Shown piece after piece: positions 1 through 56,704 of a DNA stretch of 56,704 nucleotides; the stretch's first letter is position 1; the number at the start of each line of letters is the position of its first letter. Under the pieces are notes generated by a model. The model was not told the origin of the DNA and made no database searches. It worked only from the letters and a program-made list of their open reading frames with translations. The stretch comes from Burkholderiales bacterium (GTDB lineage Bacteria > Pseudomonadota > Gammaproteobacteria > Burkholderiales > Casimicrobiaceae). Where the stretch lies: contig JANXNI010000059.1 of the NCBI GenBank assembly GCA_025354165.1, positions 1-56,704 on the forward strand, read 5' to 3'. The position numbers and the translations under genes are program-made.

Positions 1-2
1 AT

Positions 3-152
3 CAACTGACGCTGGTGAAAGCGTTCGTTTCGGGTGGGTCGGATGTGGGTTATCTCGTGGTCGTTGAGATTTACGATCAGCCGCGCCCCGGGGTGTTGGC
101 TGACGTGATTGAGGCTGTAGTTGCTGCGGAGCGTGTGGCTAAACAACGTTAG
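3..152 (+). CDS. C-terminal end of an unrecognised protein (partial)
   Basis: An open frame enters from the left edge and ends with TAG after 49 codons. The visible tail contains a hydrophobic stretch (GYLVVEIYDQPRPGVL) and ends in AERVAKQR. I do not recognise the family. Its last 14 bases overlap the 3' end of recJ on the other strand, a tail-to-tail arrangement. The frame is open from the first base and its codon choice is like that of its neighbours, so it is probably a real gene end, but this cannot be settled without sequence to the left. Confidence 0.4.
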   Translation, partial: QLTLVKAFVSGGSDVGYLVVVEIYDQPRPGVLADVIEAVVAAERVAKQR

Positions 153-1860
153 GCGTCACTGGCCACCAGCGCTCAATGATCAGCTCTAGCCGCTGATTGC
201 CCTGATATTCCGAAAGCGAAACTTTGTACGCTGCACGCATCGGTTGCGGCGGCGCATCGGTGCAGCCGAAACGAATCGCGTCGAAGATGCGGCCCTCGCG
301 CTTGAGCCGCAGCTTGGTGTGTTTGAGCGCGACGATGCGTGAATCGATCACCGTGAATTCGTCGTCAAACATGGGTGGCGGAAACGCTTGACCCCAGACA
401 TGTTGATGCAGCGCATGTGCGGTTTCGAAATCAAACTCTGTGAGCGCGAAACTGCCATCGCTTTCGACGCGTTGTTCAAGCTGATCGGGCGTTAGCAGCT
501 CGCTCGCGACACGCTCAAACTCACGCGCGAACGCTACAAAATTGACCTCGGCAATCGTGAGGCCAGCCGCCATCGCGTGGCCGCCAAATTTGCGCATGAG
601 CTCGGGCCTGCGCTTGGAAACGAGATCCAGCGCATCGCGCAAGTGAAAGCCGGGTATTGAGCGACCGGAGCCTTTCAGTTCGCCGTCATCACCGGGCGCA
701 AACACAATCGTTGGGCGATGATGCGCCTCACGCAAACGACCGGCGACGATACCGACGACGCCCTGATGCCACGTCGAATCGGTGACCACGATGCTCCTTT
801 GTTCGGGCGTGATCGTGGCCGTGATCAGTTGATCGGCCTCCTCACGCATGCCCGCTTCGATGCTCTTGCGTTCACGATTGAGTTGATCGAGCTCAGCGGC
901 GATCTCTGCGGCGCGCGCGGGGTCGTCCGTTGTCAGACACTCGATGCCCAGCGAAATGTCTTCGAGCCGCCCCGCCGCATTGATGCGCGGCCCGAGCATG
1001 AATCCGAGTTCGTAGGCGGTAGCCTTCTTCATGTCGCGCTTTGAGATTTCGAACAGCGCATTGATGCCGACGTTCGCGCGACCTTCGCGCATGCGGCGAA
1101 GCCCGGCCTCCACGAGTCGCCGGTTTACGCCATCAAGCGGTACCACGTCGGCCACGGTGCCCAGCGCAACGAGATCGAGCAGGCGATTGAGATCAGGCTG
1201 AGTGTCTTGGGTGTACACACCGCGCTCACGCAGCTTCGTGCGCAGCGCAAGCAACACGTAAAACATCACGCCAACGCCCGCAATCGCTTTGCTCGGAAAC
1301 GGGCAGCCAGGCTGGTTGGGGTTGACGATAGTGGGCGTGTCGGGCAGCGTATCGCCCGGCAGGTGGTGATCGGTTACCACCACGTCGACACCGAGAGCGC
1401 GCGCTGCCGCAACGCCATCGACGCTGGCGATTCCGTTATCGACCGTGACGATGACTTTAGGCGATTCTTTCGCCGCGAGCGCAACGATTTCTGGCGTCAA
1501 ACCGTAACCAAACTCAAAGCGGTTCGGCACGATGTAGCTGACTTCCGCTCCCATAGCACGCAGGCCGCGCAAGCCCACGGCACAAGCGGTTGCGCCGTCC
1601 GCATCGTAGTCGGCGACGATCAGGATGCGTTCGCGCTGTTCTATGGCTTGTATCAAACGCTCACTAACGGCATCAATGCCTTTGAGCAATGCGGGTGAAG
1701 GGAGCTGCGACAGCTTCCATTCGATGTCCGTTGGCTGCGCGATGCCCCGCGCAGCATAGAGGCGCGAGAAGAGGGGCGAGAAGCCGCTAGCTTCGAGCGT
1801 CTTGGACGTTAATTCGTTGAAGGTGCGGCGATGCAGCGCAACGGTTGTCGAGGTACTCAT
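139..1860 (-). CDS. recJ: Single-stranded-DNA-specific exonuclease RecJ
   Basis: RecJ degrades single-stranded DNA 5' to 3' in the cytoplasm during recombination and mismatch repair. The 573-residue product has the DHH-family signatures in order: DYDADG at about 84-89, VDNG at about 140-143, DHH at 164-166, then GTVADVVPL and GPRINAAGRL, followed by the DHHA1 region with GSGRSIPGFHLRDAL and GGHAMAAGL. The length is normal for the family. The ATG overlaps the stop of the upstream gene by four bases (ATGA), so the two are translationally coupled. The identification rests on multiple intact motifs. Confidence 0.97.
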   Translation of the reverse strand: MSTSTTVALHRRTFNELTSKTLEASGFSPLFSRLYAARGIAQPTDIEWKLSQLPSPALLKGIDAVSERLIQAIEQRERILIVADYDADGATACAVGLRGLRAMGAEVSYIVPNRFEFGYGLTPEIVALAAKESPKVIVTVDNGIASVDGVAAARALGVDVVVTDHHLPGDTLPDTPTIVNPNQPGCPFPSKAIAGVGVMFYVLLALRTKLRERGVYTQDTQPDLNRLLDLVALGTVADVVPLDGVNRRLVEAGLRRMREGRANVGINALFEISKRDMKKATAYELGFMLGPRINAAGRLEDISLGIECLTTDDPARAAEIAAELDQLNRERKSIEAGMREEADQLITATITPEQRSIVVTDSTWHQGVVGIVAGRLREAHHRPTIVFAPGDDGELKGSGRSIPGFHLRDALDLVSKRRPELMRKFGGHAMAAGLTIAEVNFVAFAREFERVASELLTPDQLEQRVESDGSFALTEFDFETAHALHQHVWGQAFPPPMFDDEFTVIDSRIVALKHTKLRLKREGRIFDAIRFGCTDAPPQPMRAAYKVSLSEYQGNQRLELIIERWWPVTPNVV

Positions 1861-2828
1861 CGGGATTGCTGCAACTGGGTGAGGACTTCCGCGAGTGTTG
1901 CTTTGCGCTTGAATAAGGACAGCAGGCGAGCAGTGATACCCGGCGGGGCGGTTGTCAGGCGCAGGCGTGGACGGCTATCACCTAGGATGATGGTTTGTGC
2001 AGACAAAATTTCTCTGGAGACGTTCGCCCACGTTGCTTGCCATGTGGCCAGATCACCTTCGCGCATCGCCTTGGCAAAACCGTGCTCGACAGTTAGGCCC
2101 CCTCTCCCTTGACGGGAGAGGGTTGGGGTGAGGGTGTCGGTTGAATGAGGGTGATTGTTAACTCCATCAACCCCCTTGCTCTCCGCCCTCTCCCGCAACG
2201 GAAGCGGCTGTAAGCCCCACAGCCAAACCAAATTAATCGGCAACAGCCCGCGTTCTTCCCGCGCACTATTCACCGGATGCGCATGCAGCAACATTTGCAA
2301 TTCATTCATCCAGCGCTCAATCAGCCGAGCGTCACGACCTCGCGGCAAATTCGGTCGCAGCAGCTCGCCGATGATCCAGTCCGGGCGTTCTGTGAGTACG
2401 TCAACCGACTGATTGCAAGTGACCAGCCATCGCGCTGCGTCAACGAATCGAAGCCGCACGCCGTCTTCACGCATATGCGCATCGGCCGCCTCGCAAAGCG
2501 CACGCGATTCATCGGCGGAAAGTGACAGCGTTGGCGGATCAACGGGCGTGAGATCGGCGAGGCCGAGTGCGGCATGAAGCGGCGTGGCGACGGCTACGCT
2601 AACGGCTTCGTCTCCAGCCTGAAGCGCATCCTGCGCTAGAGCAACGCCATCATGCAGATCACCGGCGTTGCTGGAAGCCTCACGCTCCGCATCGCTCCAT
2701 GAACCAGAATACTCAGCGACGGTCGCACCTTGCAACAACAACGCGATTTCCAATAACTCAGCCAGTCCTTCACACAACGCTTGGAGGGTAGCGCGATCCG
2801 GTGGCAATGATCCGGGAAGAAGCAGCAT
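1857..2828 (-). CDS. RecJ-linked conserved protein (COG4255/phosphoglycerate-mutase-like), with an in-frame repeat insertion
   Basis: This 323-residue protein is coupled to recJ by a four-base overlap. It resembles a conserved betaproteobacterial protein usually found upstream of recJ and often labelled phosphoglycerate-mutase-like; I cannot confirm an enzymatic role and see no alkaline-phosphatase-type metal motif. The N-terminus (MLLLPGSLPP) and the segment INLVWLWG look like family signatures. After WGLQPLP comes an unusual stretch of about 35 residues, including LTPTLSRQGRGG, encoded by a palindromic dispersed repeat (about 2098-2215). Normal-looking helical sequence then resumes. The insertion keeps the frame, so the protein may still be functional. 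Confidence 0.75.
   Translation of the reverse strand: MLLLPGSLPPDRATLQALCEGLAELLEIALLLQGATVAEYSGSWSDAEREASSNAGDLHDGVALAQDALQAGDEAVSVAVATPLHAALGLADLTPVDPPTLSLSADESRALCEAADAHMREDGVRLRFVDAARWLVTCNQSVDVLTERPDWIIGELLRPNLPRGRDARLIERWMNELQMLLHAHPVNSAREERGLLPINLVWLWGLQPLPLRERAESKGVDGVNNHPHSTDTLTPTLSRQGRGGLTVEHGFAKAMREGDLATWQATWANVSREILSAQTIILGDSRPRLRLTTAPPGITARLLSLFKRKATLAEVLTQLQQSR
2098..2215. repeat. Palindromic dispersed repeat inside a coding region
   Basis: The stretch holds CCCTCTCCC-TTGA-CGGGAGAGGG followed by TTGGGGTGAGGGTG, and a second, inverted CCCTCTCCCGCAACGG about 60 bases on. This matches the widespread proteobacterial repeat whose translation reads LTPTLSR or PHPNPLP. A second example lies at about 37195-37345, with a core closely matching CCCTCACCC(C/T)AACCCTCTCCC. 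Both are read through in frame by their host genes. Confidence 0.8.
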
Positions 2829-2878
2829 CGAAAGGGCTCTTTCTCACCCTGCAGCGATTGCGGAGTGATTTTTCTTGT

Positions 2879-3018
2879 CGTCATCCTCGGCTGGAGCCGG
2901 GGATCCAGATCGTGGCACGCGCTTGTGGTACTAGTCCGACATCGCCGTTGCGCCAACTGGATTCCCGCCTGCCGGAAAAGCAGCGAACACTGCGCTCGTC
3001 GACGAGGCGAGAATGACG
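2879..3018. repeat. Intergenic inverted-repeat element (GTCAT...ATGACG type)
   Basis: The 140-bp stretch begins CGTCATCCTCGGCTGGAG and ends CGAGGCGAGAATGACG. Inside, GGGGATCCAG on the left faces CTGGATTCCCGCCTG further right. This is the layout of a very common proteobacterial repeat that starts GTCATTCCCGCG and carries GAATCCAG/CTGGATTC. It fills the gap between the DUF349 gene and the recJ-linked gene. The match is imperfect, suggesting an old, decayed copy. Confidence 0.65.
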
Positions 3019-3055
3019 GCTAGTTGGGACGGGCCGCCATTCAGACACCTAATAA

Positions 3056-6000
3056 CTACGCCGCTCCCACCGCCTCAATCGCCCGTGTCAACCGCTCACG
3101 CTCGCCTAAGGTGATTTTCGCGCCGGTGGCGTTGAACGCGCCCAGCAGCGTGCGAATCGCCGTCATTTTGGCGTCCGGTGCTGTTGGCAATTGCCGACGC
3201 TCGGACAGCCAGCGCAACTGCTGCATGCGGCGTGCCGTAGCGATTTCTACCGGAGAATCGATACCGGAAATCAACTCGGCGTCGATGACCAATGCGCCCG
3301 CCGTTTTGTCGGCTGATTCCGTCGCGGGAATCTTTTCGAGTGCAGCCTTCATCGCACCAATCACGCTGCCGCGAGACAGCATAACAGCGTGCTTTTTCGC
3401 TGCACCAACGGCGTCTTCAAACTTGCGATCCAGATCGAACGCTTTGTCGCGATCCACGTACGGCGGTTCGCGCCATTGCACACGCGCTTTGGCCAATGCG
3501 GCTTCAATCGCTTTCGCGTCCTCACCGCTAGCCAGCGCCTTGACGGCGTCAATCGCGGCGTAGCGCAGCTTGATCGCTTCGGAGAACTGTGCCTTCATCG
3601 CGTCGCGCTCAGCGTCACGTGCCTTGAAAACGGCATCCGTATTTTTCTTGAATTCGTCCCACAGCTTTTGTTCGTCTTTGCGACGCAAATGCGGCAAGCC
3701 TTCTGGGCGCTCGGCGGCCCAGCGACGCTGGACGACAATTGCACGATCAGTGATCTCGCGTGACGGCGTTGCACTGGCCAACTCTTGCGCTTCTGCGATG
3801 AGTTTTTTGCGACGAGCGATTTCGGGTTCGCGCGCAGCATCAAGTGCGCCGTCGAGCTTGTGCAAGGCAACGTCGAATTTTTCGTCGAGCGCTTTCCACG
3901 CAGCGTTGGCAACGCCACCGCCTTTTTTCCACTGATCGAACATCGCGGATTTACGGCGCTCGATATCGACCCAGTCACGCGTCGCACCTTCTGCCAAAGG
4001 CGCAGCGGCTTCGTCAGCCAGCGCATGCAAAGTCTCGATGATTTTTTCGCGGCCTGAGGCGTTTTCGTTACGCGCTTTACGCAGCGTGTCAAAGTGCACC
4101 TTCGCGGGCGCGTAAGCTTCTTTGCAGACAGCGTTGAACTTGTCCCATTTGGGCTTCGGTGCGCCACCGTTTTTCTTGTCAAGCGCTTTCCACTCTTCCT
4201 GAATCGAGCGGATTTCTTTGGCCAGAGCGTCTGGCGGCAGCGGCGTGCCTTTCAGCGCTTCGGCACGTGCCATCAGGCCGTCGCGAGCCTGTCCGTCGCT
4301 CCATTTGAGCCAGCTCTCCAGACGTTTGACTTCGCCGTCGAGTTCGTTGAGCTTTTGCTCTTCGGGTTTGGGGAAACGCTTTGCTGTGAATTGCTGGAAA
4401 ATTTTCGTCGCCGCGTGGCGCGAGCCCCGCACGTCGCCTGCTGCAATTAACTCGGCGAGCTTGGTCAGCGCTTCGTTGGCTGCGGCGAGATCGGTCTCAT
4501 CGGCGCGCGCAGTGACGACGCGCTCAAGCTTCGGCGTTGCGGCCTTCTCCAACGCTTGCAGGCGCTTCTCGAAATGCTCGCGCGTTGTCGCGTCCGCTGT
4601 AGCGAGCCATGTGGCCCATTTGGCTTTCCATTCGGTGGTGGCGGCTTCGTAATCGGCGATCGCTTGTGCGTGGGCGGCCGCTGCCTTTGCGTGATCCGCA
4701 GCCGCAGCTTCAGTAGCGGCGGTTGTGGCGGGCGCCGCTTCGACGACGGCTTCAGGTGCGGTTGCCGATGCTTCGGCGACGGTTTCTTCGCTGGCGGTTG
4801 AAACGTCAGGTGCGAGGGCAGCGTCAACCATATCCGCAGCGATAGTTGCCGCTTCAGGAGCGACGGCTGCCGCTTCTGGTGCGGCAACTTCTGCGGCTAG
4901 CGTTGCGGGTTCGCTTGTGATCTCAACCGTCGATTCAATCGGTGCGTCTGCAATATGTTCGGCTACAGCCTGAGCCGGAGTATCCGCGGCTGTGGCTGAG
5001 GCAGTTTCAACCTGCGTCAATTCGGCGGCAACCGGTTCACTGCGTGCGGGCCGCGCTTTTTTGGCAGGCGAAACGCGTTCAGGCCGTGTTGGGCGCGCTG
5101 GAATGGACGCCAGCAGCGCCTCACCCGCTGCGTTGCGTTCACGCGCCTGCTGCTCGGCAGCAATCGACGCATGCACTTGCTGTAACTGCTGCGCAAGGCC
5201 AGCGTCGAGCACTGGCGAGCTCTGCGCCTGAGTGGCTTCAGTGGCAAGCGCGTCCAATTCTTCGGGGCTCATTTCACCGGCTTTTTTGCCTTTGAGCGAA
5301 AGCCCGGCTACCTGCATCGCGAGCGCTTCGTGCATGCGGCGCGAGACCGATTCGTTCTGCATCTTGCGCTGCAAACCTGCGAGCAGTGTGTCAAAGCGAA
5401 TTTTGCGCTCGCTATCAACGGTCAGCTTCGCCCACGCGCGCTGCGTATCGACCAGACGCGTCAACGGCACCTCGTCCGCCTCAGACCAGCCCTGCAATTG
5501 TGCGAGCAGTACGTCAGCTTCCTGCGACGCCTTGTCGTGCGTTTGCAGATACAACACGCGGTCGTGGCAGGCCTTGCCGATCCGCTTGTCGTGATCGCGC
5601 CAGTACAGGTGCAGCTTGTCGAGGAGCGCCACATCGCTGGTGGCGGTGATCGCGTCCATCTTGGAGCCGACGGGCGCACCGCTGGCGAGCCAACCGGTGA
5701 GGTCATTCGCGGCGACCTTGGCGGCGGTGGCTTTCCACGCGCTTGATGAATCCTCACGCACAGCGGCGGCGACCACGACCAGCGGCAAGTCGGCCTCGGG
5801 CGCGCTCGCTGCAACCAGCGCGCCCCAGCGGGCAGCAGCGGCGGCTTGAACGCCCGCATCCGGATCAGCCAGCGCGCCCTTAAGCGTCGCCACGCTGATC
5901 GTGCGGCCAAGCGCGGCCAAGCGAACGCGCATATCAACGTCGCTCGTTGCGAGGGTGTGGAGGGCGGGGTCTTCTGCTGCAAGGTCTGCAACAGCGGTCA

Positions 6001-6061
6001 GCCGTTCGTCGGCGTTCGAGCTCTGCCATTTTGGCGAGCCCGAGAAAAGCGATTTCAGCAC
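3056..6061 (-). CDS. Large DUF349 domain-containing protein
   Basis: The product is 1001 residues, starting at GTG. The N-terminal 250 residues look like short helical HEAT-like units (DVDMRVRLAALGR). Next is a low-complexity Ala/Glu/Thr-rich linker at about 330-500, then several DUF349 repeats in the C-terminal half, with recurring W..F.....A...R signatures such as KPKWDKFNAVCKEAY and QKLWDEFKKNTDAVF. DUF349 proteins are coiled, probably cytoplasmic and of unclear function. There is no signal peptide or membrane segment. It stands alone between an intergenic repeat and the helicase gene. Its many long opposite-strand frames are by-products of the GC-rich, alanine-rich sequence. Confidence 0.85.
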   Translation of the reverse strand: MLKSLFSGSPKWQSSNADERLTAVADLAAEDPALHTLATSDVDMRVRLAALGRTISVATLKGALADPDAGVQAAAAARWGALVAASAPEADLPLVVVAAAVREDSSSAWKATAAKVAANDLTGWLASGAPVGSKMDAITATSDVALLDKLHLYWRDHDKRIGKACHDRVLYLQTHDKASQEADVLLAQLQGWSEADEVPLTRLVDTQRAWAKLTVDSERKIRFDTLLAGLQRKMQNESVSRRMHEALAMQVAGLSLKGKKAGEMSPEELDALATEATQAQSSPVLDAGLAQQLQQVHASIAAEQQARERNAAGEALLASIPARPTRPERVSPAKKARPARSEPVAAELTQVETASATAADTPAQAVAEHIADAPIESTVEITSEPATLAAEVAAPEAAAVAPEAATIAADMVDAALAPDVSTASEETVAEASATAPEAVVEAAPATTAATEAAAADHAKAAAAHAQAIADYEAATTEWKAKWATWLATADATTREHFEKRLQALEKAATPKLERVVTARADETDLAAANEALTKLAELIAAGDVRGSRHAATKIFQQFTAKRFPKPEEQKLNELDGEVKRLESWLKWSDGQARDGLMARAEALKGTPLPPDALAKEIRSIQEEWKALDKKNGGAPKPKWDKFNAVCKEAYAPAKVHFDTLRKARNENASGREKIIETLHALADEAAAPLAEGATRDWVDIERRKSAMFDQWKKGGGVANAAWKALDEKFDVALHKLDGALDAAREPEIARRKKLIAEAQELASATPSREITDRAIVVQRRWAAERPEGLPHLRRKDEQKLWDEFKKNTDAVFKARDAERDAMKAQFSEAIKLRYAAIDAVKALASGEDAKAIEAALAKARVQWREPPYVDRDKAFDLDRKFEDAVGAAKKHAVMLSRGSVIGAMKAALEKIPATESADKTAGALVIDAELISGIDSPVEIATARRMQQLRWLSERRQLPTAPDAKMTAIRTLLGAFNATGAKITLGERERLTRAIEAVGAA

Positions 6062-6144
6062 AGTGATAATTCGTTCGTTGAGTCGAGCCGTGGATTTTAG
6101 GCGTGTTGGTCATTTGACGCGGCCCCATAGAATCCACAGGTGAT

Positions 6145-6288
6145 GGGCGCCTCTAAAAATTCATTTATAGGGATGCAGTGCAAGGCGTGCGGCGCGCAGC
6201 AACCGGAATGTATGTTGTGTGTACATGAGGATTGCGAGCACCGCACAACGCCGCAATGCGCCCTGGAAATGAATTTTTAGAGGCGACC
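6145..6288. mobile_element. 144-bp near-perfect palindromic element (MITE-like)
   Basis: The left end reads GGGCGCCTCTAAAAATTCAT and the right end, in reverse complement, GGTCGCCTCTAAAAATTCAT. The terminal 28 bases pair with about three mismatches, and the inner arms also match (GTGCGGCGCGCAGCAA against TGTGCGGTGCTCGCAA), so nearly the whole element can fold on itself. GGTGA occurs just outside both ends (6139-6143 and 6290-6294), as a target-site duplication would. No transposase lies inside, so any movement needs an enzyme encoded elsewhere. The right end touches the helicase start codon. Confidence 0.8.
6279..6283 (+). promoter_or_regulatory. Ribosome binding site supplied by the palindromic element
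   Basis: AGAGG lies seven bases before the GTG start of the helicase gene and is part of the terminal repeat of the 144-bp element. The identical sequence at the other end of the element shows that this site came with the element and was not native to the gene. Confidence 0.55.
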
Positions 6289-6290
6289 TG

Positions 6291-8255
6291 GTGAATTCTG
6301 ATCTTGCCCGCATCTTTGGCCCTGACGGTCAATTAGCCCAAGCCCACCCCAATTTCCGTTCGCGAACGCAGCAGGTCGAGATGGCGGAAGCCATTGCCGA
6401 GGCCATTGCCGACAACGCGCAGCTCATTGCCGAAGCGGGCACCGGCACTGGAAAAACCTTCGCCTATCTGGTTCCGGCGCTGCTCTCTGGCGGCAAGGTG
6501 ATCATCGCGACAGGCACCAAAACGTTGCAGGATCAGTTGTTTGACCGTGACCTGCCCCGCGTTAGAGCCGCGTTGCAAATTCCGGTGGAGACGGCGCTGC
6601 TCAAGGGCCGCAGCAACTATGTCTGTCACTATCACCTGAACCGGACGCGCAGCGAAGGGCGATTTACGGCGCGCGAACACATCGCCCACGTTCAGCGGGT
6701 CGCCGCGTTCGCCGAGCGCAGCCTGACCGGAGATCGCGCCGATTGCGAGACGGTGCCGGAAGGCTCGCCGGTGTGGCCATTGGTCACTTCAACGCGTGAA
6801 AACTGTCTCGGCAGCGACTGCGCGCATTACAAAGAATGTTTTGTCATGAAGGCGCGGCGTGACGCGCTGACCGCCGACATCGTGGTGGTCAATCATCACC
6901 TGTTGTTCGCGGACATCGCGCTTAAAGACGATGGCTTGGGCGAACTTCTACCGGCCTGCAACACCGTTATCATCGACGAAGCGCACCGCGCGCCCGACGT
7001 TGCCACGGTGTTTTTCGGCGAATCGACCAGCATGTTGCAGCTCACCGAGCTTGCGCGCGACGCCGAGCTGGAGCAACGCAGGAAGGCAAGCGACGCACCT
7101 GATCTGCTTGCCGCCGCGCAAGCCGTGGGGATGGCCGCGAGGGCCGTACGCCTCGGCTTTGACGCGGGCACGGGCAAGCATTTGCGGGTTGACGCGCTGG
7201 CGCGGCGTGAATTTGTCGATGCGCTGGATCGGTTGGTGGAGGACAGCAGCACGCTGGCCGACGAAATCGAGCGATATGAAGATCGCTCTGAGGAAATGCC
7301 GGGGCTCAAGGCGCGCGCCACTGCGGTCGCGGGGCGGCTTTCTGATTGGCGCGACGACACGCGCGGCGACCTGATTCGCTGGGCCGATGTGTCTGCGGGT
7401 GGCTGGCAGCTTCACGCCACGCCGCTGTCCGTCGCCGAAGTCTTCAAAAAGCAGACGGAATCGTCGGCGCGCAGCTGGATATTCACCAGCGCGACGCTCT
7501 CGGCGGCTGGCGATTTCTCGCTATTCGCGCGACAGCTCGGCCTCGACGCCACGAAATCAAAATCGTGGGCGAGTCCGTTTGACTATGCCACCGCAGGGCG
7601 CACCTACGTTCCGCGCAACTTGCCGCCGCCGAATTCACCAGAACACACCAAAGCGGTGATCGCCGAGGCACTGGAACTGGTGACACTTTCTGGCGGGCGC
7701 GCCTTTCTGCTGTTCACCAGCTTGCGCGCATTGCGTCAATGCGCGGAAGTGTTTCCGAATTTGCTCAAAGAGCGCGACCTCGACTTCCCGGTGCTCACGC
7801 AAAACGAAGCGCCAAAAGGCGAGCTGCTGCGCCGTTTCCGCGAGCTGGGAAACGCCGTTTTGATTGGCTCGCAGAGCTTTTGGGAAGGCGTTGACGTTGC
7901 TGGCGACGCGCTGTCGCTCGTGGTGATCGACAAGCTCCCGTTCGCGCCGCCGGACGACCCGGTGCTCGCTGCGCGCATGAAACATCTCGAAGAAGCAGGC
8001 GGCAGCCCGTTCATGGACTGGCAAATTCCGCAGGCGGCGATTTCGCTGAAGCAGGGTGCGGGCAGGTTGATTCGGTCTGAAACTGATCGCGGTGTGCTCG
8101 CGATTTGCGATGATCGATTGGTGACCAAGGGCTATGGACGAATCTTGCGAGCGAGCTTGCCGCCGATGCCGTTTACACGTGAACGCGCCGATGTGGCGGC
8201 GTTTTTTGAGACGCAGCGCGAATGGCGAAAAAATGATTTCGCGGCAGCGGATTAG
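6291..8255 (+). CDS. ATP-dependent Fe-S DNA helicase, DinG/YoaA family
   Basis: This is a superfamily 2 helicase that unwinds DNA 5' to 3' during damage repair. Over 654 residues it shows Walker A EAGTGTGKT (48-56), a four-cysteine iron-sulfur cluster at C112, C172, C177 and C183, DEAH at 229-232, the late motifs GSQSFWEGVDVAGD and DKLPFAPPDDP, and QGAGRLIRSETDRG near the C-terminus. The GTG start gives the usual family N-terminus (DLARIFGPDGQLAQA). The start codon falls in the putative target duplication of the upstream palindromic element, which also provides its Shine-Dalgarno. It converges on bamD. YoaA rather than DinG proper seems likelier from length, but the two are hard to separate by eye. 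Confidence 0.95.
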   Translation: MNSDLARIFGPDGQLAQAHPNFRSRTQQVEMAEAIAEAIADNAQLIAEAGTGTGKTFAYLVPALLSGGKVIIATGTKTLQDQLFDRDLPRVRAALQIPVETALLKGRSNYVCHYHLNRTRSEGRFTAREHIAHVQRVAAFAERSLTGDRADCETVPEGSPVWPLVTSTRENCLGSDCAHYKECFVMKARRDALTADIVVVNHHLLFADIALKDDGLGELLPACNTVIIDEAHRAPDVATVFFGESTSMLQLTELARDAELEQRRKASDAPDLLAAAQAVGMAARAVRLGFDAGTGKHLRVDALARREFVDALDRLVEDSSTLADEIERYEDRSEEMPGLKARATAVAGRLSDWRDDTRGDLIRWADVSAGGWQLHATPLSVAEVFKKQTESSARSWIFTSATLSAAGDFSLFARQLGLDATKSKSWASPFDYATAGRTYVPRNLPPPNSPEHTKAVIAEALELVTLSGGRAFLLFTSLRALRQCAEVFPNLLKERDLDFPVLTQNEAPKGELLRRFRELGNAVLIGSQSFWEGVDVAGDALSLVVIDKLPFAPPDDPVLAARMKHLEEAGGSPFMDWQIPQAAISLKQGAGRLIRSETDRGVLAICDDRLVTKGYGRILRASLPPMPFTRERADVAAFFETQREWRKNDFAAAD

Positions 8256-8268
8256 AGCGATTTATTAG

Positions 8269-8384
8269 CGACTCTAGGTTGAAACGACCGCTACACGGGG
8301 GCTACAAGCACGTTATGTGAGAAGTCGACAAATAGCATTTATTCGCGCTAGCCCCAGTGTCGCGGCGATTTCAGCGAAAAGCTG
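8269..8384. repeat. 116-bp gene-end palindrome, copy A
   Basis: The right end reads GAAAAGCTG; in reverse complement it starts CAGCTTTTCGCTGAAATCGC. The left arm keeps TTGAAACGACCGCTACACGG but has lost the terminal CAGCTTTT. GGGGGCTA on the left faces TAGCCCC on the right. It lies 13 bases after the helicase stop and 15 bases from the bamD stop, between convergent genes. Confidence 0.75.
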
Positions 8385-8399
8385 CTTCGCCGGGCTGAG

Positions 8400-9200
8400 T
8401 TACCAAAACTTCCACCAGGCCGAACCCGGATCACCCGCTGAGCGACTAAACGTGGAGCGATACACCCGCTCGGTGTCCGCCGCGACCTGCGTGTTGCCCA
8501 TCGCCTGATAACTCTGCACCATGATGCGCAGGGCTTCTTCGTTGGCGGGGGTATTCGGGAAGTTGGTCAGGCAGCTCTGCGCGCGGTTGATGGCGGCCTG
8601 ATAGGCACCGCGATTGAAGTAATAGCGGGCGATGTGGGCTTCGTTCTGCGAGAGAGCGTTGACGAGGTAGCGCAGGCGCAGGCGGGAATCGCCCGTGTAT
8701 TTGCTTTGCGGGAACTTGTCGACCAGCGTTTTGAACGTGGCATAGGCCTCGCGAGCGGACTTCTGGTCGCGTTCCGACAAGTCCTGAGTGGCGATGAACG
8801 AGAGCAGGCCCAAGTCTTCGATGAAATTGGCTAAGCCCTTGATGTAATACGCGTAATCGACGTTTTCGTGATTCGGGTAGAGCTTGATGAAGCGATCCGC
8901 AGCCGCAATCGCCTGCGCCCGTTCGCCTAGTTTGTACTGGGCGTACGCGGTGTCGATGATCGCCTGTTGCGACTGCACGCCGTACGGGAAGCGGGATTCG
9001 AGCGTTTCGTACAGCTTGACGGCTTCGGTGTAGTTGCCCGCAGACAGCGCCTCTTTGGCGCGCTTATACAATTGCTCCACGCTCTGCTTTTGCGGGTCTT
9101 CGGTTTTGCCAAACATGCCGCTCATGGAGCCGCAACCGGACAACAACACGCTCGCCATGAGCATGAAAACAAGACTTTGTACTTTAGCGGCTAGGCGCAT
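8400..9200 (-). CDS. bamD: Outer membrane assembly lipoprotein BamD
   Basis: BamD is the essential lipoprotein partner of BamA in the complex that inserts beta-barrel proteins into the outer membrane. The 266-residue product has a lipoprotein signal ending LLSGC with the acylated cysteine at 23. TPR-like repeats follow: KEALSAGNYTEAVKLYETLE, FPYGVQSQQAIIDTAYAQYK, a segment with AAADRFIKLYPNHENVDYAY, then ARYYFNRGAYQAAINRAQ. This is the known BamD/ComL layout. It is transcribed divergently from rluD, a conserved arrangement. AGGAAAAGCC precedes the ATG. Confidence 0.96.
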   Translation of the reverse strand: MRLAAKVQSLVFMLMASVLLSGCGSMSGMFGKTEDPQKQSVEQLYKRAKEALSAGNYTEAVKLYETLESRFPYGVQSQQAIIDTAYAQYKLGERAQAIAAADRFIKLYPNHENVDYAYYIKGLANFIEDLGLLSFIATQDLSERDQKSAREAYATFKTLVDKFPQSKYTGDSRLRLRYLVNALSQNEAHIARYYFNRGAYQAAINRAQSCLTNFPNTPANEEALRIMVQSYQAMGNTQVAADTERVYRSTFSRSAGDPGSAWWKFW

Positions 9201-9296
9201 GGCTTTTCCTGAGGATCACATCGAAACATCGAACACAAACCAGATTATAGGTGGCGAAATTGGACGCGGCAGGGTTGTCGCGGCCAGGCTCTGGCT

Positions 9297-10295
9297 ATGA
9301 CTCAGGAAATCACGATTCCGTTCTCGTTGTCGGGCGTCCGGCTGGACGGCGCGTTGGCGCAGCTTTTTCCCGAGCATTCACGCAGTCGGCTGAAAGCCTG
9401 GCTTGAGGAAGGCCACGTTACGGTCGACGGCGAGGTGCTGCCAGGAAAAACCAAGCTGGAGGGTGGCGAAATTCTGGTCGCCAACCTTCCTGAGCCGGAA
9501 ATTCAAACCGAAGCGCAGGCCGAGAACATTCCGATCAGTGTGATCTTTGAAGACGAGCATTTGTTGGTCATCAACAAACCGCCGGGGCTGGTCGTTCATC
9601 CGGGTGCAGGCAATCGCGAAGGTACGCTGCTCAACGCGCTGCTACATCATGCGCCGCAACTCGCGAACGTGGCGCGCGCAGGCATCGTGCATCGGCTCGA
9701 CAAGGACACCAGCGGCGTGATGATGGTTGCCAAAACTGCGCTGGCGCAGACGCATCTGGTACGCCAGCTTCAGTCGCACAGCGCCTCAAGGGAATACGTG
9801 GCGCTGGTCCACGGCGAGGTGAAAAAAGGCGGCACGATTGAGAACATGATCGGTCGCCATCCGAAAGATCGCACGCGCCAGGCGGTTGTGGTGTTTGGCG
9901 GCAAGACGGCTATTACGCATTACAAAGTACGCGAGCTGTTTGGCGGCCCGGCGCTCAAGGGACGTCATTACACGCTGCTCGAATGTCAGCTGGAAACCGG
10001 GCGCACGCACCAGATTCGCGTCCACTTGTCGAGTCAGCAGCGCCCGCTGGTGGGCGACGCGACCTACGGCAAGCGCGGCGACGTGATGTTCGGACGGCAG
10101 GCGCTGCATGCGTGGCGGTTGACTGTAGTGCATCCGTTTACGGGCGAGAAAAAGCGCTTCGTCGCACCGATGGCCATCGACATGAAAAACCTGCTGAAGG
10201 GCCTGCGCGCTGAGCGTGACAATTTGCCGGAGGAAGACGACTTCGATGACGATTTCGAGGAAGACGGCAACGAGTTTATTTATGTCCGTGACTAG
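9297..10295 (+). CDS. rluD: 23S rRNA pseudouridine synthase RluD
   Basis: RluD isomerises uridines in helix 69 of 23S rRNA to pseudouridine. The 332-residue protein has an N-terminal S4 RNA-binding domain (about 12-75: RLDGALAQLFPEHSRSRLKA), the catalytic RluA-family motif HRLDKDTSG at 132-140 with the nucleophilic aspartate, GRTHQIRVHL further on, and an acidic tail (about 313-327). It stands divergent from bamD with 96 bases between the starts, and pgeF follows six bases after its stop, so the two form an operon. Confidence 0.96.
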   Translation: MTQEITIPFSLSGVRLDGALAQLFPEHSRSRLKAWLEEGHVTVDGEVLPGKTKLEGGEILVANLPEPEIQTEAQAENIPISVIFEDEHLLVINKPPGLVVHPGAGNREGTLLNALLHHAPQLANVARAGIVHRLDKDTSGVMMVAKTALAQTHLVRQLQSHSASREYVALVHGEVKKGGTIENMIGRHPKDRTRQAVVVFGGKTAITHYKVRELFGGPALKGRHYTLLECQLETGRTHQIRVHLSSQQRPLVGDATYGKRGDVMFGRQALHAWRLTVVHPFTGEKKRFVAPMAIDMKNLLKGLRAERDNLPEEDDFDDDFEEDGNEFIYVRD

Positions 10296-10301
10296 CCGTT
10301 T

Positions 10302-11078
10302 GTGGTTGCTCTGATTCAGCCCGATTGGGCCGCACCGCCCAACGTTCACGCCGCGATGACAACGCGGCGAGGCGGTGTCAGCCGTGAGCCGTACGACGAA
10401 TTGAATCTCGGCTACGCGACACAAGATGACCGCGCCTCAGTCGTTGAAAATGAGAGGATCGTTGCCAGTACGATGGGCGTGCAAACAGATGCCATTCGTT
10501 GGGTGTATCAAGTTCACGGCGTTGACGTGCATCATGCAGAATCGCTTCCAGTGAATGCGCCATTGGGGGCCACGACGATTACGGGTGACGCTATCGTGAG
10601 CCACACGCCGGGCCTTGTTTGTGGGATCAAGATTGCCGATTGCATGCCGGTTTTGTTCGCAGCGCGCGATGGCTCGGCGGTGGGCGCGGCGCACGCTGGT
10701 TGGCGCGGGCTTTCGGGCGGCGTGCTGGAGAACACGGTTGCCGCGATGCGCACTGATCCGGGTGAAATCGTGGCATGGATGGGGCCGTGCATCGGACCAA
10801 AGGCATTTGAAGTAGGCGATGATGTTCGCGATGCATTCATCAAGCACGATGCACGCGCTGCCGCACATTTCTCCCCGCGCTCGACTCCAGGAAAATTTCT
10901 CTGCGACCTGTATTCGATCGCGCGATTGCGGCTTGCTGCAATGGGTATTGATGAGGTCACTGGCGGCGACTATTGCACGTTCGCTCAACCGGAATTATTT
11001 TTTTCGCATCGTCGAAATCCTTTGACCGGACGCATGGCGGCTTTTGTGCGGATAGACGCCCACAGGGATACCGCGTAG
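10302..11078 (+). CDS. pgeF: Peptidoglycan editing factor PgeF (YfiH, laccase-fold)
   Basis: PgeF is a purine-nucleoside/laccase-fold hydrolase reported to remove mis-incorporated amino acids from peptidoglycan precursors; relatives act on nucleosides. The 258-residue protein shows MTTRRGGVS near the N-terminus, CGIKIADCMPVLF, the metal-site segment AAHAGWRGLSGGV, GPCIGPKAFEVG, and GGDYCTF towards the C-terminus. The frame is closed upstream by the rluD stop, so the GTG at 10302 is the first possible start. It is co-directional with rluD and probably co-transcribed. Confidence 0.92.
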   Translation: MVALIQPDWAAPPNVHAAMTTRRGGVSREPYDELNLGYATQDDRASVVENERIVASTMGVQTDAIRWVYQVHGVDVHHAESLPVNAPLGATTITGDAIVSHTPGLVCGIKIADCMPVLFAARDGSAVGAAHAGWRGLSGGVLENTVAAMRTDPGEIVAWMGPCIGPKAFEVGDDVRDAFIKHDARAAAHFSPRSTPGKFLCDLYSIARLRLAAMGIDEVTGGDYCTFAQPELFFSHRRNPLTGRMAAFVRIDAHRDTA

Positions 11079-11111
11079 CGCCGGATCACAAATCTCCGTG
11101 ATAATTCCCGC

Positions 11112-13301
11112 ATGCCTCAACCCGATGTAACCAAGCGCACAAATCCCGCCTTGCCTACCGCGCCAGCCGTAGTTGTCGAGCGTCCGGCCGACACTTTGGC
11201 TTGGATTGAGGCGCGCGTCGGTCGTGCCGCCGCGTTGCGAGGCGCGTCGTCGGGTGAGCTGCTGCATAAACTTCGCCTTGACGAGGACTGCGTGATCGCG
11301 GCGCAGCTCACCGTATTACCCGCTGATGCGGAGACTGAAGCGGCGGTGCTCGAAGCGTTCGGCCCGGAGATCACGAATCTGTTTTCCGGTGTGCATCGCA
11401 TGGCGACGATGCAGGGCCTGTCGAAGCCGTCGGTTGCGCCGACAACGCACGCGGTCGCCGTTGAGCAAGCACAACAAACCGAAGCATTACGCAAGATGCT
11501 GCTGGCGATGGTCGATGATGTGCGCGTCGTTCTGATCAAGCTTGCCGAGCGACTGGTTTCGCTGCGAAGCGCCGCGCTGTCAACCGAAGCGCGGCGTAAC
11601 GAGAGCGCACAGGCCGAAGCGCGCGAGGTGATGGACGTGTTCGCGCCGCTGGCCAATCGCCTTGGTGTGTGGCAGATCAAGTGGGAGCTTGAGGATCTGT
11701 CGCTGCGCCTTCTGGAACCTGCAGAATATCACCGCATTACACGCTATCTCGACGAAACGCGCATCGAGCGTGAAGCCTATATCGACACCACGAAAGCGGT
11801 TTTGCGTGATGCACTGGAGAAAGCAGGCATCACCGGCGAGATCACGGGGCGTTCGAAGCACATCTATTCGATTTACGACAAGCTCAAACGGAAACATTGC
11901 GCGATAGAAGAGCTGTATGACATTCGTGCGCTGCGGGTGATCGTGCCCGAGGTGCGCGATTGTTACGCGACGCTCGGCATCGTGCACAGCATGTTTCAGC
12001 CGGTGCCGGGCGAGTTTGATGACTACATCGCGAAGCCCAAAACGAACAACTATCGCTCACTGCACACCAGCGTGATCGGGCCGCACAATCGTGCGCTTGA
12101 AGTGCAAATCCGTACACAGGACATGCATCAGTCAAGCGAGTACGGCGTCGCCGCGCATTGGAATTACAAAGAAGGCGGCAGCGCTGCACGTGACGCCAGT
12201 TTTGCCGCAAAGATCGCGAGTTTGCGCCAGGTGTTGTCATGGGGTAACGAAGTCAGCTCGCCCGGTGAATTGCTGGCGGGCTTTAAATCCTCGCTGTTCG
12301 ACGAGACGATTTTTGTGTTGACACCGCAAGGCAAGATCATTGATCTGCCGAAGGATTCGACGCCGATTGATTTCGCCTACGCCGTGCATTCGGGGCTTGG
12401 TCATCGTTGCCGTGGCGCGAAGGTGGACGGCATGATGGTGCCGCTCACGACACCGCTCAAAAACGGGCAGCGTGTTGACGTCATCACGGTGAAAGAGGGT
12501 GGCCCATCTCGCGACTGGCTCAATCCGGACAACGGCTATTTGCACAGCAGTCGGGCGCGTAGCAAGGTCAGGCAATGGTTCAATACGCTGGATTCGCAGG
12601 AGACGCTGGCGCATGGTCGCGCGGTGGTCGAAAAGGATCTGCAGCGGCATGGACAGACCGCACTTAGTCTGGACAAACTGGCACACGAGGGCGGCTTCAA
12701 GTCACAGGACGAACTGTTCGCCGCAGTCGGACGCGCTGAGCTGAATACGCGCGAACTTGACATCGTTATTCGCAAGGCGGCCGGCTTGCTGGACGCGGTG
12801 CCGGAGCCTGATAGCCGTGGGGGAGTACATACCAGTCGCAGCCGGGCGAAATCGGGAAGCGGAGGCATTCTCATTGTCGGCGTCGACAAGTTAATGACCG
12901 GGCTCGCCAGGTGCTGCAAACCCGTCCCGCCTGATCCCATCGTGGGGTTTGTCACACGGCTCAAAGGCATCACGATTCACCGCCATGATTGCAGCAACGT
13001 CATTCGCATGATGGAAAAAGAGCCGGGCCGCATCATTGCCGCCGATTGGGGCGAAGCGGCGCAGGATGATGTGTTCAGCGTGCAGATCGAAGTGATGGCG
13101 GGTGACCGTCAAGGTCTGCTGCGCGACATCTCGGATGTGCTGGCGCGTGAGAAAATCAACGTCACCGCGGTGAACACCCTGTCGCGTGATTTCATGGCGA
13201 AAATGAAATTCACGGCCGAGGTGAAAACGATTGATCAATTGCGCGGCGCGCTGGTGCAGGTGACGCAGGTGAAGGGCGTGCAAAGCGCAAGGCGGATTTA
13301 A
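11112..13301 (+). CDS. relA: (p)ppGpp synthetase RelA (stringent response)
   Basis: RelA makes (p)ppGpp from ATP and GTP/GDP on ribosomes stalled during amino acid starvation. The 729 residues contain a degenerate hydrolase-like N-terminal region lacking the HDxxED metal motif, the synthetase domain (GRSKHIYSIYDKLKRK and PKTNNYRSLHTSV), a TGS domain (IFVLTPQGKIIDLPKDSTPI), a zinc-finger segment (ARCCKPVPPDPIVGF ... HRHDCSN) and a C-terminal ACT domain (MAGDRQGLLRDISDVLAREK). The synthetase carries EFDD, typical of monofunctional RelA, where bifunctional SpoT-type enzymes have RxKD. It lies 33 bases after pgeF. Confidence 0.95.
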   Translation: MPQPDVTKRTNPALPTAPAVVVERPADTLAWIEARVGRAAALRGASSGELLHKLRLDEDCVIAAQLTVLPADAETEAAVLEAFGPEITNLFSGVHRMATMQGLSKPSVAPTTHAVAVEQAQQTEALRKMLLAMVDDVRVVLIKLAERLVSLRSAALSTEARRNESAQAEAREVMDVFAPLANRLGVWQIKWELEDLSLRLLEPAEYHRITRYLDETRIEREAYIDTTKAVLRDALEKAGITGEITGRSKHIYSIYDKLKRKHCAIEELYDIRALRVIVPEVRDCYATLGIVHSMFQPVPGEFDDYIAKPKTNNYRSLHTSVIGPHNRALEVQIRTQDMHQSSEYGVAAHWNYKEGGSAARDASFAAKIASLRQVLSWGNEVSSPGELLAGFKSSLFDETIFVLTPQGKIIDLPKDSTPIDFAYAVHSGLGHRCRGAKVDGMMVPLTTPLKNGQRVDVITVKEGGPSRDWLNPDNGYLHSSRARSKVRQWFNTLDSQETLAHGRAVVEKDLQRHGQTALSLDKLAHEGGFKSQDELFAAVGRAELNTRELDIVIRKAAGLLDAVPEPDSRGGVHTSRSRAKSGSGGILIVGVDKLMTGLARCCKPVPPDPIVGFVTRLKGITIHRHDCSNVIRMMEKEPGRIIAADWGEAAQDDVFSVQIEVMAGDRQGLLRDISDVLAREKINVTAVNTLSRDFMAKMKFTAEVKTIDQLRGALVQVTQVKGVQSARRI

Positions 13302-13369
13302 CCTTTTTCTGTGAGAGCGACTGAAGCCGCTCCGACACGATACGTTTTTGCTTACAACAGGAGGAAATT

Positions 13370-14335
13370 TTGAAACAAATATCTGCGAAATCTATCGCAA
13401 CATGCCTCGCGCTGTGCGCCACATTTGTCCACGCACAATACCCGAACAAACCGATCAAGATGGTGGTGCCTTTCCCGCCGGGTGGCACAACGGACATCAT
13501 GGCGCGCGCCGTCGCTGCTGATTTGCAAAAATCATTGGGGCAGCCGGTGATCGTCGACAATAAGGCGGGCGCGGGTGGCAATATTGGCTCGGACTTTGTT
13601 GCCAAGGCAGCGCCAGACGGATACACGCTACTCATGGGGACTGTTGGCACGCATGCAATCAACGTGTCCCTCTATCCAAAAATGCCCTACGACGCAGTGA
13701 AGGATTTTTCTCCGGTGTCGTTGGTGGCTGGCGTGCCAAACGTGCTGGTGGCCGCGCCGAATTATCCGGTTAACAGCGTCAAAGACTTGATCGACGCAGC
13801 GAAAAAATCACCCGATGCGGTGACCTTCGCTTCGAGCGGAAACGGCACCTCGATTCATCTGTCCGGCGAATTGTTCAAGCAGCTCGCGGGCGTACAAATG
13901 ACGCATGTTCCGTACAAGGGCTCGTCGGCGGCGCTGCCCGACGTCATGAGCGGTCAGGTCAACGTGATGTTTGACAATGCGCCATCGGTGATGCCCCAGA
14001 TCAAGGGCGGCAAATTGAAGGCGATCGCTGTGACCAGCAGCAAGCGCTCGCCCGCTTTGCCGAATGTTCCGACGATTGCTGAGTCGGGCGTGGCGGGCTT
14101 TGAAGCGAGCTCGTGGTTTGGTGTTTTGGCGCCCGCAGGCACGCCCAAAGAAATTGTCGACAAGCTCTCGCATGCCATCGCCAAGGCGTTGCAGACACCG
14201 GAAATGAAAGACCGTCTTGCGGCTCAGGGCGCAGAGGCCGTCGGCAATACGCCGGAGCAGTTCGCAGCGCACATCAAGGCGGAAATCGACAAATGGGCAA
14301 AGGTGGTCAAAGCCTCCGGTGCAAAGGTCGATTGA
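13370..14335 (+). CDS. Bug/TctC-family periplasmic solute receptor
   Basis: These proteins bind small carboxylates or other polar solutes in the periplasm, sometimes for tripartite tricarboxylate transporters. The 321-residue product has a signal peptide cleaved near VHA-QYP, then the family signatures YPNKPIKMVVPFPPGGTTD and GQPVIVDNKAGAGGNIGSD and a conserved THVPYKGSSAALPDVMSGQV segment. The start is TTG, backed by a strong AGGAGG six bases upstream; no ATG is available in a suitable place. No TctA/TctB membrane subunits are nearby, so its ligand and partner are unknown, as for most Bug proteins. Confidence 0.93.
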   Translation: MKQISAKSIATCLALCATFVHAQYPNKPIKMVVPFPPGGTTDIMARAVAADLQKSLGQPVIVDNKAGAGGNIGSDFVAKAAPDGYTLLMGTVGTHAINVSLYPKMPYDAVKDFSPVSLVAGVPNVLVAAPNYPVNSVKDLIDAAKKSPDAVTFASSGNGTSIHLSGELFKQLAGVQMTHVPYKGSSAALPDVMSGQVNVMFDNAPSVMPQIKGGKLKAIAVTSSKRSPALPNVPTIAESGVAGFEASSWFGVLAPAGTPKEIVDKLSHAIAKALQTPEMKDRLAAQGAEAVGNTPEQFAAHIKAEIDKWAKVVKASGAKVD

Positions 14336-14361
14336 CGGTTTTCGCAACTTTGTTTTGAGTT

Positions 14362-14477
14362 CAGCTTTTTGGTAAAAGCTTTATCGCATGGGGGCTAGGC
14401 TGCGTAAAGACCGATAGTCGATATCCGTCATATTGTGCATTCAGCCCCCGTTTAGCCGTCATTACAGGAAAAAGCTG
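14362..14477. repeat. 116-bp gene-end palindrome, copy B
   Basis: It begins CAGCTTTTTGGTAAAAGC and ends GGAAAAAGCTG. Left GGGGGCT faces right AGCCCCC, and the centre reads GACCGATAGTCGATATCCG. It begins 26 bases after the Bug gene stop and ends at the base adjoining the stop codon of the convergent Pr6Pr gene. Confidence 0.85.
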
Positions 14478-15149
14478 TTAGTTAAATTTATCTGAAACTG
14501 CCTTGGGTTTGACGTAGTTGTTAATCACAATCAACAACGCAGCAACAGCAATGAATGCGAGCAAGACGAGCAGTGAATTCACCAGCACCGCGTTGATGCC
14601 AAGTACGCCCACGTCGATAAACGGGTACGGATACAGGCCGATCATCGCGCCTCGTGCAAGCACGTAAACCAGATAGCCGAGCGGAAAGACCAACCAGCTC
14701 GGCAAGTCCTTCCAGTTGAGCGCGCCGCGCGGCACCGCGAACCACCAGAAAATCACAAACGCGGTCGGCATGACGTAGTGCAGCGTCACGTCGGCCACCC
14801 ACAGCCAGCCTTGCGGTGCCCAGATTTTGCTTAGCACCAGCAGATAGGTGAGCCCGACAATCGTGATGCATGCCGCGATGGCGGTAACTACGCCGGGGCG
14901 ATGCAAGTGTTTGCCGAGTGGCGAGTGCATCGGCAACGCCACAGCGGTCAGCGCGAACGCGGCAAGGATATTGGTCAGGATCGTGAAGTACCCGGAGTAC
15001 ACGATGATGCCCAGCGCAACGGTTTTGCCGTTGCCTAAGGCCAGATCAATCGACAGGAAAAATTGCAGAATGACCGCGCACCAGCCGACGATCGCAAACA
15101 GGGCGGCGTACGTTCTAAGGCGGGGATGGTGGGTGCTGATCGGGGCCAT
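14478..15149 (-). CDS. Pr6Pr-family integral membrane protein
   Basis: The 223-residue protein is almost entirely hydrophobic, with about six transmembrane segments, starting AALFAIVGWCAVILQFFLS and ending in a long helix before VINNYVKPKA. It resembles the Pr6Pr membrane family of unknown function: the first loop has SGYFTILTNILAA, the middle holds TLHYVMPTAFVIFWW, and the later loop has YVLARGAMIGLYPYPFIDV. There is no signal of a catalytic activity. It converges on the Bug gene and is followed at its 3' end directly by repeat copy B. Confidence 0.8.
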   Translation of the reverse strand: MAPISTHHPRLRTYAALFAIVGWCAVILQFFLSIDLALGNGKTVALGIIVYSGYFTILTNILAAFALTAVALPMHSPLGKHLHRPGVVTAIAACITIVGLTYLLVLSKIWAPQGWLWVADVTLHYVMPTAFVIFWWFAVPRGALNWKDLPSWLVFPLGYLVYVLARGAMIGLYPYPFIDVGVLGINAVLVNSLLVLLAFIAVAALLIVINNYVKPKAVSDKFN

Positions 15150-15226
15150 TACTGTGCTTAAAAAAAGGCGCGATGACGCTCACGCTAATTACCGCAGTCC
15201 GCCATGACGGGACGCGAAAAATATTG

Positions 15227-15973
15227 CTAATAAGTCGCTCGTCCGCCGGAAATATCGAACACTCCCCCCGTCGTGAACGAACATTCCTCAGACGACAACC
15301 ACGCAATCATCGACGCGATTTCGTCGACGAGTACGAAGCGGTTCATCGGTATTTTTGACTTCATGTAATTGATGTGCTCGGCGGACATCTGGCTGAACAT
15401 CTCTGTTTGCGCGGCGGCGGGTGTGATGCAGTTGCAGGCGACACCCGTCGTCGCCAGTTCTTTGCCGAGTGACTTGGTGAGACCGATCAAACCGGCCTTC
15501 GCCGCGCTATATGCCGGCGCGTTCGGATTGCCTTCCTTGCCCGCAACACTGGCAATATTGACGATGCGTCCGTAAGCTGCCTTGATCATGTGCGGCACGA
15601 CGCTCCGGCACACGAGATACGGTGCAACCAGATCGACTTCGATCACTTTTCGGAAGTCCGCAGGCGCGTATTCCCACGTTTTCTGATTGGGGCCGGTGAT
15701 ACCCGCGCTGTTGATCAAAATATCGATGCGGCTGAACGCTTCCAGCGTCGTCTGCGTCGCAGCGGTCACCGCGCCCTCTTGTGTGAGATCGACGACGATG
15801 CCCAGCGTGCCGTCGCCAAGCTTGCCGGCCGCTGCTTTTGTCGTCGCGGGGTCAATATCCCAGATGGCGACTTTGCTGCCGCTGGCGATAAAGCGCTCGG
15901 CCACCGCATACCCAATCCCGCGCGCGCCACCGGTAATCACCGCTACGCGGCCCTTCAAATCGATTGCATTCAT
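15227..15973 (-). CDS. Short-chain dehydrogenase/reductase (SDR)
   Basis: This is an NAD(P)-dependent oxidoreductase of 248 residues with the classical SDR features: TGGARGIGYAVAERF as the cofactor-binding TGxxxGxG near residue 15, INSAGI (NAG), the catalytic Ser in NIASVAG, and YSAAKAG with the Tyr-x-x-x-Lys pair. The acidic residue in AIWDID after the second strand points to NAD. The ATG has a clear AAGGAGA upstream. The substrate is not evident; sugar or sugar-acid dehydrogenases and FabG-like reductases are both possible. Confidence 0.9.
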   Translation of the reverse strand: MNAIDLKGRVAVITGGARGIGYAVAERFIASGSKVAIWDIDPATTKAAAGKLGDGTLGIVVDLTQEGAVTAATQTTLEAFSRIDILINSAGITGPNQKTWEYAPADFRKVIEVDLVAPYLVCRSVVPHMIKAAYGRIVNIASVAGKEGNPNAPAYSAAKAGLIGLTKSLGKELATTGVACNCITPAAAQTEMFSQMSAEHINYMKSKIPMNRFVLVDEIASMIAWLSSEECSFTTGGVFDISGGRATY

Positions 15974-16140
15974 CAGTTTCTCCTTGTGCGGACATTATGC
16001 GACTGCGACCATCTTGTCACAGGTGGGTTCGAACGGCAGTCCGTGCTGCGCAAGGCAGCAGACCGAACACACGAGTACATTTGCGGCTGTGGCCAAGCTG
16101 AATTTACGGGTTGGTCGATGCAATCGAGTCCGAGGAAGCC

Positions 16141-17709
16141 ATGACACTATCTATACGCAGTAAAGCGCTACCCTTGTTATTTGCACTTTCCGCATTGCTG
16201 TTGGGCGGCTGTGGCGGCGGCGGTGGAACGAGCGCCACCACGTCACCGCCGCCCGATACGCCCGCTGCTGCGTATACCGATCCTACCGTTTACTCGTCGG
16301 GCGCAGGCGCGTCGGTCGCGGTCGCTAACGAAGCCACGGCTGTCACGCATTTTCAAACGATGATCGGTGGTGTGGCCATTCCGTACACGGCTACCACGGG
16401 GCATTTGACGGCAAACCGACTCGCGACCGAAGCGCCACTGGCCTCGTTTTTTTACGTCGCATACACCGCAGACAACAAGGATTTGACAAAGCGGCCCGTT
16501 ACTTTTTTCTACAACGGTGGGCCGGGCTCGTCCACCGTGTGGCTGCACCTCGGCTCGTTTGGCCCGAAACGTCTTGCGGCGTCTGCGCCGTCAACGACAA
16601 CAGCGGTGCCGTTTCCGCTCGTCGACAACGCAGAGAGTCTGCTCGACGTCAGTGATCTTGTGTTTGTCGATGCCGTGGGTAGCGGTCTCTCGCAGGCCAT
16701 TGCGCCGAATATCAATCGCAGTTTTTGGGGGGTTGATGCCGACGCGGCCGTGTTCCGTGATTTTGTGCGTCGTTACGTCAAGGTCAATGGCCGCGACGCA
16801 TCGCCGAAATTTTTGTTCGGTGAATCGTATGGCACCACCCGTAGCGCCGTGCTCGCCAATCTGCTTGAAAGCGCAGGCATGTCGCTCTCCGGGGTGGTGC
16901 TGCAATCGTCGGTGTTGAACTACAACACCAACTGCGAGCAGAACCCCTTGCCCGCTGTGCGCTGCTCGGGTTTCATGCCAAGCTATGGCGCGGTGGGCGC
17001 GTGGTTTAGTCTGACCACGCCTACGCCAACCGCAGCCGCTTTACCAGCGTATGTCGACACGCTTCGCACGCTGGCGAACAATGAGCTTGACCCGGCGCAA
17101 CGGGTGTTCCTGTTGTTCGGCACGTTGCCGACTAACGATCTGTTGCCGCGTCTGGCGGCGGCTACCGGCATCGCTTCTTCTCGCTGGCAGGCGCAGTTCA
17201 ACATGACGCCGAGTTATTTTCAGACCTACCTCGTCGCAGGTCAGTTGATCGGTCGCTATGACGGGCGAGTGTCCGTTCCCGTCAGTTCACCGCTGGCAAG
17301 CGAGGGCGATCCTTCGAGCACATTCATCACGCCATCGTTCGTATCGACGATCGCAAGCTATTTGCCGAACACGCTCAAGTACACCAATCCGTCGAATTAC
17401 ACGACGCTCAGTAACGCCATCAATTTCTGGGATTTCACCCACGACGGGCTGTCGCTGCCGGACACCATTCCCGATCTGGCCGCCGCATTCGCGCACAACC
17501 CGAAGCTCAAAGTGCTGTCGCTTAACGGCTATCACGATCTGGCGACCCCCTTCCATCAGACTGAAATCGATGTCGCGCGGCTCGGTGTCAACCCGAACGT
17601 GCAAAACAAGTTTTATAGCGGCGGGCATATGACTTATCTTGACGACACGTCGCGGGTACAGCAGAAGGCTGATCTCGCGCAGTTCTACCTATCGGCACTT
17701 GCCCAGTAG
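16141..17709 (+). CDS. S10-family serine carboxypeptidase-like lipoprotein
   Basis: The product is an exported serine peptidase of the alpha/beta-hydrolase fold, 522 residues from the ATG at 16141, which has GAGGAAG upstream; a longer frame to 16111 would disrupt the signal. It carries a lipoprotein signal LLLGGC with the cysteine at 24, then a glycine run. S10 signatures are FFYNGGPGSSTVWLHLG (oxyanion hole), FGESYGTTR (nucleophile serine), GYHDLATPF (acidic residue) and GGHMTYL (histidine). It is probably anchored in the outer membrane. A small secreted EF-hand-like gene follows after 24 bases, likely one operon. Confidence 0.9.
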   Translation: MTLSIRSKALPLLFALSALLLGGCGGGGGTSATTSPPPDTPAAAYTDPTVYSSGAGASVAVANEATAVTHFQTMIGGVAIPYTATTGHLTANRLATEAPLASFFYVAYTADNKDLTKRPVTFFYNGGPGSSTVWLHLGSFGPKRLAASAPSTTTAVPFPLVDNAESLLDVSDLVFVDAVGSGLSQAIAPNINRSFWGVDADAAVFRDFVRRYVKVNGRDASPKFLFGESYGTTRSAVLANLLESAGMSLSGVVLQSSVLNYNTNCEQNPLPAVRCSGFMPSYGAVGAWFSLTTPTPTAAALPAYVDTLRTLANNELDPAQRVFLLFGTLPTNDLLPRLAAATGIASSRWQAQFNMTPSYFQTYLVAGQLIGRYDGRVSVPVSSPLASEGDPSSTFITPSFVSTIASYLPNTLKYTNPSNYTTLSNAINFWDFTHDGLSLPDTIPDLAAAFAHNPKLKVLSLNGYHDLATPFHQTEIDVARLGVNPNVQNKFYSGGHMTYLDDTSRVQQKADLAQFYLSALAQ

Positions 17710-17733
17710 CGCCCTGACTCGCGGAGATTGATC

Positions 17734-18141
17734 ATGAAAAAAACCGGTTCTGATATTCACCTGACACTCGTGCAGGTCGTGATGAGCGCCGCTGTCGCGC
17801 TCTTCTGGGTGTCGACGTCGCATGCGTTAACAGCGTCCGCAGATGTTCCTCTGCGCGATCCGTGGGTACCTGCTGACACGCGCAAGGCGGCGGCCGCTGC
17901 ACCAGCGCCGGTCGCCACCAGCGGCGCCGATCTCAAAAAACAGGTTGAACTGAAACTCAAGAAATCGTTTGACGCGGCGCTTGTCAATGGCGACGGCACG
18001 CTGAGCGCAGCTCAGGCAGACGCCGCAGGCCTTGGCTTCGTGGTGAAGCACTTCAACGAAATTGATCAACGCAAGCTGGGCGTAGTGCGTTTTGAAGACG
18101 TCACTCGCTTTATGAACTCGCGCGGGGCACGGTTGGATTGA
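17734..18141 (+). CDS. Small secreted EF-hand-like protein
   Basis: The 135-residue product starts at ATG with GGAG upstream. An N-terminal signal (VVMSAAVALFWVSTSHA) is followed by a Pro/Ala-rich linker and a C-terminal calcium-binding-like module: FDAALVNGDGTLSAAQADA, then VVKHFNEIDQRKLGVVRFED. The first loop keeps the G-D-G pattern of an EF-hand but lacks the usual first aspartate, so calcium binding is uncertain. It lies 24 bases after the S10 peptidase gene and may be co-expressed with it. I do not recognise a named family. Confidence 0.75.
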   Translation: MKKTGSDIHLTLVQVVMSAAVALFWVSTSHALTASADVPLRDPWVPADTRKAAAAAPAPVATSGADLKKQVELKLKKSFDAALVNGDGTLSAAQADAAGLGFVVKHFNEIDQRKLGVVRFEDVTRFMNSRGARLD

Positions 18142-18173
18142 ATCGGCGAGCAGAGCGCGCTGAGCTAGAGCAT

Positions 18174-18289
18174 CAACTTTTTGCTGAAAGCCATATTTAA
18201 CTGGGGCTGCAGCCTGATTTTACAGATAGTCAACTATCCAACAAATGAGCCTCTGTCCTCCGTGTAGTATGGGCTACAAGAAAAAGTTG
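18174..18289. repeat. 116-bp gene-end palindrome, copy C
   Basis: It begins CAACTTTTTGCTGAAAGCC and ends AGAAAAAGTTG, the same terminal pattern with a compensating G-to-A change on both ends, and has CAGATAGTCAACTATC in the centre. It lies 32 bases after the EF-hand gene stop and 17 bases before the stop of the convergent DapA-like gene. Confidence 0.8.
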
Positions 18290-18306
18290 TTTTCATCATC
18301 ACGCCC

Positions 18307-19236
18307 CTAAACATTCGCCCGCGCGTCCACCCGAGCCACGCGCGACAGCAAATAATCCACTTCGGCCCGAGCGACCGATGACAACGCCGCACCGGGTTTG
18401 CGCAGCGTGTCGTGGCTCAGAATGCCTCGCTTCATCATCACATATTTGCGCACCGCGAGGCCGGGACCGGGCTGTTGCTCGTAGCGTATAAGTGGCAGGT
18501 GGGCATCGAACAAATCGTGCGCTTCGTCGCGTTTGCCTTCCGTCGATAGACGTACCACGTCGACCAGCATGTCGGGGAAACAGTAGCCCGTATTCGCGCC
18601 GTCCGCGCCGCGCTCCATCTCGAAATCGAGGAAGAGGGCGTTGTTGCCGCAGAGGATCGAAATGTGGCGCATTGAGCCGTCTTTCTCGTAGCCGCGTAAG
18701 GTTGATATCTTGTCGAGCCCCGGCCAGTCCTCGTGTTTAAGCATCACACACGCCGCGTTTTCCATCACGATGCGGCGAATCACGGCGGGCGTCATCTGCA
18801 CCGAAAACGTGAGCGGATAGTCCTGAATCACAAACGGCACGTCGCCGCCAATCGCATCACTTGCCTGCTTGTAATAAGTCGCGATTTGATCGTCGGTGCG
18901 CAGCGTGTTGGGTGGTGCGATCATCACGCCTGCGGCACCCGCATCCATCGCGTCACGCGTGAGCGCGCGCATCGCCGCGAAGCCCGGCGCGGAGACGCCG
19001 ACGACGACCGGCAGCGCACCGGCGCGTTTAATCACGCGCTTCACGACATCGACGGATTCCGCATGCTCAAGCTTTGGCGCTTCGCCGAGCTGACCGAGTA
19101 CGGTGATGCCGGTCACGCCACTTGCGATGAAAAAGTCGGTCATTCGGTCAATGGACGAAGTGTCGATTGCGCCGTCGGGCATGAACGGCGTTGGCGCGAT
19201 GACGATAACGCCGGAAGCGGCAGAGTTAAGTTTCAC
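18307..19236 (-). CDS. Dihydrodipicolinate synthase/N-acetylneuraminate lyase family protein
   Basis: This is a class I aldolase/dehydratase of the DapA superfamily, 309 residues, TIM barrel. It shows the early motif APTPFMPDGAID, a GQLGEAPKL loop in place of the usual GTTGE-type motif, VVGVSAPG, the tyrosine in QDYPLTF and the Schiff-base lysine in VMLKHEDWPG. It is unlikely to be the lysine-pathway DapA, because it sits with a Bug receptor and opposite an IlvD/Edd-type dehydratase. A 2-keto-3-deoxy sugar-acid aldolase or dehydratase role is plausible but inferred from context only. Confidence 0.88.
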   Translation of the reverse strand: MKLNSAASGVIVIAPTPFMPDGAIDTSSIDRMTDFFIASGVTGITVLGQLGEAPKLEHAESVDVVKRVIKRAGALPVVVGVSAPGFAAMRALTRDAMDAGAAGVMIAPPNTLRTDDQIATYYKQASDAIGGDVPFVIQDYPLTFSVQMTPAVIRRIVMENAACVMLKHEDWPGLDKISTLRGYEKDGSMRHISILCGNNALFLDFEMERGADGANTGYCFPDMLVDVVRLSTEGKRDEAHDLFDAHLPLIRYEQQPGPGLAVRKYVMMKRGILSHDTLRKPGAALSSVARAEVDYLLSRVARVDARANV

Positions 19237-19291
19237 GACGGAGTGCCTAAAAAGTTAGCAAATAGAAGTCACAGGGCGGAGAAGACGCAAT

Positions 19292-20269
19292 TTAATCGCC
19301 CTTGATATTCCCGTCCTTGATCACCTGAGTCCACATTGCCACTTCATTGCGAATCGCCTGCGTCGCCTGTTCTGGTGTTGTCCACGTAGCGTTCGCACCT
19401 TGCGCCAGCATCGAGTCTTTCACGTCCTGCTGCTCCAGAATTCCTTTGAGCGCGCTGTTAAGTTTGGCAATGATCGGAGCCGGCGTTCCGGCGGGCGCGA
19501 GGATGCCGAACATTGAGCTGACGTCAAAGCCTTTGAGGCCCGCTTCGGGCGCGGTGGGCACGCCGGGGAACGACGGAATCGGCAGCGTTGTTGCCGTCGC
19601 CAGCGCGCGCAGTTTGCCCGCCTTGACGTGGCCCTGGGAGGCAGGTGCGGTTTCGATCATCATCTGCACCTGACCACCGATCAGATCCGTCATCGCCGGG
19701 CCGCTGCCTTTGTACGGCACATGCAGCAGCTTGACGCCAACGAGTCGCTGAAACATTTCACCGGCGAGATGTTGCGGCGAACCGTTGCCCGAAGACGCGT
19801 AGGTGATGCCGCCAGGATTTGCTTTCGCAAGCGCAATCAGTTCATTGAGCGTGTTCGCTTTCACGGCGGGATTGACGACAAACACGAGGGGCACGCGACC
19901 CACGATGGCGACGGGTGCAAAGCTCTTCTCCATATCAAACTGCGCGGACGCTGCGGAGAGCACGCTGCTGATTGAGTGGCTCGTGAGCGCACCCATGAGC
20001 AGGGTGTAGCCATCAGGCTTTTCCTTGGCGACGATCGCAGCGCCAAGATTCCCGGTCGCCCCCGCGCGATTGTCCACGATCACCGTTTGCCCTAACGCCG
20101 TCGAGAGTTTTTGCGCCATCACGCGGCCGATCACGTCGGTCGCTCCGCCTGGCGGATACGGCACAACGAGTTTGATCGGTTTCTCGGGATACTGCGCGTG
20201 AGCGACAGCCGCGACGAAGGCGAAAGCAACACTCGCCGCACGAACAAGTGACAACGAAAATGGATTCAC
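19292..20269 (-). CDS. Bug/TctC-family periplasmic solute receptor
   Basis: This is a second Bug receptor, about 325 residues from the GTG at 20269, which has AAGGAC upstream and gives a proper signal peptide (FAFVAAVAHA-QYP). The frame stays open seven codons further upstream, but the extension would spoil the signal. Family signatures are EKPIKLVVPYPPGGATD, GQTVIVDNRAGATGNLGA and LLHVPYKGSGPAMTDLIGGQ. It precedes the DapA-like gene by 55 bases on the same strand, so the pair probably forms an operon that delivers and processes an unknown acid. It is transcribed away from the dehydratase gene at 20448. Confidence 0.92.
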   Translation of the reverse strand: MNPFSLSLVRAASVAFAFVAAVAHAQYPEKPIKLVVPYPPGGATDVIGRVMAQKLSTALGQTVIVDNRAGATGNLGAAIVAKEKPDGYTLLMGALTSHSISSVLSAASAQFDMEKSFAPVAIVGRVPLVFVVNPAVKANTLNELIALAKANPGGITYASSGNGSPQHLAGEMFQRLVGVKLLHVPYKGSGPAMTDLIGGQVQMMIETAPASQGHVKAGKLRALATATTLPIPSFPGVPTAPEAGLKGFDVSSMFGILAPAGTPAPIIAKLNSALKGILEQQDVKDSMLAQGANATWTTPEQATQAIRNEVAMWTQVIKDGNIKGD

Positions 20270-20447
20270 GGCACAGTCCTTCTGGAGCAAATTAATTGCC
20301 GTGAGTATCGCCGCAGCCGCGTCGCGGGCGACTGTCGCGATTCAGTTTATGCATAGCTGGCACGGAGCACTGAGCTTTGTCGTGGTGGTGCTCAGGAGAA
20401 TGACATCTTGCAAGCTTGTGACACGCTGTCTCGCATATGCTTGGACT

Positions 20448-22208
20448 ATGAAAGATTCCACATACGCCGCCAACGCAACGCCCGTGCCGCCAGCCGCGAC
20501 CGGCATGCGAAAAGGCCTCACCAGCTACGGTGATTCGGGCTTCTCGCTGTTTCTGCGCAAGGCCTTCATCAAGGGGGCGGGATTCACCGATTCCGCGCTG
20601 GATCGTCCGGTCATTGGCATTGCAAATACTGGCAGTGCTTATAACCCGTGCCACGGCAATATGCCGCAGCTCATCGAGGCCGTGAAGCGCGGCATCATGC
20701 TCGCGGGTGGCCTGCCGATGGACTTCCCGACGATTTCTCTGCACGAGAGTTTTGCCACGCCAACCAGCATGTATCTGCGCAATCTGATGTCGATCGACAC
20801 CGAGGAAATGATTCGCGCGCAGCCGATGGATGCGGTGGTGCTGATTGGCGGTTGTGACAAAACCGTACCTGCGCAATTGATGGGTGCGGCGTCGGCGAAC
20901 ATCCCGTCGATTGTGCTGATCACGGGTTCGATGCTTACCGGATCGCACCGCTCCGAACGCGTGGGTGCGTGCACCGATTGCCGTCGCTACTGGGGCAAAT
21001 ATCGCGCGGACGAAGTGGACGACGCAGAGATTGCCGAGGTGAACAATCAACTCGTTGCGAGCGTCGGTACGTGCTCGGTTATGGGTACGGCGAGCACGAT
21101 GGCTTGCATCGCAGAGGCATTGGGAATGACGGTGCCCGGCGGCGCGTCGCCGCCAGCGGTTACAGCGGATCGTATTCGCGTGGCCGAAGAAACCGGAGCG
21201 TTGGCCGTCAAGATCGCGCATGAGCGGTTAACGATTGACAAGGTGCTCACGGCAAAATCGTTCGAGAACGCAATGCGCGTGTTGCTGGCGATTGGCGGCT
21301 CAACGAATGGCATCGTGCATCTCACGGCAATTGGCGGTCGCTTGGGTTTCGATATTGATTTGAAAGCACTCGACCGCATGGGCCGCGACACGCCGGTGCT
21401 GCTCGATTTGAAGCCGTCCGGCCAGCACTACATGGAAGATTTTCACCATGCGGGCGGGATGGCAACGCTGCTACGCGAACTGAAACCATTGCTGCATCTC
21501 GATGCGCTGACCGTTAGCGGTCGCACGCTGGGAGAAGAGATCGACGCGGCAGGCGCGGGCTTCAGGCAGGACGTCATACGGTCTCGTGACAACCCAATCT
21601 ATCCGCAGGGCGGTATCGCAGTGCTTCAGGGCAATCTGGCGCCTGGCGGGGCGATCATCAAGCAGTCGGCGGCCGATCCCAAGCTCATGGAGCATGAAGG
21701 TCGCGCGGTTGTATTCGAGAACGCAGCCGATCTTGCGACGCGCATTGATCGCGATGACCTCGACGTGACGGCGGACGACATCATCGTGCTCAAAAACATC
21801 GGGCCGAAAGGCGCACCCGGCATGCCGGAAGCGGGCTATATCCCGATACCGAAAAAGCTTGCACGCGCGGGCGTGAAGGACATTGTGCGTATCTCCGATG
21901 GTCGCATGAGTGGCACCGCGTTTGGCACGATTGTGTTGCATGTCGTACCGGAGTCCGCGATGGGCGGACCGCTCGCGTATGTGCAGAACGGGGATCGCAT
22001 TCGCCTGAGCGTGGCGAATCGTGAGATCGCGTTGCTGATTAGTGATGAAGAGCTTGCGCGTCGTGCCGCCAAAAAACCGGTCGTAATTCCTACCGCTAGT
22101 CGCGGCTATCACAAGCTCTTTCTGCAAACCGTGACACAAGCCGATCAGGGCGTCGATTTTGATTTTTTACGTGGCACCGAACCGCGCGGAGCGATCCCAA
22201 AAATGTAG
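20448..22208 (+). CDS. IlvD/Edd-family dehydratase (sugar-acid dehydratase-like)
   Basis: The family contains dihydroxy-acid dehydratase, 6-phosphogluconate dehydratase and aldonate dehydratases, which use an iron-sulfur cluster to remove water. From ATG 20448 the protein is 586 residues, the normal length. Cluster and metal motifs are NPCHGNMP, IGGCDKTVPAQ and VGTCSVMGTASTM, with GGSTNGIVHLTA, GRMSGTAFGTIVLH and PEAGYIPIPKK further on. The sequence GACTDCRRYWGKYRADE resembles the L-arabonate/xylonate branch more than IlvD proper. Divergence from a Bug/DapA-like operon fits a sugar-acid pathway. The frame extends upstream without a believable start. Confidence 0.9.
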   Translation: MKDSTYAANATPVPPAATGMRKGLTSYGDSGFSLFLRKAFIKGAGFTDSALDRPVIGIANTGSAYNPCHGNMPQLIEAVKRGIMLAGGLPMDFPTISLHESFATPTSMYLRNLMSIDTEEMIRAQPMDAVVLIGGCDKTVPAQLMGAASANIPSIVLITGSMLTGSHRSERVGACTDCRRYWGKYRADEVDDAEIAEVNNQLVASVGTCSVMGTASTMACIAEALGMTVPGGASPPAVTADRIRVAEETGALAVKIAHERLTIDKVLTAKSFENAMRVLLAIGGSTNGIVHLTAIGGRLGFDIDLKALDRMGRDTPVLLDLKPSGQHYMEDFHHAGGMATLLRELKPLLHLDALTVSGRTLGEEIDAAGAGFRQDVIRSRDNPIYPQGGIAVLQGNLAPGGAIIKQSAADPKLMEHEGRAVVFENAADLATRIDRDDLDVTADDIIVLKNIGPKGAPGMPEAGYIPIPKKLARAGVKDIVRISDGRMSGTAFGTIVLHVVPESAMGGPLAYVQNGDRIRLSVANREIALLISDEELARRAAKKPVVIPTASRGYHKLFLQTVTQADQGVDFDFLRGTEPRGAIPKM

Positions 22209-22283
22209 CGCCGCAGGGTGTGCACCAGAGTGGTCGCCCTGCCTTACGAGTATCCTTCACACACTTAACTTTGAAATGAAATC

Positions 22284-23486
22284 ATGGCCGCTTTGCTCGA
22301 CGCTCTTTACGCCCAAGCCGACGAATTTGTCCGTATTCGCCAGGACATTCACGAGAATCCAGAGCTTGCATATGAAGAGTTTCGCACCTCCGATATCGTC
22401 GCTGAAAAGCTTGCGAGCTGGGGTTACACGGTCGAGCGCGGCATTGGTGGCACGGGCGTTGTCGGGCAACTAAAGCGAGGCACCGGTAAGCGCAGCGTCG
22501 GTATTCGCGCCGACATGGACGCGCTGCCGATTGTTGAGACCAACACGTTTGGTTACTCCAGCCGCAAAGTCGGCGTGATGCATGCCTGTGGTCATGACGG
22601 CCACACGGCGATGCTGCTGGCAGCGGCGCGCTACCTGGCGAAAACCGGAAACTTTTCCGGCACCCTGAACCTGATATTCCAGCCCGCCGAAGAGGGTCAG
22701 GGCGGTGCCAAGCGCATGATGGACGAAGGCCTCTTCACCAAGTATCCCTGTGACGCAATCTTTGCCATGCACAACTCGCCGGGTGAAGCGCAAGGCACGT
22801 TCCACCTTCGCAGCGGCCCGACGATGGCGTCCGCTGAAAACGTCACGATTACGCTGCACGGGGTTGGCGGACACGGCGCATTCCCCCATCGCGCCACCGA
22901 TCCGATTGTGGCGGCGGCGAGCATTGTCATGGCGCTGCAAACGATTGTTTCGCGCAATATTGACCCGCAGTCCACGGCGGTCATCACTGTGGGCGCGCTG
23001 AATTCCGGCGTCGCCAACAACGTGATCCCGGCGAGTGCGACGTTGAAGCTCAGCGTGCGGTCACTGGATCGTGATGTTCGCAATACGCTCGAAACGCGCA
23101 TTTGCGCACTCGTCAACTCGCAGGCCGAGAGCTTCGGCGTTCGCGCCGAGATCCACTATCAGCGGAACTATCCCGTCTTGGTGAACTCCGAGACTGAAAC
23201 CCACTTTGCCTACGGCGTAGCGCGTGATCTCGTTGGCGATGCCAAGGTTGTGTACCCTGCGCCTGCACTCACGGGCAGCGAGGATTTCGCCTTCATGCTG
23301 GAAAAATTGCCGGGGTGCTACCTGTTCATTGGCAATGGTGACGGCGGTGTCGGAACCGACGGAAAACCGACTAGCGCGTGCATGGTGCACAACCCCGGAT
23401 ACAACTTTAATGACGCCAATATTGGCGTCGGTTCGGCGTACTGGGTTGCATTGACGCAGCGGTATCTCACCGACGCCAATCTCTAG
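22284..23486 (+). CDS. M20-family amidohydrolase (hippurate hydrolase/aminoacylase-like)
   Basis: This metal-dependent hydrolase cleaves N-acyl amino acids or similar amides. The 400-residue protein shows the M20 metal ligands in order: GIRADMDALPI, HACGHDGHTAMLLAAARYL and FQPAEEGQGGAKRMMDEG, the dimerisation-domain segment GVGGHGAFPHRATDPIV, and TGSEDFAFMLEKLPGCY near the end. It has no signal peptide, so it is cytoplasmic. It lies 75 bases after the dehydratase gene on the same strand, which may or may not be functional linkage. The exact substrate cannot be read from sequence. Confidence 0.92.
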   Translation: MAALLDALYAQADEFVRIRQDIHENPELAYEEFRTSDIVAEKLASWGYTVERGIGGTGVVGQLKRGTGKRSVGIRADMDALPIVETNTFGYSSRKVGVMHACGHDGHTAMLLAAARYLAKTGNFSGTLNLIFQPAEEGQGGAKRMMDEGLFTKYPCDAIFAMHNSPGEAQGTFHLRSGPTMASAENVTITLHGVGGHGAFPHRATDPIVAAASIVMALQTIVSRNIDPQSTAVITVGALNSGVANNVIPASATLKLSVRSLDRDVRNTLETRICALVNSQAESFGVRAEIHYQRNYPVLVNSETETHFAYGVARDLVGDAKVVYPAPALTGSEDFAFMLEKLPGCYLFIGNGDGGVGTDGKPTSACMVHNPGYNFNDANIGVGSAYWVALTQRYLTDANL

Positions 23487-23663
23487 CGCCTGCTGTAAGC
23501 GCTACGAAGCGTGATTAAGGCTCAATCACCCATTTCCACAAGGGTTTCAGGGGCATCATGCGCACGCGGATTTGCGTTCAGTGTATTGGCGAACTGTCAT
23601 AAGATTGCAGGCCGAAATTCCCGCGCGCGCAGCACTTAGCCTGCGCGTTCGCACCCATTACTC

Positions 23664-24419
23664 ATGTTCGACCGAATATCTGAAGACATTCAAGCGATCC
23701 GCAGCAAAGATCCGGCGGCGCGCGGCGCATTGGATATCTGGCTTTCATATCCCGGTTTCCACGCGATTCGTTTTCACCGGATTGCTAACGCGTTGTGGCG
23801 CGGTGGGTTCAAGCGCACGGGGCGCTGGGTATCGCACTGTGCGCGTTTTTTCACCGGCATCGAGATTCATCCCGGCGCGTTCATTGGTCGTCGCGTGTTC
23901 ATTGATCATGGAATGGGCATTGTCATCGGTGAGACCGCTGAGGTGCACGACGACTGTACGATTTATCAGGGGGTGACGCTGGGCGGTACGTCTCTGGAGC
24001 GCGGTGCCAAAAGACACCCGACGCTAGAGAAAGGCGTGATCGTGAGCGCAGGTGCGAAAGTGCTCGGCAGCTTTACGGTCGGGGAAGGTGCAAGCATCGG
24101 CTCCAATTCGGTGGTGCTGAAAGCGGTGCCGCCGGGAGCGACGGCGGTCGGCATTCCCGCGCGCATCATCACCAAAGAGACCAAAGACGGTCGCGAGGCA
24201 ACGGCAAAAAAGATTGGCTTCTCGGCCTACGGCATTTCCGCCGATCTTGATGATCCTCTGGTGCAGGCGATTCACAAATTGCTGGACCACAGCGCCGCAC
24301 AGGACGCACGATTGAACGCCATTTGTGCCGCACTCGCTACGCAGGGCATGGACTGCGCATCGCTCGGTGGCAAACCGGTGGACGCGAAGGCCATTGAGAA
24401 ATTGATGGATTCGGATTGA
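23664..24419 (+). CDS. cysE: Serine O-acetyltransferase CysE
   Basis: CysE acetylates serine with acetyl-CoA, the first step of cysteine synthesis. The 251-residue protein has the helical N-terminal domain (FDRISEDIQAIRSKDPAA, HAIRFHRIANALW) and the left-handed beta-helix of hexapeptide repeats: IHPGAFIGRRVFIDHGMG, IVIGETAEVHDDCTIYQG and VTLGGTSLERGAKRHP, ending VVLKAVPPGATAVGIPARI. The 177 bases upstream hold no other gene, so it probably has its own promoter. Confidence 0.95.
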   Translation: MFDRISEDIQAIRSKDPAARGALDIWLSYPGFHAIRFHRIANALWRGGFKRTGRWVSHCARFFTGIEIHPGAFIGRRVFIDHGMGIVIGETAEVHDDCTIYQGVTLGGTSLERGAKRHPTLEKGVIVSAGAKVLGSFTVGEGASIGSNSVVLKAVPPGATAVGIPARIITKETKDGREATAKKIGFSAYGISADLDDPLVQAIHKLLDHSAAQDARLNAICAALATQGMDCASLGGKPVDAKAIEKLMDSD

Positions 24420-24550
24420 TCGGCTGATGTCACTTGTGCGGGCGCAGGGGCGGACTCCATTGCTTCCGGTCGCGCCCAAGGCTGAATCTGCATTACCGAC
24501 AGTGACGAGCGTGACGCCAGAGTCGGCGCGTATTATTTTTCACCGAATAT

Positions 24551-24576
24551 GGAATAAAACCGAGTCTCTGAGTGTT
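24551..24576 (+). promoter_or_regulatory. Candidate ECF-sigma promoter
   Basis: GGAATAAA (24551-24558) and GTGTT (24572-24576) are set 16 bases apart counted from GGAAT, ahead of a gene cluster that itself encodes an ECF sigma factor and its anti-sigma. Such GGAA-type -35 elements with GT-rich -10 elements are typical for ECF factors that activate their own operon. The assignment is inferred from pattern and position. Confidence 0.45.
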
Positions 24577-24615
24577 TACCGTTGGCGATCCCGCGTTTTC
24601 TTTTGGAGTTCTCCC

Positions 24616-24993
24616 ATGTTGCGACTCACGACCCCGATTTCTGTATTGCTGTCTGGCCTGCTTTTGGCGTCCGGTGCCGCGATGGCCGCGCCTGCGATGG
24701 AGGCCGATGGCGTGCTCGTCGGCCCCAATAAAATGACTTTGTATACGTTCGACAAAGACCCTGCCGACAGCGGCAAGAGCGTATGCAACGGCCAATGTGC
24801 AACCAACTGGCCGCCGCTGATGGCGGGTGCCGATGGCAAAGCCGAAGGCGCATGGACCATCGTTACTCGCGACGATGGCGCTAAGCAGTTCGCGTACAAA
24901 GGCAAGCCGGTTTATTACTGGATGAAAGACACCAAGGCGGGCGACAAAACGGGCGAAGGTGTTGCCGGTGCCTGGCACGTTGCCAAACCGTAA
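24616..24993 (+). CDS. Secreted Yx(F/W/Y)xxD-repeat protein (COG4315-type)
   Basis: The 125-residue product starts at the ATG at 24616 with GGAG just upstream; the frame remains open to 24427 but only this start yields a signal peptide (SGLLLASGAAMA). Two copies of the repeat are visible: MTLYTFDKDPADSGKSVCNG with two cysteines nearby (CNGQCATNWPP), and KPVYYWMKDTKAGDKTG. The family is secreted or periplasmic and of unknown function. It is the first gene of an apparent operon with an ECF sigma factor (13 bases later) and its anti-sigma. Confidence 0.88.
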   Translation: MLRLTTPISVLLSGLLLASGAAMAAPAMEADGVLVGPNKMTLYTFDKDPADSGKSVCNGQCATNWPPLMAGADGKAEGAWTIVTRDDGAKQFAYKGKPVYYWMKDTKAGDKTGEGVAGAWHVAKP

Positions 24994-25006
24994 TCCGAGC
25001 TAGCGC

Positions 25007-25564
25007 ATGGGTGTTGAGCAGGCGCTACCGCATATTCCGCGACTGCGGCGATATGCACGCCTGCTCACCGGCAATCGCGAGCGCGCGGATGACCTCCTGC
25101 AGGACACGCTGGAGCGGGCGTGTCGCAAGTGGTCGCTCTGGCAACCGCAACTGCCGGGTCCTCAAGGGTCCATTGGCTCTGGCCTTCGCGGCTGGCTGCT
25201 GTCGATGATGCATAACGTATTTGTCAATCAGGTGCGTGCACCGCCGAATGAAACGGCGCTCGATGATTTCGGGGAAGACGCGGCGCATGAGCCGTTCGCA
25301 CATACCGCCGATCGGCTGGATTTGCAGGCGGCGCTGCTGCAACTGAGCCCCGGTTTGCGCGAAATTATTCTGCTTGTCTGTATTGAAGAATGCAGCTATG
25401 CCGAGGCCGCGCAAGTGCTCGGCGTGCCGGTCGGCACCATCATGTCGCGGCTTTCACGCGCGCGTGAAAAATTGCGTGAACTCATGGATGAAACTGCACC
25501 GCGCTCCACCGTTGAGCCCACGTTAAAACTTGTGAAAGCGAGACCTGCCGATCATGGCCTCTGA
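25007..25564 (+). CDS. ECF-family RNA polymerase sigma factor
   Basis: This alternative sigma factor has 185 residues. Region 2 includes RRYARLLTGNRERADDLLQDTLERACRKW and the -10-recognition helix with GLRGWLLSMMHNVFVNQVR. Region 4 has LREIILLVCIEECSYAEAAQ and the helix-turn-helix VLGVPVGTIMSRLSRAREKLR. There is no region 1.1 or region 3, as expected for ECF factors. Its stop overlaps the anti-sigma start by eleven bases, showing translational coupling. A GGAATAAA element upstream of the operon may be its own target. Confidence 0.93.
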   Translation: MGVEQALPHIPRLRRYARLLTGNRERADDLLQDTLERACRKWSLWQPQLPGPQGSIGSGLRGWLLSMMHNVFVNQVRAPPNETALDDFGEDAAHEPFAHTADRLDLQAALLQLSPGLREIILLVCIEECSYAEAAQVLGVPVGTIMSRLSRAREKLRELMDETAPRSTVEPTLKLVKARPADHGL

Positions 25565-26369
25565 AACCATTCGACCCGTCAATGAGGCAGCGCTTCATGC
25601 GTTTGTCGACGGACAACTGGCTGCCAGCGACATCGAGCTAGTCAGCCAGTGGTTGCGCACGCACCCCGATGATGCGGCAAGGGTGGCGACATGGCAGGCG
25701 CAGCGCGCGCAGTTGCAGGTGCTGCATCGCGATGTGCTGGATGAGCCGGTGCCGATTGCACTGGCGCGGGCGCTGCGTCCGCGCCGCTTTGCTTCATGGC
25801 CGCACATGGCGGCAGCGGCCGCCCTGCTTGGCTTTGGCTGGATAGGCGGTTGGGCGACGCATGCTGCTTCGCCTGCAACACTTGTGGCTGACGGCCTGCC
25901 AGAATTTGTTCAGGAAGCTCGCGTTGCGCACGTCGTTTACACGCCGGAAAAACGGCATGCGGTGGAGGTGGGTGCGGATCAATCGAAGCACCTGATTGAG
26001 TGGCTGTCGCGACGTCTCGGCGCGCCGCTCACCGCGCCTGATTTGTCGGCGCAGGGGTACACGTTGATGGGCGGTCGTCTGCTGCCCGGCGAGCAGGCGC
26101 AATCGCGCGCGCAGTTCATGTACGAGCAGGCGTCCGGCGAGCGCGTGACGCTGCATGTGTCGGTGTTCGGCGCGAACGCGGTGCCCGCGTCAACGTCATT
26201 CCGCTTCGCGTCCGACGACGCGTCGAGCAGTTTTTATTGGGTGGATGGCCGCTACGGCTATGCCCTGACTGGCAAGCTGCCGCGCGCCTCGCTGGAGGCG
26301 TTGGCAAACGCGGCCTATGCGCAATTGTTGCCGGTTACCGCTTCTGGTTCTGGCGTGCGCACGCGGTGA
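25554..26369 (+). CDS. Membrane-anchored anti-sigma factor
   Basis: The protein has 271 residues. The cytoplasmic N-terminal part (VNEAALHAFVDGQLAASDIE) matches the short anti-sigma domain found in proteobacterial ECF partners. One transmembrane segment follows (about 81-103: HMAAAAALLGFGWIGGWATHA), then a periplasmic domain that includes YTPEKRHAVEVGADQSKHL and a LTAPDLSAQGYTLMGGRLLP segment. No zinc-binding HxxxCxxC motif is visible, so redox sensing by that route is unlikely. Overlap with the sigma gene supports a sigma/anti-sigma pair. Confidence 0.88.
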   Translation: MASETIRPVNEAALHAFVDGQLAASDIELVSQWLRTHPDDAARVATWQAQRAQLQVLHRDVLDEPVPIALARALRPRRFASWPHMAAAAALLGFGWIGGWATHAASPATLVADGLPEFVQEARVAHVVYTPEKRHAVEVGADQSKHLIEWLSRRLGAPLTAPDLSAQGYTLMGGRLLPGEQAQSRAQFMYEQASGERVTLHVSVFGANAVPASTSFRFASDDASSSFYWVDGRYGYALTGKLPRASLEALANAAYAQLLPVTASGSGVRTR

Positions 26370-26378
26370 CAGTCGTTA

Positions 26379-26495
26379 CAGCTTTTTAGTGAAACCGCCT
26401 TTAAATAAGGGCAAAGACCCGGTTTTGGCATAAATCAACTAACGACAGAAATCGCCTTCAAGCTCCTATTCAATAAGCGATTAGCAAAAAAGCTG
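26379..26495. repeat. 117-bp gene-end palindrome, copy D
   Basis: It begins CAGCTTTTTAGTGAAACCGC and ends AGCAAAAAAGCTG. The GGGGGCT pairs of other copies are replaced by ATAAGGGC on the left and AGCTCCTATT on the right. It starts nine bases after the anti-sigma stop. This is the only complete copy where the next gene runs in the same direction. Confidence 0.75.
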
Positions 26496-26683
26496 TTCAT
26501 AAATATCGTCGCAATGCAGCCTTCAAAAAAACCTTCCCGTAATTCATCTATCGCAGGCTACGTGTACGCTGAACGAGCCTCAGATTATCTTGATTTGGAA
26601 TAAGAAAACGCCAACAGGGCATGGTTCGCGCGCGCATCGCCCCATAAAATTGAGAGAATTCAATCTCATACAAAAATCCTGCC
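26496..26683. other. Gene-free stretch upstream of the ferredoxin-NADP reductase gene
   Basis: No coding potential is seen. The only structure noticed is a short inverted repeat, ATTGAGAGAATTCAATCTCA at about 26648-26667, 17 bases before the GTG start, which may belong to the promoter or an operator. I cannot assign a regulator. Confidence 0.35.
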
Positions 26684-27775
26684 GTGGACATGACTGTTAA
26701 TCCTGCAATTCCTGAAGCCGTCGCCAACGCTGGTGGCCCTATCGAAGCCGACGCCGTCATCATTGGCGCTGGCCCCGTCGGCCTGTTTCAGGTGTTCGAA
26801 CTCGGCCTGCTGGAGATCAAGGCGCACGTCATCGACTCATTGGTGCAGGCGGGCGGACAGCCAATTGAGCTGTATCCCGACAAGCCGATTTACGACATCC
26901 CGGCGATTCCGGTATGCACCGGGCAAGAGTTGACGACGAGCTTGCTCAAGCAGTGCGAGCCGTTCAAACCGACGTTTCATCTCGGGCAGGAAGTCAGCCT
27001 CGTCGCTAAACGCGAAGATGGCCGCTTTGATGTCGCAACCGCTGCCGGCACTAACTTCATCACCAAAACGATTTTTATCGCGGGCGGTGTTGGCGCGTTT
27101 CAGCCGCGCAAGCCAAAGGTCGAAGGCATCACCCAGTTTGAAGAAAACGGGCAGCTCGCCTACCGTGTTCGCGATCCGCAAAAGTATGCTGGCAAGAACG
27201 TCGTCATTCTCGGCGGCGGTGATTCTGCGCTTGACTGGGCGTTGGCGCTACAACCGGTGGCCGAATCGGTGACGCTCATTCATCGCCGCGACGAATTCCG
27301 CGCTGCGCCCGCCAGCGTCGCCAAAATGAAGGCGATGGCCGAGGCACATCAGATGATGCACATCACCGGTCAGATCACCGGTTTTGAGGCGGAAGACGGC
27401 GTGCTGAAAGAAGTGAAAGTGACGAGTCTGGACGCGGTGACACGTCGCTTGCCGCTCGATAATCTGCTCGCGTTTTTTGGCTTGTCGCCGCGCTTGGGGC
27501 CAATCGCCGAATGGGGTTTGGACATCGAGCGCCGTCAGGTGAAAGTGGACACTGAGAAGTTCGAAACCAGCATTCCCGGCATCTTCGCTGTCGGCGACAT
27601 CAACACCTATCCCGGCAAGAAAAAACTCATCCTGTCGGGTTTCCACGAAGCTGCACTCGCCGCGTTCGGTGCCGCAAAATACATCTTCCCGGACAAGAAG
27701 GTGACGCTGCAATACACCACGACGAGCACCAAACTACACACGGTTTTGGGCGTTGAATCGCCGGTTTTTGACTAA
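26684..27775 (+). CDS. Ferredoxin/flavodoxin-NADP+ reductase, thioredoxin-reductase-like type
   Basis: The product is an FAD- and NADPH-binding oxidoreductase of 363 residues. The FAD-binding motif [18 protein letters not shown] is near 24-40, the NADP-binding motif [15 protein letters not shown] lies in the middle followed by [16 protein letters not shown], and the FAD-tail segment [20 protein letters not shown] is near the C-terminus. There is no CxxC redox pair of true thioredoxin reductase, which places it with the ferredoxin-NADP reductase group. Two starts are possible, GTG 26684 and ATG 26690. Confidence 0.92.
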
Positions 27776-27788
27776 CCGCTTTTCGCAA

Positions 27789-27904
27789 TAGCTTTTGCAT
27801 AAAAGCCCCATTGAATGGGGGCTAAGAGCGCTAAAAATCGATAGTCAACTCTAGCACAATTGCCGCTTGAGCTCCACAGCAGCGGTCGTTTCAGCCAAAA
27901 GCTG
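27789..27904. repeat. 116-bp gene-end palindrome, copy E
   Basis: It begins TAGCTTTTGCATAAAAGCC and ends GCCAAAAGCTG. The left arm has its own hairpin, AGCCCC-ATTGAAT-GGGGGCT, and the centre reads AAATCGATAGTCAACT. It starts 13 bases after the reductase stop and ends 19 bases before the stop of the convergent VOC gene. Confidence 0.8.
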
Positions 27905-27923
27905 CTGACGAGTTCGCAGCGCG

Positions 27924-28304
27924 CTAATTCATCGAATGCAACCCAACGCGGTTGCCTTCAATGTCCAGAAAATGTGCGAAAAAGCCCATGCCTTCTGCGA
28001 TTAGGGTTTTCGGCGTGAGAATCTTTCCGCCAGCCGCTTCCACGCGCCCGAGCACCACGGCCAAATCACCGCCGCAGGCCAGATAAACCAGCGTGCCCAT
28101 CGTGCTCGGCACGTGACCGTCGACCTTGATGATCGCACCACCGACGCCCTTGCCCTGCTCGTGCGGCAGGAAACCCATGTGCGCGGGCCCCATCGGCATC
28201 TCCGGCATATCAAAATCAAAAATGGCGTTGTAAAACTTTTTCGCACGCGCGAAATCGATCACCGGAATTTCAAACCAGCTGATCGCATTGACGGTCATTT
28301 CCAT
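27924..28304 (-). CDS. VOC/glyoxalase-fold protein
   Basis: The product has 126 residues from the ATG at 28304, preceded by a near-perfect AAGGAGG; a longer open frame upstream lacks such support. It shows the usual single-domain VOC pattern: WFEIPVIDFARAKKFYNAIF at the N-terminus, LVYLACGGDLAVVLGRVEAAGGKILTPK in the middle split over two strands, and GFFAHFLDIEGNRVGLHS at the end. The family includes glyoxalase-like and antibiotic-resistance-like proteins; no substrate can be named. It converges on the reductase gene. Confidence 0.88.
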   Translation of the reverse strand: MEMTVNAISWFEIPVIDFARAKKFYNAIFDFDMPEMPMGPAHMGFLPHEQGKGVGGAIIKVDGHVPSTMGTLVYLACGGDLAVVLGRVEAAGGKILTPKTLIAEGMGFFAHFLDIEGNRVGLHSMN

Positions 28305-28405
28305 AAAACCTCCTTGGGTTGTTGCTAGGCTCATCGTCACGCCGTGCGCTTGGCTTGTACGCACATTCGATAGTATCCGGGCGATCACATTTTCTGTCTA
28401 CCCCT

Positions 28406-28867
28406 ATGCACCTTGCCCTTGAATCGGCCGATCAGCCGGACGTTATCGCACTCATCGACGCGCTGGACGCCTATCAGGGCGCACTCTACCCGCCGGAGAG
28501 CAATTACCACCTGAGCGTGGAGGCGCTCAAGCAACCGAACGTGCTGTTTTGCGTGGTGCGTGATGACGATGGCGCAGCCCTCGGATGCGGCGCAGTTGTG
28601 CTGCTGGAAGGCTACGGCGAGCTGAAGCGCATGTACGTGAATCCCGGACATCGTGGTCGCGGCATCGCCAAAGCCATCATCACGTTTCTGGAGCACGAAG
28701 CGGCACGTCGCGACTACACAATTTTGAGGCTCGAAACCGGAATCCATCAGGCCGAAGCGCTGGGCCTCTACGGGCGAGCTGGCTACGTGCGACGCGGGCG
28801 CTACGGCGACTATCCCGAGGATCCGCTCTCTGTGTTCATGGAGAAGAAAATCGTACCGCTGGCGTGA
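28406..28867 (+). CDS. GNAT-family N-acetyltransferase
   Basis: The product has 153 residues from ATG 28406. The acetyl-CoA-binding segment is GELKRMYVNPGHRGRGIAKA with the R/Q-x-x-G-x-G/A core as HRGRGIA, followed by IITFLEHEAARRDYTILRLE and a C-terminal EALGLYGRAGYVRRG strand-helix pair. The frame is open upstream to 28319, but that region overlaps the leader of the divergent VOC gene. Substrate unknown. It is divergent from the VOC gene with 101 bases between the starts. Confidence 0.9.
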   Translation: MHLALESADQPDVIALIDALDAYQGALYPPESNYHLSVEALKQPNVLFCVVRDDDGAALGCGAVVLLEGYGELKRMYVNPGHRGRGIAKAIITFLEHEAARRDYTILRLETGIHQAEALGLYGRAGYVRRGRYGDYPEDPLSVFMEKKIVPLA

Positions 28868-28951
28868 CGCCGCGATGCTAAAACAGTGGCATCACGCGCA
28901 TTGAAGCATAGGCGCGTTGCAACCGATAGTTGTCACCAAGGAGGAGATCAC

Positions 28952-30160
28952 ATGAAAACAATTCGCACGCTCTTGGGCGCGAGCGCTACTGCGCTCACGC
29001 TCGCATTCATCGCAACTGGTAATGCGCAAGCGCAGGCACCTGCCGCGCCTGCCGCAGCCGCACCCCTGATGACCGAGAAGAAAGTGTTCTCGCTGCCGAG
29101 CTACACCACGTTTGGCGGCAAGACGATCAAGAACGTGAAGGTCGGCTATGAAACCTACGGGACGTTGAACGCGAAGGGTGACAACGCCATTTTTGTCCCA
29201 CACTTTTACACCGGCACATCGCACGCGGCGGGCAAGTACAAAGCCGCCGATGCCGCGGCTGGCTATTGGGATGTGATCATCGGCGCGGGCAAACCGATTG
29301 ATACCGACAAGTTCTTCGTCATCAGCGCCGACACATTGTCGAACCTGAACACGAAGGACCCGATGGTCACCACCACCGGACCGTCGTCGATCAACGCCGA
29401 CACCGGCAAGCCGTACGGCATGAGCTTTCCGGTGATCGCAATGCGTGATTCGGTCGCTGTGCACAAGGCGCTCGTTGATTCACTCGGCGTCAAAAAACTC
29501 TATGCGGTAATGGGCGCGTCTGGCGGCAGTCTGCAGACGGTCGAGTGGACGGTGCTTTATCCGGATTTTGTGGATCGCGCGATCCCGGTGATTTCACCGG
29601 GCCTTTCGATCTCGCCGTGGGCGGTCGCGTTGCTCGATATCTGGGTCGCGCCGATCAAGGCTGATCCCAAGTGGAACAACGGCGACTACTACGCGACGGG
29701 AGAGCCGCTCGACGGCATCGCGCTGGCACTGAAACTCGTGACCATCACCACGCGGCACTGGGGCTGGGTTGAAAAAACCTTCGGCTACAAACCGGCTGAC
29801 GCGACGAAACCACCTGTAGAGGCCATCGGCAATCGTTTTGCCAGTGAAGATGCGCTGACCAAAGCCGGCATCGCGCGCGCCGTCACCACCGACGCCAACA
29901 ACTACATCTACATGGCCAAAGCCAACCAGCTGTTCAACGTAGAAGACGAGGCCGCCAAGATCAAAGCCAAATTCCTGTTCCTCCCGGCCCAGAGCGACCT
30001 CGTGTTCCCACCGGAAATGGCAAAGAAAGCCGCAGAGAAATTGCGCGGGCTTGGCAAGTCAGCGGATGTGTTCGTGATCGAAGGCGATGGCGGGCATCTG
30101 GATGGCGTGCTGGCGATTGCCAAAGCGTCGGATGTTATTCGGGCGTTTTTGGCGAAGTAA
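28952..30160 (+). CDS. Secreted alpha/beta hydrolase, homoserine-acetyltransferase-like
   Basis: The product has 402 residues from the ATG at 28952, preceded by AAGGAGGAGATCAC. It has a signal peptide (TLAFIATGNAQA-QAP) and then the MetX-like fold: LPSYTTFGGKTIKNVKVGYE, the nucleophile elbow GASGGSLQTVEW, the acidic residue region LPAQSDLVFPPEMA and the catalytic histidine in EGDGGHLDGV. Because it is exported it is unlikely to make methionine; members of this group are often esterases or acyltransferases of unknown role. Confidence 0.88.
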   Translation: MKTIRTLLGASATALTLAFIATGNAQAQAPAAPAAAAPLMTEKKVFSLPSYTTFGGKTIKNVKVGYETYGTLNAKGDNAIFVPHFYTGTSHAAGKYKAADAAAGYWDVIIGAGKPIDTDKFFVISADTLSNLNTKDPMVTTTGPSSINADTGKPYGMSFPVIAMRDSVAVHKALVDSLGVKKLYAVMGASGGSLQTVEWTVLYPDFVDRAIPVISPGLSISPWAVALLDIWVAPIKADPKWNNGDYYATGEPLDGIALALKLVTITTRHWGWVEKTFGYKPADATKPPVEAIGNRFASEDALTKAGIARAVTTDANNYIYMAKANQLFNVEDEAAKIKAKFLFLPAQSDLVFPPEMAKKAAEKLRGLGKSADVFVIEGDGGHLDGVLAIAKASDVIRAFLAK

Positions 30161-30173
30161 GTGGGCGAATTCT

Positions 30174-30788
30174 GTGTCTGATTCTGGCGATCTTGGACGA
30201 CCTAAGCGCACCTACTTGGCTCCCGCTAGCGTGACAATCGGGATCGAGTCAGACTTGGTCGATTTGCCTAAGATTCCTTTGTCGATGAGTGCGATCGTTT
30301 CGTTTGAAGGAGATGCTTCCGACGGTGCAATCGTTCGACTGCTGCAACCGGCATTGCTCGAAATCAGAGCTGCACTTCGACGCGATCCCGGTGCACTTAT
30401 GTCTCTTACACCGCGTCAATTGGAAGAGTTGATCGCAGCTGCATACGACAGCGCCGGTTTCGACCAAGTCATTCTCACACCACGTAGCGGTGATTTCGGT
30501 CGAGATGTAATTGCTACCAAGAATGGTTGGGGTAGCGTGCGAATTATTGATCAGGTGAAGGCTTATAAGGCGGAACACAGAGTAACTGCCAACGACGTGA
30601 GAGCTCTATTGGGTGTATTGCATGGTGACCGCAGTGCGACAAAGGGCGTCGTTACAACAACGTCTGAATTCGCACCAGGCATAGCGACAGATCCGTTCAT
30701 TGCTCCGTTTATGCCTTATCGCCTTGAGCTAATCAACGGTAAAAATCTCGTCGACAGGTTGCGGGCCTTATCGACGAAGGCTGGTTAA
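30174..30788 (+). CDS. Mrr-like restriction-endonuclease-fold protein
   Basis: About 204 residues from the GTG at 30174 (an ATG at 30285 is an alternative). The C-terminal domain carries the Mrr-cat signature: LTPRQLEELIAAAYDSAGF, GDFGRDVIATK with the catalytic aspartate, and IDQVKAYK with the Q-x-K pair. Such domains cut DNA, often methylated DNA. No methyltransferase or helicase partner is adjacent, so it is an orphan. Codon use is somewhat more AT-rich than its neighbours by eye, hinting at transfer. The N-terminal 70 residues are not recognised. Confidence 0.75.
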   Translation: MSDSGDLGRPKRTYLAPASVTIGIESDLVDLPKIPLSMSAIVSFEGDASDGAIVRLLQPALLEIRAALRRDPGALMSLTPRQLEELIAAAYDSAGFDQVILTPRSGDFGRDVIATKNGWGSVRIIDQVKAYKAEHRVTANDVRALLGVLHGDRSATKGVVTTTSEFAPGIATDPFIAPFMPYRLELINGKNLVDRLRALSTKAG

Positions 30789-30816
30789 CTCCGCAAATCC
30801 GAGCGAGGAGAAATTC

Positions 30817-31200
30817 ATGACTGGATGGCCAAACAGCATCGGCGCAATCACGCTCTTCGTGGAAGACCTCGCGGCTTCGAAAGCGTTCTATCTGAAGGTC
30901 TTCGGCCTGCCGGTGGTTTTTGAGAACGATGATTCAGTCGTCTTCAAAATTGGCGCGACGCTCATCAATCTGCTGTTGATCAGTCAGGCGAATGAACTGA
31001 TTGAGCCTGCAAAGGTGGGAACAAGGGACGCTGGGCCGCGCATGGTGTTCAGCATTGACGTTGATGAGGTGGACGCGATGTGCGCGAAGCTGACCGGCCT
31101 TGGCGTGACGCTGCTGAACGGGCCGATGGATCGGCCTTGGGGTATCCGGACGGCTAGCTTCTGCGATCCATCGGGTCACATTTGGGAGATTGGGAAGTAG
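30817..31200 (+). CDS. VOC/glyoxalase-fold protein
   Basis: The product has 127 residues and begins at an ATG with GAGGAG upstream. Family pattern: ITLFVEDLAASKAFYLKVFG, VVFENDDSVVFKIGATLINL, DVDEVDAMCAKLTGLGVTLL, then RTASFCDPSGHIWEIGK with the metal-ligand-type glutamate near the end. It is a single-domain VOC protein, not closely similar by eye to the one at 27924. Its TAG stop falls inside an 11-bp-stem hairpin. Confidence 0.88.
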   Translation: MTGWPNSIGAITLFVEDLAASKAFYLKVFGLPVVFENDDSVVFKIGATLINLLLISQANELIEPAKVGTRDAGPRMVFSIDVDEVDAMCAKLTGLGVTLLNGPMDRPWGIRTASFCDPSGHIWEIGK

Positions 31201-31222
31201 GGTGCGTTGAAAACGCACCCTA
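31198..31222. terminator. Perfect hairpin at the VOC stop codon
   Basis: TAGGGTGCGTT and AACGCACCCTA form an 11-bp perfect stem with a GAA loop. The VOC stop codon is the first three bases. There is no T-run, so it may be a convergent-gene hairpin or a copy of a common GTAGGGTGCG-type palindrome. A comparable hairpin lies at the same relative place near the intact dehydrogenase gene (33137-33164). Confidence 0.55.
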
Positions 31223-31228
31223 CGTCGA

Positions 31229-31414
31229 TCAAACGCTAGTCATCGCCACCGTCTTGGTATTCAGATAAGCCTCAAGCGCTTCCGGGCCGCCTTCGCTGCC
31301 GTAGCCTGAGTCCTTGATGCCACCGAACGGCAACTCGGCCCACGGTGCGGCTTGCGGGTTGATCCGCAGCATGCCGGTTTGCACCTGGCGTGACAGCATA
31401 TGCGCGTTTTTCAT
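31229..31414 (-). pseudogene. Truncated 3' copy of the aldehyde dehydrogenase gene
   Basis: The translated fragment ends [35 protein letters not shown], identical or nearly so to the last 60 residues of the dehydrogenase at 33171-34607. Homology stops abruptly at the residues KNAH; sequence beyond is unrelated. DNA identity over about 190 bases is high (above 85 percent by eye). Differences include W-I-N-Q to R-I-N-P, so it is an older duplication with drift. It lacks the catalytic part and cannot be functional. Confidence 0.85.
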
Positions 31415-31628
31415 CTGCTGGTAAAGCATATGCGGACAATCCGTAATTCCATTCCTAAATCGATAGTGACTTTGTCGCCGTCTATGGTTCCGGTCATCAA
31501 CTTAGTTGATCTTGAGGCGTCGCGCTGTGATCAAAAGCCAATGTCATATTTCTGTTGTGGAATCCGTCTCTAACAGTGTTACCCGACGTTGGGCGTAATT
31601 CGGGCCAGTCGGGGACCTTCCGATTGCC

Positions 31629-32540
31629 ATGATCGTCGTATCTGAACGCGTAAATACTGTGAAAAAAACACTCAATCTTCCCAAATTTGACGCGACGCTC
31701 AATACCGACGTGTGTGATGCACGGAATAACGCGGAACTGACGTTGAAACTTAAACTGGGCTTTCGCCAGATCAACCCGGTCGGCGGTGCCGCTTCTGGCA
31801 TGTACAACGACTATGGCAGCGCGACGGGTACACCGCGCAAGATCGTCAAGTGGACGCCAGGCGAATGGGCTGCCTGGAAGTCCAACTTTGTGCGTTCTGC
31901 CCAGGCTTTCTGGCACGGGAAGTTCTGGCTGGTCAACCAGCTCGGGTACTTCGGCTACAAGGTCGGGGCGCAAATTTATCTGCCCAACATCTGGTGTCGA
32001 TTCGAAATGGTCGGCAGCGAAGCGTCGAGCGGCGTACACCATCATGTCATTGACGTGGTGCGGCTTGATGTCACCGAGAATTGGTTTGGCTCGCACTCGA
32101 CGCTCTACGACAGCCTCGACACGCGCTCGGTGCAGAAGGGAACCGATAGTGCGGGCCACGCCATCATGCAACGTGCCCACGTGCATGAGGTTGGCCACCT
32201 GCTCGGACTCGGCCACGTGGACATCGGCAAAGCCCACTGCCTGGCGACGACCAATACTAACGCGTCGGCGTGCTACGGGATTGCGGATCAGGACAAAAAC
32301 TCGGTGATGGGGCAGGGCATGCAGTTGCGCCCGGAGCACGCCGAACCCTGGATGACGGCAATGCGTGAATTCGTGAAGGTTGAAACCAAGTCGACGGTCT
32401 ACACGATCCCGCCCGCCACGGGGCTGCAGATTGCCCTTCGAGTGCTCGATGTGCTGGTTCCGTTTGTGCCAAAAATGCAGCGACAATATCCGCGTAAACC
32501 TGCCGAGGTGGAAGCTCGGACGTTGATAACGGCGCGATGA
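31629..32540 (+). CDS. Metzincin-type zinc metalloprotease-like protein
   Basis: The product has 303 residues. The motif HEVGHLLGLGH (186-196) is a complete metzincin zinc site (HExxHxxGxxH), followed by a Met-turn-like SVMGQGM (225-231). There is no N-terminal signal peptide or membrane segment; the N-terminus reads MIVVSERVNTVKKTLNLP. Outside the catalytic motif I recognise nothing. It sits between the truncated and the intact dehydrogenase copies, followed 76 bases later by a secreted small protein. A secreted-effector or non-classical export role is possible but unproven. Confidence 0.75.
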   Translation: MIVVSERVNTVKKTLNLPKFDATLNTDVCDARNNAELTLKLKLGFRQINPVGGAASGMYNDYGSATGTPRKIVKWTPGEWAAWKSNFVRSAQAFWHGKFWLVNQLGYFGYKVGAQIYLPNIWCRFEMVGSEASSGVHHHVIDVVRLDVTENWFGSHSTLYDSLDTRSVQKGTDSAGHAIMQRAHVHEVGHLLGLGHVDIGKAHCLATTNTNASACYGIADQDKNSVMGQGMQLRPEHAEPWMTAMREFVKVETKSTVYTIPPATGLQIALRVLDVLVPFVPKMQRQYPRKPAEVEARTLITAR

Positions 32541-32616
32541 GCGTGGTCATCCATCGACACTGGGATGCCGTTTATATTGACCATCTCGTACTTTTGTCCG
32601 CTTTCATCCGCGACCC

Positions 32617-33051
32617 ATGAAAACTCTCTACACCTCTCTCGTCGCCTGCGTGTTCGGTGTCGGTGCTCTGGCAGCTATGCCCGCAGCCGCAGATAACACC
32701 TCGAACGCGCAGAAGGCATCCCAGAAGTCCGCAGCCAAAAAGGATAGCAAACTCATGTCAACCTCGAAGAAATGCCCGCCGGGCAACTTGCACCGTTCAC
32801 GTTGCATGATCGAACTCCTGCTCGAAGACCTGACGGCGAATTACGGCGGCGTAGGCGGTGGCGGAATCTCGTCGATCAAGGCTGCGTCCTCAACGTCGTA
32901 CATCGTGTCATTGCCGCAGGAAGAACGGATTGATCTGTTGACGTACGAGTTCGAGGTGACGGCTGATGGCTCGGTCAGCGTCAAGAGCAAGGTCGCTTCC
33001 ACGCAAGACGTCGGGCGACCGTCGTTAACGGACAACGGCGTAAAAAAATAG
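32617..33051 (+). CDS. Small secreted protein of unknown function
   Basis: The product has 144 residues with a clear signal peptide (VACVFGVGALAAMPAAA-DN). A Lys/Ser/Ala-rich segment, a CPPGNLHRSRC loop with two cysteines that could form a disulfide, a Gly-rich patch (YGGVGGGGISS) and a beta-rich C-terminus (YEFEVTADGSVSVKSKV) follow. I recognise no family. Proximity to the metalloprotease suggests a partner, chaperone or inhibitor, which is speculation. Confidence 0.65.
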   Translation: MKTLYTSLVACVFGVGALAAMPAAADNTSNAQKASQKSAAKKDSKLMSTSKKCPPGNLHRSRCMIELLLEDLTANYGGVGGGGISSIKAASSTSYIVSLPQEERIDLLTYEFEVTADGSVSVKSKVASTQDVGRPSLTDNGVKK

Positions 33052-33136
33052 CTGGACGCCACAACTGCAAATACTCCCGTAAATGGGGCGCCGTGTGCAG
33101 TTTTCTGAGGCTTGCGCCGAATGGCGATCTGGCGGG

Positions 33137-33164
33137 CACGCATTTACCGAAATGCGCGCCCTTT
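33137..33164. terminator. Hairpin between convergent genes
   Basis: GGGCACGCATTT and AAATGCGCGCCC pair with one mismatch around an ACCG loop, followed on the + strand by TTTC. It lies just beyond the dehydrogenase 3' end and mirrors the hairpin at 31198-31222 near the truncated copy, so the duplication may have included it. Confidence 0.5.
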
Positions 33165-33170
33165 CATCGA

Positions 33171-34607
33171 TTAAACGCTAGTCATCGCCACCGTCTTGGT
33201 GTTGAGGTACGCCTCAAGCGCTTCCGGGCCGCCTTCGCTGCCGTAGCCGGAGTCCTTGATGCCGCCGAACGGCAGCTCGGCCCACGGCGCGGCTTGCTGG
33301 TTGATCCAGAGCATGCCGGTTTGCATCTGGCTTGAGAGAATGTGGGCGTTCTTGATGCTGCTGGTGAACGCGTAAGCCGACAAGCCGAACGGCAGACGGT
33401 TTGCTTCAGCAATCGCTTCGTCGAGCGTTTTGAAGCTGCGCACGGCCGCCATTGGGCCAAACGGTTCGTTGTTGAACACGGAACTGTCCAAGGGCGCGTC
33501 CAGAATCACGGTCGGCTGGAAGAAGTTGCCGGTGGTGCCGATGCGTTCACCGCCGGTGGCGATGGTGGCGCCGCGCTTGATGGCGTCTTCGGTAATTTCC
33601 TGCATCGCAGTGACGCGGCGCGGGTTGGCGAGCGGGCCCATCTGAATGCCCGCCTCCATGCCGGAACCGACCTTGAGCCCTTGCGTGTATTTGACGAAAC
33701 CAGCGACGAATTCTTCGCGTGCGGATTCTTCAACAAGGAAGCGCGTCGGCGAGATGCAAACTTGCCCCGCGTTGCGGAATTTCGCCCCGGCGATCACTTT
33801 GACTGCGTGCGCGATGTTGGCGTCGCCGGCAACGATCACGGGCGCGTGGCCGCCGAGTTCCATCGTCAGCCGCTTCATGTGTTTGCCCGCGAGCGACGCG
33901 AGCATCTTGCCTACGGGCGTGGAGCCGGTGAACGTGATTTTACGGATGACTGGATGCGGAATCAGGTAATTGCTGATTTCGGCCGGGTCACCGTACACGA
34001 GACCGACGACGCCTGCGGGCAGGCCCGCGTCGACGAACGCACGGATGAGTTCGGCGGGCGAGGCGGGCGTTTCTTCCGCCGCCTTGACGATCATTGAGCA
34101 GCCCGTGGCGAGTGCGCCGCAGAGCTTCCTCACCACCTGATTGATCGGGAAATTCCACGGTGTGAACGCGGCGACCGGGCCGATTGGCTCCTTGAGCACC
34201 ATTTGCTGCTGCGCCATCGAGCGCGGCGACACGATGCGCCCGTAAACGCGGCGGCCTTCTTCGGCAAACCATTCGATGATGTCGACCGACATGCCGATTT
34301 CAATCTTCGCCTCAACCAATGGTTTGCCTTGTTCCAGCGTCATCACGTGGGCGATTGCATCGGTGCGCTCACGCAGCAATTGGGCGGCTGCGCGCATGAT
34401 CTTTGAGCGCTCAACGGCGGGCGTGTTTTTCCAGACGGCGAAGCCTTTGGCGGCGGCGGCCAGCGCTTCGTCAAGATCAGCGATAGTGGCTTTGGCGACT
34501 GTGCCAATAACGCCGCCGTCGGCGGGGTTATGCACCGGCAGCGTCGCGCCGCCACGGGCTTCGCGCCACTCGTTGTTGATGAGGAGTTGAACGTTGGGAT
34601 AGGTCAT
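33171..34607 (-). CDS. NAD(P)-dependent aldehyde dehydrogenase (succinate-semialdehyde type)
   Basis: The enzyme oxidises an aldehyde to its acid, most likely succinate or glutarate semialdehyde. From the ATG at 34607 it has 478 residues. Signatures: [27 protein letters not shown], the catalytic glutamate in [11 protein letters not shown], the catalytic cysteine in [12 protein letters not shown], and [14 protein letters not shown] near the end, typical of the GabD group. A longer upstream frame lacks a credible start. The final 60 codons are duplicated at 31229-31414. Confidence 0.9.
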
Positions 34608-34769
34608 GATGGTCGATTCAAAAAAGAATGAGTGGGGATGCCAGTGAACGAATTCAGGGTAGCGCGCCTGCGGCAGCGGTTGCACCTGCGGATCGCAACT
34701 AAGGTTCATATTGTCTCGCAAGCCCGATAAATCAATCGCCGCGCGCTGCAATTTTGGGCCTCCGGTCGA

Positions 34770-34835
34770 AATTGTGCGACCTTAAGCGTTTTGGCGCTCC
34801 AGCCCTCGTTTAATAAGGGCTGCAAGGAAAAGCTG
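34770..34835. repeat. Partial copy G of the gene-end palindrome
   Basis: It ends AAGGAAAAGCTG and carries a hairpin AGCCCT-CGTTTAATA-AGGGCT. In reverse complement it aligns well with the right arm of copy F (CAGCTTTTCCTTGCAGCC; GAGCG-CA-A; GTCG). The other half is not recognisable. It lies about 50 bases downstream of the moaA stop, again at a gene end. Confidence 0.6.
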
Positions 34836-34887
34836 TTTGTTATCCCGCTGGTTGCCTATTGACCGGTGTATCGTCCCCAGACGCAGT

Positions 34888-36036
34888 CTAGCCGCCGATG
34901 TAGCTCATTTCTACTTTTCGTAATTTTGCGGTGTCTGCGGTGCGGATTTCGCTATAGCGATCCGTGCGGACTTGCCACAAACCGGCGAGCAACGCGGCGA
35001 TGTCGTCGTCGTTCGCGCCATCACGCAGCAACGCGCGGAAATCAACGCCGTGATCGGCGAACAGGCAGGTGTAAATCTTGCCGTCGGTGGAGAGGCGGGC
35101 TCGTGTGCAGGTATTACAAAAGGCTTGGGTGACGCTGGAGATCACGCCGATTTCTCCGCCGCCGTCAGCGTAGCGCCAGCGTTCGGCGACTTCGCCCGCG
35201 TAATGCGCGTCCACGGCCACGAGCGGATGCTCCGCGTGAACTGCGGCCACAATGTCGCGGCTCGCCATCACGTCATCCATGCGCCAGCCGTTGGTCGAGC
35301 CGACGTCCATGAATTCGATGAAACGAACGATGACGCCCGTGCCTTTGAAATGCCGCGCCATATCGACCACCGTGTGATCGTTAACGCCGCGTTTGACGAC
35401 CATGTTTACTTTGATCGGAGCAAGGCCAGCAGCCAGCGCGGCGTCGATGCCCTTGAGCACATCGGCGACCGGAAAATCCACGTCATTCATCGCGCGAAAG
35501 ATCGCGTCATCCATCGAATCGAGCGATACCGTGATGCGCTGCAAGCCCGCGCCCTTCAACGCTTTCGCCTGTCTGACGAGCGTTGAACCGTTGGTGGTTA
35601 GCGTCAGGTCGAGCGCCTTGCCCGAAGGCGTGCGAATGTGCGAGAGCATTTCGATCAGCGTTGGCAAATTGCGCCGCAACGTAGGCTCGCCGCCCGTCAG
35701 GCGCAATTTCTCAACGCCCAGTTCCGCAGCAATTTTCGAGAAACGGGTGATCTCTTCAAATGTGAGCAATGCGTCATGCGGTAGAAATTTGTAGCCGGGT
35801 CCGAAAACGTCTTTCGGCATGCAGTAGGTGCAACGGAAATTGCATTTGTCGGTGACCGAAATGCGCAGGTCGTGCAAGCGGCGGTGGCGTGGGTCGGTCA
35901 ACGTGGAGGACGCACGCGCAGCGTTCAAGGCGGCAAGCGACAACGGCTGTGGCGCGCTCGGCGAGCGCACGTCGAACAGCGGAATCACAGTTCCGGGAAC
36001 GCGCGAATTGGCGTTGATTGTGGAGAACTCACCCAT
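34888..36036 (-). CDS. moaA: GTP 3',8-cyclase MoaA (molybdenum cofactor synthesis)
   Basis: MoaA is a radical-SAM enzyme that converts GTP to 3',8-cH2GTP, the first step of molybdopterin synthesis. The 382-residue protein has the N-terminal cluster motif [15 protein letters not shown] (CxxxCxxC), [14 protein letters not shown], a second C-terminal cluster [18 protein letters not shown], and the terminal Gly-Gly needed for activity. Divergence from the formate dehydrogenase operon, 66 bases start to start, fits its role, because that enzyme needs the cofactor. Confidence 0.96.
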
Positions 36037-36102
36037 GCTTAATGTCGTTGCCTAATCGTTGCCACTAATGATCGAAGCCTGCCATTCTGCTAGATTCAGT
36101 GG

Positions 36103-36666
36103 GTGAGTGCGAATTTGAGTTTTTGTCCCGATGCCATTGGCGTCAATACCCCCACACCGCTTGTGGACGCGTGGACGGCGAGCGTGAAGTTCCGCAAACG
36201 TGCGGTGACCAGCCGGTGGGCTGATTTTGAGTGGGACACGGCGAGTGTTTCGGTTGCCGACGATCAGCCGATTGATCGCGTTGGCCCTGTCGAATGCGTG
36301 GTCGGCGACGAAGTTCAGTGGCACTACGATGGCGAACGGATCGAACTTCATCCTTCAGAGGGTGAGGGCTATTGGCTCAATCTCAATTCGCCGGGGCCGT
36401 GCATTTTCGTCATGTGGCGTCTGGAAGAAGGCGATCAAGTGCCGCGACCTGCTGTTGTGACCCTGTCGTACAACGAGGCCGGTCGCATGCTCGATGCGGG
36501 CGACCACGTGGACAATGTACCGATGCCGGACGATCTCAAATCCGCTTTACTGGTGTACACCAACGCGCACTATAAACCAGAACCAAAAAAGAAAGTAAGA
36601 CGCAACGATCCGTTCAAGGACGGCGCGTTTCGCCGTGAACCCGGGGCAGGTGCTGATCGTGGTTGA
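36103..36666 (+). CDS. DUF3305 protein, formate dehydrogenase accessory
   Basis: The product has 187 residues and starts at GTG. The sequence (KFRKRAVTSRWADFEWDTASV, WRLEEGDQVPRPAVVTLSYN, PMPDDLKSALLVYTNAHYKP) matches the DUF3305 family, which occurs beside formate dehydrogenase genes in betaproteobacteria; its biochemical role is not known. It is the first gene of the operon and overlaps the DUF3306 gene by 32 bases. The C-terminus is Lys/Arg-rich (PKKKVRRNDPF). Confidence 0.85.
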   Translation: MSANLSFCPDAIGVNTPTPLVDAWTASVKFRKRAVTSRWADFEWDTASVSVADDQPIDRVGPVECVVGDEVQWHYDGERIELHPSEGEGYWLNLNSPGPCIFVMWRLEEGDQVPRPAVVTLSYNEAGRMLDAGDHVDNVPMPDDLKSALLVYTNAHYKPEPKKKVRRNDPFKDGAFRREPGAGADRG

Positions 36667-37483
36667 TTTGAAAACGGTGCAGCCCGCTGAAGGCTTGTCG
36701 CTTTCGCGCTGGTCGCGGTTGAAGCGGCGTGGTGGTGAGGCGGCGATCGCGCCTGCATCCGAGGTTTTGACTGTGCCGGAAGACGCTAGCGACGCGGCGT
36801 TGCCGTTGACTGCTGCCGATGCGGAAAATGTGGCGGAACTCAATTTGCCGCAGTTATCTTCGATTTCGCTCACTGAAGATTTCACGCCGTTCATGCAGGC
36901 CAAAGTGCCGCAAGCGCTGAGACGGCAGGCTTTGAAAGCGTTGTTCAAAGAACCGCATTTCAATGTGATGGATGGGTTAGATACGTACATCGACGATTAC
37001 ACGGTGTTTGAACCGATCACACCTGAAGTGATGGCAACGTTGTCGTCGTGGAAGACCATCATGAATCCCACGCAGCAGGTGGTGACACCGGGTGGGTACG
37101 CGGTGGATATTGAGAGTGAGGAGGGGAAGGCGGTTTTGGCGGCGCGGGAAGACGCGGCATCGCTCGATCAAACTGTGTTGTTAAGCAACGATACCCCTCA
37201 CCCTAACCCTCTCCCGCAAGGGGAGAGGGGATCCGAAGCGCACCATTCCGAAGCCATTGCGTGTGAGCAAGGTTTGGCCCCCTCTCCCCTAGCGCGAGAC
37301 TCGACTCACTTGTCGCCGCCTGGCTCTGGGGGTGAGGGGGCTGGTGAACAGGCAAAACCAACGCCGGACAACTCAAACGCCATCGCGCCAATTCAACACC
37401 CCCGCCACAACAAACGCGTAAGCGACTTCGCCTACGTCGACGCGCCAGAAGTACCACCGCTCGGCACAGAAAAAGCAGAATGA
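36635..37483 (+). CDS. DUF3306 protein with an in-frame repeat insertion
   Basis: The product has 282 residues from the GTG at 36635; several GTG/TTG codons nearby make the exact start uncertain. The family signature LSLSRWSRLKRRGGEAA is near the N-terminus, and the core (FMQAKVPQALRRQALKALFK, FNVMDGLDTYIDDYTVFEPI) is typical of DUF3306. After residue 187 it reads HPNPLPQGERGSEAHHSE and on to LSPPGSGGEG: translation of a palindromic dispersed repeat of about 150 bases. The natural tail (RVSDFAYVDAPEVPPLG) then resumes. The frame is kept. Confidence 0.85.
   Translation: MNPGQVLIVVDLKTVQPAEGLSLSRWSRLKRRGGEAAIAPASEVLTVPEDASDAALPLTAADAENVAELNLPQLSSISLTEDFTPFMQAKVPQALRRQALKALFKEPHFNVMDGLDTYIDDYTVFEPITPEVMATLSSWKTIMNPTQQVVTPGGYAVDIESEEGKAVLAAREDAASLDQTVLLSNDTPHPNPLPQGERGSEAHHSEAIACEQGLAPSPLARDSTHLSPPGSGGEGAGEQAKPTPDNSNAIAPIQHPRHNKRVSDFAYVDAPEVPPLGTEKAE
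37195..37345. repeat. Palindromic dispersed repeat within the DUF3306 gene
   Basis: It contains CCCTCACCCTAACCCTCTCC, CGCAAGGGGAGAGGGG and, further on, CCCCCTCTCCCCTAGCG and GGGGGTGAGGGGGC as the inverted partner. The first core matches the repeat inside the recJ-linked gene. Insertion near the protein C-terminus, in a likely flexible region, may have made it tolerable. Confidence 0.8.
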
Positions 37484-39546
37484 CCCGACAAGTAAATTTA
37501 TGTTCGTGCAACCGCACGATGCCGTTTGACGCGGCAGCTTTTGCCAGAGCGGCGGCGACCGCTGGCGCAGCGAGTGTGCAAAGTTTCGACGCAATGTGTC
37601 AGCATGAACTTGCCCGCTTTGGTGATGTGATCGACGGCGATGCGCTGGTTGCCTGTACGCAGGAAGCTCGATTGCTGGGCGAGGCTGCGGGGGATTCGAA
37701 CAAAGTTTCCACCGTTCGTTTTTTTAATATTCGCGAGAAGGCGGGCTGGTCAAAAGAGTCGTCGTTTGCCACGCCAAAACTCGCTGCGCTGATTGCTGAG
37801 GCGATGCTGCCGGACGCCGCACCCACGACGCAGGTCTCCTACAAAAGTAGCGGGCAAACGCTCATCATCGGACCGATGCGTGATGCGCTGGCAATCGCGG
37901 ATTCGCTTAAAGGCGCGCTGTCGGTGAACGTTCTGGTTACTGACCGCGACGGTGAACTTCCTGCGACGCGCGACTACCCCGTCTTGAGCGGAACGAATGT
38001 CAAAACCACTGGCTGGTTAGGCGCGTTCAAAGCGAGCTGGCAGCAGGCGAATCCCATTGATCTCGATGCGTGTACGCGCTGCAATGCCTGTGTGCGCGCC
38101 TGCCCCGAGGGTGCGATTGATCTGAGTTATCAGGTGAATCTCGAAGCCTGCAAATCGCATCGTGACTGCGTGGCCGTTTGCGGCGATATGAAGGCGATTG
38201 ATTTTGCGAGGGCCGACGTCGCGCGCGGTGGCGATTTCGACGTTGTAATCAATCTCAGTGAAGCTAAGCTCTTTACGCAACATCAGCCGCCGCAAGGTTA
38301 CTTCGCACCGGGATTCGATGCGATTTCGCGTGTAAAAATGATTGCCGAAGTTGCGACACTTGTCGGCGAATTTGAAAAACCAAAATACTTCAACTATCGC
38401 GCCAACATCTGCGCGCACAGCCGCAACAAGAAGACCGGCTGCACACAATGCATCGATGTTTGCTCGACGCGAGCCATCGCGGCAAAGGGCGATCAGGTTG
38501 AGGTGACGCCGCAGCTGTGCATGGGCTGCGGCGCCTGCACGACGGTTTGCCCATCGGGCGCGCTGGGATTTGCAGTGCCACGCGTGGCCGATCTTGGTAG
38601 CCGGATCAAGGCGCTGCTGAAAACTTTTCACGTTGCGGGTGGCCGCGATTCTGCTCTGTTGCTGCATGATGAAGGCGAAGGCGCGACCGCGATTGCCGAT
38701 CTTGCGCGACGCGGCGACGGGCTGCCAGCGCGCTACATTCCGGTTTCGCTGCATCATCCCGCCGCAGCGGGCCTCGACGTGTGGCTCGGCGCGATTGCCT
38801 ACGGTGCGACCGAAGTATCCGTGCTCTTAACCCGAGGCATTGCGCCGGACTATGGCTTCGCCTTGCGGGCGCAGGCGGAGATTGCCAATCAGGTGCTCAC
38901 GGCGCTGGGCTATCAGGATGCGCGGGTTCGCGTTATCGATGAACGCGAGCTGGCGTTCCCGGATTGGGCCGCCACGCGCGGATTGGGTGTTCGCGTGCCG
39001 GCGACGTTCAATCTGGGGAACGACAAGCGCGGAACCCTTGAGGCAGTGTTTGCACATTTGCTCGAGCACGCGCCGACACCTAAGTCCCTTATCCGGCTGG
39101 AGCCAGGTTCGCCGTTTGGTGAAATCGTCGTCAACGCCGACAAGTGCACCATGTGCCTTGCATGCGTAGGTAGCTGCCCGGAAGGCGCGCTCGCGGACAA
39201 TCCTGAGCTGCCACAACTGCGTTTCATCGAGACGAAATGTGTGCAATGTGGCCTCTGCGAAAAGACTTGTCCTGAGCAGGCAATCACGCTGGTTCCGCGC
39301 CTCAATCTCACGCCAGAAGCAAAAAAGCCGCGCGTTTTGAACGAGGCAGAAATTCTCGGCTGCCTGCGCTGCGGCAAACCGCTCGGTGCCAAAAAGATGA
39401 TTGAAAACATGTTTAACAAACTGGCATCCCACAGTATGTTTCCGGACGAACAGTCGCGCAACCGCATCAAGATGTGCGCAGATTGCCGTGTGGTGGATTT
39501 GTATTCGGAAGAGAAACCGCTGGATATTCGGAATCTTGCGAAATGA
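37480..39546 (+). CDS. Polyferredoxin-type 4Fe-4S protein of the formate dehydrogenase operon
   Basis: The product has 688 residues. Four or more 4Fe-4S sites are visible: CTRCNACVRACPEGAID, CMGCGACTTVCPSGALG, CTMCLACVGSCPEGALA and CVQCGLCEKTCPEQAIT, plus cysteine pairs in HSRNKKTGCTQCIDVCS, CLRCGKPLG and CADCRVV near the end. It probably moves electrons or helps insert clusters; a precise role is not established for this family. It overlaps the DUF3306 stop by four bases and the TorD-like gene by four bases at the other end, so translation is coupled. Confidence 0.88.
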   Translation: MTRQVNLCSCNRTMPFDAAAFARAAATAGAASVQSFDAMCQHELARFGDVIDGDALVACTQEARLLGEAAGDSNKVSTVRFFNIREKAGWSKESSFATPKLAALIAEAMLPDAAPTTQVSYKSSGQTLIIGPMRDALAIADSLKGALSVNVLVTDRDGELPATRDYPVLSGTNVKTTGWLGAFKASWQQANPIDLDACTRCNACVRACPEGAIDLSYQVNLEACKSHRDCVAVCGDMKAIDFARADVARGGDFDVVINLSEAKLFTQHQPPQGYFAPGFDAISRVKMIAEVATLVGEFEKPKYFNYRANICAHSRNKKTGCTQCIDVCSTRAIAAKGDQVEVTPQLCMGCGACTTVCPSGALGFAVPRVADLGSRIKALLKTFHVAGGRDSALLLHDEGEGATAIADLARRGDGLPARYIPVSLHHPAAAGLDVWLGAIAYGATEVSVLLTRGIAPDYGFALRAQAEIANQVLTALGYQDARVRVIDERELAFPDWAATRGLGVRVPATFNLGNDKRGTLEAVFAHLLEHAPTPKSLIRLEPGSPFGEIVVNADKCTMCLACVGSCPEGALADNPELPQLRFIETKCVQCGLCEKTCPEQAITLVPRLNLTPEAKKPRVLNEAEILGCLRCGKPLGAKKMIENMFNKLASHSMFPDEQSRNRIKMCADCRVVDLYSEEKPLDIRNLAK

Positions 39547-40178
39547 GCAGCACAGTTGCACCACTCAAACTCGGTGCGTATGTGTCGCCCGAAGACCACG
39601 GCCGCGCAAATTTCTACGCGCTAATCTCGCGTCTGTTTGCCGATGCGCCAGATCAGGCATTGCTGCAGGCAATTGCCGGTTCTCCACCCCTGCCCAGCGA
39701 CGACACTGGCGAACCTCTTTCGCTTGGCTGGTCCAAATTGATTGCCGCGTCCTCGGTGATGGATTCGGAGGCGGCACGCGAAGAGTACGACGCGCTTTTC
39801 ATTGGCGTCGGCAAAGCACCGGTCAATTTGCATGCGTCGCATCACCTGACGGGCTTCATGATGGAGACGCCGCTGGCTGAGGTGCGCGGCACGCTTGCCA
39901 CACTAGGGTTTGCCCGCGTCGAATCGCAAACCGTCGTTGAGGATCACCTCGCCGCGCTCTGCGAAGTCATGCGTCTATTGATTGTCGGGGCTGATGGCAT
40001 TGCGCCTGGGTCTGTGTCTACGCAAAAGCAATTTTTTGAATTGCACATCTCGGCGTGGTTCGATCTCTGTTGCACTGCGATAATGAAATCTACGCTTGCT
40101 AATTTCTATAGCGTGGTAGCACAATTCACCAGTAGCTTTCTGCTGGTTGAACGCGAAGCGTTCGCCATCGATGTATAA
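39543..40178 (+). CDS. TorD/DmsD-family chaperone for the formate dehydrogenase
   Basis: The product has 211 residues from the ATG at 39543, overlapping the previous stop (ATGA). It has the helical TorD pattern: RANFYALISRLFADAPDQALL, EEYDALFIGVGKAPVNLHAS, and a C-terminal FFELHISAWFDLCCTAI. Such chaperones bind the TAT signal of molybdoenzymes and guard cofactor insertion before export, which fits the RRSFLKR signal of the catalytic subunit. Confidence 0.88.
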   Translation: MSSTVAPLKLGAYVSPEDHGRANFYALISRLFADAPDQALLQAIAGSPPLPSDDTGEPLSLGWSKLIAASSVMDSEAAREEYDALFIGVGKAPVNLHASHHLTGFMMETPLAEVRGTLATLGFARVESQTVVEDHLAALCEVMRLLIVGADGIAPGSVSTQKQFFELHISAWFDLCCTAIMKSTLANFYSVVAQFTSSFLLVEREAFAIDV

Positions 40179-40220
40179 AAATTTATAAAGCTCAAACAAG
40201 TTGTATCAAGGAGTGCGTTT

Positions 40221-40427
40221 ATGAGTAGCAACAAATCCGGCGCGGACATGAAACGTCGTGGCTTTTTGTTGGCTGGCGGTGTGGGTGCGGCGGGCGCTGT
40301 CGCCGTTGCCGTGATGCCTGCGGTCAAGCACGCGGTTCCGGCGGTCGCCAAGAAGGCAGTACCTGAAGGCGCTGGCTATCAGGACACGGACCACATTCGT
40401 ACGTATTACGATCTGGCTCGCGTTTAG
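40221..40427 (+). CDS. Small twin-arginine-signal protein of the formate dehydrogenase operon
   Basis: The product has 68 residues with AAGGAG before the ATG. It carries KRRGFLLAGGVGAAGAVAV, a twin-arginine-like motif followed by a hydrophobic segment, and a short tail ending DHIRTYYDLARV. Comparable short proteins stand just before formate dehydrogenase alpha genes. Its function is unknown; it may be a small subunit or a membrane anchor. Confidence 0.8.
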   Translation: MSSNKSGADMKRRGFLLAGGVGAAGAVAVAVMPAVKHAVPAVAKKAVPEGAGYQDTDHIRTYYDLARV

Positions 40428-40457
40428 CCTGGTCGCCCAAGTTTTCCGGAGAACATC

Positions 40458-43388
40458 ATGCTCGTAAGAAAATCTCACGATGTGGACGGCACGCGCTTGT
40501 CCGAACATACCTCCATGCGTCGGTTTGGCGGTGCCAAGCCTTCGAACACCCTGGATCGCCGCTCGTTTTTGAAACGTTCGGGTATCGGTATTGGGGCAGG
40601 TGCATTCGCTAGTCAACTGCCGCTCGGATTTGTCGGAAAAGCCGAGGCAGCGGCACCTGCTGAAGGTGGCGGCAAACCGGAAGTCAAGCGCACGGTGTGC
40701 TCACACTGCTCCGTTGGCTGCGCCATTGATGCAATCGTAGAAAACGGCGTCTGGACGCGACAAGAGCCGGTGTTTGATTCACCGATCAACCTGGGCGCAC
40801 ATTGCGCCAAAGGTGCGGCCATTCGCGAACACGGCCACGGCGAACATCGCCTGAAGTATCCAATGAAACTGGTGAACGGAAAGTACGTCCGCATCAGTTG
40901 GGAACAGGCGCTGAACGAGGTGGGTGACAAGCTCATCGATCTGCGTAAAACGGCGGGGCCAGACAGCGTATTTTGGGTTGGCTCTTCGAAGCACAACAAC
41001 GAACAGTCGTACATGTTCCGGAAGTTTGTGAGCATGTTCGGCTCCAACAACTGCGACCATCAGGCGCGTATCTGTCACTCCACAACGGTCGCAGGTGTTG
41101 CCAACACCTGGGGCTACGGTGCGATGACCAATTCCTACAACGACATGCAGAACACCAAGTGTGCGCTGTACATCGGTTCGAATGCGGCAGAGGCGCATCC
41201 GGTGTCAATGTTGCACATGCTGCACGCCAAGGAAACGGGCGCAAAACTCATCGTGATTGACCCGCGCTTCACACGCACAGCGGCGAAAGCGGATGAATAC
41301 GTGCGAATCCGCTCGGGCTCCGATATCGCTTTTTTGTTCGGCATGCTGCACCACATTTTCAAGAATGGCTGGGAAGACAAGAAGTACATCAATGATCGCG
41401 TCTACGGCATGGACAAAGTCAAAGAAGAGGTGTTGGCCAAATGGACGCCGGACAACGTTGAGGCCGCCTGCGGCGTGCCCGAAGCGCGTATGGCAGAAAT
41501 CGCCAAAATGTTCGCGACCAATCGTCCTTCAACGCTCGTCTGGTGCATGGGGCAAACCCAGCACACGATCGGCAACGCGATGGTGCGTGCCAGCTGCATC
41601 GTTCAGTTAGCGCTTGGCAACGTTGGCGTATCCGGCGGCGGTGCCAACATCTTCCGTGGTCACGACAACGTACAGGGCGCGACGGATGTAGGCCCGAATC
41701 CTGATTCACTGCCGGGCTATTACGGTATTGCAACGGGTGCGTGGAAGCACTGGTCTACCGTTTGGGGTGTGGACTATGAATGGCTGAAGAAGCAGTTTGC
41801 CTCGCAGACGATGATGGAAAAGCCGGGCATGACGGTGTCGCGCTGGATCGACGGCGTGCTGGATCCGAACGACACGATCGATCAGGACTCGAACCTCAAA
41901 GCCATCGTGTTCTGGGGCCATGCGCCGAACTCGCAAACGCGCGGGCTAGAGATGAAAACGGCAATGGAAAAGGTCGATATGATGGTCATCATTGACCCGT
42001 ATCCAACCGCGTCCTCTGCAATGCCGGATCGCAAAGACGGGGTGTACCTGTTACCAGCATGTACGCAGTTTGAAACCAGTGGCTCCGTTACCGCTTCCAA
42101 CCGTTCGCTTCAGTGGCGCGAGCGCGTCATTAGCCCGCTGTTCGAATCGCAGACTGATCACGCCATCATGTACGCGTTTGCCAAGAAGTTTGGATTCGAT
42201 AAAGAGTTCGTCAAGAACTGCAAAATCGTTCGGCCCGACGGCGAGAAGAAGTGGGAAGAGCCGGAACCAGAGGACATGCTGCGCGAAATCAACGCTGGCT
42301 CGTGGACCATTGGCTACACAGGGCAATCACCAGAACGTTTGAAGCTTCATATGAAGAACATGAACACGTTCGACCCGAAAACGCTCAGGGCAAATGGTGG
42401 GCCATGCAATGGCGATTACTTTGGCTTGCCGTGGCCGTGTTACGGCACGCCCGAGTTGAAACATCCGGGTTCGCCGAACCTGTACGACACGTCGAAACAT
42501 GTCATGGACGGCGGTGGTAACTTCCGCGCTAACTTTGGCGTGGAACGCGATGGCGTATCACTGCTAGCCGAGGACGGTTCGCACTCGAAGGGTTCTGACT
42601 TGACCACAGGGTACCCGGAATTCGATCATGTGCTGATGAAAAAGCTGGGCTGGTGGGACGAACTCACCGATGCGGAGAAAAAGAAGGCCGAAGGCAAAAA
42701 CTGGAAGACCGATCTGTCAGGCGGGATTCAACGCGTGGTGATGAAGAACCACGGCTGCCATCCCTTCGGTAACGCCAAAGCTCGCGCCGTCGTCTGGAAC
42801 TTTCCGGACGCAATTCCGCAGCATCGGGAGCCGCTGTACGGCACAAACGCTGAGTTGGCTAAAAAGTATCCAACTCACGCGGATAAAGGCGGCGCTTTCT
42901 GGCGCGTCAAGACGCTGTACAAATCAGTGCAGGACAAGAATATTGCCGACAAGGTCTATGAGAAGTTCCCTCTGGTGCTGACCTCCGGCCGGCTGGTTGA
43001 ATACGAAGGTGGCGGTGAGGAGACGCGTTCCAATCCGTGGCTTGCTGAACTACAGCAGGAAAACTTCATCGAGATCAACACCAGGGACGCCAATGATCGG
43101 GGCGTTCGTAACAACGAATACGTCTGGGTCAAATCGGCGACCGGTGCGCAAATCAAGGTGAAAGCTTTGGTCACCGAGCGCGTTGGTCCCGGCACCACTT
43201 TCATTCCGTTCCACTTTTCGGGGTGGTGGCAGGGCAAAGACAATCTGCAGAAGTATCCCGACGGTGCCGCACCGATCGTCCGTGGCGAAGCGGTCAATAC
43301 CGCCACTACCTACGGTTACGACTCCGTCACGATGATGCAGGAGACCAAGACGACGGTCTGTCAGGTCACGCGATTCGACGCAGCATAA
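40458..43388 (+). CDS. Formate dehydrogenase alpha (catalytic molybdopterin) subunit
   Basis: The subunit oxidises formate to CO2. The 976-residue protein has a TAT signal LDRRSFLKRSGIG (32-44), a 4Fe-4S site at C81, C84, C88 and C116, and the molybdenum-ligand region HQARICHSTTVAGV with cysteine at 206 where selenoenzymes have selenocysteine. Late motifs include LTSGRLVEYEGGGEETRSNP and a C-terminal dinucleotide-binding domain (RNNEYVWVKSATGAQIKVKA). It is followed ten bases later by the beta subunit. This periplasm-facing form resembles FdnG/FdoG. Confidence 0.95.
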   Translation: MLVRKSHDVDGTRLSEHTSMRRFGGAKPSNTLDRRSFLKRSGIGIGAGAFASQLPLGFVGKAEAAAPAEGGGKPEVKRTVCSHCSVGCAIDAIVENGVWTRQEPVFDSPINLGAHCAKGAAIREHGHGEHRLKYPMKLVNGKYVRISWEQALNEVGDKLIDLRKTAGPDSVFWVGSSKHNNEQSYMFRKFVSMFGSNNCDHQARICHSTTVAGVANTWGYGAMTNSYNDMQNTKCALYIGSNAAEAHPVSMLHMLHAKETGAKLIVIDPRFTRTAAKADEYVRIRSGSDIAFLFGMLHHIFKNGWEDKKYINDRVYGMDKVKEEVLAKWTPDNVEAACGVPEARMAEIAKMFATNRPSTLVWCMGQTQHTIGNAMVRASCIVQLALGNVGVSGGGANIFRGHDNVQGATDVGPNPDSLPGYYGIATGAWKHWSTVWGVDYEWLKKQFASQTMMEKPGMTVSRWIDGVLDPNDTIDQDSNLKAIVFWGHAPNSQTRGLEMKTAMEKVDMMVIIDPYPTASSAMPDRKDGVYLLPACTQFETSGSVTASNRSLQWRERVISPLFESQTDHAIMYAFAKKFGFDKEFVKNCKIVRPDGEKKWEEPEPEDMLREINAGSWTIGYTGQSPERLKLHMKNMNTFDPKTLRANGGPCNGDYFGLPWPCYGTPELKHPGSPNLYDTSKHVMDGGGNFRANFGVERDGVSLLAEDGSHSKGSDLTTGYPEFDHVLMKKLGWWDELTDAEKKKAEGKNWKTDLSGGIQRVVMKNHGCHPFGNAKARAVVWNFPDAIPQHREPLYGTNAELAKKYPTHADKGGAFWRVKTLYKSVQDKNIADKVYEKFPLVLTSGRLVEYEGGGEETRSNPWLAELQQENFIEINTRDANDRGVRNNEYVWVKSATGAQIKVKALVTERVGPGTTFIPFHFSGWWQGKDNLQKYPDGAAPIVRGEAVNTATTYGYDSVTMMQETKTTVCQVTRFDAA

Positions 43389-43398
43389 GGAGAACATC

Positions 43399-44037
43399 AT
43401 GGCAAGAATGAAATTTATTTGCGATGCTGAGCGCTGCATCGAATGCAACGGTTGCGTCACCGCCTGCAAAAACGAGCACGATGTGCCGTGGGGCGTGAAC
43501 CGTCGCCGCGTCGTCACCTTGAATGACGGTATCGTTGGCGCTGAGCGCTCGATATCAGTCGCGTGTATGCACTGCTCTGACGCGCCGTGTCAGGCCGTGT
43601 GTCCCGTCAACTGCTTCTACAAGACCGAAGACGGCGTTGTGTTGCATGACAAGGATTTGTGCATCGGTTGTGGTTACTGCTTCTACGCCTGTCCGTTTGG
43701 CGCACCACAGTTCCCGCAAGCTGGAGCCTTCGGTCTGCGCGGCAAGATGGACAAGTGCACCTTCTGCGCGGGCGGCCCGGAAAAAGACGGCTCAAAAGCA
43801 GAGATCGAAAAATACGGACGCAATCGTCTGTCAGAAGGCAAGCTGCCGGCCTGTGCCGAAATGTGCTCGACCAAGGCGCTCCTTGCCGGCGACGGTGATG
43901 TGCTTTCCGATATTTACCGCGAACGCGTGATGCGTCGTGGTCGTGGCGGTGACTTGTGGGGCCACGCGACAGCGTACGGTCGCCCCGATACCAAGGCAAC
44001 GGCGCCTGCGGTTCAATCCATTCCGCAAAAATCATGA
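43399..44037 (+). CDS. Formate dehydrogenase beta (Fe-S) subunit
   Basis: The product has 212 residues with AAGGAG upstream of the ATG. Four 4Fe-4S sites are marked by CIECNGCVTACKNEHD, CMHCSDAPCQAVCPVNCF, CIGCGYCFYACPFGAPQ and the pair CTFCAGG ... CAEMCSTKAL. It carries electrons from the catalytic subunit to the cytochrome b subunit. There is no C-terminal membrane anchor as in E. coli FdnH, so it may resemble the FDH3 type. Its stop overlaps the next start (ATGA). Confidence 0.93.
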   Translation: MARMKFICDAERCIECNGCVTACKNEHDVPWGVNRRRVVTLNDGIVGAERSISVACMHCSDAPCQAVCPVNCFYKTEDGVVLHDKDLCIGCGYCFYACPFGAPQFPQAGAFGLRGKMDKCTFCAGGPEKDGSKAEIEKYGRNRLSEGKLPACAEMCSTKALLAGDGDVLSDIYRERVMRRGRGGDLWGHATAYGRPDTKATAPAVQSIPQKS

Positions 44038-44255
44038 AAAAGCTGCTTATCTCCCTTGTTTCACTTGCGGCGTTGGCAACGTTCGCTGGATGCGGTGAGC
44101 AGCCGCAAACGATCACCGCAAAGCCAGGCACGTCAGCCGCGAAGCCAGACGACCTACCTTATGGCGAAGGCAAGCTATATGCCGACCGCAACGCGTGGCA
44201 GCTTCAGCTTCGTGCACGTGCCGACACTCAGAACGAATACAAGCGCTTCAATTAA
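44034..44255 (+). CDS. Small lipoprotein in the formate dehydrogenase operon
   Basis: The product has 73 residues and overlaps the beta subunit stop by four bases. Lipoprotein signal: LISLVSLAALATFAGC with the cysteine at 19. The mature part (DLPYGEGKLYADRNAWQLQL, RARADTQNEYKRFN) is charged. I do not recognise the family; position implies a structural or assembly role. Confidence 0.75.
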   Translation: MKKLLISLVSLAALATFAGCGEQPQTITAKPGTSAAKPDDLPYGEGKLYADRNAWQLQLRARADTQNEYKRFN

Positions 44256-44298
44256 TTGAGCACCCGAATCCCATGCGTCTTGTCGTAAGGAGCCGTCA

Positions 44299-45360
44299 AT
44301 GAAACACCTGATTGCGTGTTTGAGCGCACTGCTGCTGGCGTGCGCCGTCAACGCACAGCAAAGCAGCGGCCCCGCTTTGCCGAAAGATGAGCTGATTAAA
44401 CAGCAACAGCAGCGCGTCGTCACCCAGCCCTACAACAATGCGCCGTTCTGGAAAGAGGCACGCGGAGCGGTTGAAGGTTACGCGAGCATTCCCGCGCCGG
44501 AAGCGGGCGTGTTGATTCAAGACGGTGGCCAAAACTGGCGTGCGCTTCGCAACGGCACGTTCTCGATCATCGGCGGTTGGGCGCTGGTGGCGATGATGCT
44601 CTTGATCGGTGGTTTCTACGCGTGGAAGGGCACAATTCAATTGCATGAAGCGCCTACAGGCCGTTTGATCGAGCGCTTTACGTTGCTCGAGCGCATGGCG
44701 CATTGGGCGACCGCGATTTCATTCTCGGTGCTGGCGATTTCCGGGCTGATCCTCGCGTTTGGAAAGGCGCTGCTGATCCCGGTGATCAGCTTCACGCTGT
44801 TCTCGTGGCTCGCGATCATCGCAAAGAACTTGCACAATTTTTTGGGTCCGCTCTTCATCATTAGCTGCATCGTCACATTCTGCGTCTTTTTGCGCGACAA
44901 CTGGCCGAAAGCGGTGGACTTCAAATGGCTCGTGAGCTTCGGCGGATTGATCAACGGCAAACACGTGCCGAGCGAAAAATTTAATGCGGGCGAAAAGCTC
45001 TGGTTCTGGGGCGGTTTGATGTTGCTTGGAATCGTAGTTGGCGCATCGGGCCTGGTGCTCAATTTCCCCAACTTCGGACAAACACGCGCAACGATGCAAC
45101 TTGCGAATCTCGTTCATCTGACGGGTGCGGTGATGTTTATGCTTGGCGCAATGGGCCATATCTACATGGGTACGCTCGGCATGGCGGGCGCGCTGGACGC
45201 GATGAAAACAGGGGTTGTCGACGAGGCCTGGGCGAAGGAGCATCACGAGCTTTGGTACGACGATGTGAAGTCAGGAAAAGTGCCTGCAAATCGTAGTGAA
45301 AATGGCGGTAACGCGGGCGCGGGGACGCAACAACCAGTAGCCGTTGGAGGAAACAACTGA
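44299..45360 (+). CDS. Formate dehydrogenase gamma subunit (cytochrome b)
   Basis: This membrane protein passes electrons from the Fe-S subunit to quinone. The 353-residue product has a signal peptide, a periplasmic domain with DGGQNWRALRNGTFSIIGGW and four transmembrane segments with heme-ligand histidines in ERMAHWATAISFSVLA, KNLHNFLGPLF and LVHLTGAVMFMLGAMGHIYM. AAGGAGCC precedes the start. The stop overlaps the next gene (TGATG). Confidence 0.93.
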   Translation: MKHLIACLSALLLACAVNAQQSSGPALPKDELIKQQQQRVVTQPYNNAPFWKEARGAVEGYASIPAPEAGVLIQDGGQNWRALRNGTFSIIGGWALVAMMLLIGGFYAWKGTIQLHEAPTGRLIERFTLLERMAHWATAISFSVLAISGLILAFGKALLIPVISFTLFSWLAIIAKNLHNFLGPLFIISCIVTFCVFLRDNWPKAVDFKWLVSFGGLINGKHVPSEKFNAGEKLWFWGGLMLLGIVVGASGLVLNFPNFGQTRATMQLANLVHLTGAVMFMLGAMGHIYMGTLGMAGALDAMKTGVVDEAWAKEHHELWYDDVKSGKVPANRSENGGNAGAGTQQPVAVGGNN

Positions 45361-45770
45361 TGAAATTGAATCACTGGGTAGTTCTAGTGCTGGGTAGCAC
45401 GCTCACCGCCTTGGCGATTGCAAAGCTGCCGCCGCCTGCGCCATTGAACGAAGAGCAAAAGGCGAAAGCTGAAGCCACCAAGGCCACCGCAGCTGACGCG
45501 GCCAAAAAGGCCGCAGCGGACGAGTTGCGCTATCAGGACATCGCCGTTGAACGCTATTTCAAGGAAATGAAAGCCGCTGGCAAAACAGTTGCGCCGCCAA
45601 CGTGGGTTCCGCCAGCGCCGCCACCGGTCGCGGCAGCGCAGCCCTCATCTTCGGAATCACTAGGACAGAAACAGGCCGTCGCACCAAAAACGCAAGACAC
45701 CGCGAATCCCGGTGCCGCCAAGGCAAGCGCCGGGGCCACCAACGCCAAACCGACTCCTGCGAAGGGCTAA
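45360..45770 (+). CDS. Unknown single-span protein at the end of the formate dehydrogenase operon
   Basis: The product has 136 residues, coupled to the gamma subunit by a one-base overlap. An N-terminal hydrophobic segment (VVLVLGSTLTALAIA) is followed by a lysine/alanine-rich helix (EEQKAKAEATKATAADAAKK), a short ordered-looking part (LRYQDIAVERYFKEMKAAGK) and a Pro/Ala-rich tail. No family recognised. It probably faces the periplasm. Confidence 0.7.
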   Translation: MKLNHWVVLVLGSTLTALAIAKLPPPAPLNEEQKAKAEATKATAADAAKKAAADELRYQDIAVERYFKEMKAAGKTVAPPTWVPPAPPPVAAAQPSSSESLGQKQAVAPKTQDTANPGAAKASAGATNAKPTPAKG

Positions 45771-45820
45771 TTCCCGCGCACGGCGTCGAGGCGCGATAGC
45801 TACGCTAGAATCACAAAGTC

Positions 45821-45908
45821 GGAGAGGTGGCAGAGTGGTTGAATGTACCTGACTCGAAATCAGGCTTACCGCAAGGTAACGGGGGTTCGAATCCCCCCCT
45901 CTCCGCCA
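45821..45908 (+). tRNA. tRNA-Ser (anticodon CGA)
   Basis: The 88-base gene folds as a class II tRNA. Acceptor GGAGAGG pairs with CCTCTCC followed by G-CCA; the anticodon loop is CTCGAAA between CCTGA and TCAGG; a long variable arm (CTTACCGCAAGGTAAC) and the T-arm GGGGGTTCGAATCCCCC are present. TAGAAT ten bases upstream could be its -10 element. Confidence 0.95.
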
Positions 45909-45922
45909 CAAAGTGAGCAAAT

Positions 45923-45951
45923 ACGGGGCGTCTAGCCCCGTTCTCATTTCT
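45923..45951 (+). terminator. Intrinsic terminator after tRNA-Ser
   Basis: ACGGGGC and GCCCCGT form a 7-bp stem with a GTCTA loop followed by TCTCATTTCT. It lies 14 bases after the tRNA CCA end. Confidence 0.7.
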
Positions 45952-46461
45952 ACCCATCCGCCTACCTCACTCTCCGTTTCGCGGCAGGTTTCCCCAAGCG
46001 GGTTCTCTGGGCGGTAGGCCTGCGCGCCATCTTTGCGCTTTTACGCCCCGGTCAACACGTCTCACCCAGAGCTTCGATTCAGCGTTAGGTGGTGACTTTG
46101 CGAGCACCGCTATGGTGCTTCTGTGCGATTTCGGGCGCTTCCTAAGAGCACGGTAAATTGAGATTGAAATAGAGAAAAAAGACGGGAAATTTGAAAGTTT
46201 CGCGCCGTGCGTTTACGGTGGCATACGGGACAAGGCGTCGCACCAAAAGAGGGCATAAAACCCTAGTGCCACCCGAACTGCGCACAGGTTATTTCGAGGG
46301 CATCCGAACCGCGCTGAAAAATATTTTTAATTCAGTGATAGGAGCCCCGCTGATTTCTCGCTTAGTACATATGTGAACCGATGAATTGTTGGGTGAAAAG
46401 ACTCAAGCGTCGGAATTTTCAAATGTCATAACTCTGAGTAATCAGGTCAGCCGAGGTCAAA
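45952..46461. other. Gene-free stretch after tRNA-Ser
   Basis: About 510 bases without a convincing gene. The fragment at 46158-46253 translates to a plausible-looking peptide (IEIEKKDGKFESFAPCVYGG) with no start codon; it could be a gene remnant but matches nothing I recognise. No integrase gene or repeat of the tRNA end was seen. Confidence 0.5.
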
Positions 46462-48151
46462 ATGGTCAACCAACGTAGCGTACCGTCCAGAAATCACCAG
46501 CGGGCTGGGGGGCGGCCAGATAGATCGGGTTCAGCAAAGGCGCGTTGCTTCCTGCAGCGGTCTTTCGTCTCTCTATTCATGTTTTGGCTGCCGCTGACGG
46601 TGGGTTTCGCGCAGAGCACTGTACCTGCGACTGCGCAGGCTCGCCCTGCCCCTACTCAGTTGACCGATACGCAAAGCAAAGCCTTGATTGGCGGCAAAAC
46701 GAGCGCTGTGGTGGCTTACACGGCCAACGGCAATGTCAGCCACGCGCAGGTATGCGACACAACTAAGGCATATGACCCCTCGTTTTGCATGTATCCGTTC
46801 GATTCCCCCGATCCTGCCCTGCCGAACACACCAGGCCGCGCCGGCTCCGCGGGGCACGTCGGAGCAAATGGCGATAACGCCGATCCAAGGCAAGACGGTA
46901 ACGGATGTCCGGGCCGTTTTGCTCACTACAACACGGGCGGTTCCGGTATAGCTGGCGCATCGGCGCCTGCAGCCATCACCGTAGCCACTTCGACAACCCT
47001 TACTCAAGCCGTGAGTGGTAGCAGCGGTGGCAACGGCGGCGCAGGTGGTTGCGGCGGCGTTGGCGGCAACGGTGGCAAGGGGGGGTACGGTTTTATTGCT
47101 GAGTTTGTAGTCTCAGGGCCTTCGAGTATTCCATCTGGAAATGGCGGTTCGGCGCAGAACTTAACCTTCTTTGCGACTACGTGTCAAAACCCACCATGTG
47201 GATCCGGCGGAAATGGCGCGTCGGGTGGCGACGGAGGGGTCTGTGTGCTGGTTGCTGCTGGTGTTGCTGTGGTCAACACCACGACGTTGACCGGAGGGGC
47301 TGGAAGTCAGGGCGCTGCCGGTGGGGTGGGCGGTTATGGTGGTCGTGGTGGTGCGGGAGGCGATGCGATTAGTTTCGGGGTTCAGGGGGGCGGGGGACTG
47401 TATAACGCGCCGGGCAACGGCGGTAGCGGTGCAGATGGCGGGAATGGTGGCAATGGTGGAGGCGGCGCGGCAGGCGTGCAATTGACAACGAACGCAGCAT
47501 TGGACAATCAGTCAGGCACTATTTACGGCGGCACCGACGGTGTGGGCGGCGTTCCCGGTTTGGGGGGACTGGAGGGGCTGGTGGAGATGGCGGATTCACC
47601 TCGCAGCCCAACGTGAGCGCTAGCGGCGGGACGCCGGGCAACCCAGGCGCCCCAGGTGCGGCTGGATTGCCCGGCGCAGGGGGCGCAGGCGTTCGGTTAT
47701 CAGCCACTGGAGCTCATTTACAAAACGCAAGCTCGGTTTACGGTGGGTGGGTGCAAATGGACCCGATGGCGTTTACAGCGCCGTTGGCGTTATGAGATAT
47801 GTTACGGACGAGTCTGGTTTCATCAGGCTTATCACGAGTGGTCAATCAGGTACATCAGGGGGGGGCGGTGGCGTCGGCGCGAGTACGGTCGCAGGCAGCA
47901 CGATCGACAACTCACTCAATCTGTTCGGTGGTTCGGGAGGAGACGGTGGCACCGGCGTGGTCGGCCCCTGCGTACAGGGCGTGTCTGTGTGCGTTTACGC
48001 GGTCGGCTGCAACGGTGGTGATGGCGGCAAGGGCGGCTCGGGGTTGACGATGGCGGGTGGTGTGGCGACCAACACATGGTTTGTGGGCGGCGGGGTACCA
48101 GGCAAAGGCGCTGATGCGTTCGAAGCTGTGGCATCCGGAAACCTGGGCTAA
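46462..48151 (+). pseudogene. Glycine-rich, partly collagen-like exported protein, interrupted by two frameshifts
   Basis: The first frame (46462-47616) has a signal-like segment (LFMFWLPLTVGFA-QS), a cysteine-containing N-terminal domain, then GGxGGxGG-rich sequence resembling PE-PGRS-like or cell-surface proteins. At a GGGGGG run near 47561-47566 the coding shifts by -1 into a frame with GTPGNPGAPGAAGLPGAGGAG split as collagen-like triplets. Near 47738-47746, in GGTGGGTGGG, a second -1 shift leads into a last frame ending at 48151 (GGVPGKGADAFEAVASG). Joined, about 563 residues. Both breaks lie in G runs, so sequencing error, phase variation or decay are all possible. Confidence 0.75.
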
Positions 48152-48375
48152 TCGAGCGTCACTACCGACGATGGGCGAAATGCTCAATGATCAGACCCAA
48201 TCGCAGTCTCCGGCGGAGTCGCAGGCGGAAATGCTCGCTCGCTACGCCATCGATTTATAAAACCGGAGTAGCGGCGGAAGCGTATCCATCAATCACGCGT
48301 AAGCATTGGCCGCAAATTGCTACTAACACGAACAATCGCATTAAAATCTCTGCTCAAGTTTTAAAGGATACTGCT

Positions 48376-49482
48376 ATGGATCGCCGCTCATTTGTTAAGG
48401 CCACGTCCGCGTTGTCATTGTCTGCCACGCTGCCCGCCTTCGCACAGACGTCAGTCGCCGCCGCGCGCGTGTTCAATCCACAGTCTGGCGATTGGCGCAG
48501 CTTTGAGATCGTGCATCGCGTTGAACTGTTAAAGCCGATGGGCGCGACCAAAGTATGGATTCCGATCCCGGTCGTTGAAGATGGCTATCAACGCAATCTC
48601 ACAACGAAGTGGACGTTGTCGTCCGGCACCGCCGAGCGCGTCCTTGATCCAAAATATAACGTTGCTTTCCTCGCGGTTGATATCGACGGTAAAGAGGGAA
48701 GGCCCGTTATTGAAATGACCACGCAGCTGCAGACACAGTCGCGCTCGGTGGATTGGTCGAAGCGCGGTGAATCGGCGATTTCTGCGGCTGACGCTGCCAA
48801 ATGGACGGCTGCGACTGCGTCGATGCCCACGGACGGCATCGTCCTGCAAAAAGCGCAGGAAGCAACCAAGGGCAAGACCACCGAAATCGACAAAATCCGT
48901 GCGCTCTACGACTGGACGATTGCTAACACTTATCGTCGCGTCGAGACTGCGGGTTGCGGCGTCGGCGACGTGAAGGCTGCGCTGGAAACGGCAGACTTCG
49001 GCGGCAAATGCGCGGACATCAACGCGATTTTTGTGGCAATGGCCCGCTCGCTGGGCATCCCGGCGCGTGATGTGTACGGCGTGCGCATCGCGCCTTCCGT
49101 CTTCGGCTACAAGGAATTGGGAGCGGGCAGTTCCAACATTACCAAGGCGCAGCATTGCCGCGCTGAGGTATTTCTTGCCGGTTACGGTTGGGTGCCGATG
49201 GATCCTGCTGACGTCACCAAGGTGCAGCGTCTGGAAACAGCCGATTGGGTCAAGACCACGCAGCATCCGGTCGTTGGCCCCGTCAACAAGGCCTTGTTCG
49301 GTGCGTGGGAAGGTAACTGGATGGCCTACAACACGTCGCACGACGTCGTGTTGCCGGGTGCGAAAGGGCCGAAGCTGCCGTTCCTGATGTACCCACAGGC
49401 CGAGACTTCGGACGGTCGTCTTGATCCGTACGATCCTGACAATTTCAAATACACGATCACGACCAAAGAGATCAAGGCTTAG
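48376..49482 (+). CDS. TAT-exported transglutaminase-like domain protein
   Basis: The product has 368 residues from the ATG at 48376 with AAAGGA upstream. Twin-arginine signal DRRSFVKATSALSLSATLPAFA. The transglutaminase-like core has the catalytic cysteine in FGGKCADINAIFVAMARSLG, histidine in HCRAEVFLAGYGWVPMD and the aspartate just after it. The N-terminal beta domain (FEIVHRVELLKPMGATKVWI) is typical of bacterial members. These proteins are thought to act as proteases or in envelope maintenance; the substrate is unknown. The TlpA gene follows twelve bases later. Confidence 0.88.
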   Translation: MDRRSFVKATSALSLSATLPAFAQTSVAAARVFNPQSGDWRSFEIVHRVELLKPMGATKVWIPIPVVEDGYQRNLTTKWTLSSGTAERVLDPKYNVAFLAVDIDGKEGRPVIEMTTQLQTQSRSVDWSKRGESAISAADAAKWTAATASMPTDGIVLQKAQEATKGKTTEIDKIRALYDWTIANTYRRVETAGCGVGDVKAALETADFGGKCADINAIFVAMARSLGIPARDVYGVRIAPSVFGYKELGAGSSNITKAQHCRAEVFLAGYGWVPMDPADVTKVQRLETADWVKTTQHPVVGPVNKALFGAWEGNWMAYNTSHDVVLPGAKGPKLPFLMYPQAETSDGRLDPYDPDNFKYTITTKEIKA

Positions 49483-49494
49483 GGCGGATTTCAG

Positions 49495-50100
49495 GTGTTC
49501 ACTTTGTTGAACCGGAAAGCCGCAGCCTGCTGCGGCTTTTTTCTTTTGCTTTGGGCAACTTTGTGCACGGGCGCTGTCCATGCGCAAAACGGGCGTTGGT
49601 ATCCCGAAGACGAAGCCGCACCGATTCTGAAATTAAAGACGGTCGACAATCAGGAATTCGATCTCGCGGCACTCAAGGGCCGCCTGGTAATTGTGAATTT
49701 TTGGGCGACCTGGTGCGGGCCGTGCGTTGCGGAAATGCCGTCGTTGCAGGCGCTAGGCGCGCGGCTCGGCGCAAAAAACGCAGTGATCCTTGGCGTGAAT
49801 TATCACGAGTCGCCGCAAAAAATCACGGATTTTCAGGCGAAGCATCCCGTCACTTTTCCGCTGCTACGCGACCCGTGGCAGGAGGTATCGGCCGAATGGA
49901 AAGTGAGCGTGCTGCCGACCACTTTTATCGTCGACGCGCGGGGCATGCTTCGCTACCGCGTGGTGGGTGAGGTGGATTGGGGCAGCAAGGACGTCGCGGA
50001 TCGGCTGAAAAAGATTTCCGCTGCCGACAGGGCGAACAAAGTTGCAGCGCCGCTTTCGGCGAAAGCTGCGGCACAAAATTCAGTGGGTCAAGGCGGATAA
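49495..50100 (+). CDS. TlpA-family periplasmic thioredoxin-like protein
   Basis: The product has 201 residues and starts at GTG. A signal peptide (CCGFFLLLWATLCTGAVHA-QN) is followed by a thioredoxin fold with the active site FWATWCGPCVAEMPSLQA and the cis-proline region KVSVLPTTFIVDARG. It reduces or isomerises disulfides in the periplasm, often for cytochrome maturation. An intrinsic terminator hairpin is embedded in codons 8-18, so the start choice merits checking, though no later start gives a full signal peptide. Confidence 0.9.
   Translation: MFTLLNRKAAACCGFFLLLWATLCTGAVHAQNGRWYPEDEAAPILKLKTVDNQEFDLAALKGRLVIVNFWATWCGPCVAEMPSLQALGARLGAKNAVILGVNYHESPQKITDFQAKHPVTFPLLRDPWQEVSAEWKVSVLPTTFIVDARGMLRYRVVGEVDWGSKDVADRLKKISAADRANKVAAPLSAKAAAQNSVGQGG
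49516..49547 (+). terminator. Intrinsic terminator inside the TlpA signal-peptide codons
   Basis: AAAGCCGCAG and CTGCGGCTTT form a 10-bp perfect stem with a CCTG loop, directly followed by a TTTTTT-C-TTTT tract. It lies 34 bases after the transglutaminase-like gene stop, where a terminator for that gene is expected, yet within the coding start of the next gene. Confidence 0.8.
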
Positions 50101-50108
50101 CGACGTTA

Positions 50109-50224
50109 CAGCTTTTGGTTGAAATGACGTCTGATTCTGGGCTGACGCAAGTTTTTGGTGATTGTCGACATAAGCCAATATGTCGCTCACGCCCTTGTTA
50201 AATGGGCGTTTCAAGAAAAAGCTG
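50109..50224. repeat. 116-bp gene-end palindrome, copy F
   Basis: It begins CAGCTTTTGGTTGAAATGAC and ends CAAGAAAAAGCTG; centre GATTGTCGACATAAGCCAAT with TGTCGACA symmetrical; the right arm holds a hairpin ACGCCC-TTGTTAA-ATGGGCGT. It begins eight bases after the TlpA stop and ends ten bases before the stop of the convergent M61 gene. Confidence 0.85.
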
Positions 50225-50234
50225 CTGCTCGCAA

Positions 50235-52055
50235 CTATCCGTGCGACAACCATTTCTGCCGACGCCCGAGGGCAATCGAATCGGTGCCTTCGAGAGGCAA
50301 CCAGACGCTGTCTGGCATCGCCGTCGGCACGACGATAGTGGTCTCGCGTAACTGATCGTGGCGAAAGTAGGAAAGCGGGATCGCCGCGCCCACCTTTAAC
50401 CGCGCAAGATGCTTGCTGATCGTCGTCGCACTTGCCCGCAGACCGTCGATGGCCACGAGCGTGTCGCCCGCGCTCAAACCTGCCTGCCAAGCGCTTGAGC
50501 CCGACAACACGACCTTGACAACCGGCAAACCCGCGCCCGAATCGCCCATCACGAGGCCGAGCGTACGGGTATTTGTCTCCAGTGTCGCCTCGTCGCGACC
50601 TCCGCGATCTGCGGCGCTTGCGCTGGCACGCGTGCGGTAGCTGACGCCGAACGGCGCGAAGAGCGCGGCCCAATCGGGATCGTCAGGGCTGTTCACCCAC
50701 GCGTCGAGCAGCGGCGAAACGTCTCGCCCTGCATAACCTGAAATCACTGCGAATGGATCTTCCGGGACACCGATGCCAGTCTTGCCAAAGTCTCGCCAGA
50801 GGCCGCGCATCACGTCGTCCAGCGAGCGGGGTTCACTGGCTGCGCTCGCAGCTAAATCGCTCGCTCTGAGCGTTAAATCCAGCGCCAACGCCACGAAACT
50901 GCCACGCAGGTAGTAACTGAACTGCGAGTTCGCGGCGTTCTCATCCGCGCGGTAATACTTGATCCAAGCGTCGAAACTGGCCTCTGCGGTCGATTGCAAT
51001 TTGCTGCCCGGCGCGCGCAGCAGCGACGTGAGGCGACGCCCTATGATCTTCAGGTAGTCAGCCTCGGTGATGAGGCCAACTCGCTTCAACATCAGCTCGT
51101 CGTAGTAGCTCGTGAAGCCCTCAAAAATCCACAACAATCGCGTGTAGTTTTCGCGCGTCGTGTTGTACGGCGTGAACGCAGCGGGCTTGATGCGCTTGAC
51201 GTTCCACGCATGAAAATATTCGTGGCTGATGAGCCCGAGCAACTCGCGGTAGCCTTCGGAAATGCCGGCGTCGCCCACGGCTGGCAAATCGTTGCGCGGG
51301 CAAATCAGCGCCGTGCTGGCGCGATGTTCGAGCCCGCCATAACCCTCGTCAACGACGTGAAGCTGAAAAACATAGTGGTCGAACGGCGCAACTTTGTCGC
51401 CAAACAAATCGCAATGCCCTTGACAAATTTTCTGGCTGTCGGCTTTCAGCCGCTCCAGATCGCCGCGATGTTTTCCCGAAATCACAAAGCGATGCGGCAC
51501 GCCTCCGGCCTCAAACGTGAACTCATCAAAGTCGGCACATTCGAACGGATGATCGATCAGTTCATCGTAATTTTCTGCGCGATACAGACCGAAGCCGCGT
51601 GCGTCAATATTCGTTGGCGTCATCGACGTCGCACAACGCCACGCCTGGCCTCCAGCAAAAGCGGGTGGCCGCAGATCAAGAGTGCATGGGGCTTGCGGCG
51701 CGCTGAGATCTTGCAACAAAGCAGCGGCTGGATTGAAAAATCCCCGCGATGAGTCAAAGTAACAGCCGCGCACCGAGCGATCCCACGCATACACACGGTA
51801 GGTCACGGTCACCGGCGCGCCCGGCGTGCAGGCGAGTTGCCACGTCGCCTTATCGATTTTTTCCGCTTTGATCGTGCGACCGGATTGCTCCGCCGACAGC
51901 GTCACGACATGCCGCGCAAATTCGCGCAGCAAGTAGCTCCCCGGAATCCATGATGGCATCGCAATACGTTGGTCGGCGACGGGCGCGAGCAAACGCATAT
52001 TCACGTCGAGCAGATGGCCCGCCGGGTCGGCAAAGGAGATGGTATACAGATGCAT
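50235..52055 (-). CDS. M61-family metallopeptidase with PDZ domain
   Basis: From the ATG at 52055 the protein has 606 residues; the frame runs on upstream to 52658 but overlaps another gene and lacks family similarity. It is a glycyl-aminopeptidase-like M61 enzyme: GSYLLREFARHV in the N-terminal beta domain, the zinc site HEYFHAWNVKRIKP, the third ligand in IFEGFTSYYDELML, and a C-terminal PDZ domain (SAWQAGLSAGDTLVAIDGLR). There is no signal peptide, usual for the bacterial family. Confidence 0.93.
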   Translation of the reverse strand: MHLYTISFADPAGHLLDVNMRLLAPVADQRIAMPSWIPGSYLLREFARHVVTLSAEQSGRTIKAEKIDKATWQLACTPGAPVTVTYRVYAWDRSVRGCYFDSSRGFFNPAAALLQDLSAPQAPCTLDLRPPAFAGGQAWRCATSMTPTNIDARGFGLYRAENYDELIDHPFECADFDEFTFEAGGVPHRFVISGKHRGDLERLKADSQKICQGHCDLFGDKVAPFDHYVFQLHVVDEGYGGLEHRASTALICPRNDLPAVGDAGISEGYRELLGLISHEYFHAWNVKRIKPAAFTPYNTTRENYTRLLWIFEGFTSYYDELMLKRVGLITEADYLKIIGRRLTSLLRAPGSKLQSTAEASFDAWIKYYRADENAANSQFSYYLRGSFVALALDLTLRASDLAASAASEPRSLDDVMRGLWRDFGKTGIGVPEDPFAVISGYAGRDVSPLLDAWVNSPDDPDWAALFAPFGVSYRTRASASAADRGGRDEATLETNTRTLGLVMGDSGAGLPVVKVVLSGSSAWQAGLSAGDTLVAIDGLRASATTISKHLARLKVGAAIPLSYFRHDQLRETTIVVPTAMPDSVWLPLEGTDSIALGRRQKWLSHG

Positions 52056-52241
52056 GCTGCGGATTATGCCGAAGCTATGCCTGTGGCACCTTCCGGCTAC
52101 TCCGGTTCGCAGACAGCCGCTAGCCGCCCGCAAAAGTATCGAGCCGCTGGCGATTGTGGCAACGGGTACTACCGTGATATTTTCCGTTAGTATTATGACA
52201 ATGGCGTAAAACGCCTTCCCCACTCCTGGATCGTTCCTGCC

Positions 52242-52685
52242 GTGCAAAGCTGTTCTCGCTACGCAACCCTCCCTCATCCGACCTCCTCCACGGATTCCGG
52301 TTGGGTCACGCTTGTTCGTGAGGGTCGCGCATTGCCGACGCCGTTTGAGGGTGATTGTCTGGATGCGCAATTCACGCTTGAGCATGATCAAACGCTGCTG
52401 TGCCTGAGCGACGGCAGCCCGTACGAGGCGGGACTGCACATCTACCTGCTTGACGCCCAGGACGCCGTGGTGGACTCGATATTGGGCGCGAGCCCTTATG
52501 CCTCCGGAATTTTCAAGATCATCGAGTGTGGTGACCGTTGGCTGAACTTTGAATTTTTCAGCAACAGCGTGGTGTACCGCATGAGTGTTCTTGAGGAGCC
52601 ACGTTTTCGGTTCAGTCTTCCGACCGGATGGAAATACAAACACCGTCTGCAGACGCACCGACTAACGCTCACTTCGCTGCCCTAG
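52242..52685 (+). CDS. Unknown 147-residue protein paired with a glycine-zipper protein
   Basis: It starts at GTG. The product is mixed beta sequence without a signal peptide: SGWVTLVREGRALPTPFEGD, QFTLEHDQTLLCLSDGSP, IYLLDAQDAVVDSILGASPY and FRFSLPTGWKYKHRLQTHRL. No family recognised. Its stop is 20 bases before the start of the next gene, so they form one unit. A role as the cognate partner (for instance immunity) of that membrane protein is a hypothesis only. Confidence 0.7.
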   Translation: MQSCSRYATLPHPTSSTDSGWVTLVREGRALPTPFEGDCLDAQFTLEHDQTLLCLSDGSPYEAGLHIYLLDAQDAVVDSILGASPYASGIFKIIECGDRWLNFEFFSNSVVYRMSVLEEPRFRFSLPTGWKYKHRLQTHRLTLTSLP

Positions 52686-52705
52686 CGCGGCACAGGACAT
52701 TCTCA

Positions 52706-53734
52706 ATGGACGCTAGACTGGAAGCAGCACTTCGTGATTTTGAGGCCACCGCCACCAACTTTGGCCTTCGCTACATCAAGATGGCAGAAGTTCGCGCTGC
52801 TTATGTGAAGGGCATTCGCGAGATGAGTCAAGGCATTCGTCTCGCCGTCGATTCGGGGCAACTGTCGGCGGCGAAAGGCGCTGAGACCGCGCATCAGATG
52901 CGAAATCAGATACTCGAAATGTCACGAGAGCGAGACTTCGATCTCGGCAGAGCACTTGCCCGAAAAATGAAGACGAAAGGCATAACGCTTGAGGAGTCGA
53001 TTGCCAAAGCGATGAAATCAGCGCGGGTAGAAGGCAAGGCATTTCAGTCGCTTACCGGTGCCGAGCAGAATCGCGTTTTTGTTGAGGTGATTGAGAGTTC
53101 GGGGCGTTCACGGGCAGCGGTCACCGCTGGCATCCCGAGAATGCGCTGGGCCGCGCGCGGACTGTGGATCGCGTCACTCGCGGTGGCCGCATACAACATC
53201 GGCACCTCCGAGAATCCGTGGTGGCAAACCGGGCGCGAAAGCGCCAACATCGCGGGCGGCGTAGGCGGCGGCTTCGCCGGTGGCGCGGCAATGGGCGCCG
53301 CCGTTGGCATCTGGGGCGGACCGGTGGGCGTGGCCGTCGGCGTGCTGGTTGGCGGCGTGCTCGGCGCGTTGCTGGCTGATCGCGCCTACGTTGAGGTAGC
53401 GGGCACCGGCGACAGCCTGACGCGAGCCTTTGTCGCACGGTTCACCAGTTTCTGGACGGGTACCGACGAGGATGGCATGGCGCGGGCGCTGGCCACGGAA
53501 TACCGAAGCAACGCGGCGTTTGTGCACCGCGTGTTCGTGAGCCTTGATGATTCGTACAACAGCGACGCCGATGACGTGGCGCTTGCCTACGTGACTATCG
53601 CCCGAAAAGACGGGGCCGTGGCGCAGTGCATTCGCAGTTACCGCAATCTTCGCGAATACCTGATCAAGGTGTTGTCGGAGGGCTATACCTCTGGCGATGA
53701 GCAGTCGGCGATCACGTTTGTGCGCGGGCTTTAG
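52706..53734 (+). CDS. Glycine-zipper membrane protein of unknown function
   Basis: The product has 342 residues from the ATG at 52706 with AGGA upstream. Residues 1-145 are helical and charged. A hydrophobic helix at about 150-166 (RGLWIASLAVAAYNIG) and a long glycine-zipper stretch at about 183-226 (AGGVGGGFAGGAAMGAAVG, then GGPVGVAVGVLVGGVLGALL) follow. The rest is soluble-looking, with FTSFWTGTDEDGMARALATE. Such zippers occur in pore-forming or membrane-inserting effectors and in structural proteins. I do not recognise a named family. Confidence 0.7.
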   Translation: MDARLEAALRDFEATATNFGLRYIKMAEVRAAYVKGIREMSQGIRLAVDSGQLSAAKGAETAHQMRNQILEMSRERDFDLGRALARKMKTKGITLEESIAKAMKSARVEGKAFQSLTGAEQNRVFVEVIESSGRSRAAVTAGIPRMRWAARGLWIASLAVAAYNIGTSENPWWQTGRESANIAGGVGGGFAGGAAMGAAVGIWGGPVGVAVGVLVGGVLGALLADRAYVEVAGTGDSLTRAFVARFTSFWTGTDEDGMARALATEYRSNAAFVHRVFVSLDDSYNSDADDVALAYVTIARKDGAVAQCIRSYRNLREYLIKVLSEGYTSGDEQSAITFVRGL

Positions 53735-53780
53735 GGGGCGTTAGAAGGCGGCTGCAGCTTGCGTTCAACGCTACAAAAAT

Positions 53781-53856
53781 TGGCGCCCCGAAGACGAATC
53801 GAACGTCCGACCTACCCCTTAGGAGGGGGTCGCTCTATCCACTGAGCTACCGGGGC
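53781..53856 (-). tRNA. tRNA-Arg (anticodon CCT)
   Basis: On the minus strand the 76-base gene starts GCCCCGGTAGCTCAGTGGAT, has the anticodon loop CTCCTAA between ACCCC and GGGGT, a T-loop GTTCGATTC and ends with an encoded CCA. The acceptor stem has one G-T pair. It reads the rare AGG arginine codon. Confidence 0.93.
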
Positions 53857-53961
53857 ACATTGCAATTGTTGCAAAAACGGCGGGCGCGGCAACAAAAGCG
53901 GTCACACTACGACCGATTCCGGTGGCTACACTAGCTGCATGACGTCGACGCAACGATTTTT

Positions 53962-55005
53962 ATGAGCAGTACAGCCGGGTACTCTAGCGAGGCGGCTGCC
54001 ACCCCGGTGGCCGTGATCGGCGCGGGCTCTTTCGGCACGGCGCTCGCGATCCAGCTCGCACGGCGCGGCTCGCGTACGCGGCTTTGGGGGCGCAACACAG
54101 CCGAGATGGCGGAGGCCGATCGCATTCGTCACAACCCGCGCTATCTCGCCGATTGCGAATTCCCGATGACGCTCGTCGCCACTGGTGATCTCGATGCCGC
54201 GCTGCGCGAGGTTGAAGACATCGTGATCGCCACACCGAGTCATGCGCTGCGGGCCACAGTGGATATGCTCAAACCCCGATTGATTGCAGGGCAGGGCGTC
54301 GTCATCGCGTGCAAAGGCTTTGAACCGGGCAGCGGAAAACTCTCGCATGAGGTGGTCGCTGAGGTGCTCAACGTGGGTGGGGCGTCGCATCCGTACGCCG
54401 TGTTGTCTGGGCCAACGTTCGCGAACGAATTGGGACGCGGCTTGCCTACGGCGGTCATCATTGCGTCGAAAGATGATGAGTTCGCCAAGCGCGTGGCGCA
54501 TCGGTTGAACGGCGGCGGCTTTCGTGCGTACACCGGGCATGACGTGATCGGCGTTGAGTTGGGCGGCGCCGCAAAAAATGTAATTGCCATCGCGGCGGGA
54601 ACCTCTGATGGTCTGGGCTTCGGCTCGAACGCGCGCAGTCTGCTCATCACACGCGGGCTCGCAGAAATTCGTCGCTTGGGAGAAAAAATGGGTGCGGAAA
54701 ACGAGACGTTGATGGGGCTTGCGGGGCTGGGCGATCTGGTGCTGACTTGCACGGACAATCAATCGCGCAATCGACGCATGGGATTGCTGCTGGCGGGCGG
54801 TAAATCGCTCGCCGAAGCGACGGCTGAAATTCAGCAGGTAGTGGAGGGCGTGAAGGCTGCGCCTGAAGTGCATCGACTGGCGCAGCGCTATGGTGTCGCC
54901 ATGCCGATCACCGAAGTTGCCTGTGCCGTGATTGACGGGCGCATGACGCCGCGTGAAGCGTTCGCCACGCTGGCTTCGCGTTCGGTGCGGGCGGAGGCGA
55001 AATGA
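53962..55005 (+). CDS. gpsA: Glycerol-3-phosphate dehydrogenase [NAD(P)+] GpsA
   Basis: GpsA reduces dihydroxyacetone phosphate to glycerol-3-phosphate for phospholipid synthesis. The 347-residue protein has the dinucleotide-binding motif [19 protein letters not shown] near residue 19, [31 protein letters not shown], the catalytic lysine in [15 protein letters not shown], and [12 protein letters not shown]. The usual family length is about 330-340. It overlaps pgi by four bases (ATGA), so the two are coupled. Confidence 0.96.
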
Positions 55006-56648
55006 GCAGCGCGTGGAATTTGCTCGAATCGCATCGCGCGTCAATCGCTGGTTTGCGCATGGCTGATGAGTTCGCGAAAGATGCGAAACGCGCGGCCAAC
55101 TTTTCGCTTGACGCGGCGGGCCTGTTTCTCGACTACTCAAAAAATCGCATCACCGCCGAGACCAAAACTCTGCTGCTTGCGGTGGCGCGCGAGCGAGGCG
55201 TTGAAGCGCGGCGTAACGCGATGTTCGCCGGCGAGCACATCAATACGACCGAGAATCGTGCCGTCATGCATGTCGCATTGCGCGCGGGTTTAGGCGGGGG
55301 CGCACGGCGCTTCTCCGTTGATGGACAGAACGTGATGCCGGACGTCAAGCGCGTGCTCGAACACATGCAGCGTTTCTCGCATCAGGTGCGCGATGGCGTG
55401 TGGAAGGGCTACACCGGCAGCGCGATCACGGATATCGTGAACATCGGCATTGGCGGCTCGGACTTGGGCCCCTTGATGGTTTGTGAGGCGCTGCGGACGT
55501 ACATTCCGCAGGGGCTCAATGTTCATTTCGCGTCGAACGTCGATGGCGCGGCGCTTGATCGCGTGTTGTCCAGCGTGGATACCGAAACCACGCTCTTTAT
55601 CGTTGCATCAAAAACATTCACGACGCAGGAAACGCTCACCAACGCGACCTCGGCGCGCCGCTGGTTCCTCGAAAACGGTGGCGCTAATGCGGATGTGGCG
55701 AAGCACTTTGTTGCCATCTCAACCAACGCTGCTGCCGTCGCAAAATTCGGCATCGACACCGCGAACATGTTCGAGTTTTGGGATTGGGTGGGCGGGCGTT
55801 ATTCGTTGTGGTCGGCGATTGGTTTGTCGATTGCGATAGCGATTGGCATGGATGCATTTGAGGAATTGCTCGCCGGCGCGCACGAGATGGACGAGCACTT
55901 TGCAACTGCACCGCTTGAGAAAAACATGCCTGCTCTGCTCGCGTTGGTTGGCATTTGGAACGTTAATTTTTTAGGTGCAACGAGTCAGTGCGTCGCGCCG
56001 TATGCGCAAGATTTGCATCGAATGCCCGCTTACTTTCAGCAGCTCGAAATGGAGAGCAACGGCAAGTCAGTTGATCGCGACGGAAAGCCGCTGACGGTAG
56101 CGAGTTGCCCGGTAATTTGGGGTGAGCCGGGCACCAACGGTCAGCATGCTTTTTTTCAGTTGCTGCATCAGGGCACGAGCGTGATTCCGGTCGATTTCAT
56201 TGCGGCTTTGCATGCGGATTCGGAGCACGAACTTGACGCCTCGCATCATCGCCTGTTACTCGCCAATTGCTTCGCGCAATCGGAGGCGTTGATGCTGGGG
56301 AAAAGCGCAGAACAAGTGCGCTCCGAACTGCTCGCGCAGCGGATGAACGACGCTGAGATTGCCGCGCTTACGCCGCACAAAGTCTTCGCTGGAAACCGCC
56401 CGAGCAATACGATTCTGCTGTCAGAACTAACGCCTAAGTCGCTGGGTGCCCTGATCGCGCTGTACGAGCACAAAGTGTTCGTGCAGGGCGTGATCTGGAA
56501 CATTAATTCGTTTGATCAGTGGGGCGTGGAACTGGGCAAGCAGTTGGCGAAAACGATTGACGGAGAATTGAAGTCGGGCGTCGTATCGGGGGCGCATGAC
56601 GGATCGACCACGGCTCTTATGCGGCGGGTGCTGAGAAAGTCCTTGTAG
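55002..56648 (+). CDS. pgi: Glucose-6-phosphate isomerase Pgi
   Basis: Pgi interconverts glucose-6-phosphate and fructose-6-phosphate. The 548-residue protein has the family signatures [51 protein letters not shown] (active-site loop), [19 protein letters not shown] with the catalytic glutamate and histidine, and [20 protein letters not shown] at the C-terminus. Its stop codon is part of a REP-like repeat. Confidence 0.97.
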
Positions 56649-56668
56649 GAGCGGCTTGCCGCGACCCA
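56643..56668. repeat. REP-like element overlapping the pgi stop codon
   Basis: TTGTAGGAGCGGCTTGCCGC followed by GACC matches the widespread GTAGGAGCGGC-type repetitive extragenic palindrome. The TAG of the pgi stop lies within it. Only the left part may be visible because the window ends 36 bases on. Confidence 0.65.
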
Positions 56669-56704
56669 ACGCGCCTCAACAGTGATCGTCTGCATCGCGA
56701 ACTT

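Follow-up and report, generated by a model that had tools for sequence, protein, structure and literature searches.

A palindrome at gene ends

What is a palindrome of 116 or 117 bp doing at the ends of genes, six times within one stretch of DNA? The question is raised by the window, the whole stretch of 56,704 nucleotides that was analysed, in which an earlier note had described six such copies with inverted termini, each starting 8-32 bp after a stop codon and five of them bracketed by convergent stops. A sequence check bore out the coordinates and lengths of all six; the distances from the preceding stop are 13, 26, 32, 9, 13 and 8 bp for copies A to F, and five of the six are indeed enclosed by convergent stops. 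The copies are listed here with a half copy, which comes in addition to those six, and with one flank taken as an example.

8269..8384, no strand: copy A, 116 bp, 13 bp past the stop of forward gene 6291-8255 and 15 bp from the stop of reverse gene 8400-9200
14362..14477, no strand: copy B, 116 bp, in the convergent gap between 13370-14335 (forward) and 14478-15149 (reverse)
18174..18289, no strand: copy C, 116 bp, in the convergent gap between 17728-18141 (forward) and 18307-19236 (reverse)
26379..26495, no strand: copy D, 117 bp, between tandem forward genes 25554-26369 and 26684-27775
27789..27904, no strand: copy E, 116 bp, in the convergent gap between 26684-27775 (forward) and 27924-28388 (reverse)
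50109..50224, no strand: copy F, 116 bp, in the convergent gap between 49495-50100 (forward) and 50235-52055 (reverse)
34768..34835, no strand: half copy, a single arm that spans the central dyad to the AAAAGCTG terminus (E 2.4e-5 on the forward strand, 3.1e-5 on the reverse)
14252..14361, no strand: example flank, about 110 bp beside copy B; the A/T phasing described below is an average over pooled copies, not a property of a single flank

Against the family model R1, which was built from 47 copies, five of the six window copies among them, all six reach 50.2-69.6 bits on either strand. The inverted termini are present in most copies: the right end reads AAAAGCTG in five of the six and AAAAGTTG in copy C, and the left end reads CAGCTTTT in copies B, D and F, CAACTTTT in C and TAGCTTTT in E. 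Copy A, by exception, has an eroded left terminus that reads CGACTCTA.

Comparison with other genomes of the genus reveals high turnover. A counterpart of copy A stands at the matching place in G001, G005, G006 and G012, all of which lack both copy B and the gene 14478-15149 at the matching place; copy E is likewise missing from G001, G005 and G006. Copy C sits where synteny with G001 breaks, and G001 carries a copy upstream of the counterpart of the gene downstream of copy D. That the element and one gene might move as a unit, as a cassette (copies B and E), is an idea drawn from just three cases in the window.

A genus-restricted family with a convergent bias and even spacing

The proposal that these copies belong to a real repeat family, of constant length, two-fold symmetry and gene-end position, is supported by a genome-wide search. 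An unbiased census of 772 kb of the source genome found 76 copies, cleanly separated from background (76 matches of at least 20 bits, one at 10-20 bits and one decoy at 10.6 bits), which extrapolates to about 460 copies per genome, or roughly one per 10 kb. An end-to-end pattern gave 91 matches in the 4.72-Mb source genome, as against 0 for the reversed pattern. Within one genus, 16 of 17 genomes have the element, the exception being G016, and it was found in none of the other genera tested; copy number differs between species, with few matches in G009. In the window no Rfam family scored above its gathering score other than two tRNAs, and a search of open-licence PubMed Central papers returned no description of the 116-bp family. 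A viral origin was also considered and rejected: the pattern occurs in 23 viral-contig stretches, none of which exceeds 3.3 bits with the family model.

The copies are intergenic, with 28 of the 76 in convergent, 36 in tandem and 11 in divergent gaps and one at a contig end. This census supersedes an earlier context count of 63 copies picked mostly by exact ends (25 tandem, 19 convergent, 14 divergent and 5 at contig edges). The earlier description of the family as lying mostly between convergent genes therefore holds as a majority in the window only, but the underlying bias is genome-wide: copies occupy convergent gaps (28 of 104) about three-fold more often than the others (47 of 549; odds ratio 3.9, p 1.1e-6), and 11 of 104 divergent gaps hold one as well. 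The same bias is seen in G005 (odds ratio 4.7, p 4.9e-5). In two species, copies are also spaced more evenly (every 10 kb or so) than gene gaps drawn at random would be, the coefficient of variation being 0.633 against 0.954 +- 0.109 in the source genome (P 0.0002) and 0.553 against 0.925 +- 0.142 in G005 (0 of 5000).

A symmetric motif without sharp ends

The element, 116-118 bp long, is a degenerate motif with two-fold symmetry that carries about 93 bits of information in the source genome. Conserved boxes mark both ends (CAGCTTTT, found at 166 of the 216 ends of 108 own copies), another box about 26 bp from the dyad reads GGGGCT in the source genome and CGGTCGTT in other species, and the dyad box is AGTCGACT. 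Between the boxes lie pure A/T blocks, the A/T period inside the element being 9.4 bp, and three pseudo-dyads about 32 bp apart can be read in the sequence. The inner palindrome differs between species with its symmetry retained. Own copies resemble independent draws from a single symmetric 116-bp motif: among the 9,730 pairs formed by 140 of the roughly 460 copies, the highest identity is 0.716, the same as in simulated independent draws.

The motif has no sharp ends. The two outer bases on each side are A/T, and A/T content remains phase-locked to the element, with a period of about 11 bp, for about 110 bp on each side in two species and for 55 bp in a third, running on inside the flanking genes. 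For 69 unbiased own copies the amplitude is 0.087 at 3-58 bp and 0.036 at 58-113 bp, and for 47 G001 copies it is 0.078 and 0.047; the flank period is 11.3-11.5 bp in these two sets and 10.9-11.5 bp over three species. The phasing persists when coding bases alone are counted (p 0 of 300 at 20-75 bp, 0.01 at 58-113 bp). In G005 the amplitude is 0.066 at 3-58 bp, and farther out than 58 bp the phasing does not reach significance (p 0.34 and 0.72). First-stretch amplitudes were 0.008-0.014 in the controls that had n above 300, whereas a small one (n 25), made up of AAAAGCTG occurrences outside elements, also gave 0.07 at 11.0 bp.

Selection on the element, which the earlier note had suspected, is evident at individual sites. 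Thirteen same-place pairs from two species (G000 and G001) were chosen by eye from a blast listing of 44 G001 loci with 47 copies, shifted or one-sided matches being excluded except for the one-sided L322, L327 and L330. All 13 keep a length of 116 bp, and identity is 0.915, 0.628 and 0.394 at high-, middle- and low-information positions, compared with 0.831, 0.475 and 0.315 between unrelated copies. Flanking coding DNA of the pairs is 0.853 identical (0.609 at 4-fold sites) and the 12 bp just outside the element 0.465. Informative positions and length are kept, and free positions are near saturation. Faster evolution of the free positions was considered and set aside: their identity is below that of 4-fold sites, but so is that of the DNA just outside.

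Within a genome the two arms vary independently, with covariation z scores of -0.95 (140 own copies), -0.10 (G001) and -0.83 (118-bp sets). When genomes are pooled the arms covary (z 3.6), as does the inner palindrome (z 4.4), a signal that is gone within genomes. Covariation of this kind is what one would expect if a symmetric protein had changed its preference from one species to the next.

A candidate node of chromosome topology

The element is neither an RNA nor a hairpin but a site in the DNA. Most likely, a symmetric multimeric protein would contact each half independently and bend or wrap the DNA, the A/T runs outside staying in phase with the element. That the element is a symmetric site wrapped by such a putative binder, and a fixed supercoiling node, is a reading to which we give an even chance; both the wrapping and the topological role are what we infer from the sequence. 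Some 460 intergenic sites, about one per 10 kb, more evenly spaced than chance and with a preference for convergent gaps, where positive supercoils collect, would then be the chromosome's fixed topological nodes.

DNA gyrase, or a gyrase-recruiting complex, is the leading if speculative candidate for the binder, and gyrase itself is a tentative choice. The TCGA at the element's centre would possibly fit a 4-base staggered gyrase cut. GyrA C-terminal repeats were found in 16 of 17 genus genomes, the element-free G016 included, and not in the draft of element-bearing G014, so gyrase does not explain where elements are present. Gyrase is universal, whereas a single genus has the elements, and the base-specific conservation of the element far exceeds that of gyrase's degenerate motif. 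A gyrase paralogue as binder was considered and set aside, domain counts showing no difference.

A broader proposal, which we put forward with considerable doubt, is a bacterial chromosome whose topological domains are fixed by sequence, through about 460 protein-wrapped nodes of 116 bp that stand evenly some 10 kb apart and whose recognition sequence is rewritten between species. Their preferred places would be those where positive supercoils build up through convergent transcription, and the base composition of flanking genes would be tuned in phase with the node. Excerpts of one paper give E. coli 400-500 supercoiled domains of about 10 kb each, and describe bacterial domains of that size as dynamic, with stochastic ends (PMC3820752). 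If the proposal is true, domain ends, described as stochastic in enterobacteria, would here be encoded in the DNA. The family offers a direct way to ask whether any bacterium uses sequence to fix supercoil domains of ~10 kb, and how the sequence read by a site-recognition system can change in hundreds of places with its geometry kept.

Alternative explanations

It is rather unlikely that the binder is some other sequence-specific architectural protein with no topoisomerase role, such as a nucleoid protein, an Lrp-like octamer, an SMC loader or a CTCF-like barrier. The strong base-specific boxes, the species-specific yet symmetric inner palindrome, the pseudo-dyads and the even spacing would all suit one; however, the bias towards convergent gaps speaks for supercoiling more than for architecture in general, and the candidate genes examined were GyrA/ParC repeats and Y1 transposases.

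We also consider unlikely a non-autonomous mobile element (MITE- or REPIN-like) that chooses curved intergenic DNA, shows transposition immunity and is now inactive in the source genome. Genus restriction, intergenic position, variable copy number, and gain and loss at matching places are in keeping with it, as is the size of convergent gaps, whose median is 48 when occupied (after subtraction of 116 bp) and 44 when empty. Moreover, target choice and target immunity could give the flank phasing and the even spacing. The earlier note had listed a MITE among its options, but target-site duplications of 1-10 bp at 57 copies were no more frequent than in shuffled sequence, no near-identical, recent pair exists among the 140 copies compared, the motif continues past its ends as A/T phasing, and old individual copies keep their informative positions. 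G004 has one near-identical pair, C66:857 and C205:299; as both adjoin gyrA C-terminal matches, they may represent a single place that was duplicated or assembled twice. In favour of mobility, the Y1 transposase domain is absent from G016, which has no element, and from G009, which has few matches, and the G001 Y1 locus L423 holds a partial element match of 23 bits. A Y1-family search of the source genome (a 95% complete draft), however, found no live RAYT-type transposase, the sole Y1 domain being interrupted by a stop, with no element in the locus retrieved around it.

Finally, the earlier note had taken constant length and a compensating change in copy C as a sign that a folded form of the RNA or DNA is under selection, a reading for which it expected further copies, an orientation bias and covariation in the arms. 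The first two were found; the compensating change is not a trend of the family, and the folding explanation falls because the arms do not covary within genomes. Real copies fold at -33.7 kcal/mol, better than mononucleotide shuffles (-23.6) and slightly better than independent-position samples (-31.6), and five of the six window copies out-fold shuffles (z -2.4 to -3.8), the exception being copy D (-1.1), but chimeras are no less stable when their arms (-34.3) or inner palindromes (-33.7) have been swapped. At the matching spot by gyrA, G007 and G011 have terminator-like hairpins with T runs. For all that gene-end position and folding might suggest a hairpin that serves as a bidirectional terminator or stabilises RNA 3' ends, such a role is highly improbable: covariation, chimera folding and terminator scans led us to reject the hairpin, the stem is followed by no T run (a GC stem plus T run being the criterion), one of five copies in the scanned 8100-28000 is terminator-like, 11 of 76 copies are divergent and no Rfam family matches.

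Comparison with known systems

REP, BIME and REPIN sequences with their RAYTs are also dispersed intergenic palindromic repeats, with hundreds of copies and species-specific variants. REPs and REPINs, however, measure 20-40 bp against 116 bp here. Excerpts of PMC3733652 describe a GTAG or CGTC tag of REP type. The element has no such tag at the foot of a stem-loop and ends in CAGCTTTT; in addition, its arm pairing is not under selection, near-identical copies are absent from the 140 compared, and the source genome yielded no live RAYT. MITE-like repeats such as RUP, Correia, ERIC and YPAL are also palindromic and intergenic, 100-170 bp long, with inverted termini. In contrast to these, the element has neither target-site duplications nor sharp ends, and its free positions are saturated with the others constrained.

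Gyrase sites, including the Mu SGS and BIME-2, come with a similar two-fold symmetry (116-118 bp for the element, 130 bp for the E. coli Topo-Seq motif), with what may be a comparable A/T-G/C phasing near the helical repeat over a long stretch, and with a preference for intergenic places. According to excerpts of the papers concerned, the motif that gyrase leaves is symmetric, spans 130 bp and has its GC content phased at 10.75 bp, BIME-2 are intergenic gyrase targets (PMC6379681), and gyrase has periodic preferences within 120 bp in three species (PMC12324340). The element differs in its near-invariant boxes far from the centre, its genus restriction, its ~460 evenly spaced copies and its inner period of 9.4 bp, as against gyrase's 10.75 bp; in the flanks, where a gyrase site would have GC phasing of 10-11 bp, the period is 10.9-11.5 bp in three species. 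Dispersed protein-binding motifs kept by selection are also known as matS, parS and KOPS, chromosome-organising motifs of 8-20 bp, from which the element is set apart by its 116 bp, its phased flanks and its even spacing on the scale of domains.

Copies of the element and its distribution

The six copies of the two-fold symmetric element that the earlier note had recognized in the window are indeed present, and all were recovered, on both strands, by a sequence-only family model built from 47 copies. This model also detected a half copy, and censuses of the source genome (G000) and of another genome (G005) added further half elements:

8269-8384, copy A
14362-14477, copy B
18174-18289, copy C
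26379-26495, copy D
27789-27904, copy E
50109-50224, copy F
34768-34835, half element, 68 bp in the minus-strand match (47-copy model)
G000:C72:223520-223580, half element, 59-62 bp (census match)
G000:C79:17929-17989, half element, 59-62 bp (census match)
G005:C1 2331425-2331486, 2588153-2588211 and 2623866-2623925, half elements, 59-62 bp (G005 census)

In both genomes the matched part of the half elements stops at or near the central TCGA, a break point that local alignment resolves to no better than about 8 bp.

The source genome is a 4.72-Mb draft that includes the window as contig C55. The pattern CAGCTTTT-N(90-110)-AAAAGCTG occurs 91 times in it and the reversed pattern not at all, and a census of 772 kb (contigs C72, C4, C79 and C55) gave 76 matches of at least 20 bits and one of 10-20 bits, with a single decoy of 10.6 bits in the reversed-DNA control. 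This density, one element per 10.2 kb, extrapolates to about 460 per genome. Similarly, with an iterated model 480 kb of G005 gave 40 matches of at least 20 bits, 34 of them within a contiguous 400 kb.

Two other repeats lie in the window: a 197-bp direct repeat (31218-31414 and 33160-33356; 88% identical), one copy inside what we take from its sequence to be an aldehyde-dehydrogenase-like gene and the other in a short upstream fragment, and a 28-nt inverted repeat (6145-6172/6261-6288; 89% complementary) in the gap ahead of a helicase-like gene.

The exact-end pattern was present in 14 of 119 genomes (the source genome and relatives), with 5-91 copies in each of ten genomes of the source genus and a single match apiece in G009, G015, G030 and G044. 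In a model search at E 1e-4, 16 of the genus's 17 genomes were positive, against 0 of 47 from elsewhere in the family; with stricter filters, 6 of 399 genomes across 158 genera of the order were positive, all from this genus. Among the matches listed, MAGs carrying the pattern are labelled Burkholderiales, Betaproteobacteria or Pseudomonadota, and two of 104 stretches, Flavobacteriaceae and Chloroflexi records, look like chance. The motif is of a 116-bp GGGGCT type in G000 and of a 118-bp GCGACnGCC-GCGGTCGTT type in other species; in outgroup species the inner palindromes are clear, for example GCCCAATT-AATTGGGC.

Placement and spacing

The orientation bias anticipated for the family was borne out, with convergent gaps favored at odds ratios of 3.9 in G000 and 4.7 in G005. 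Among 653 gene gaps of the G000 census, elements occupied 28/104 convergent, 36/445 tandem and 11/104 divergent gaps; the G005 counts were 16/60, 16/270 and 8/62. Genes were called with our own codon-usage script rather than a standard gene finder; no copy of the G000 census extends more than 40 bp into a called gene, and one G005 copy overlaps a marginal ORF call. Spacing was more even than under random choice among gaps of the same types, with coefficients of variation (CV) of 0.633 versus 0.954 in G000 (P 0.0002) and 0.553 versus 0.925 in G005 (0 of 5000).

Selection, turnover and possible mobility

Comparison of 44 loci (47 copies) of a second genome, G001, with 108 copies from the source genome revealed 13 loci, besides that of copy A, sharing their place with a G000 copy. 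Both members of all 13 pairs are 116 bp long. Their identity is 0.915, 0.628 and 0.394 at positions of high, middle and low information, respectively, the corresponding values for unrelated copies being 0.831, 0.475 and 0.315; the flanking coding DNA is 0.853 identical, and 0.609 at 4-fold sites. In these pairs selection acts on single sites. The elements also turn over: the place of copy A is filled in five of nine genomes compared, and copies B and E are absent from the relatives compared. In relatives each of the latter is missing together with one adjoining gene (14362-15149 and 27789-28388, element and gene included), as if element and neighbor had been gained or lost as one unit. In G001 (loci L209-L210, C76 about 59900-66560), about 6.6 kb separates the bamD-side element from the helicase gene; within this interval about 130 bp from the 3′ end of the helicase gene are repeated, and two small genes close to a second element resemble an antitoxin-toxin pair, judging by their sequence.

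A less probable reading takes the family for a mobile element that shows immunity and chooses its targets. Among 140 copies from the source genome the most similar pair is 0.716 identical, as against a mean of 0.706 and a maximum of 0.724 for independent draws (ten simulations); one near-identical pair was found in G004, adjoining gyrA matches on two contigs. The motif extends past the element ends as A/T at two outer bases (57 copies). A young transposon is argued against by the lack of any 1-10 bp target-site duplication in these 57 copies, by the stop within the only Y1 transposase domain detected in the source genome, and by the absence of an element from that domain's locus.

Folding

The earlier note had also proposed selection on folded RNA or DNA, with covarying arms, and this did not hold. 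Among the 140 source-genome copies, all 116 bp long, two arms belonging to one copy resemble each other no more closely (0.540, SE 0.005) than two arms drawn from separate copies (0.544), and arm-swapped chimeras fold as well as real copies (-34.3 versus -33.7 kcal/mol). Samples drawn with independent positions fold somewhat less well (-31.6 kcal/mol), and therefore short-range dependence exists inside the arms. Within genomes there was no Watson-Crick excess on the hairpin diagonal; it appeared only after species were pooled, which indicates that symmetry is maintained while sequence shifts between species. Together, arm likeness, chimera folding and the missing within-genome excess rule out the element as a fold.

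A/T phasing in the flanks

Outside the element, A/T content oscillates in phase with it, with a period of 11.3-11.5 bp in two species; within it the period is 9.4 bp. The amplitude falls from 0.087 over the 55 bp nearest the element to 0.036-0.047 over the following 55 bp (0 of 400 rotations over both stretches, two species), and the signal persists using coding bases alone. At 113-168 bp it gave p 0.04 for the unbiased set of source-genome copies and 0 of 400 for all its copies, and was not significant in G001; nothing was detected beyond 168 bp. In G005 (72 flanks) the period is 10.9 bp and the amplitude 0.066, significant in the first 55 bp only. Controls with n>300 gave 0.008-0.014 and 0.006-0.017 in the two stretches; the smaller controls fluctuated more, giving 0.029 with n=67 and 0.021 with n=92, and for AAAAGCTG located outside elements (n=25) the value was 0.07. 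Control positions of G000 show a background A/T periodicity that does not depend on phase, of about 11.1-11.2 bp and with an amplitude of about 0.01.

A putative wrapping site and comparison with gyrase

The element is two-fold symmetric and base-specific, keeps a fixed length, carries its A/T blocks on one face of the helix and has phased flanks; it is what a putative DNA-wrapping symmetric protein complex would select as its site. A role in supercoiling is suggested by the even 10-kb spacing and by the preference for convergent gaps. Supercoil domains are described as about 10 kb long with stochastic ends (PMC3820752). The motif described for gyrase is symmetric, spans 130 bp and is phased at 10.75 bp (PMC6379681), and the enzyme's periodic preferences are extended, lying within 120 bp (PMC12324340).

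In eight of 16 genomes with a gyrA match, an element scoring at least 20 bits lies on the 3′ side of the gene (loci L401 (G000:C79), L398, L399, L400, L404, L406, L407 and L408):

G000, G001, G002, G004, G005, G006, G007, G012: gyrA-side element, at least 20 bits
G013: gyrA-side match, 13 bits

At the same spot G007 and G011 have terminator-like hairpins with T runs. The element's confinement to one genus, its strong base-specific boxes and the genome G016, element-free despite intact GyrA repeats, count against gyrase alone.
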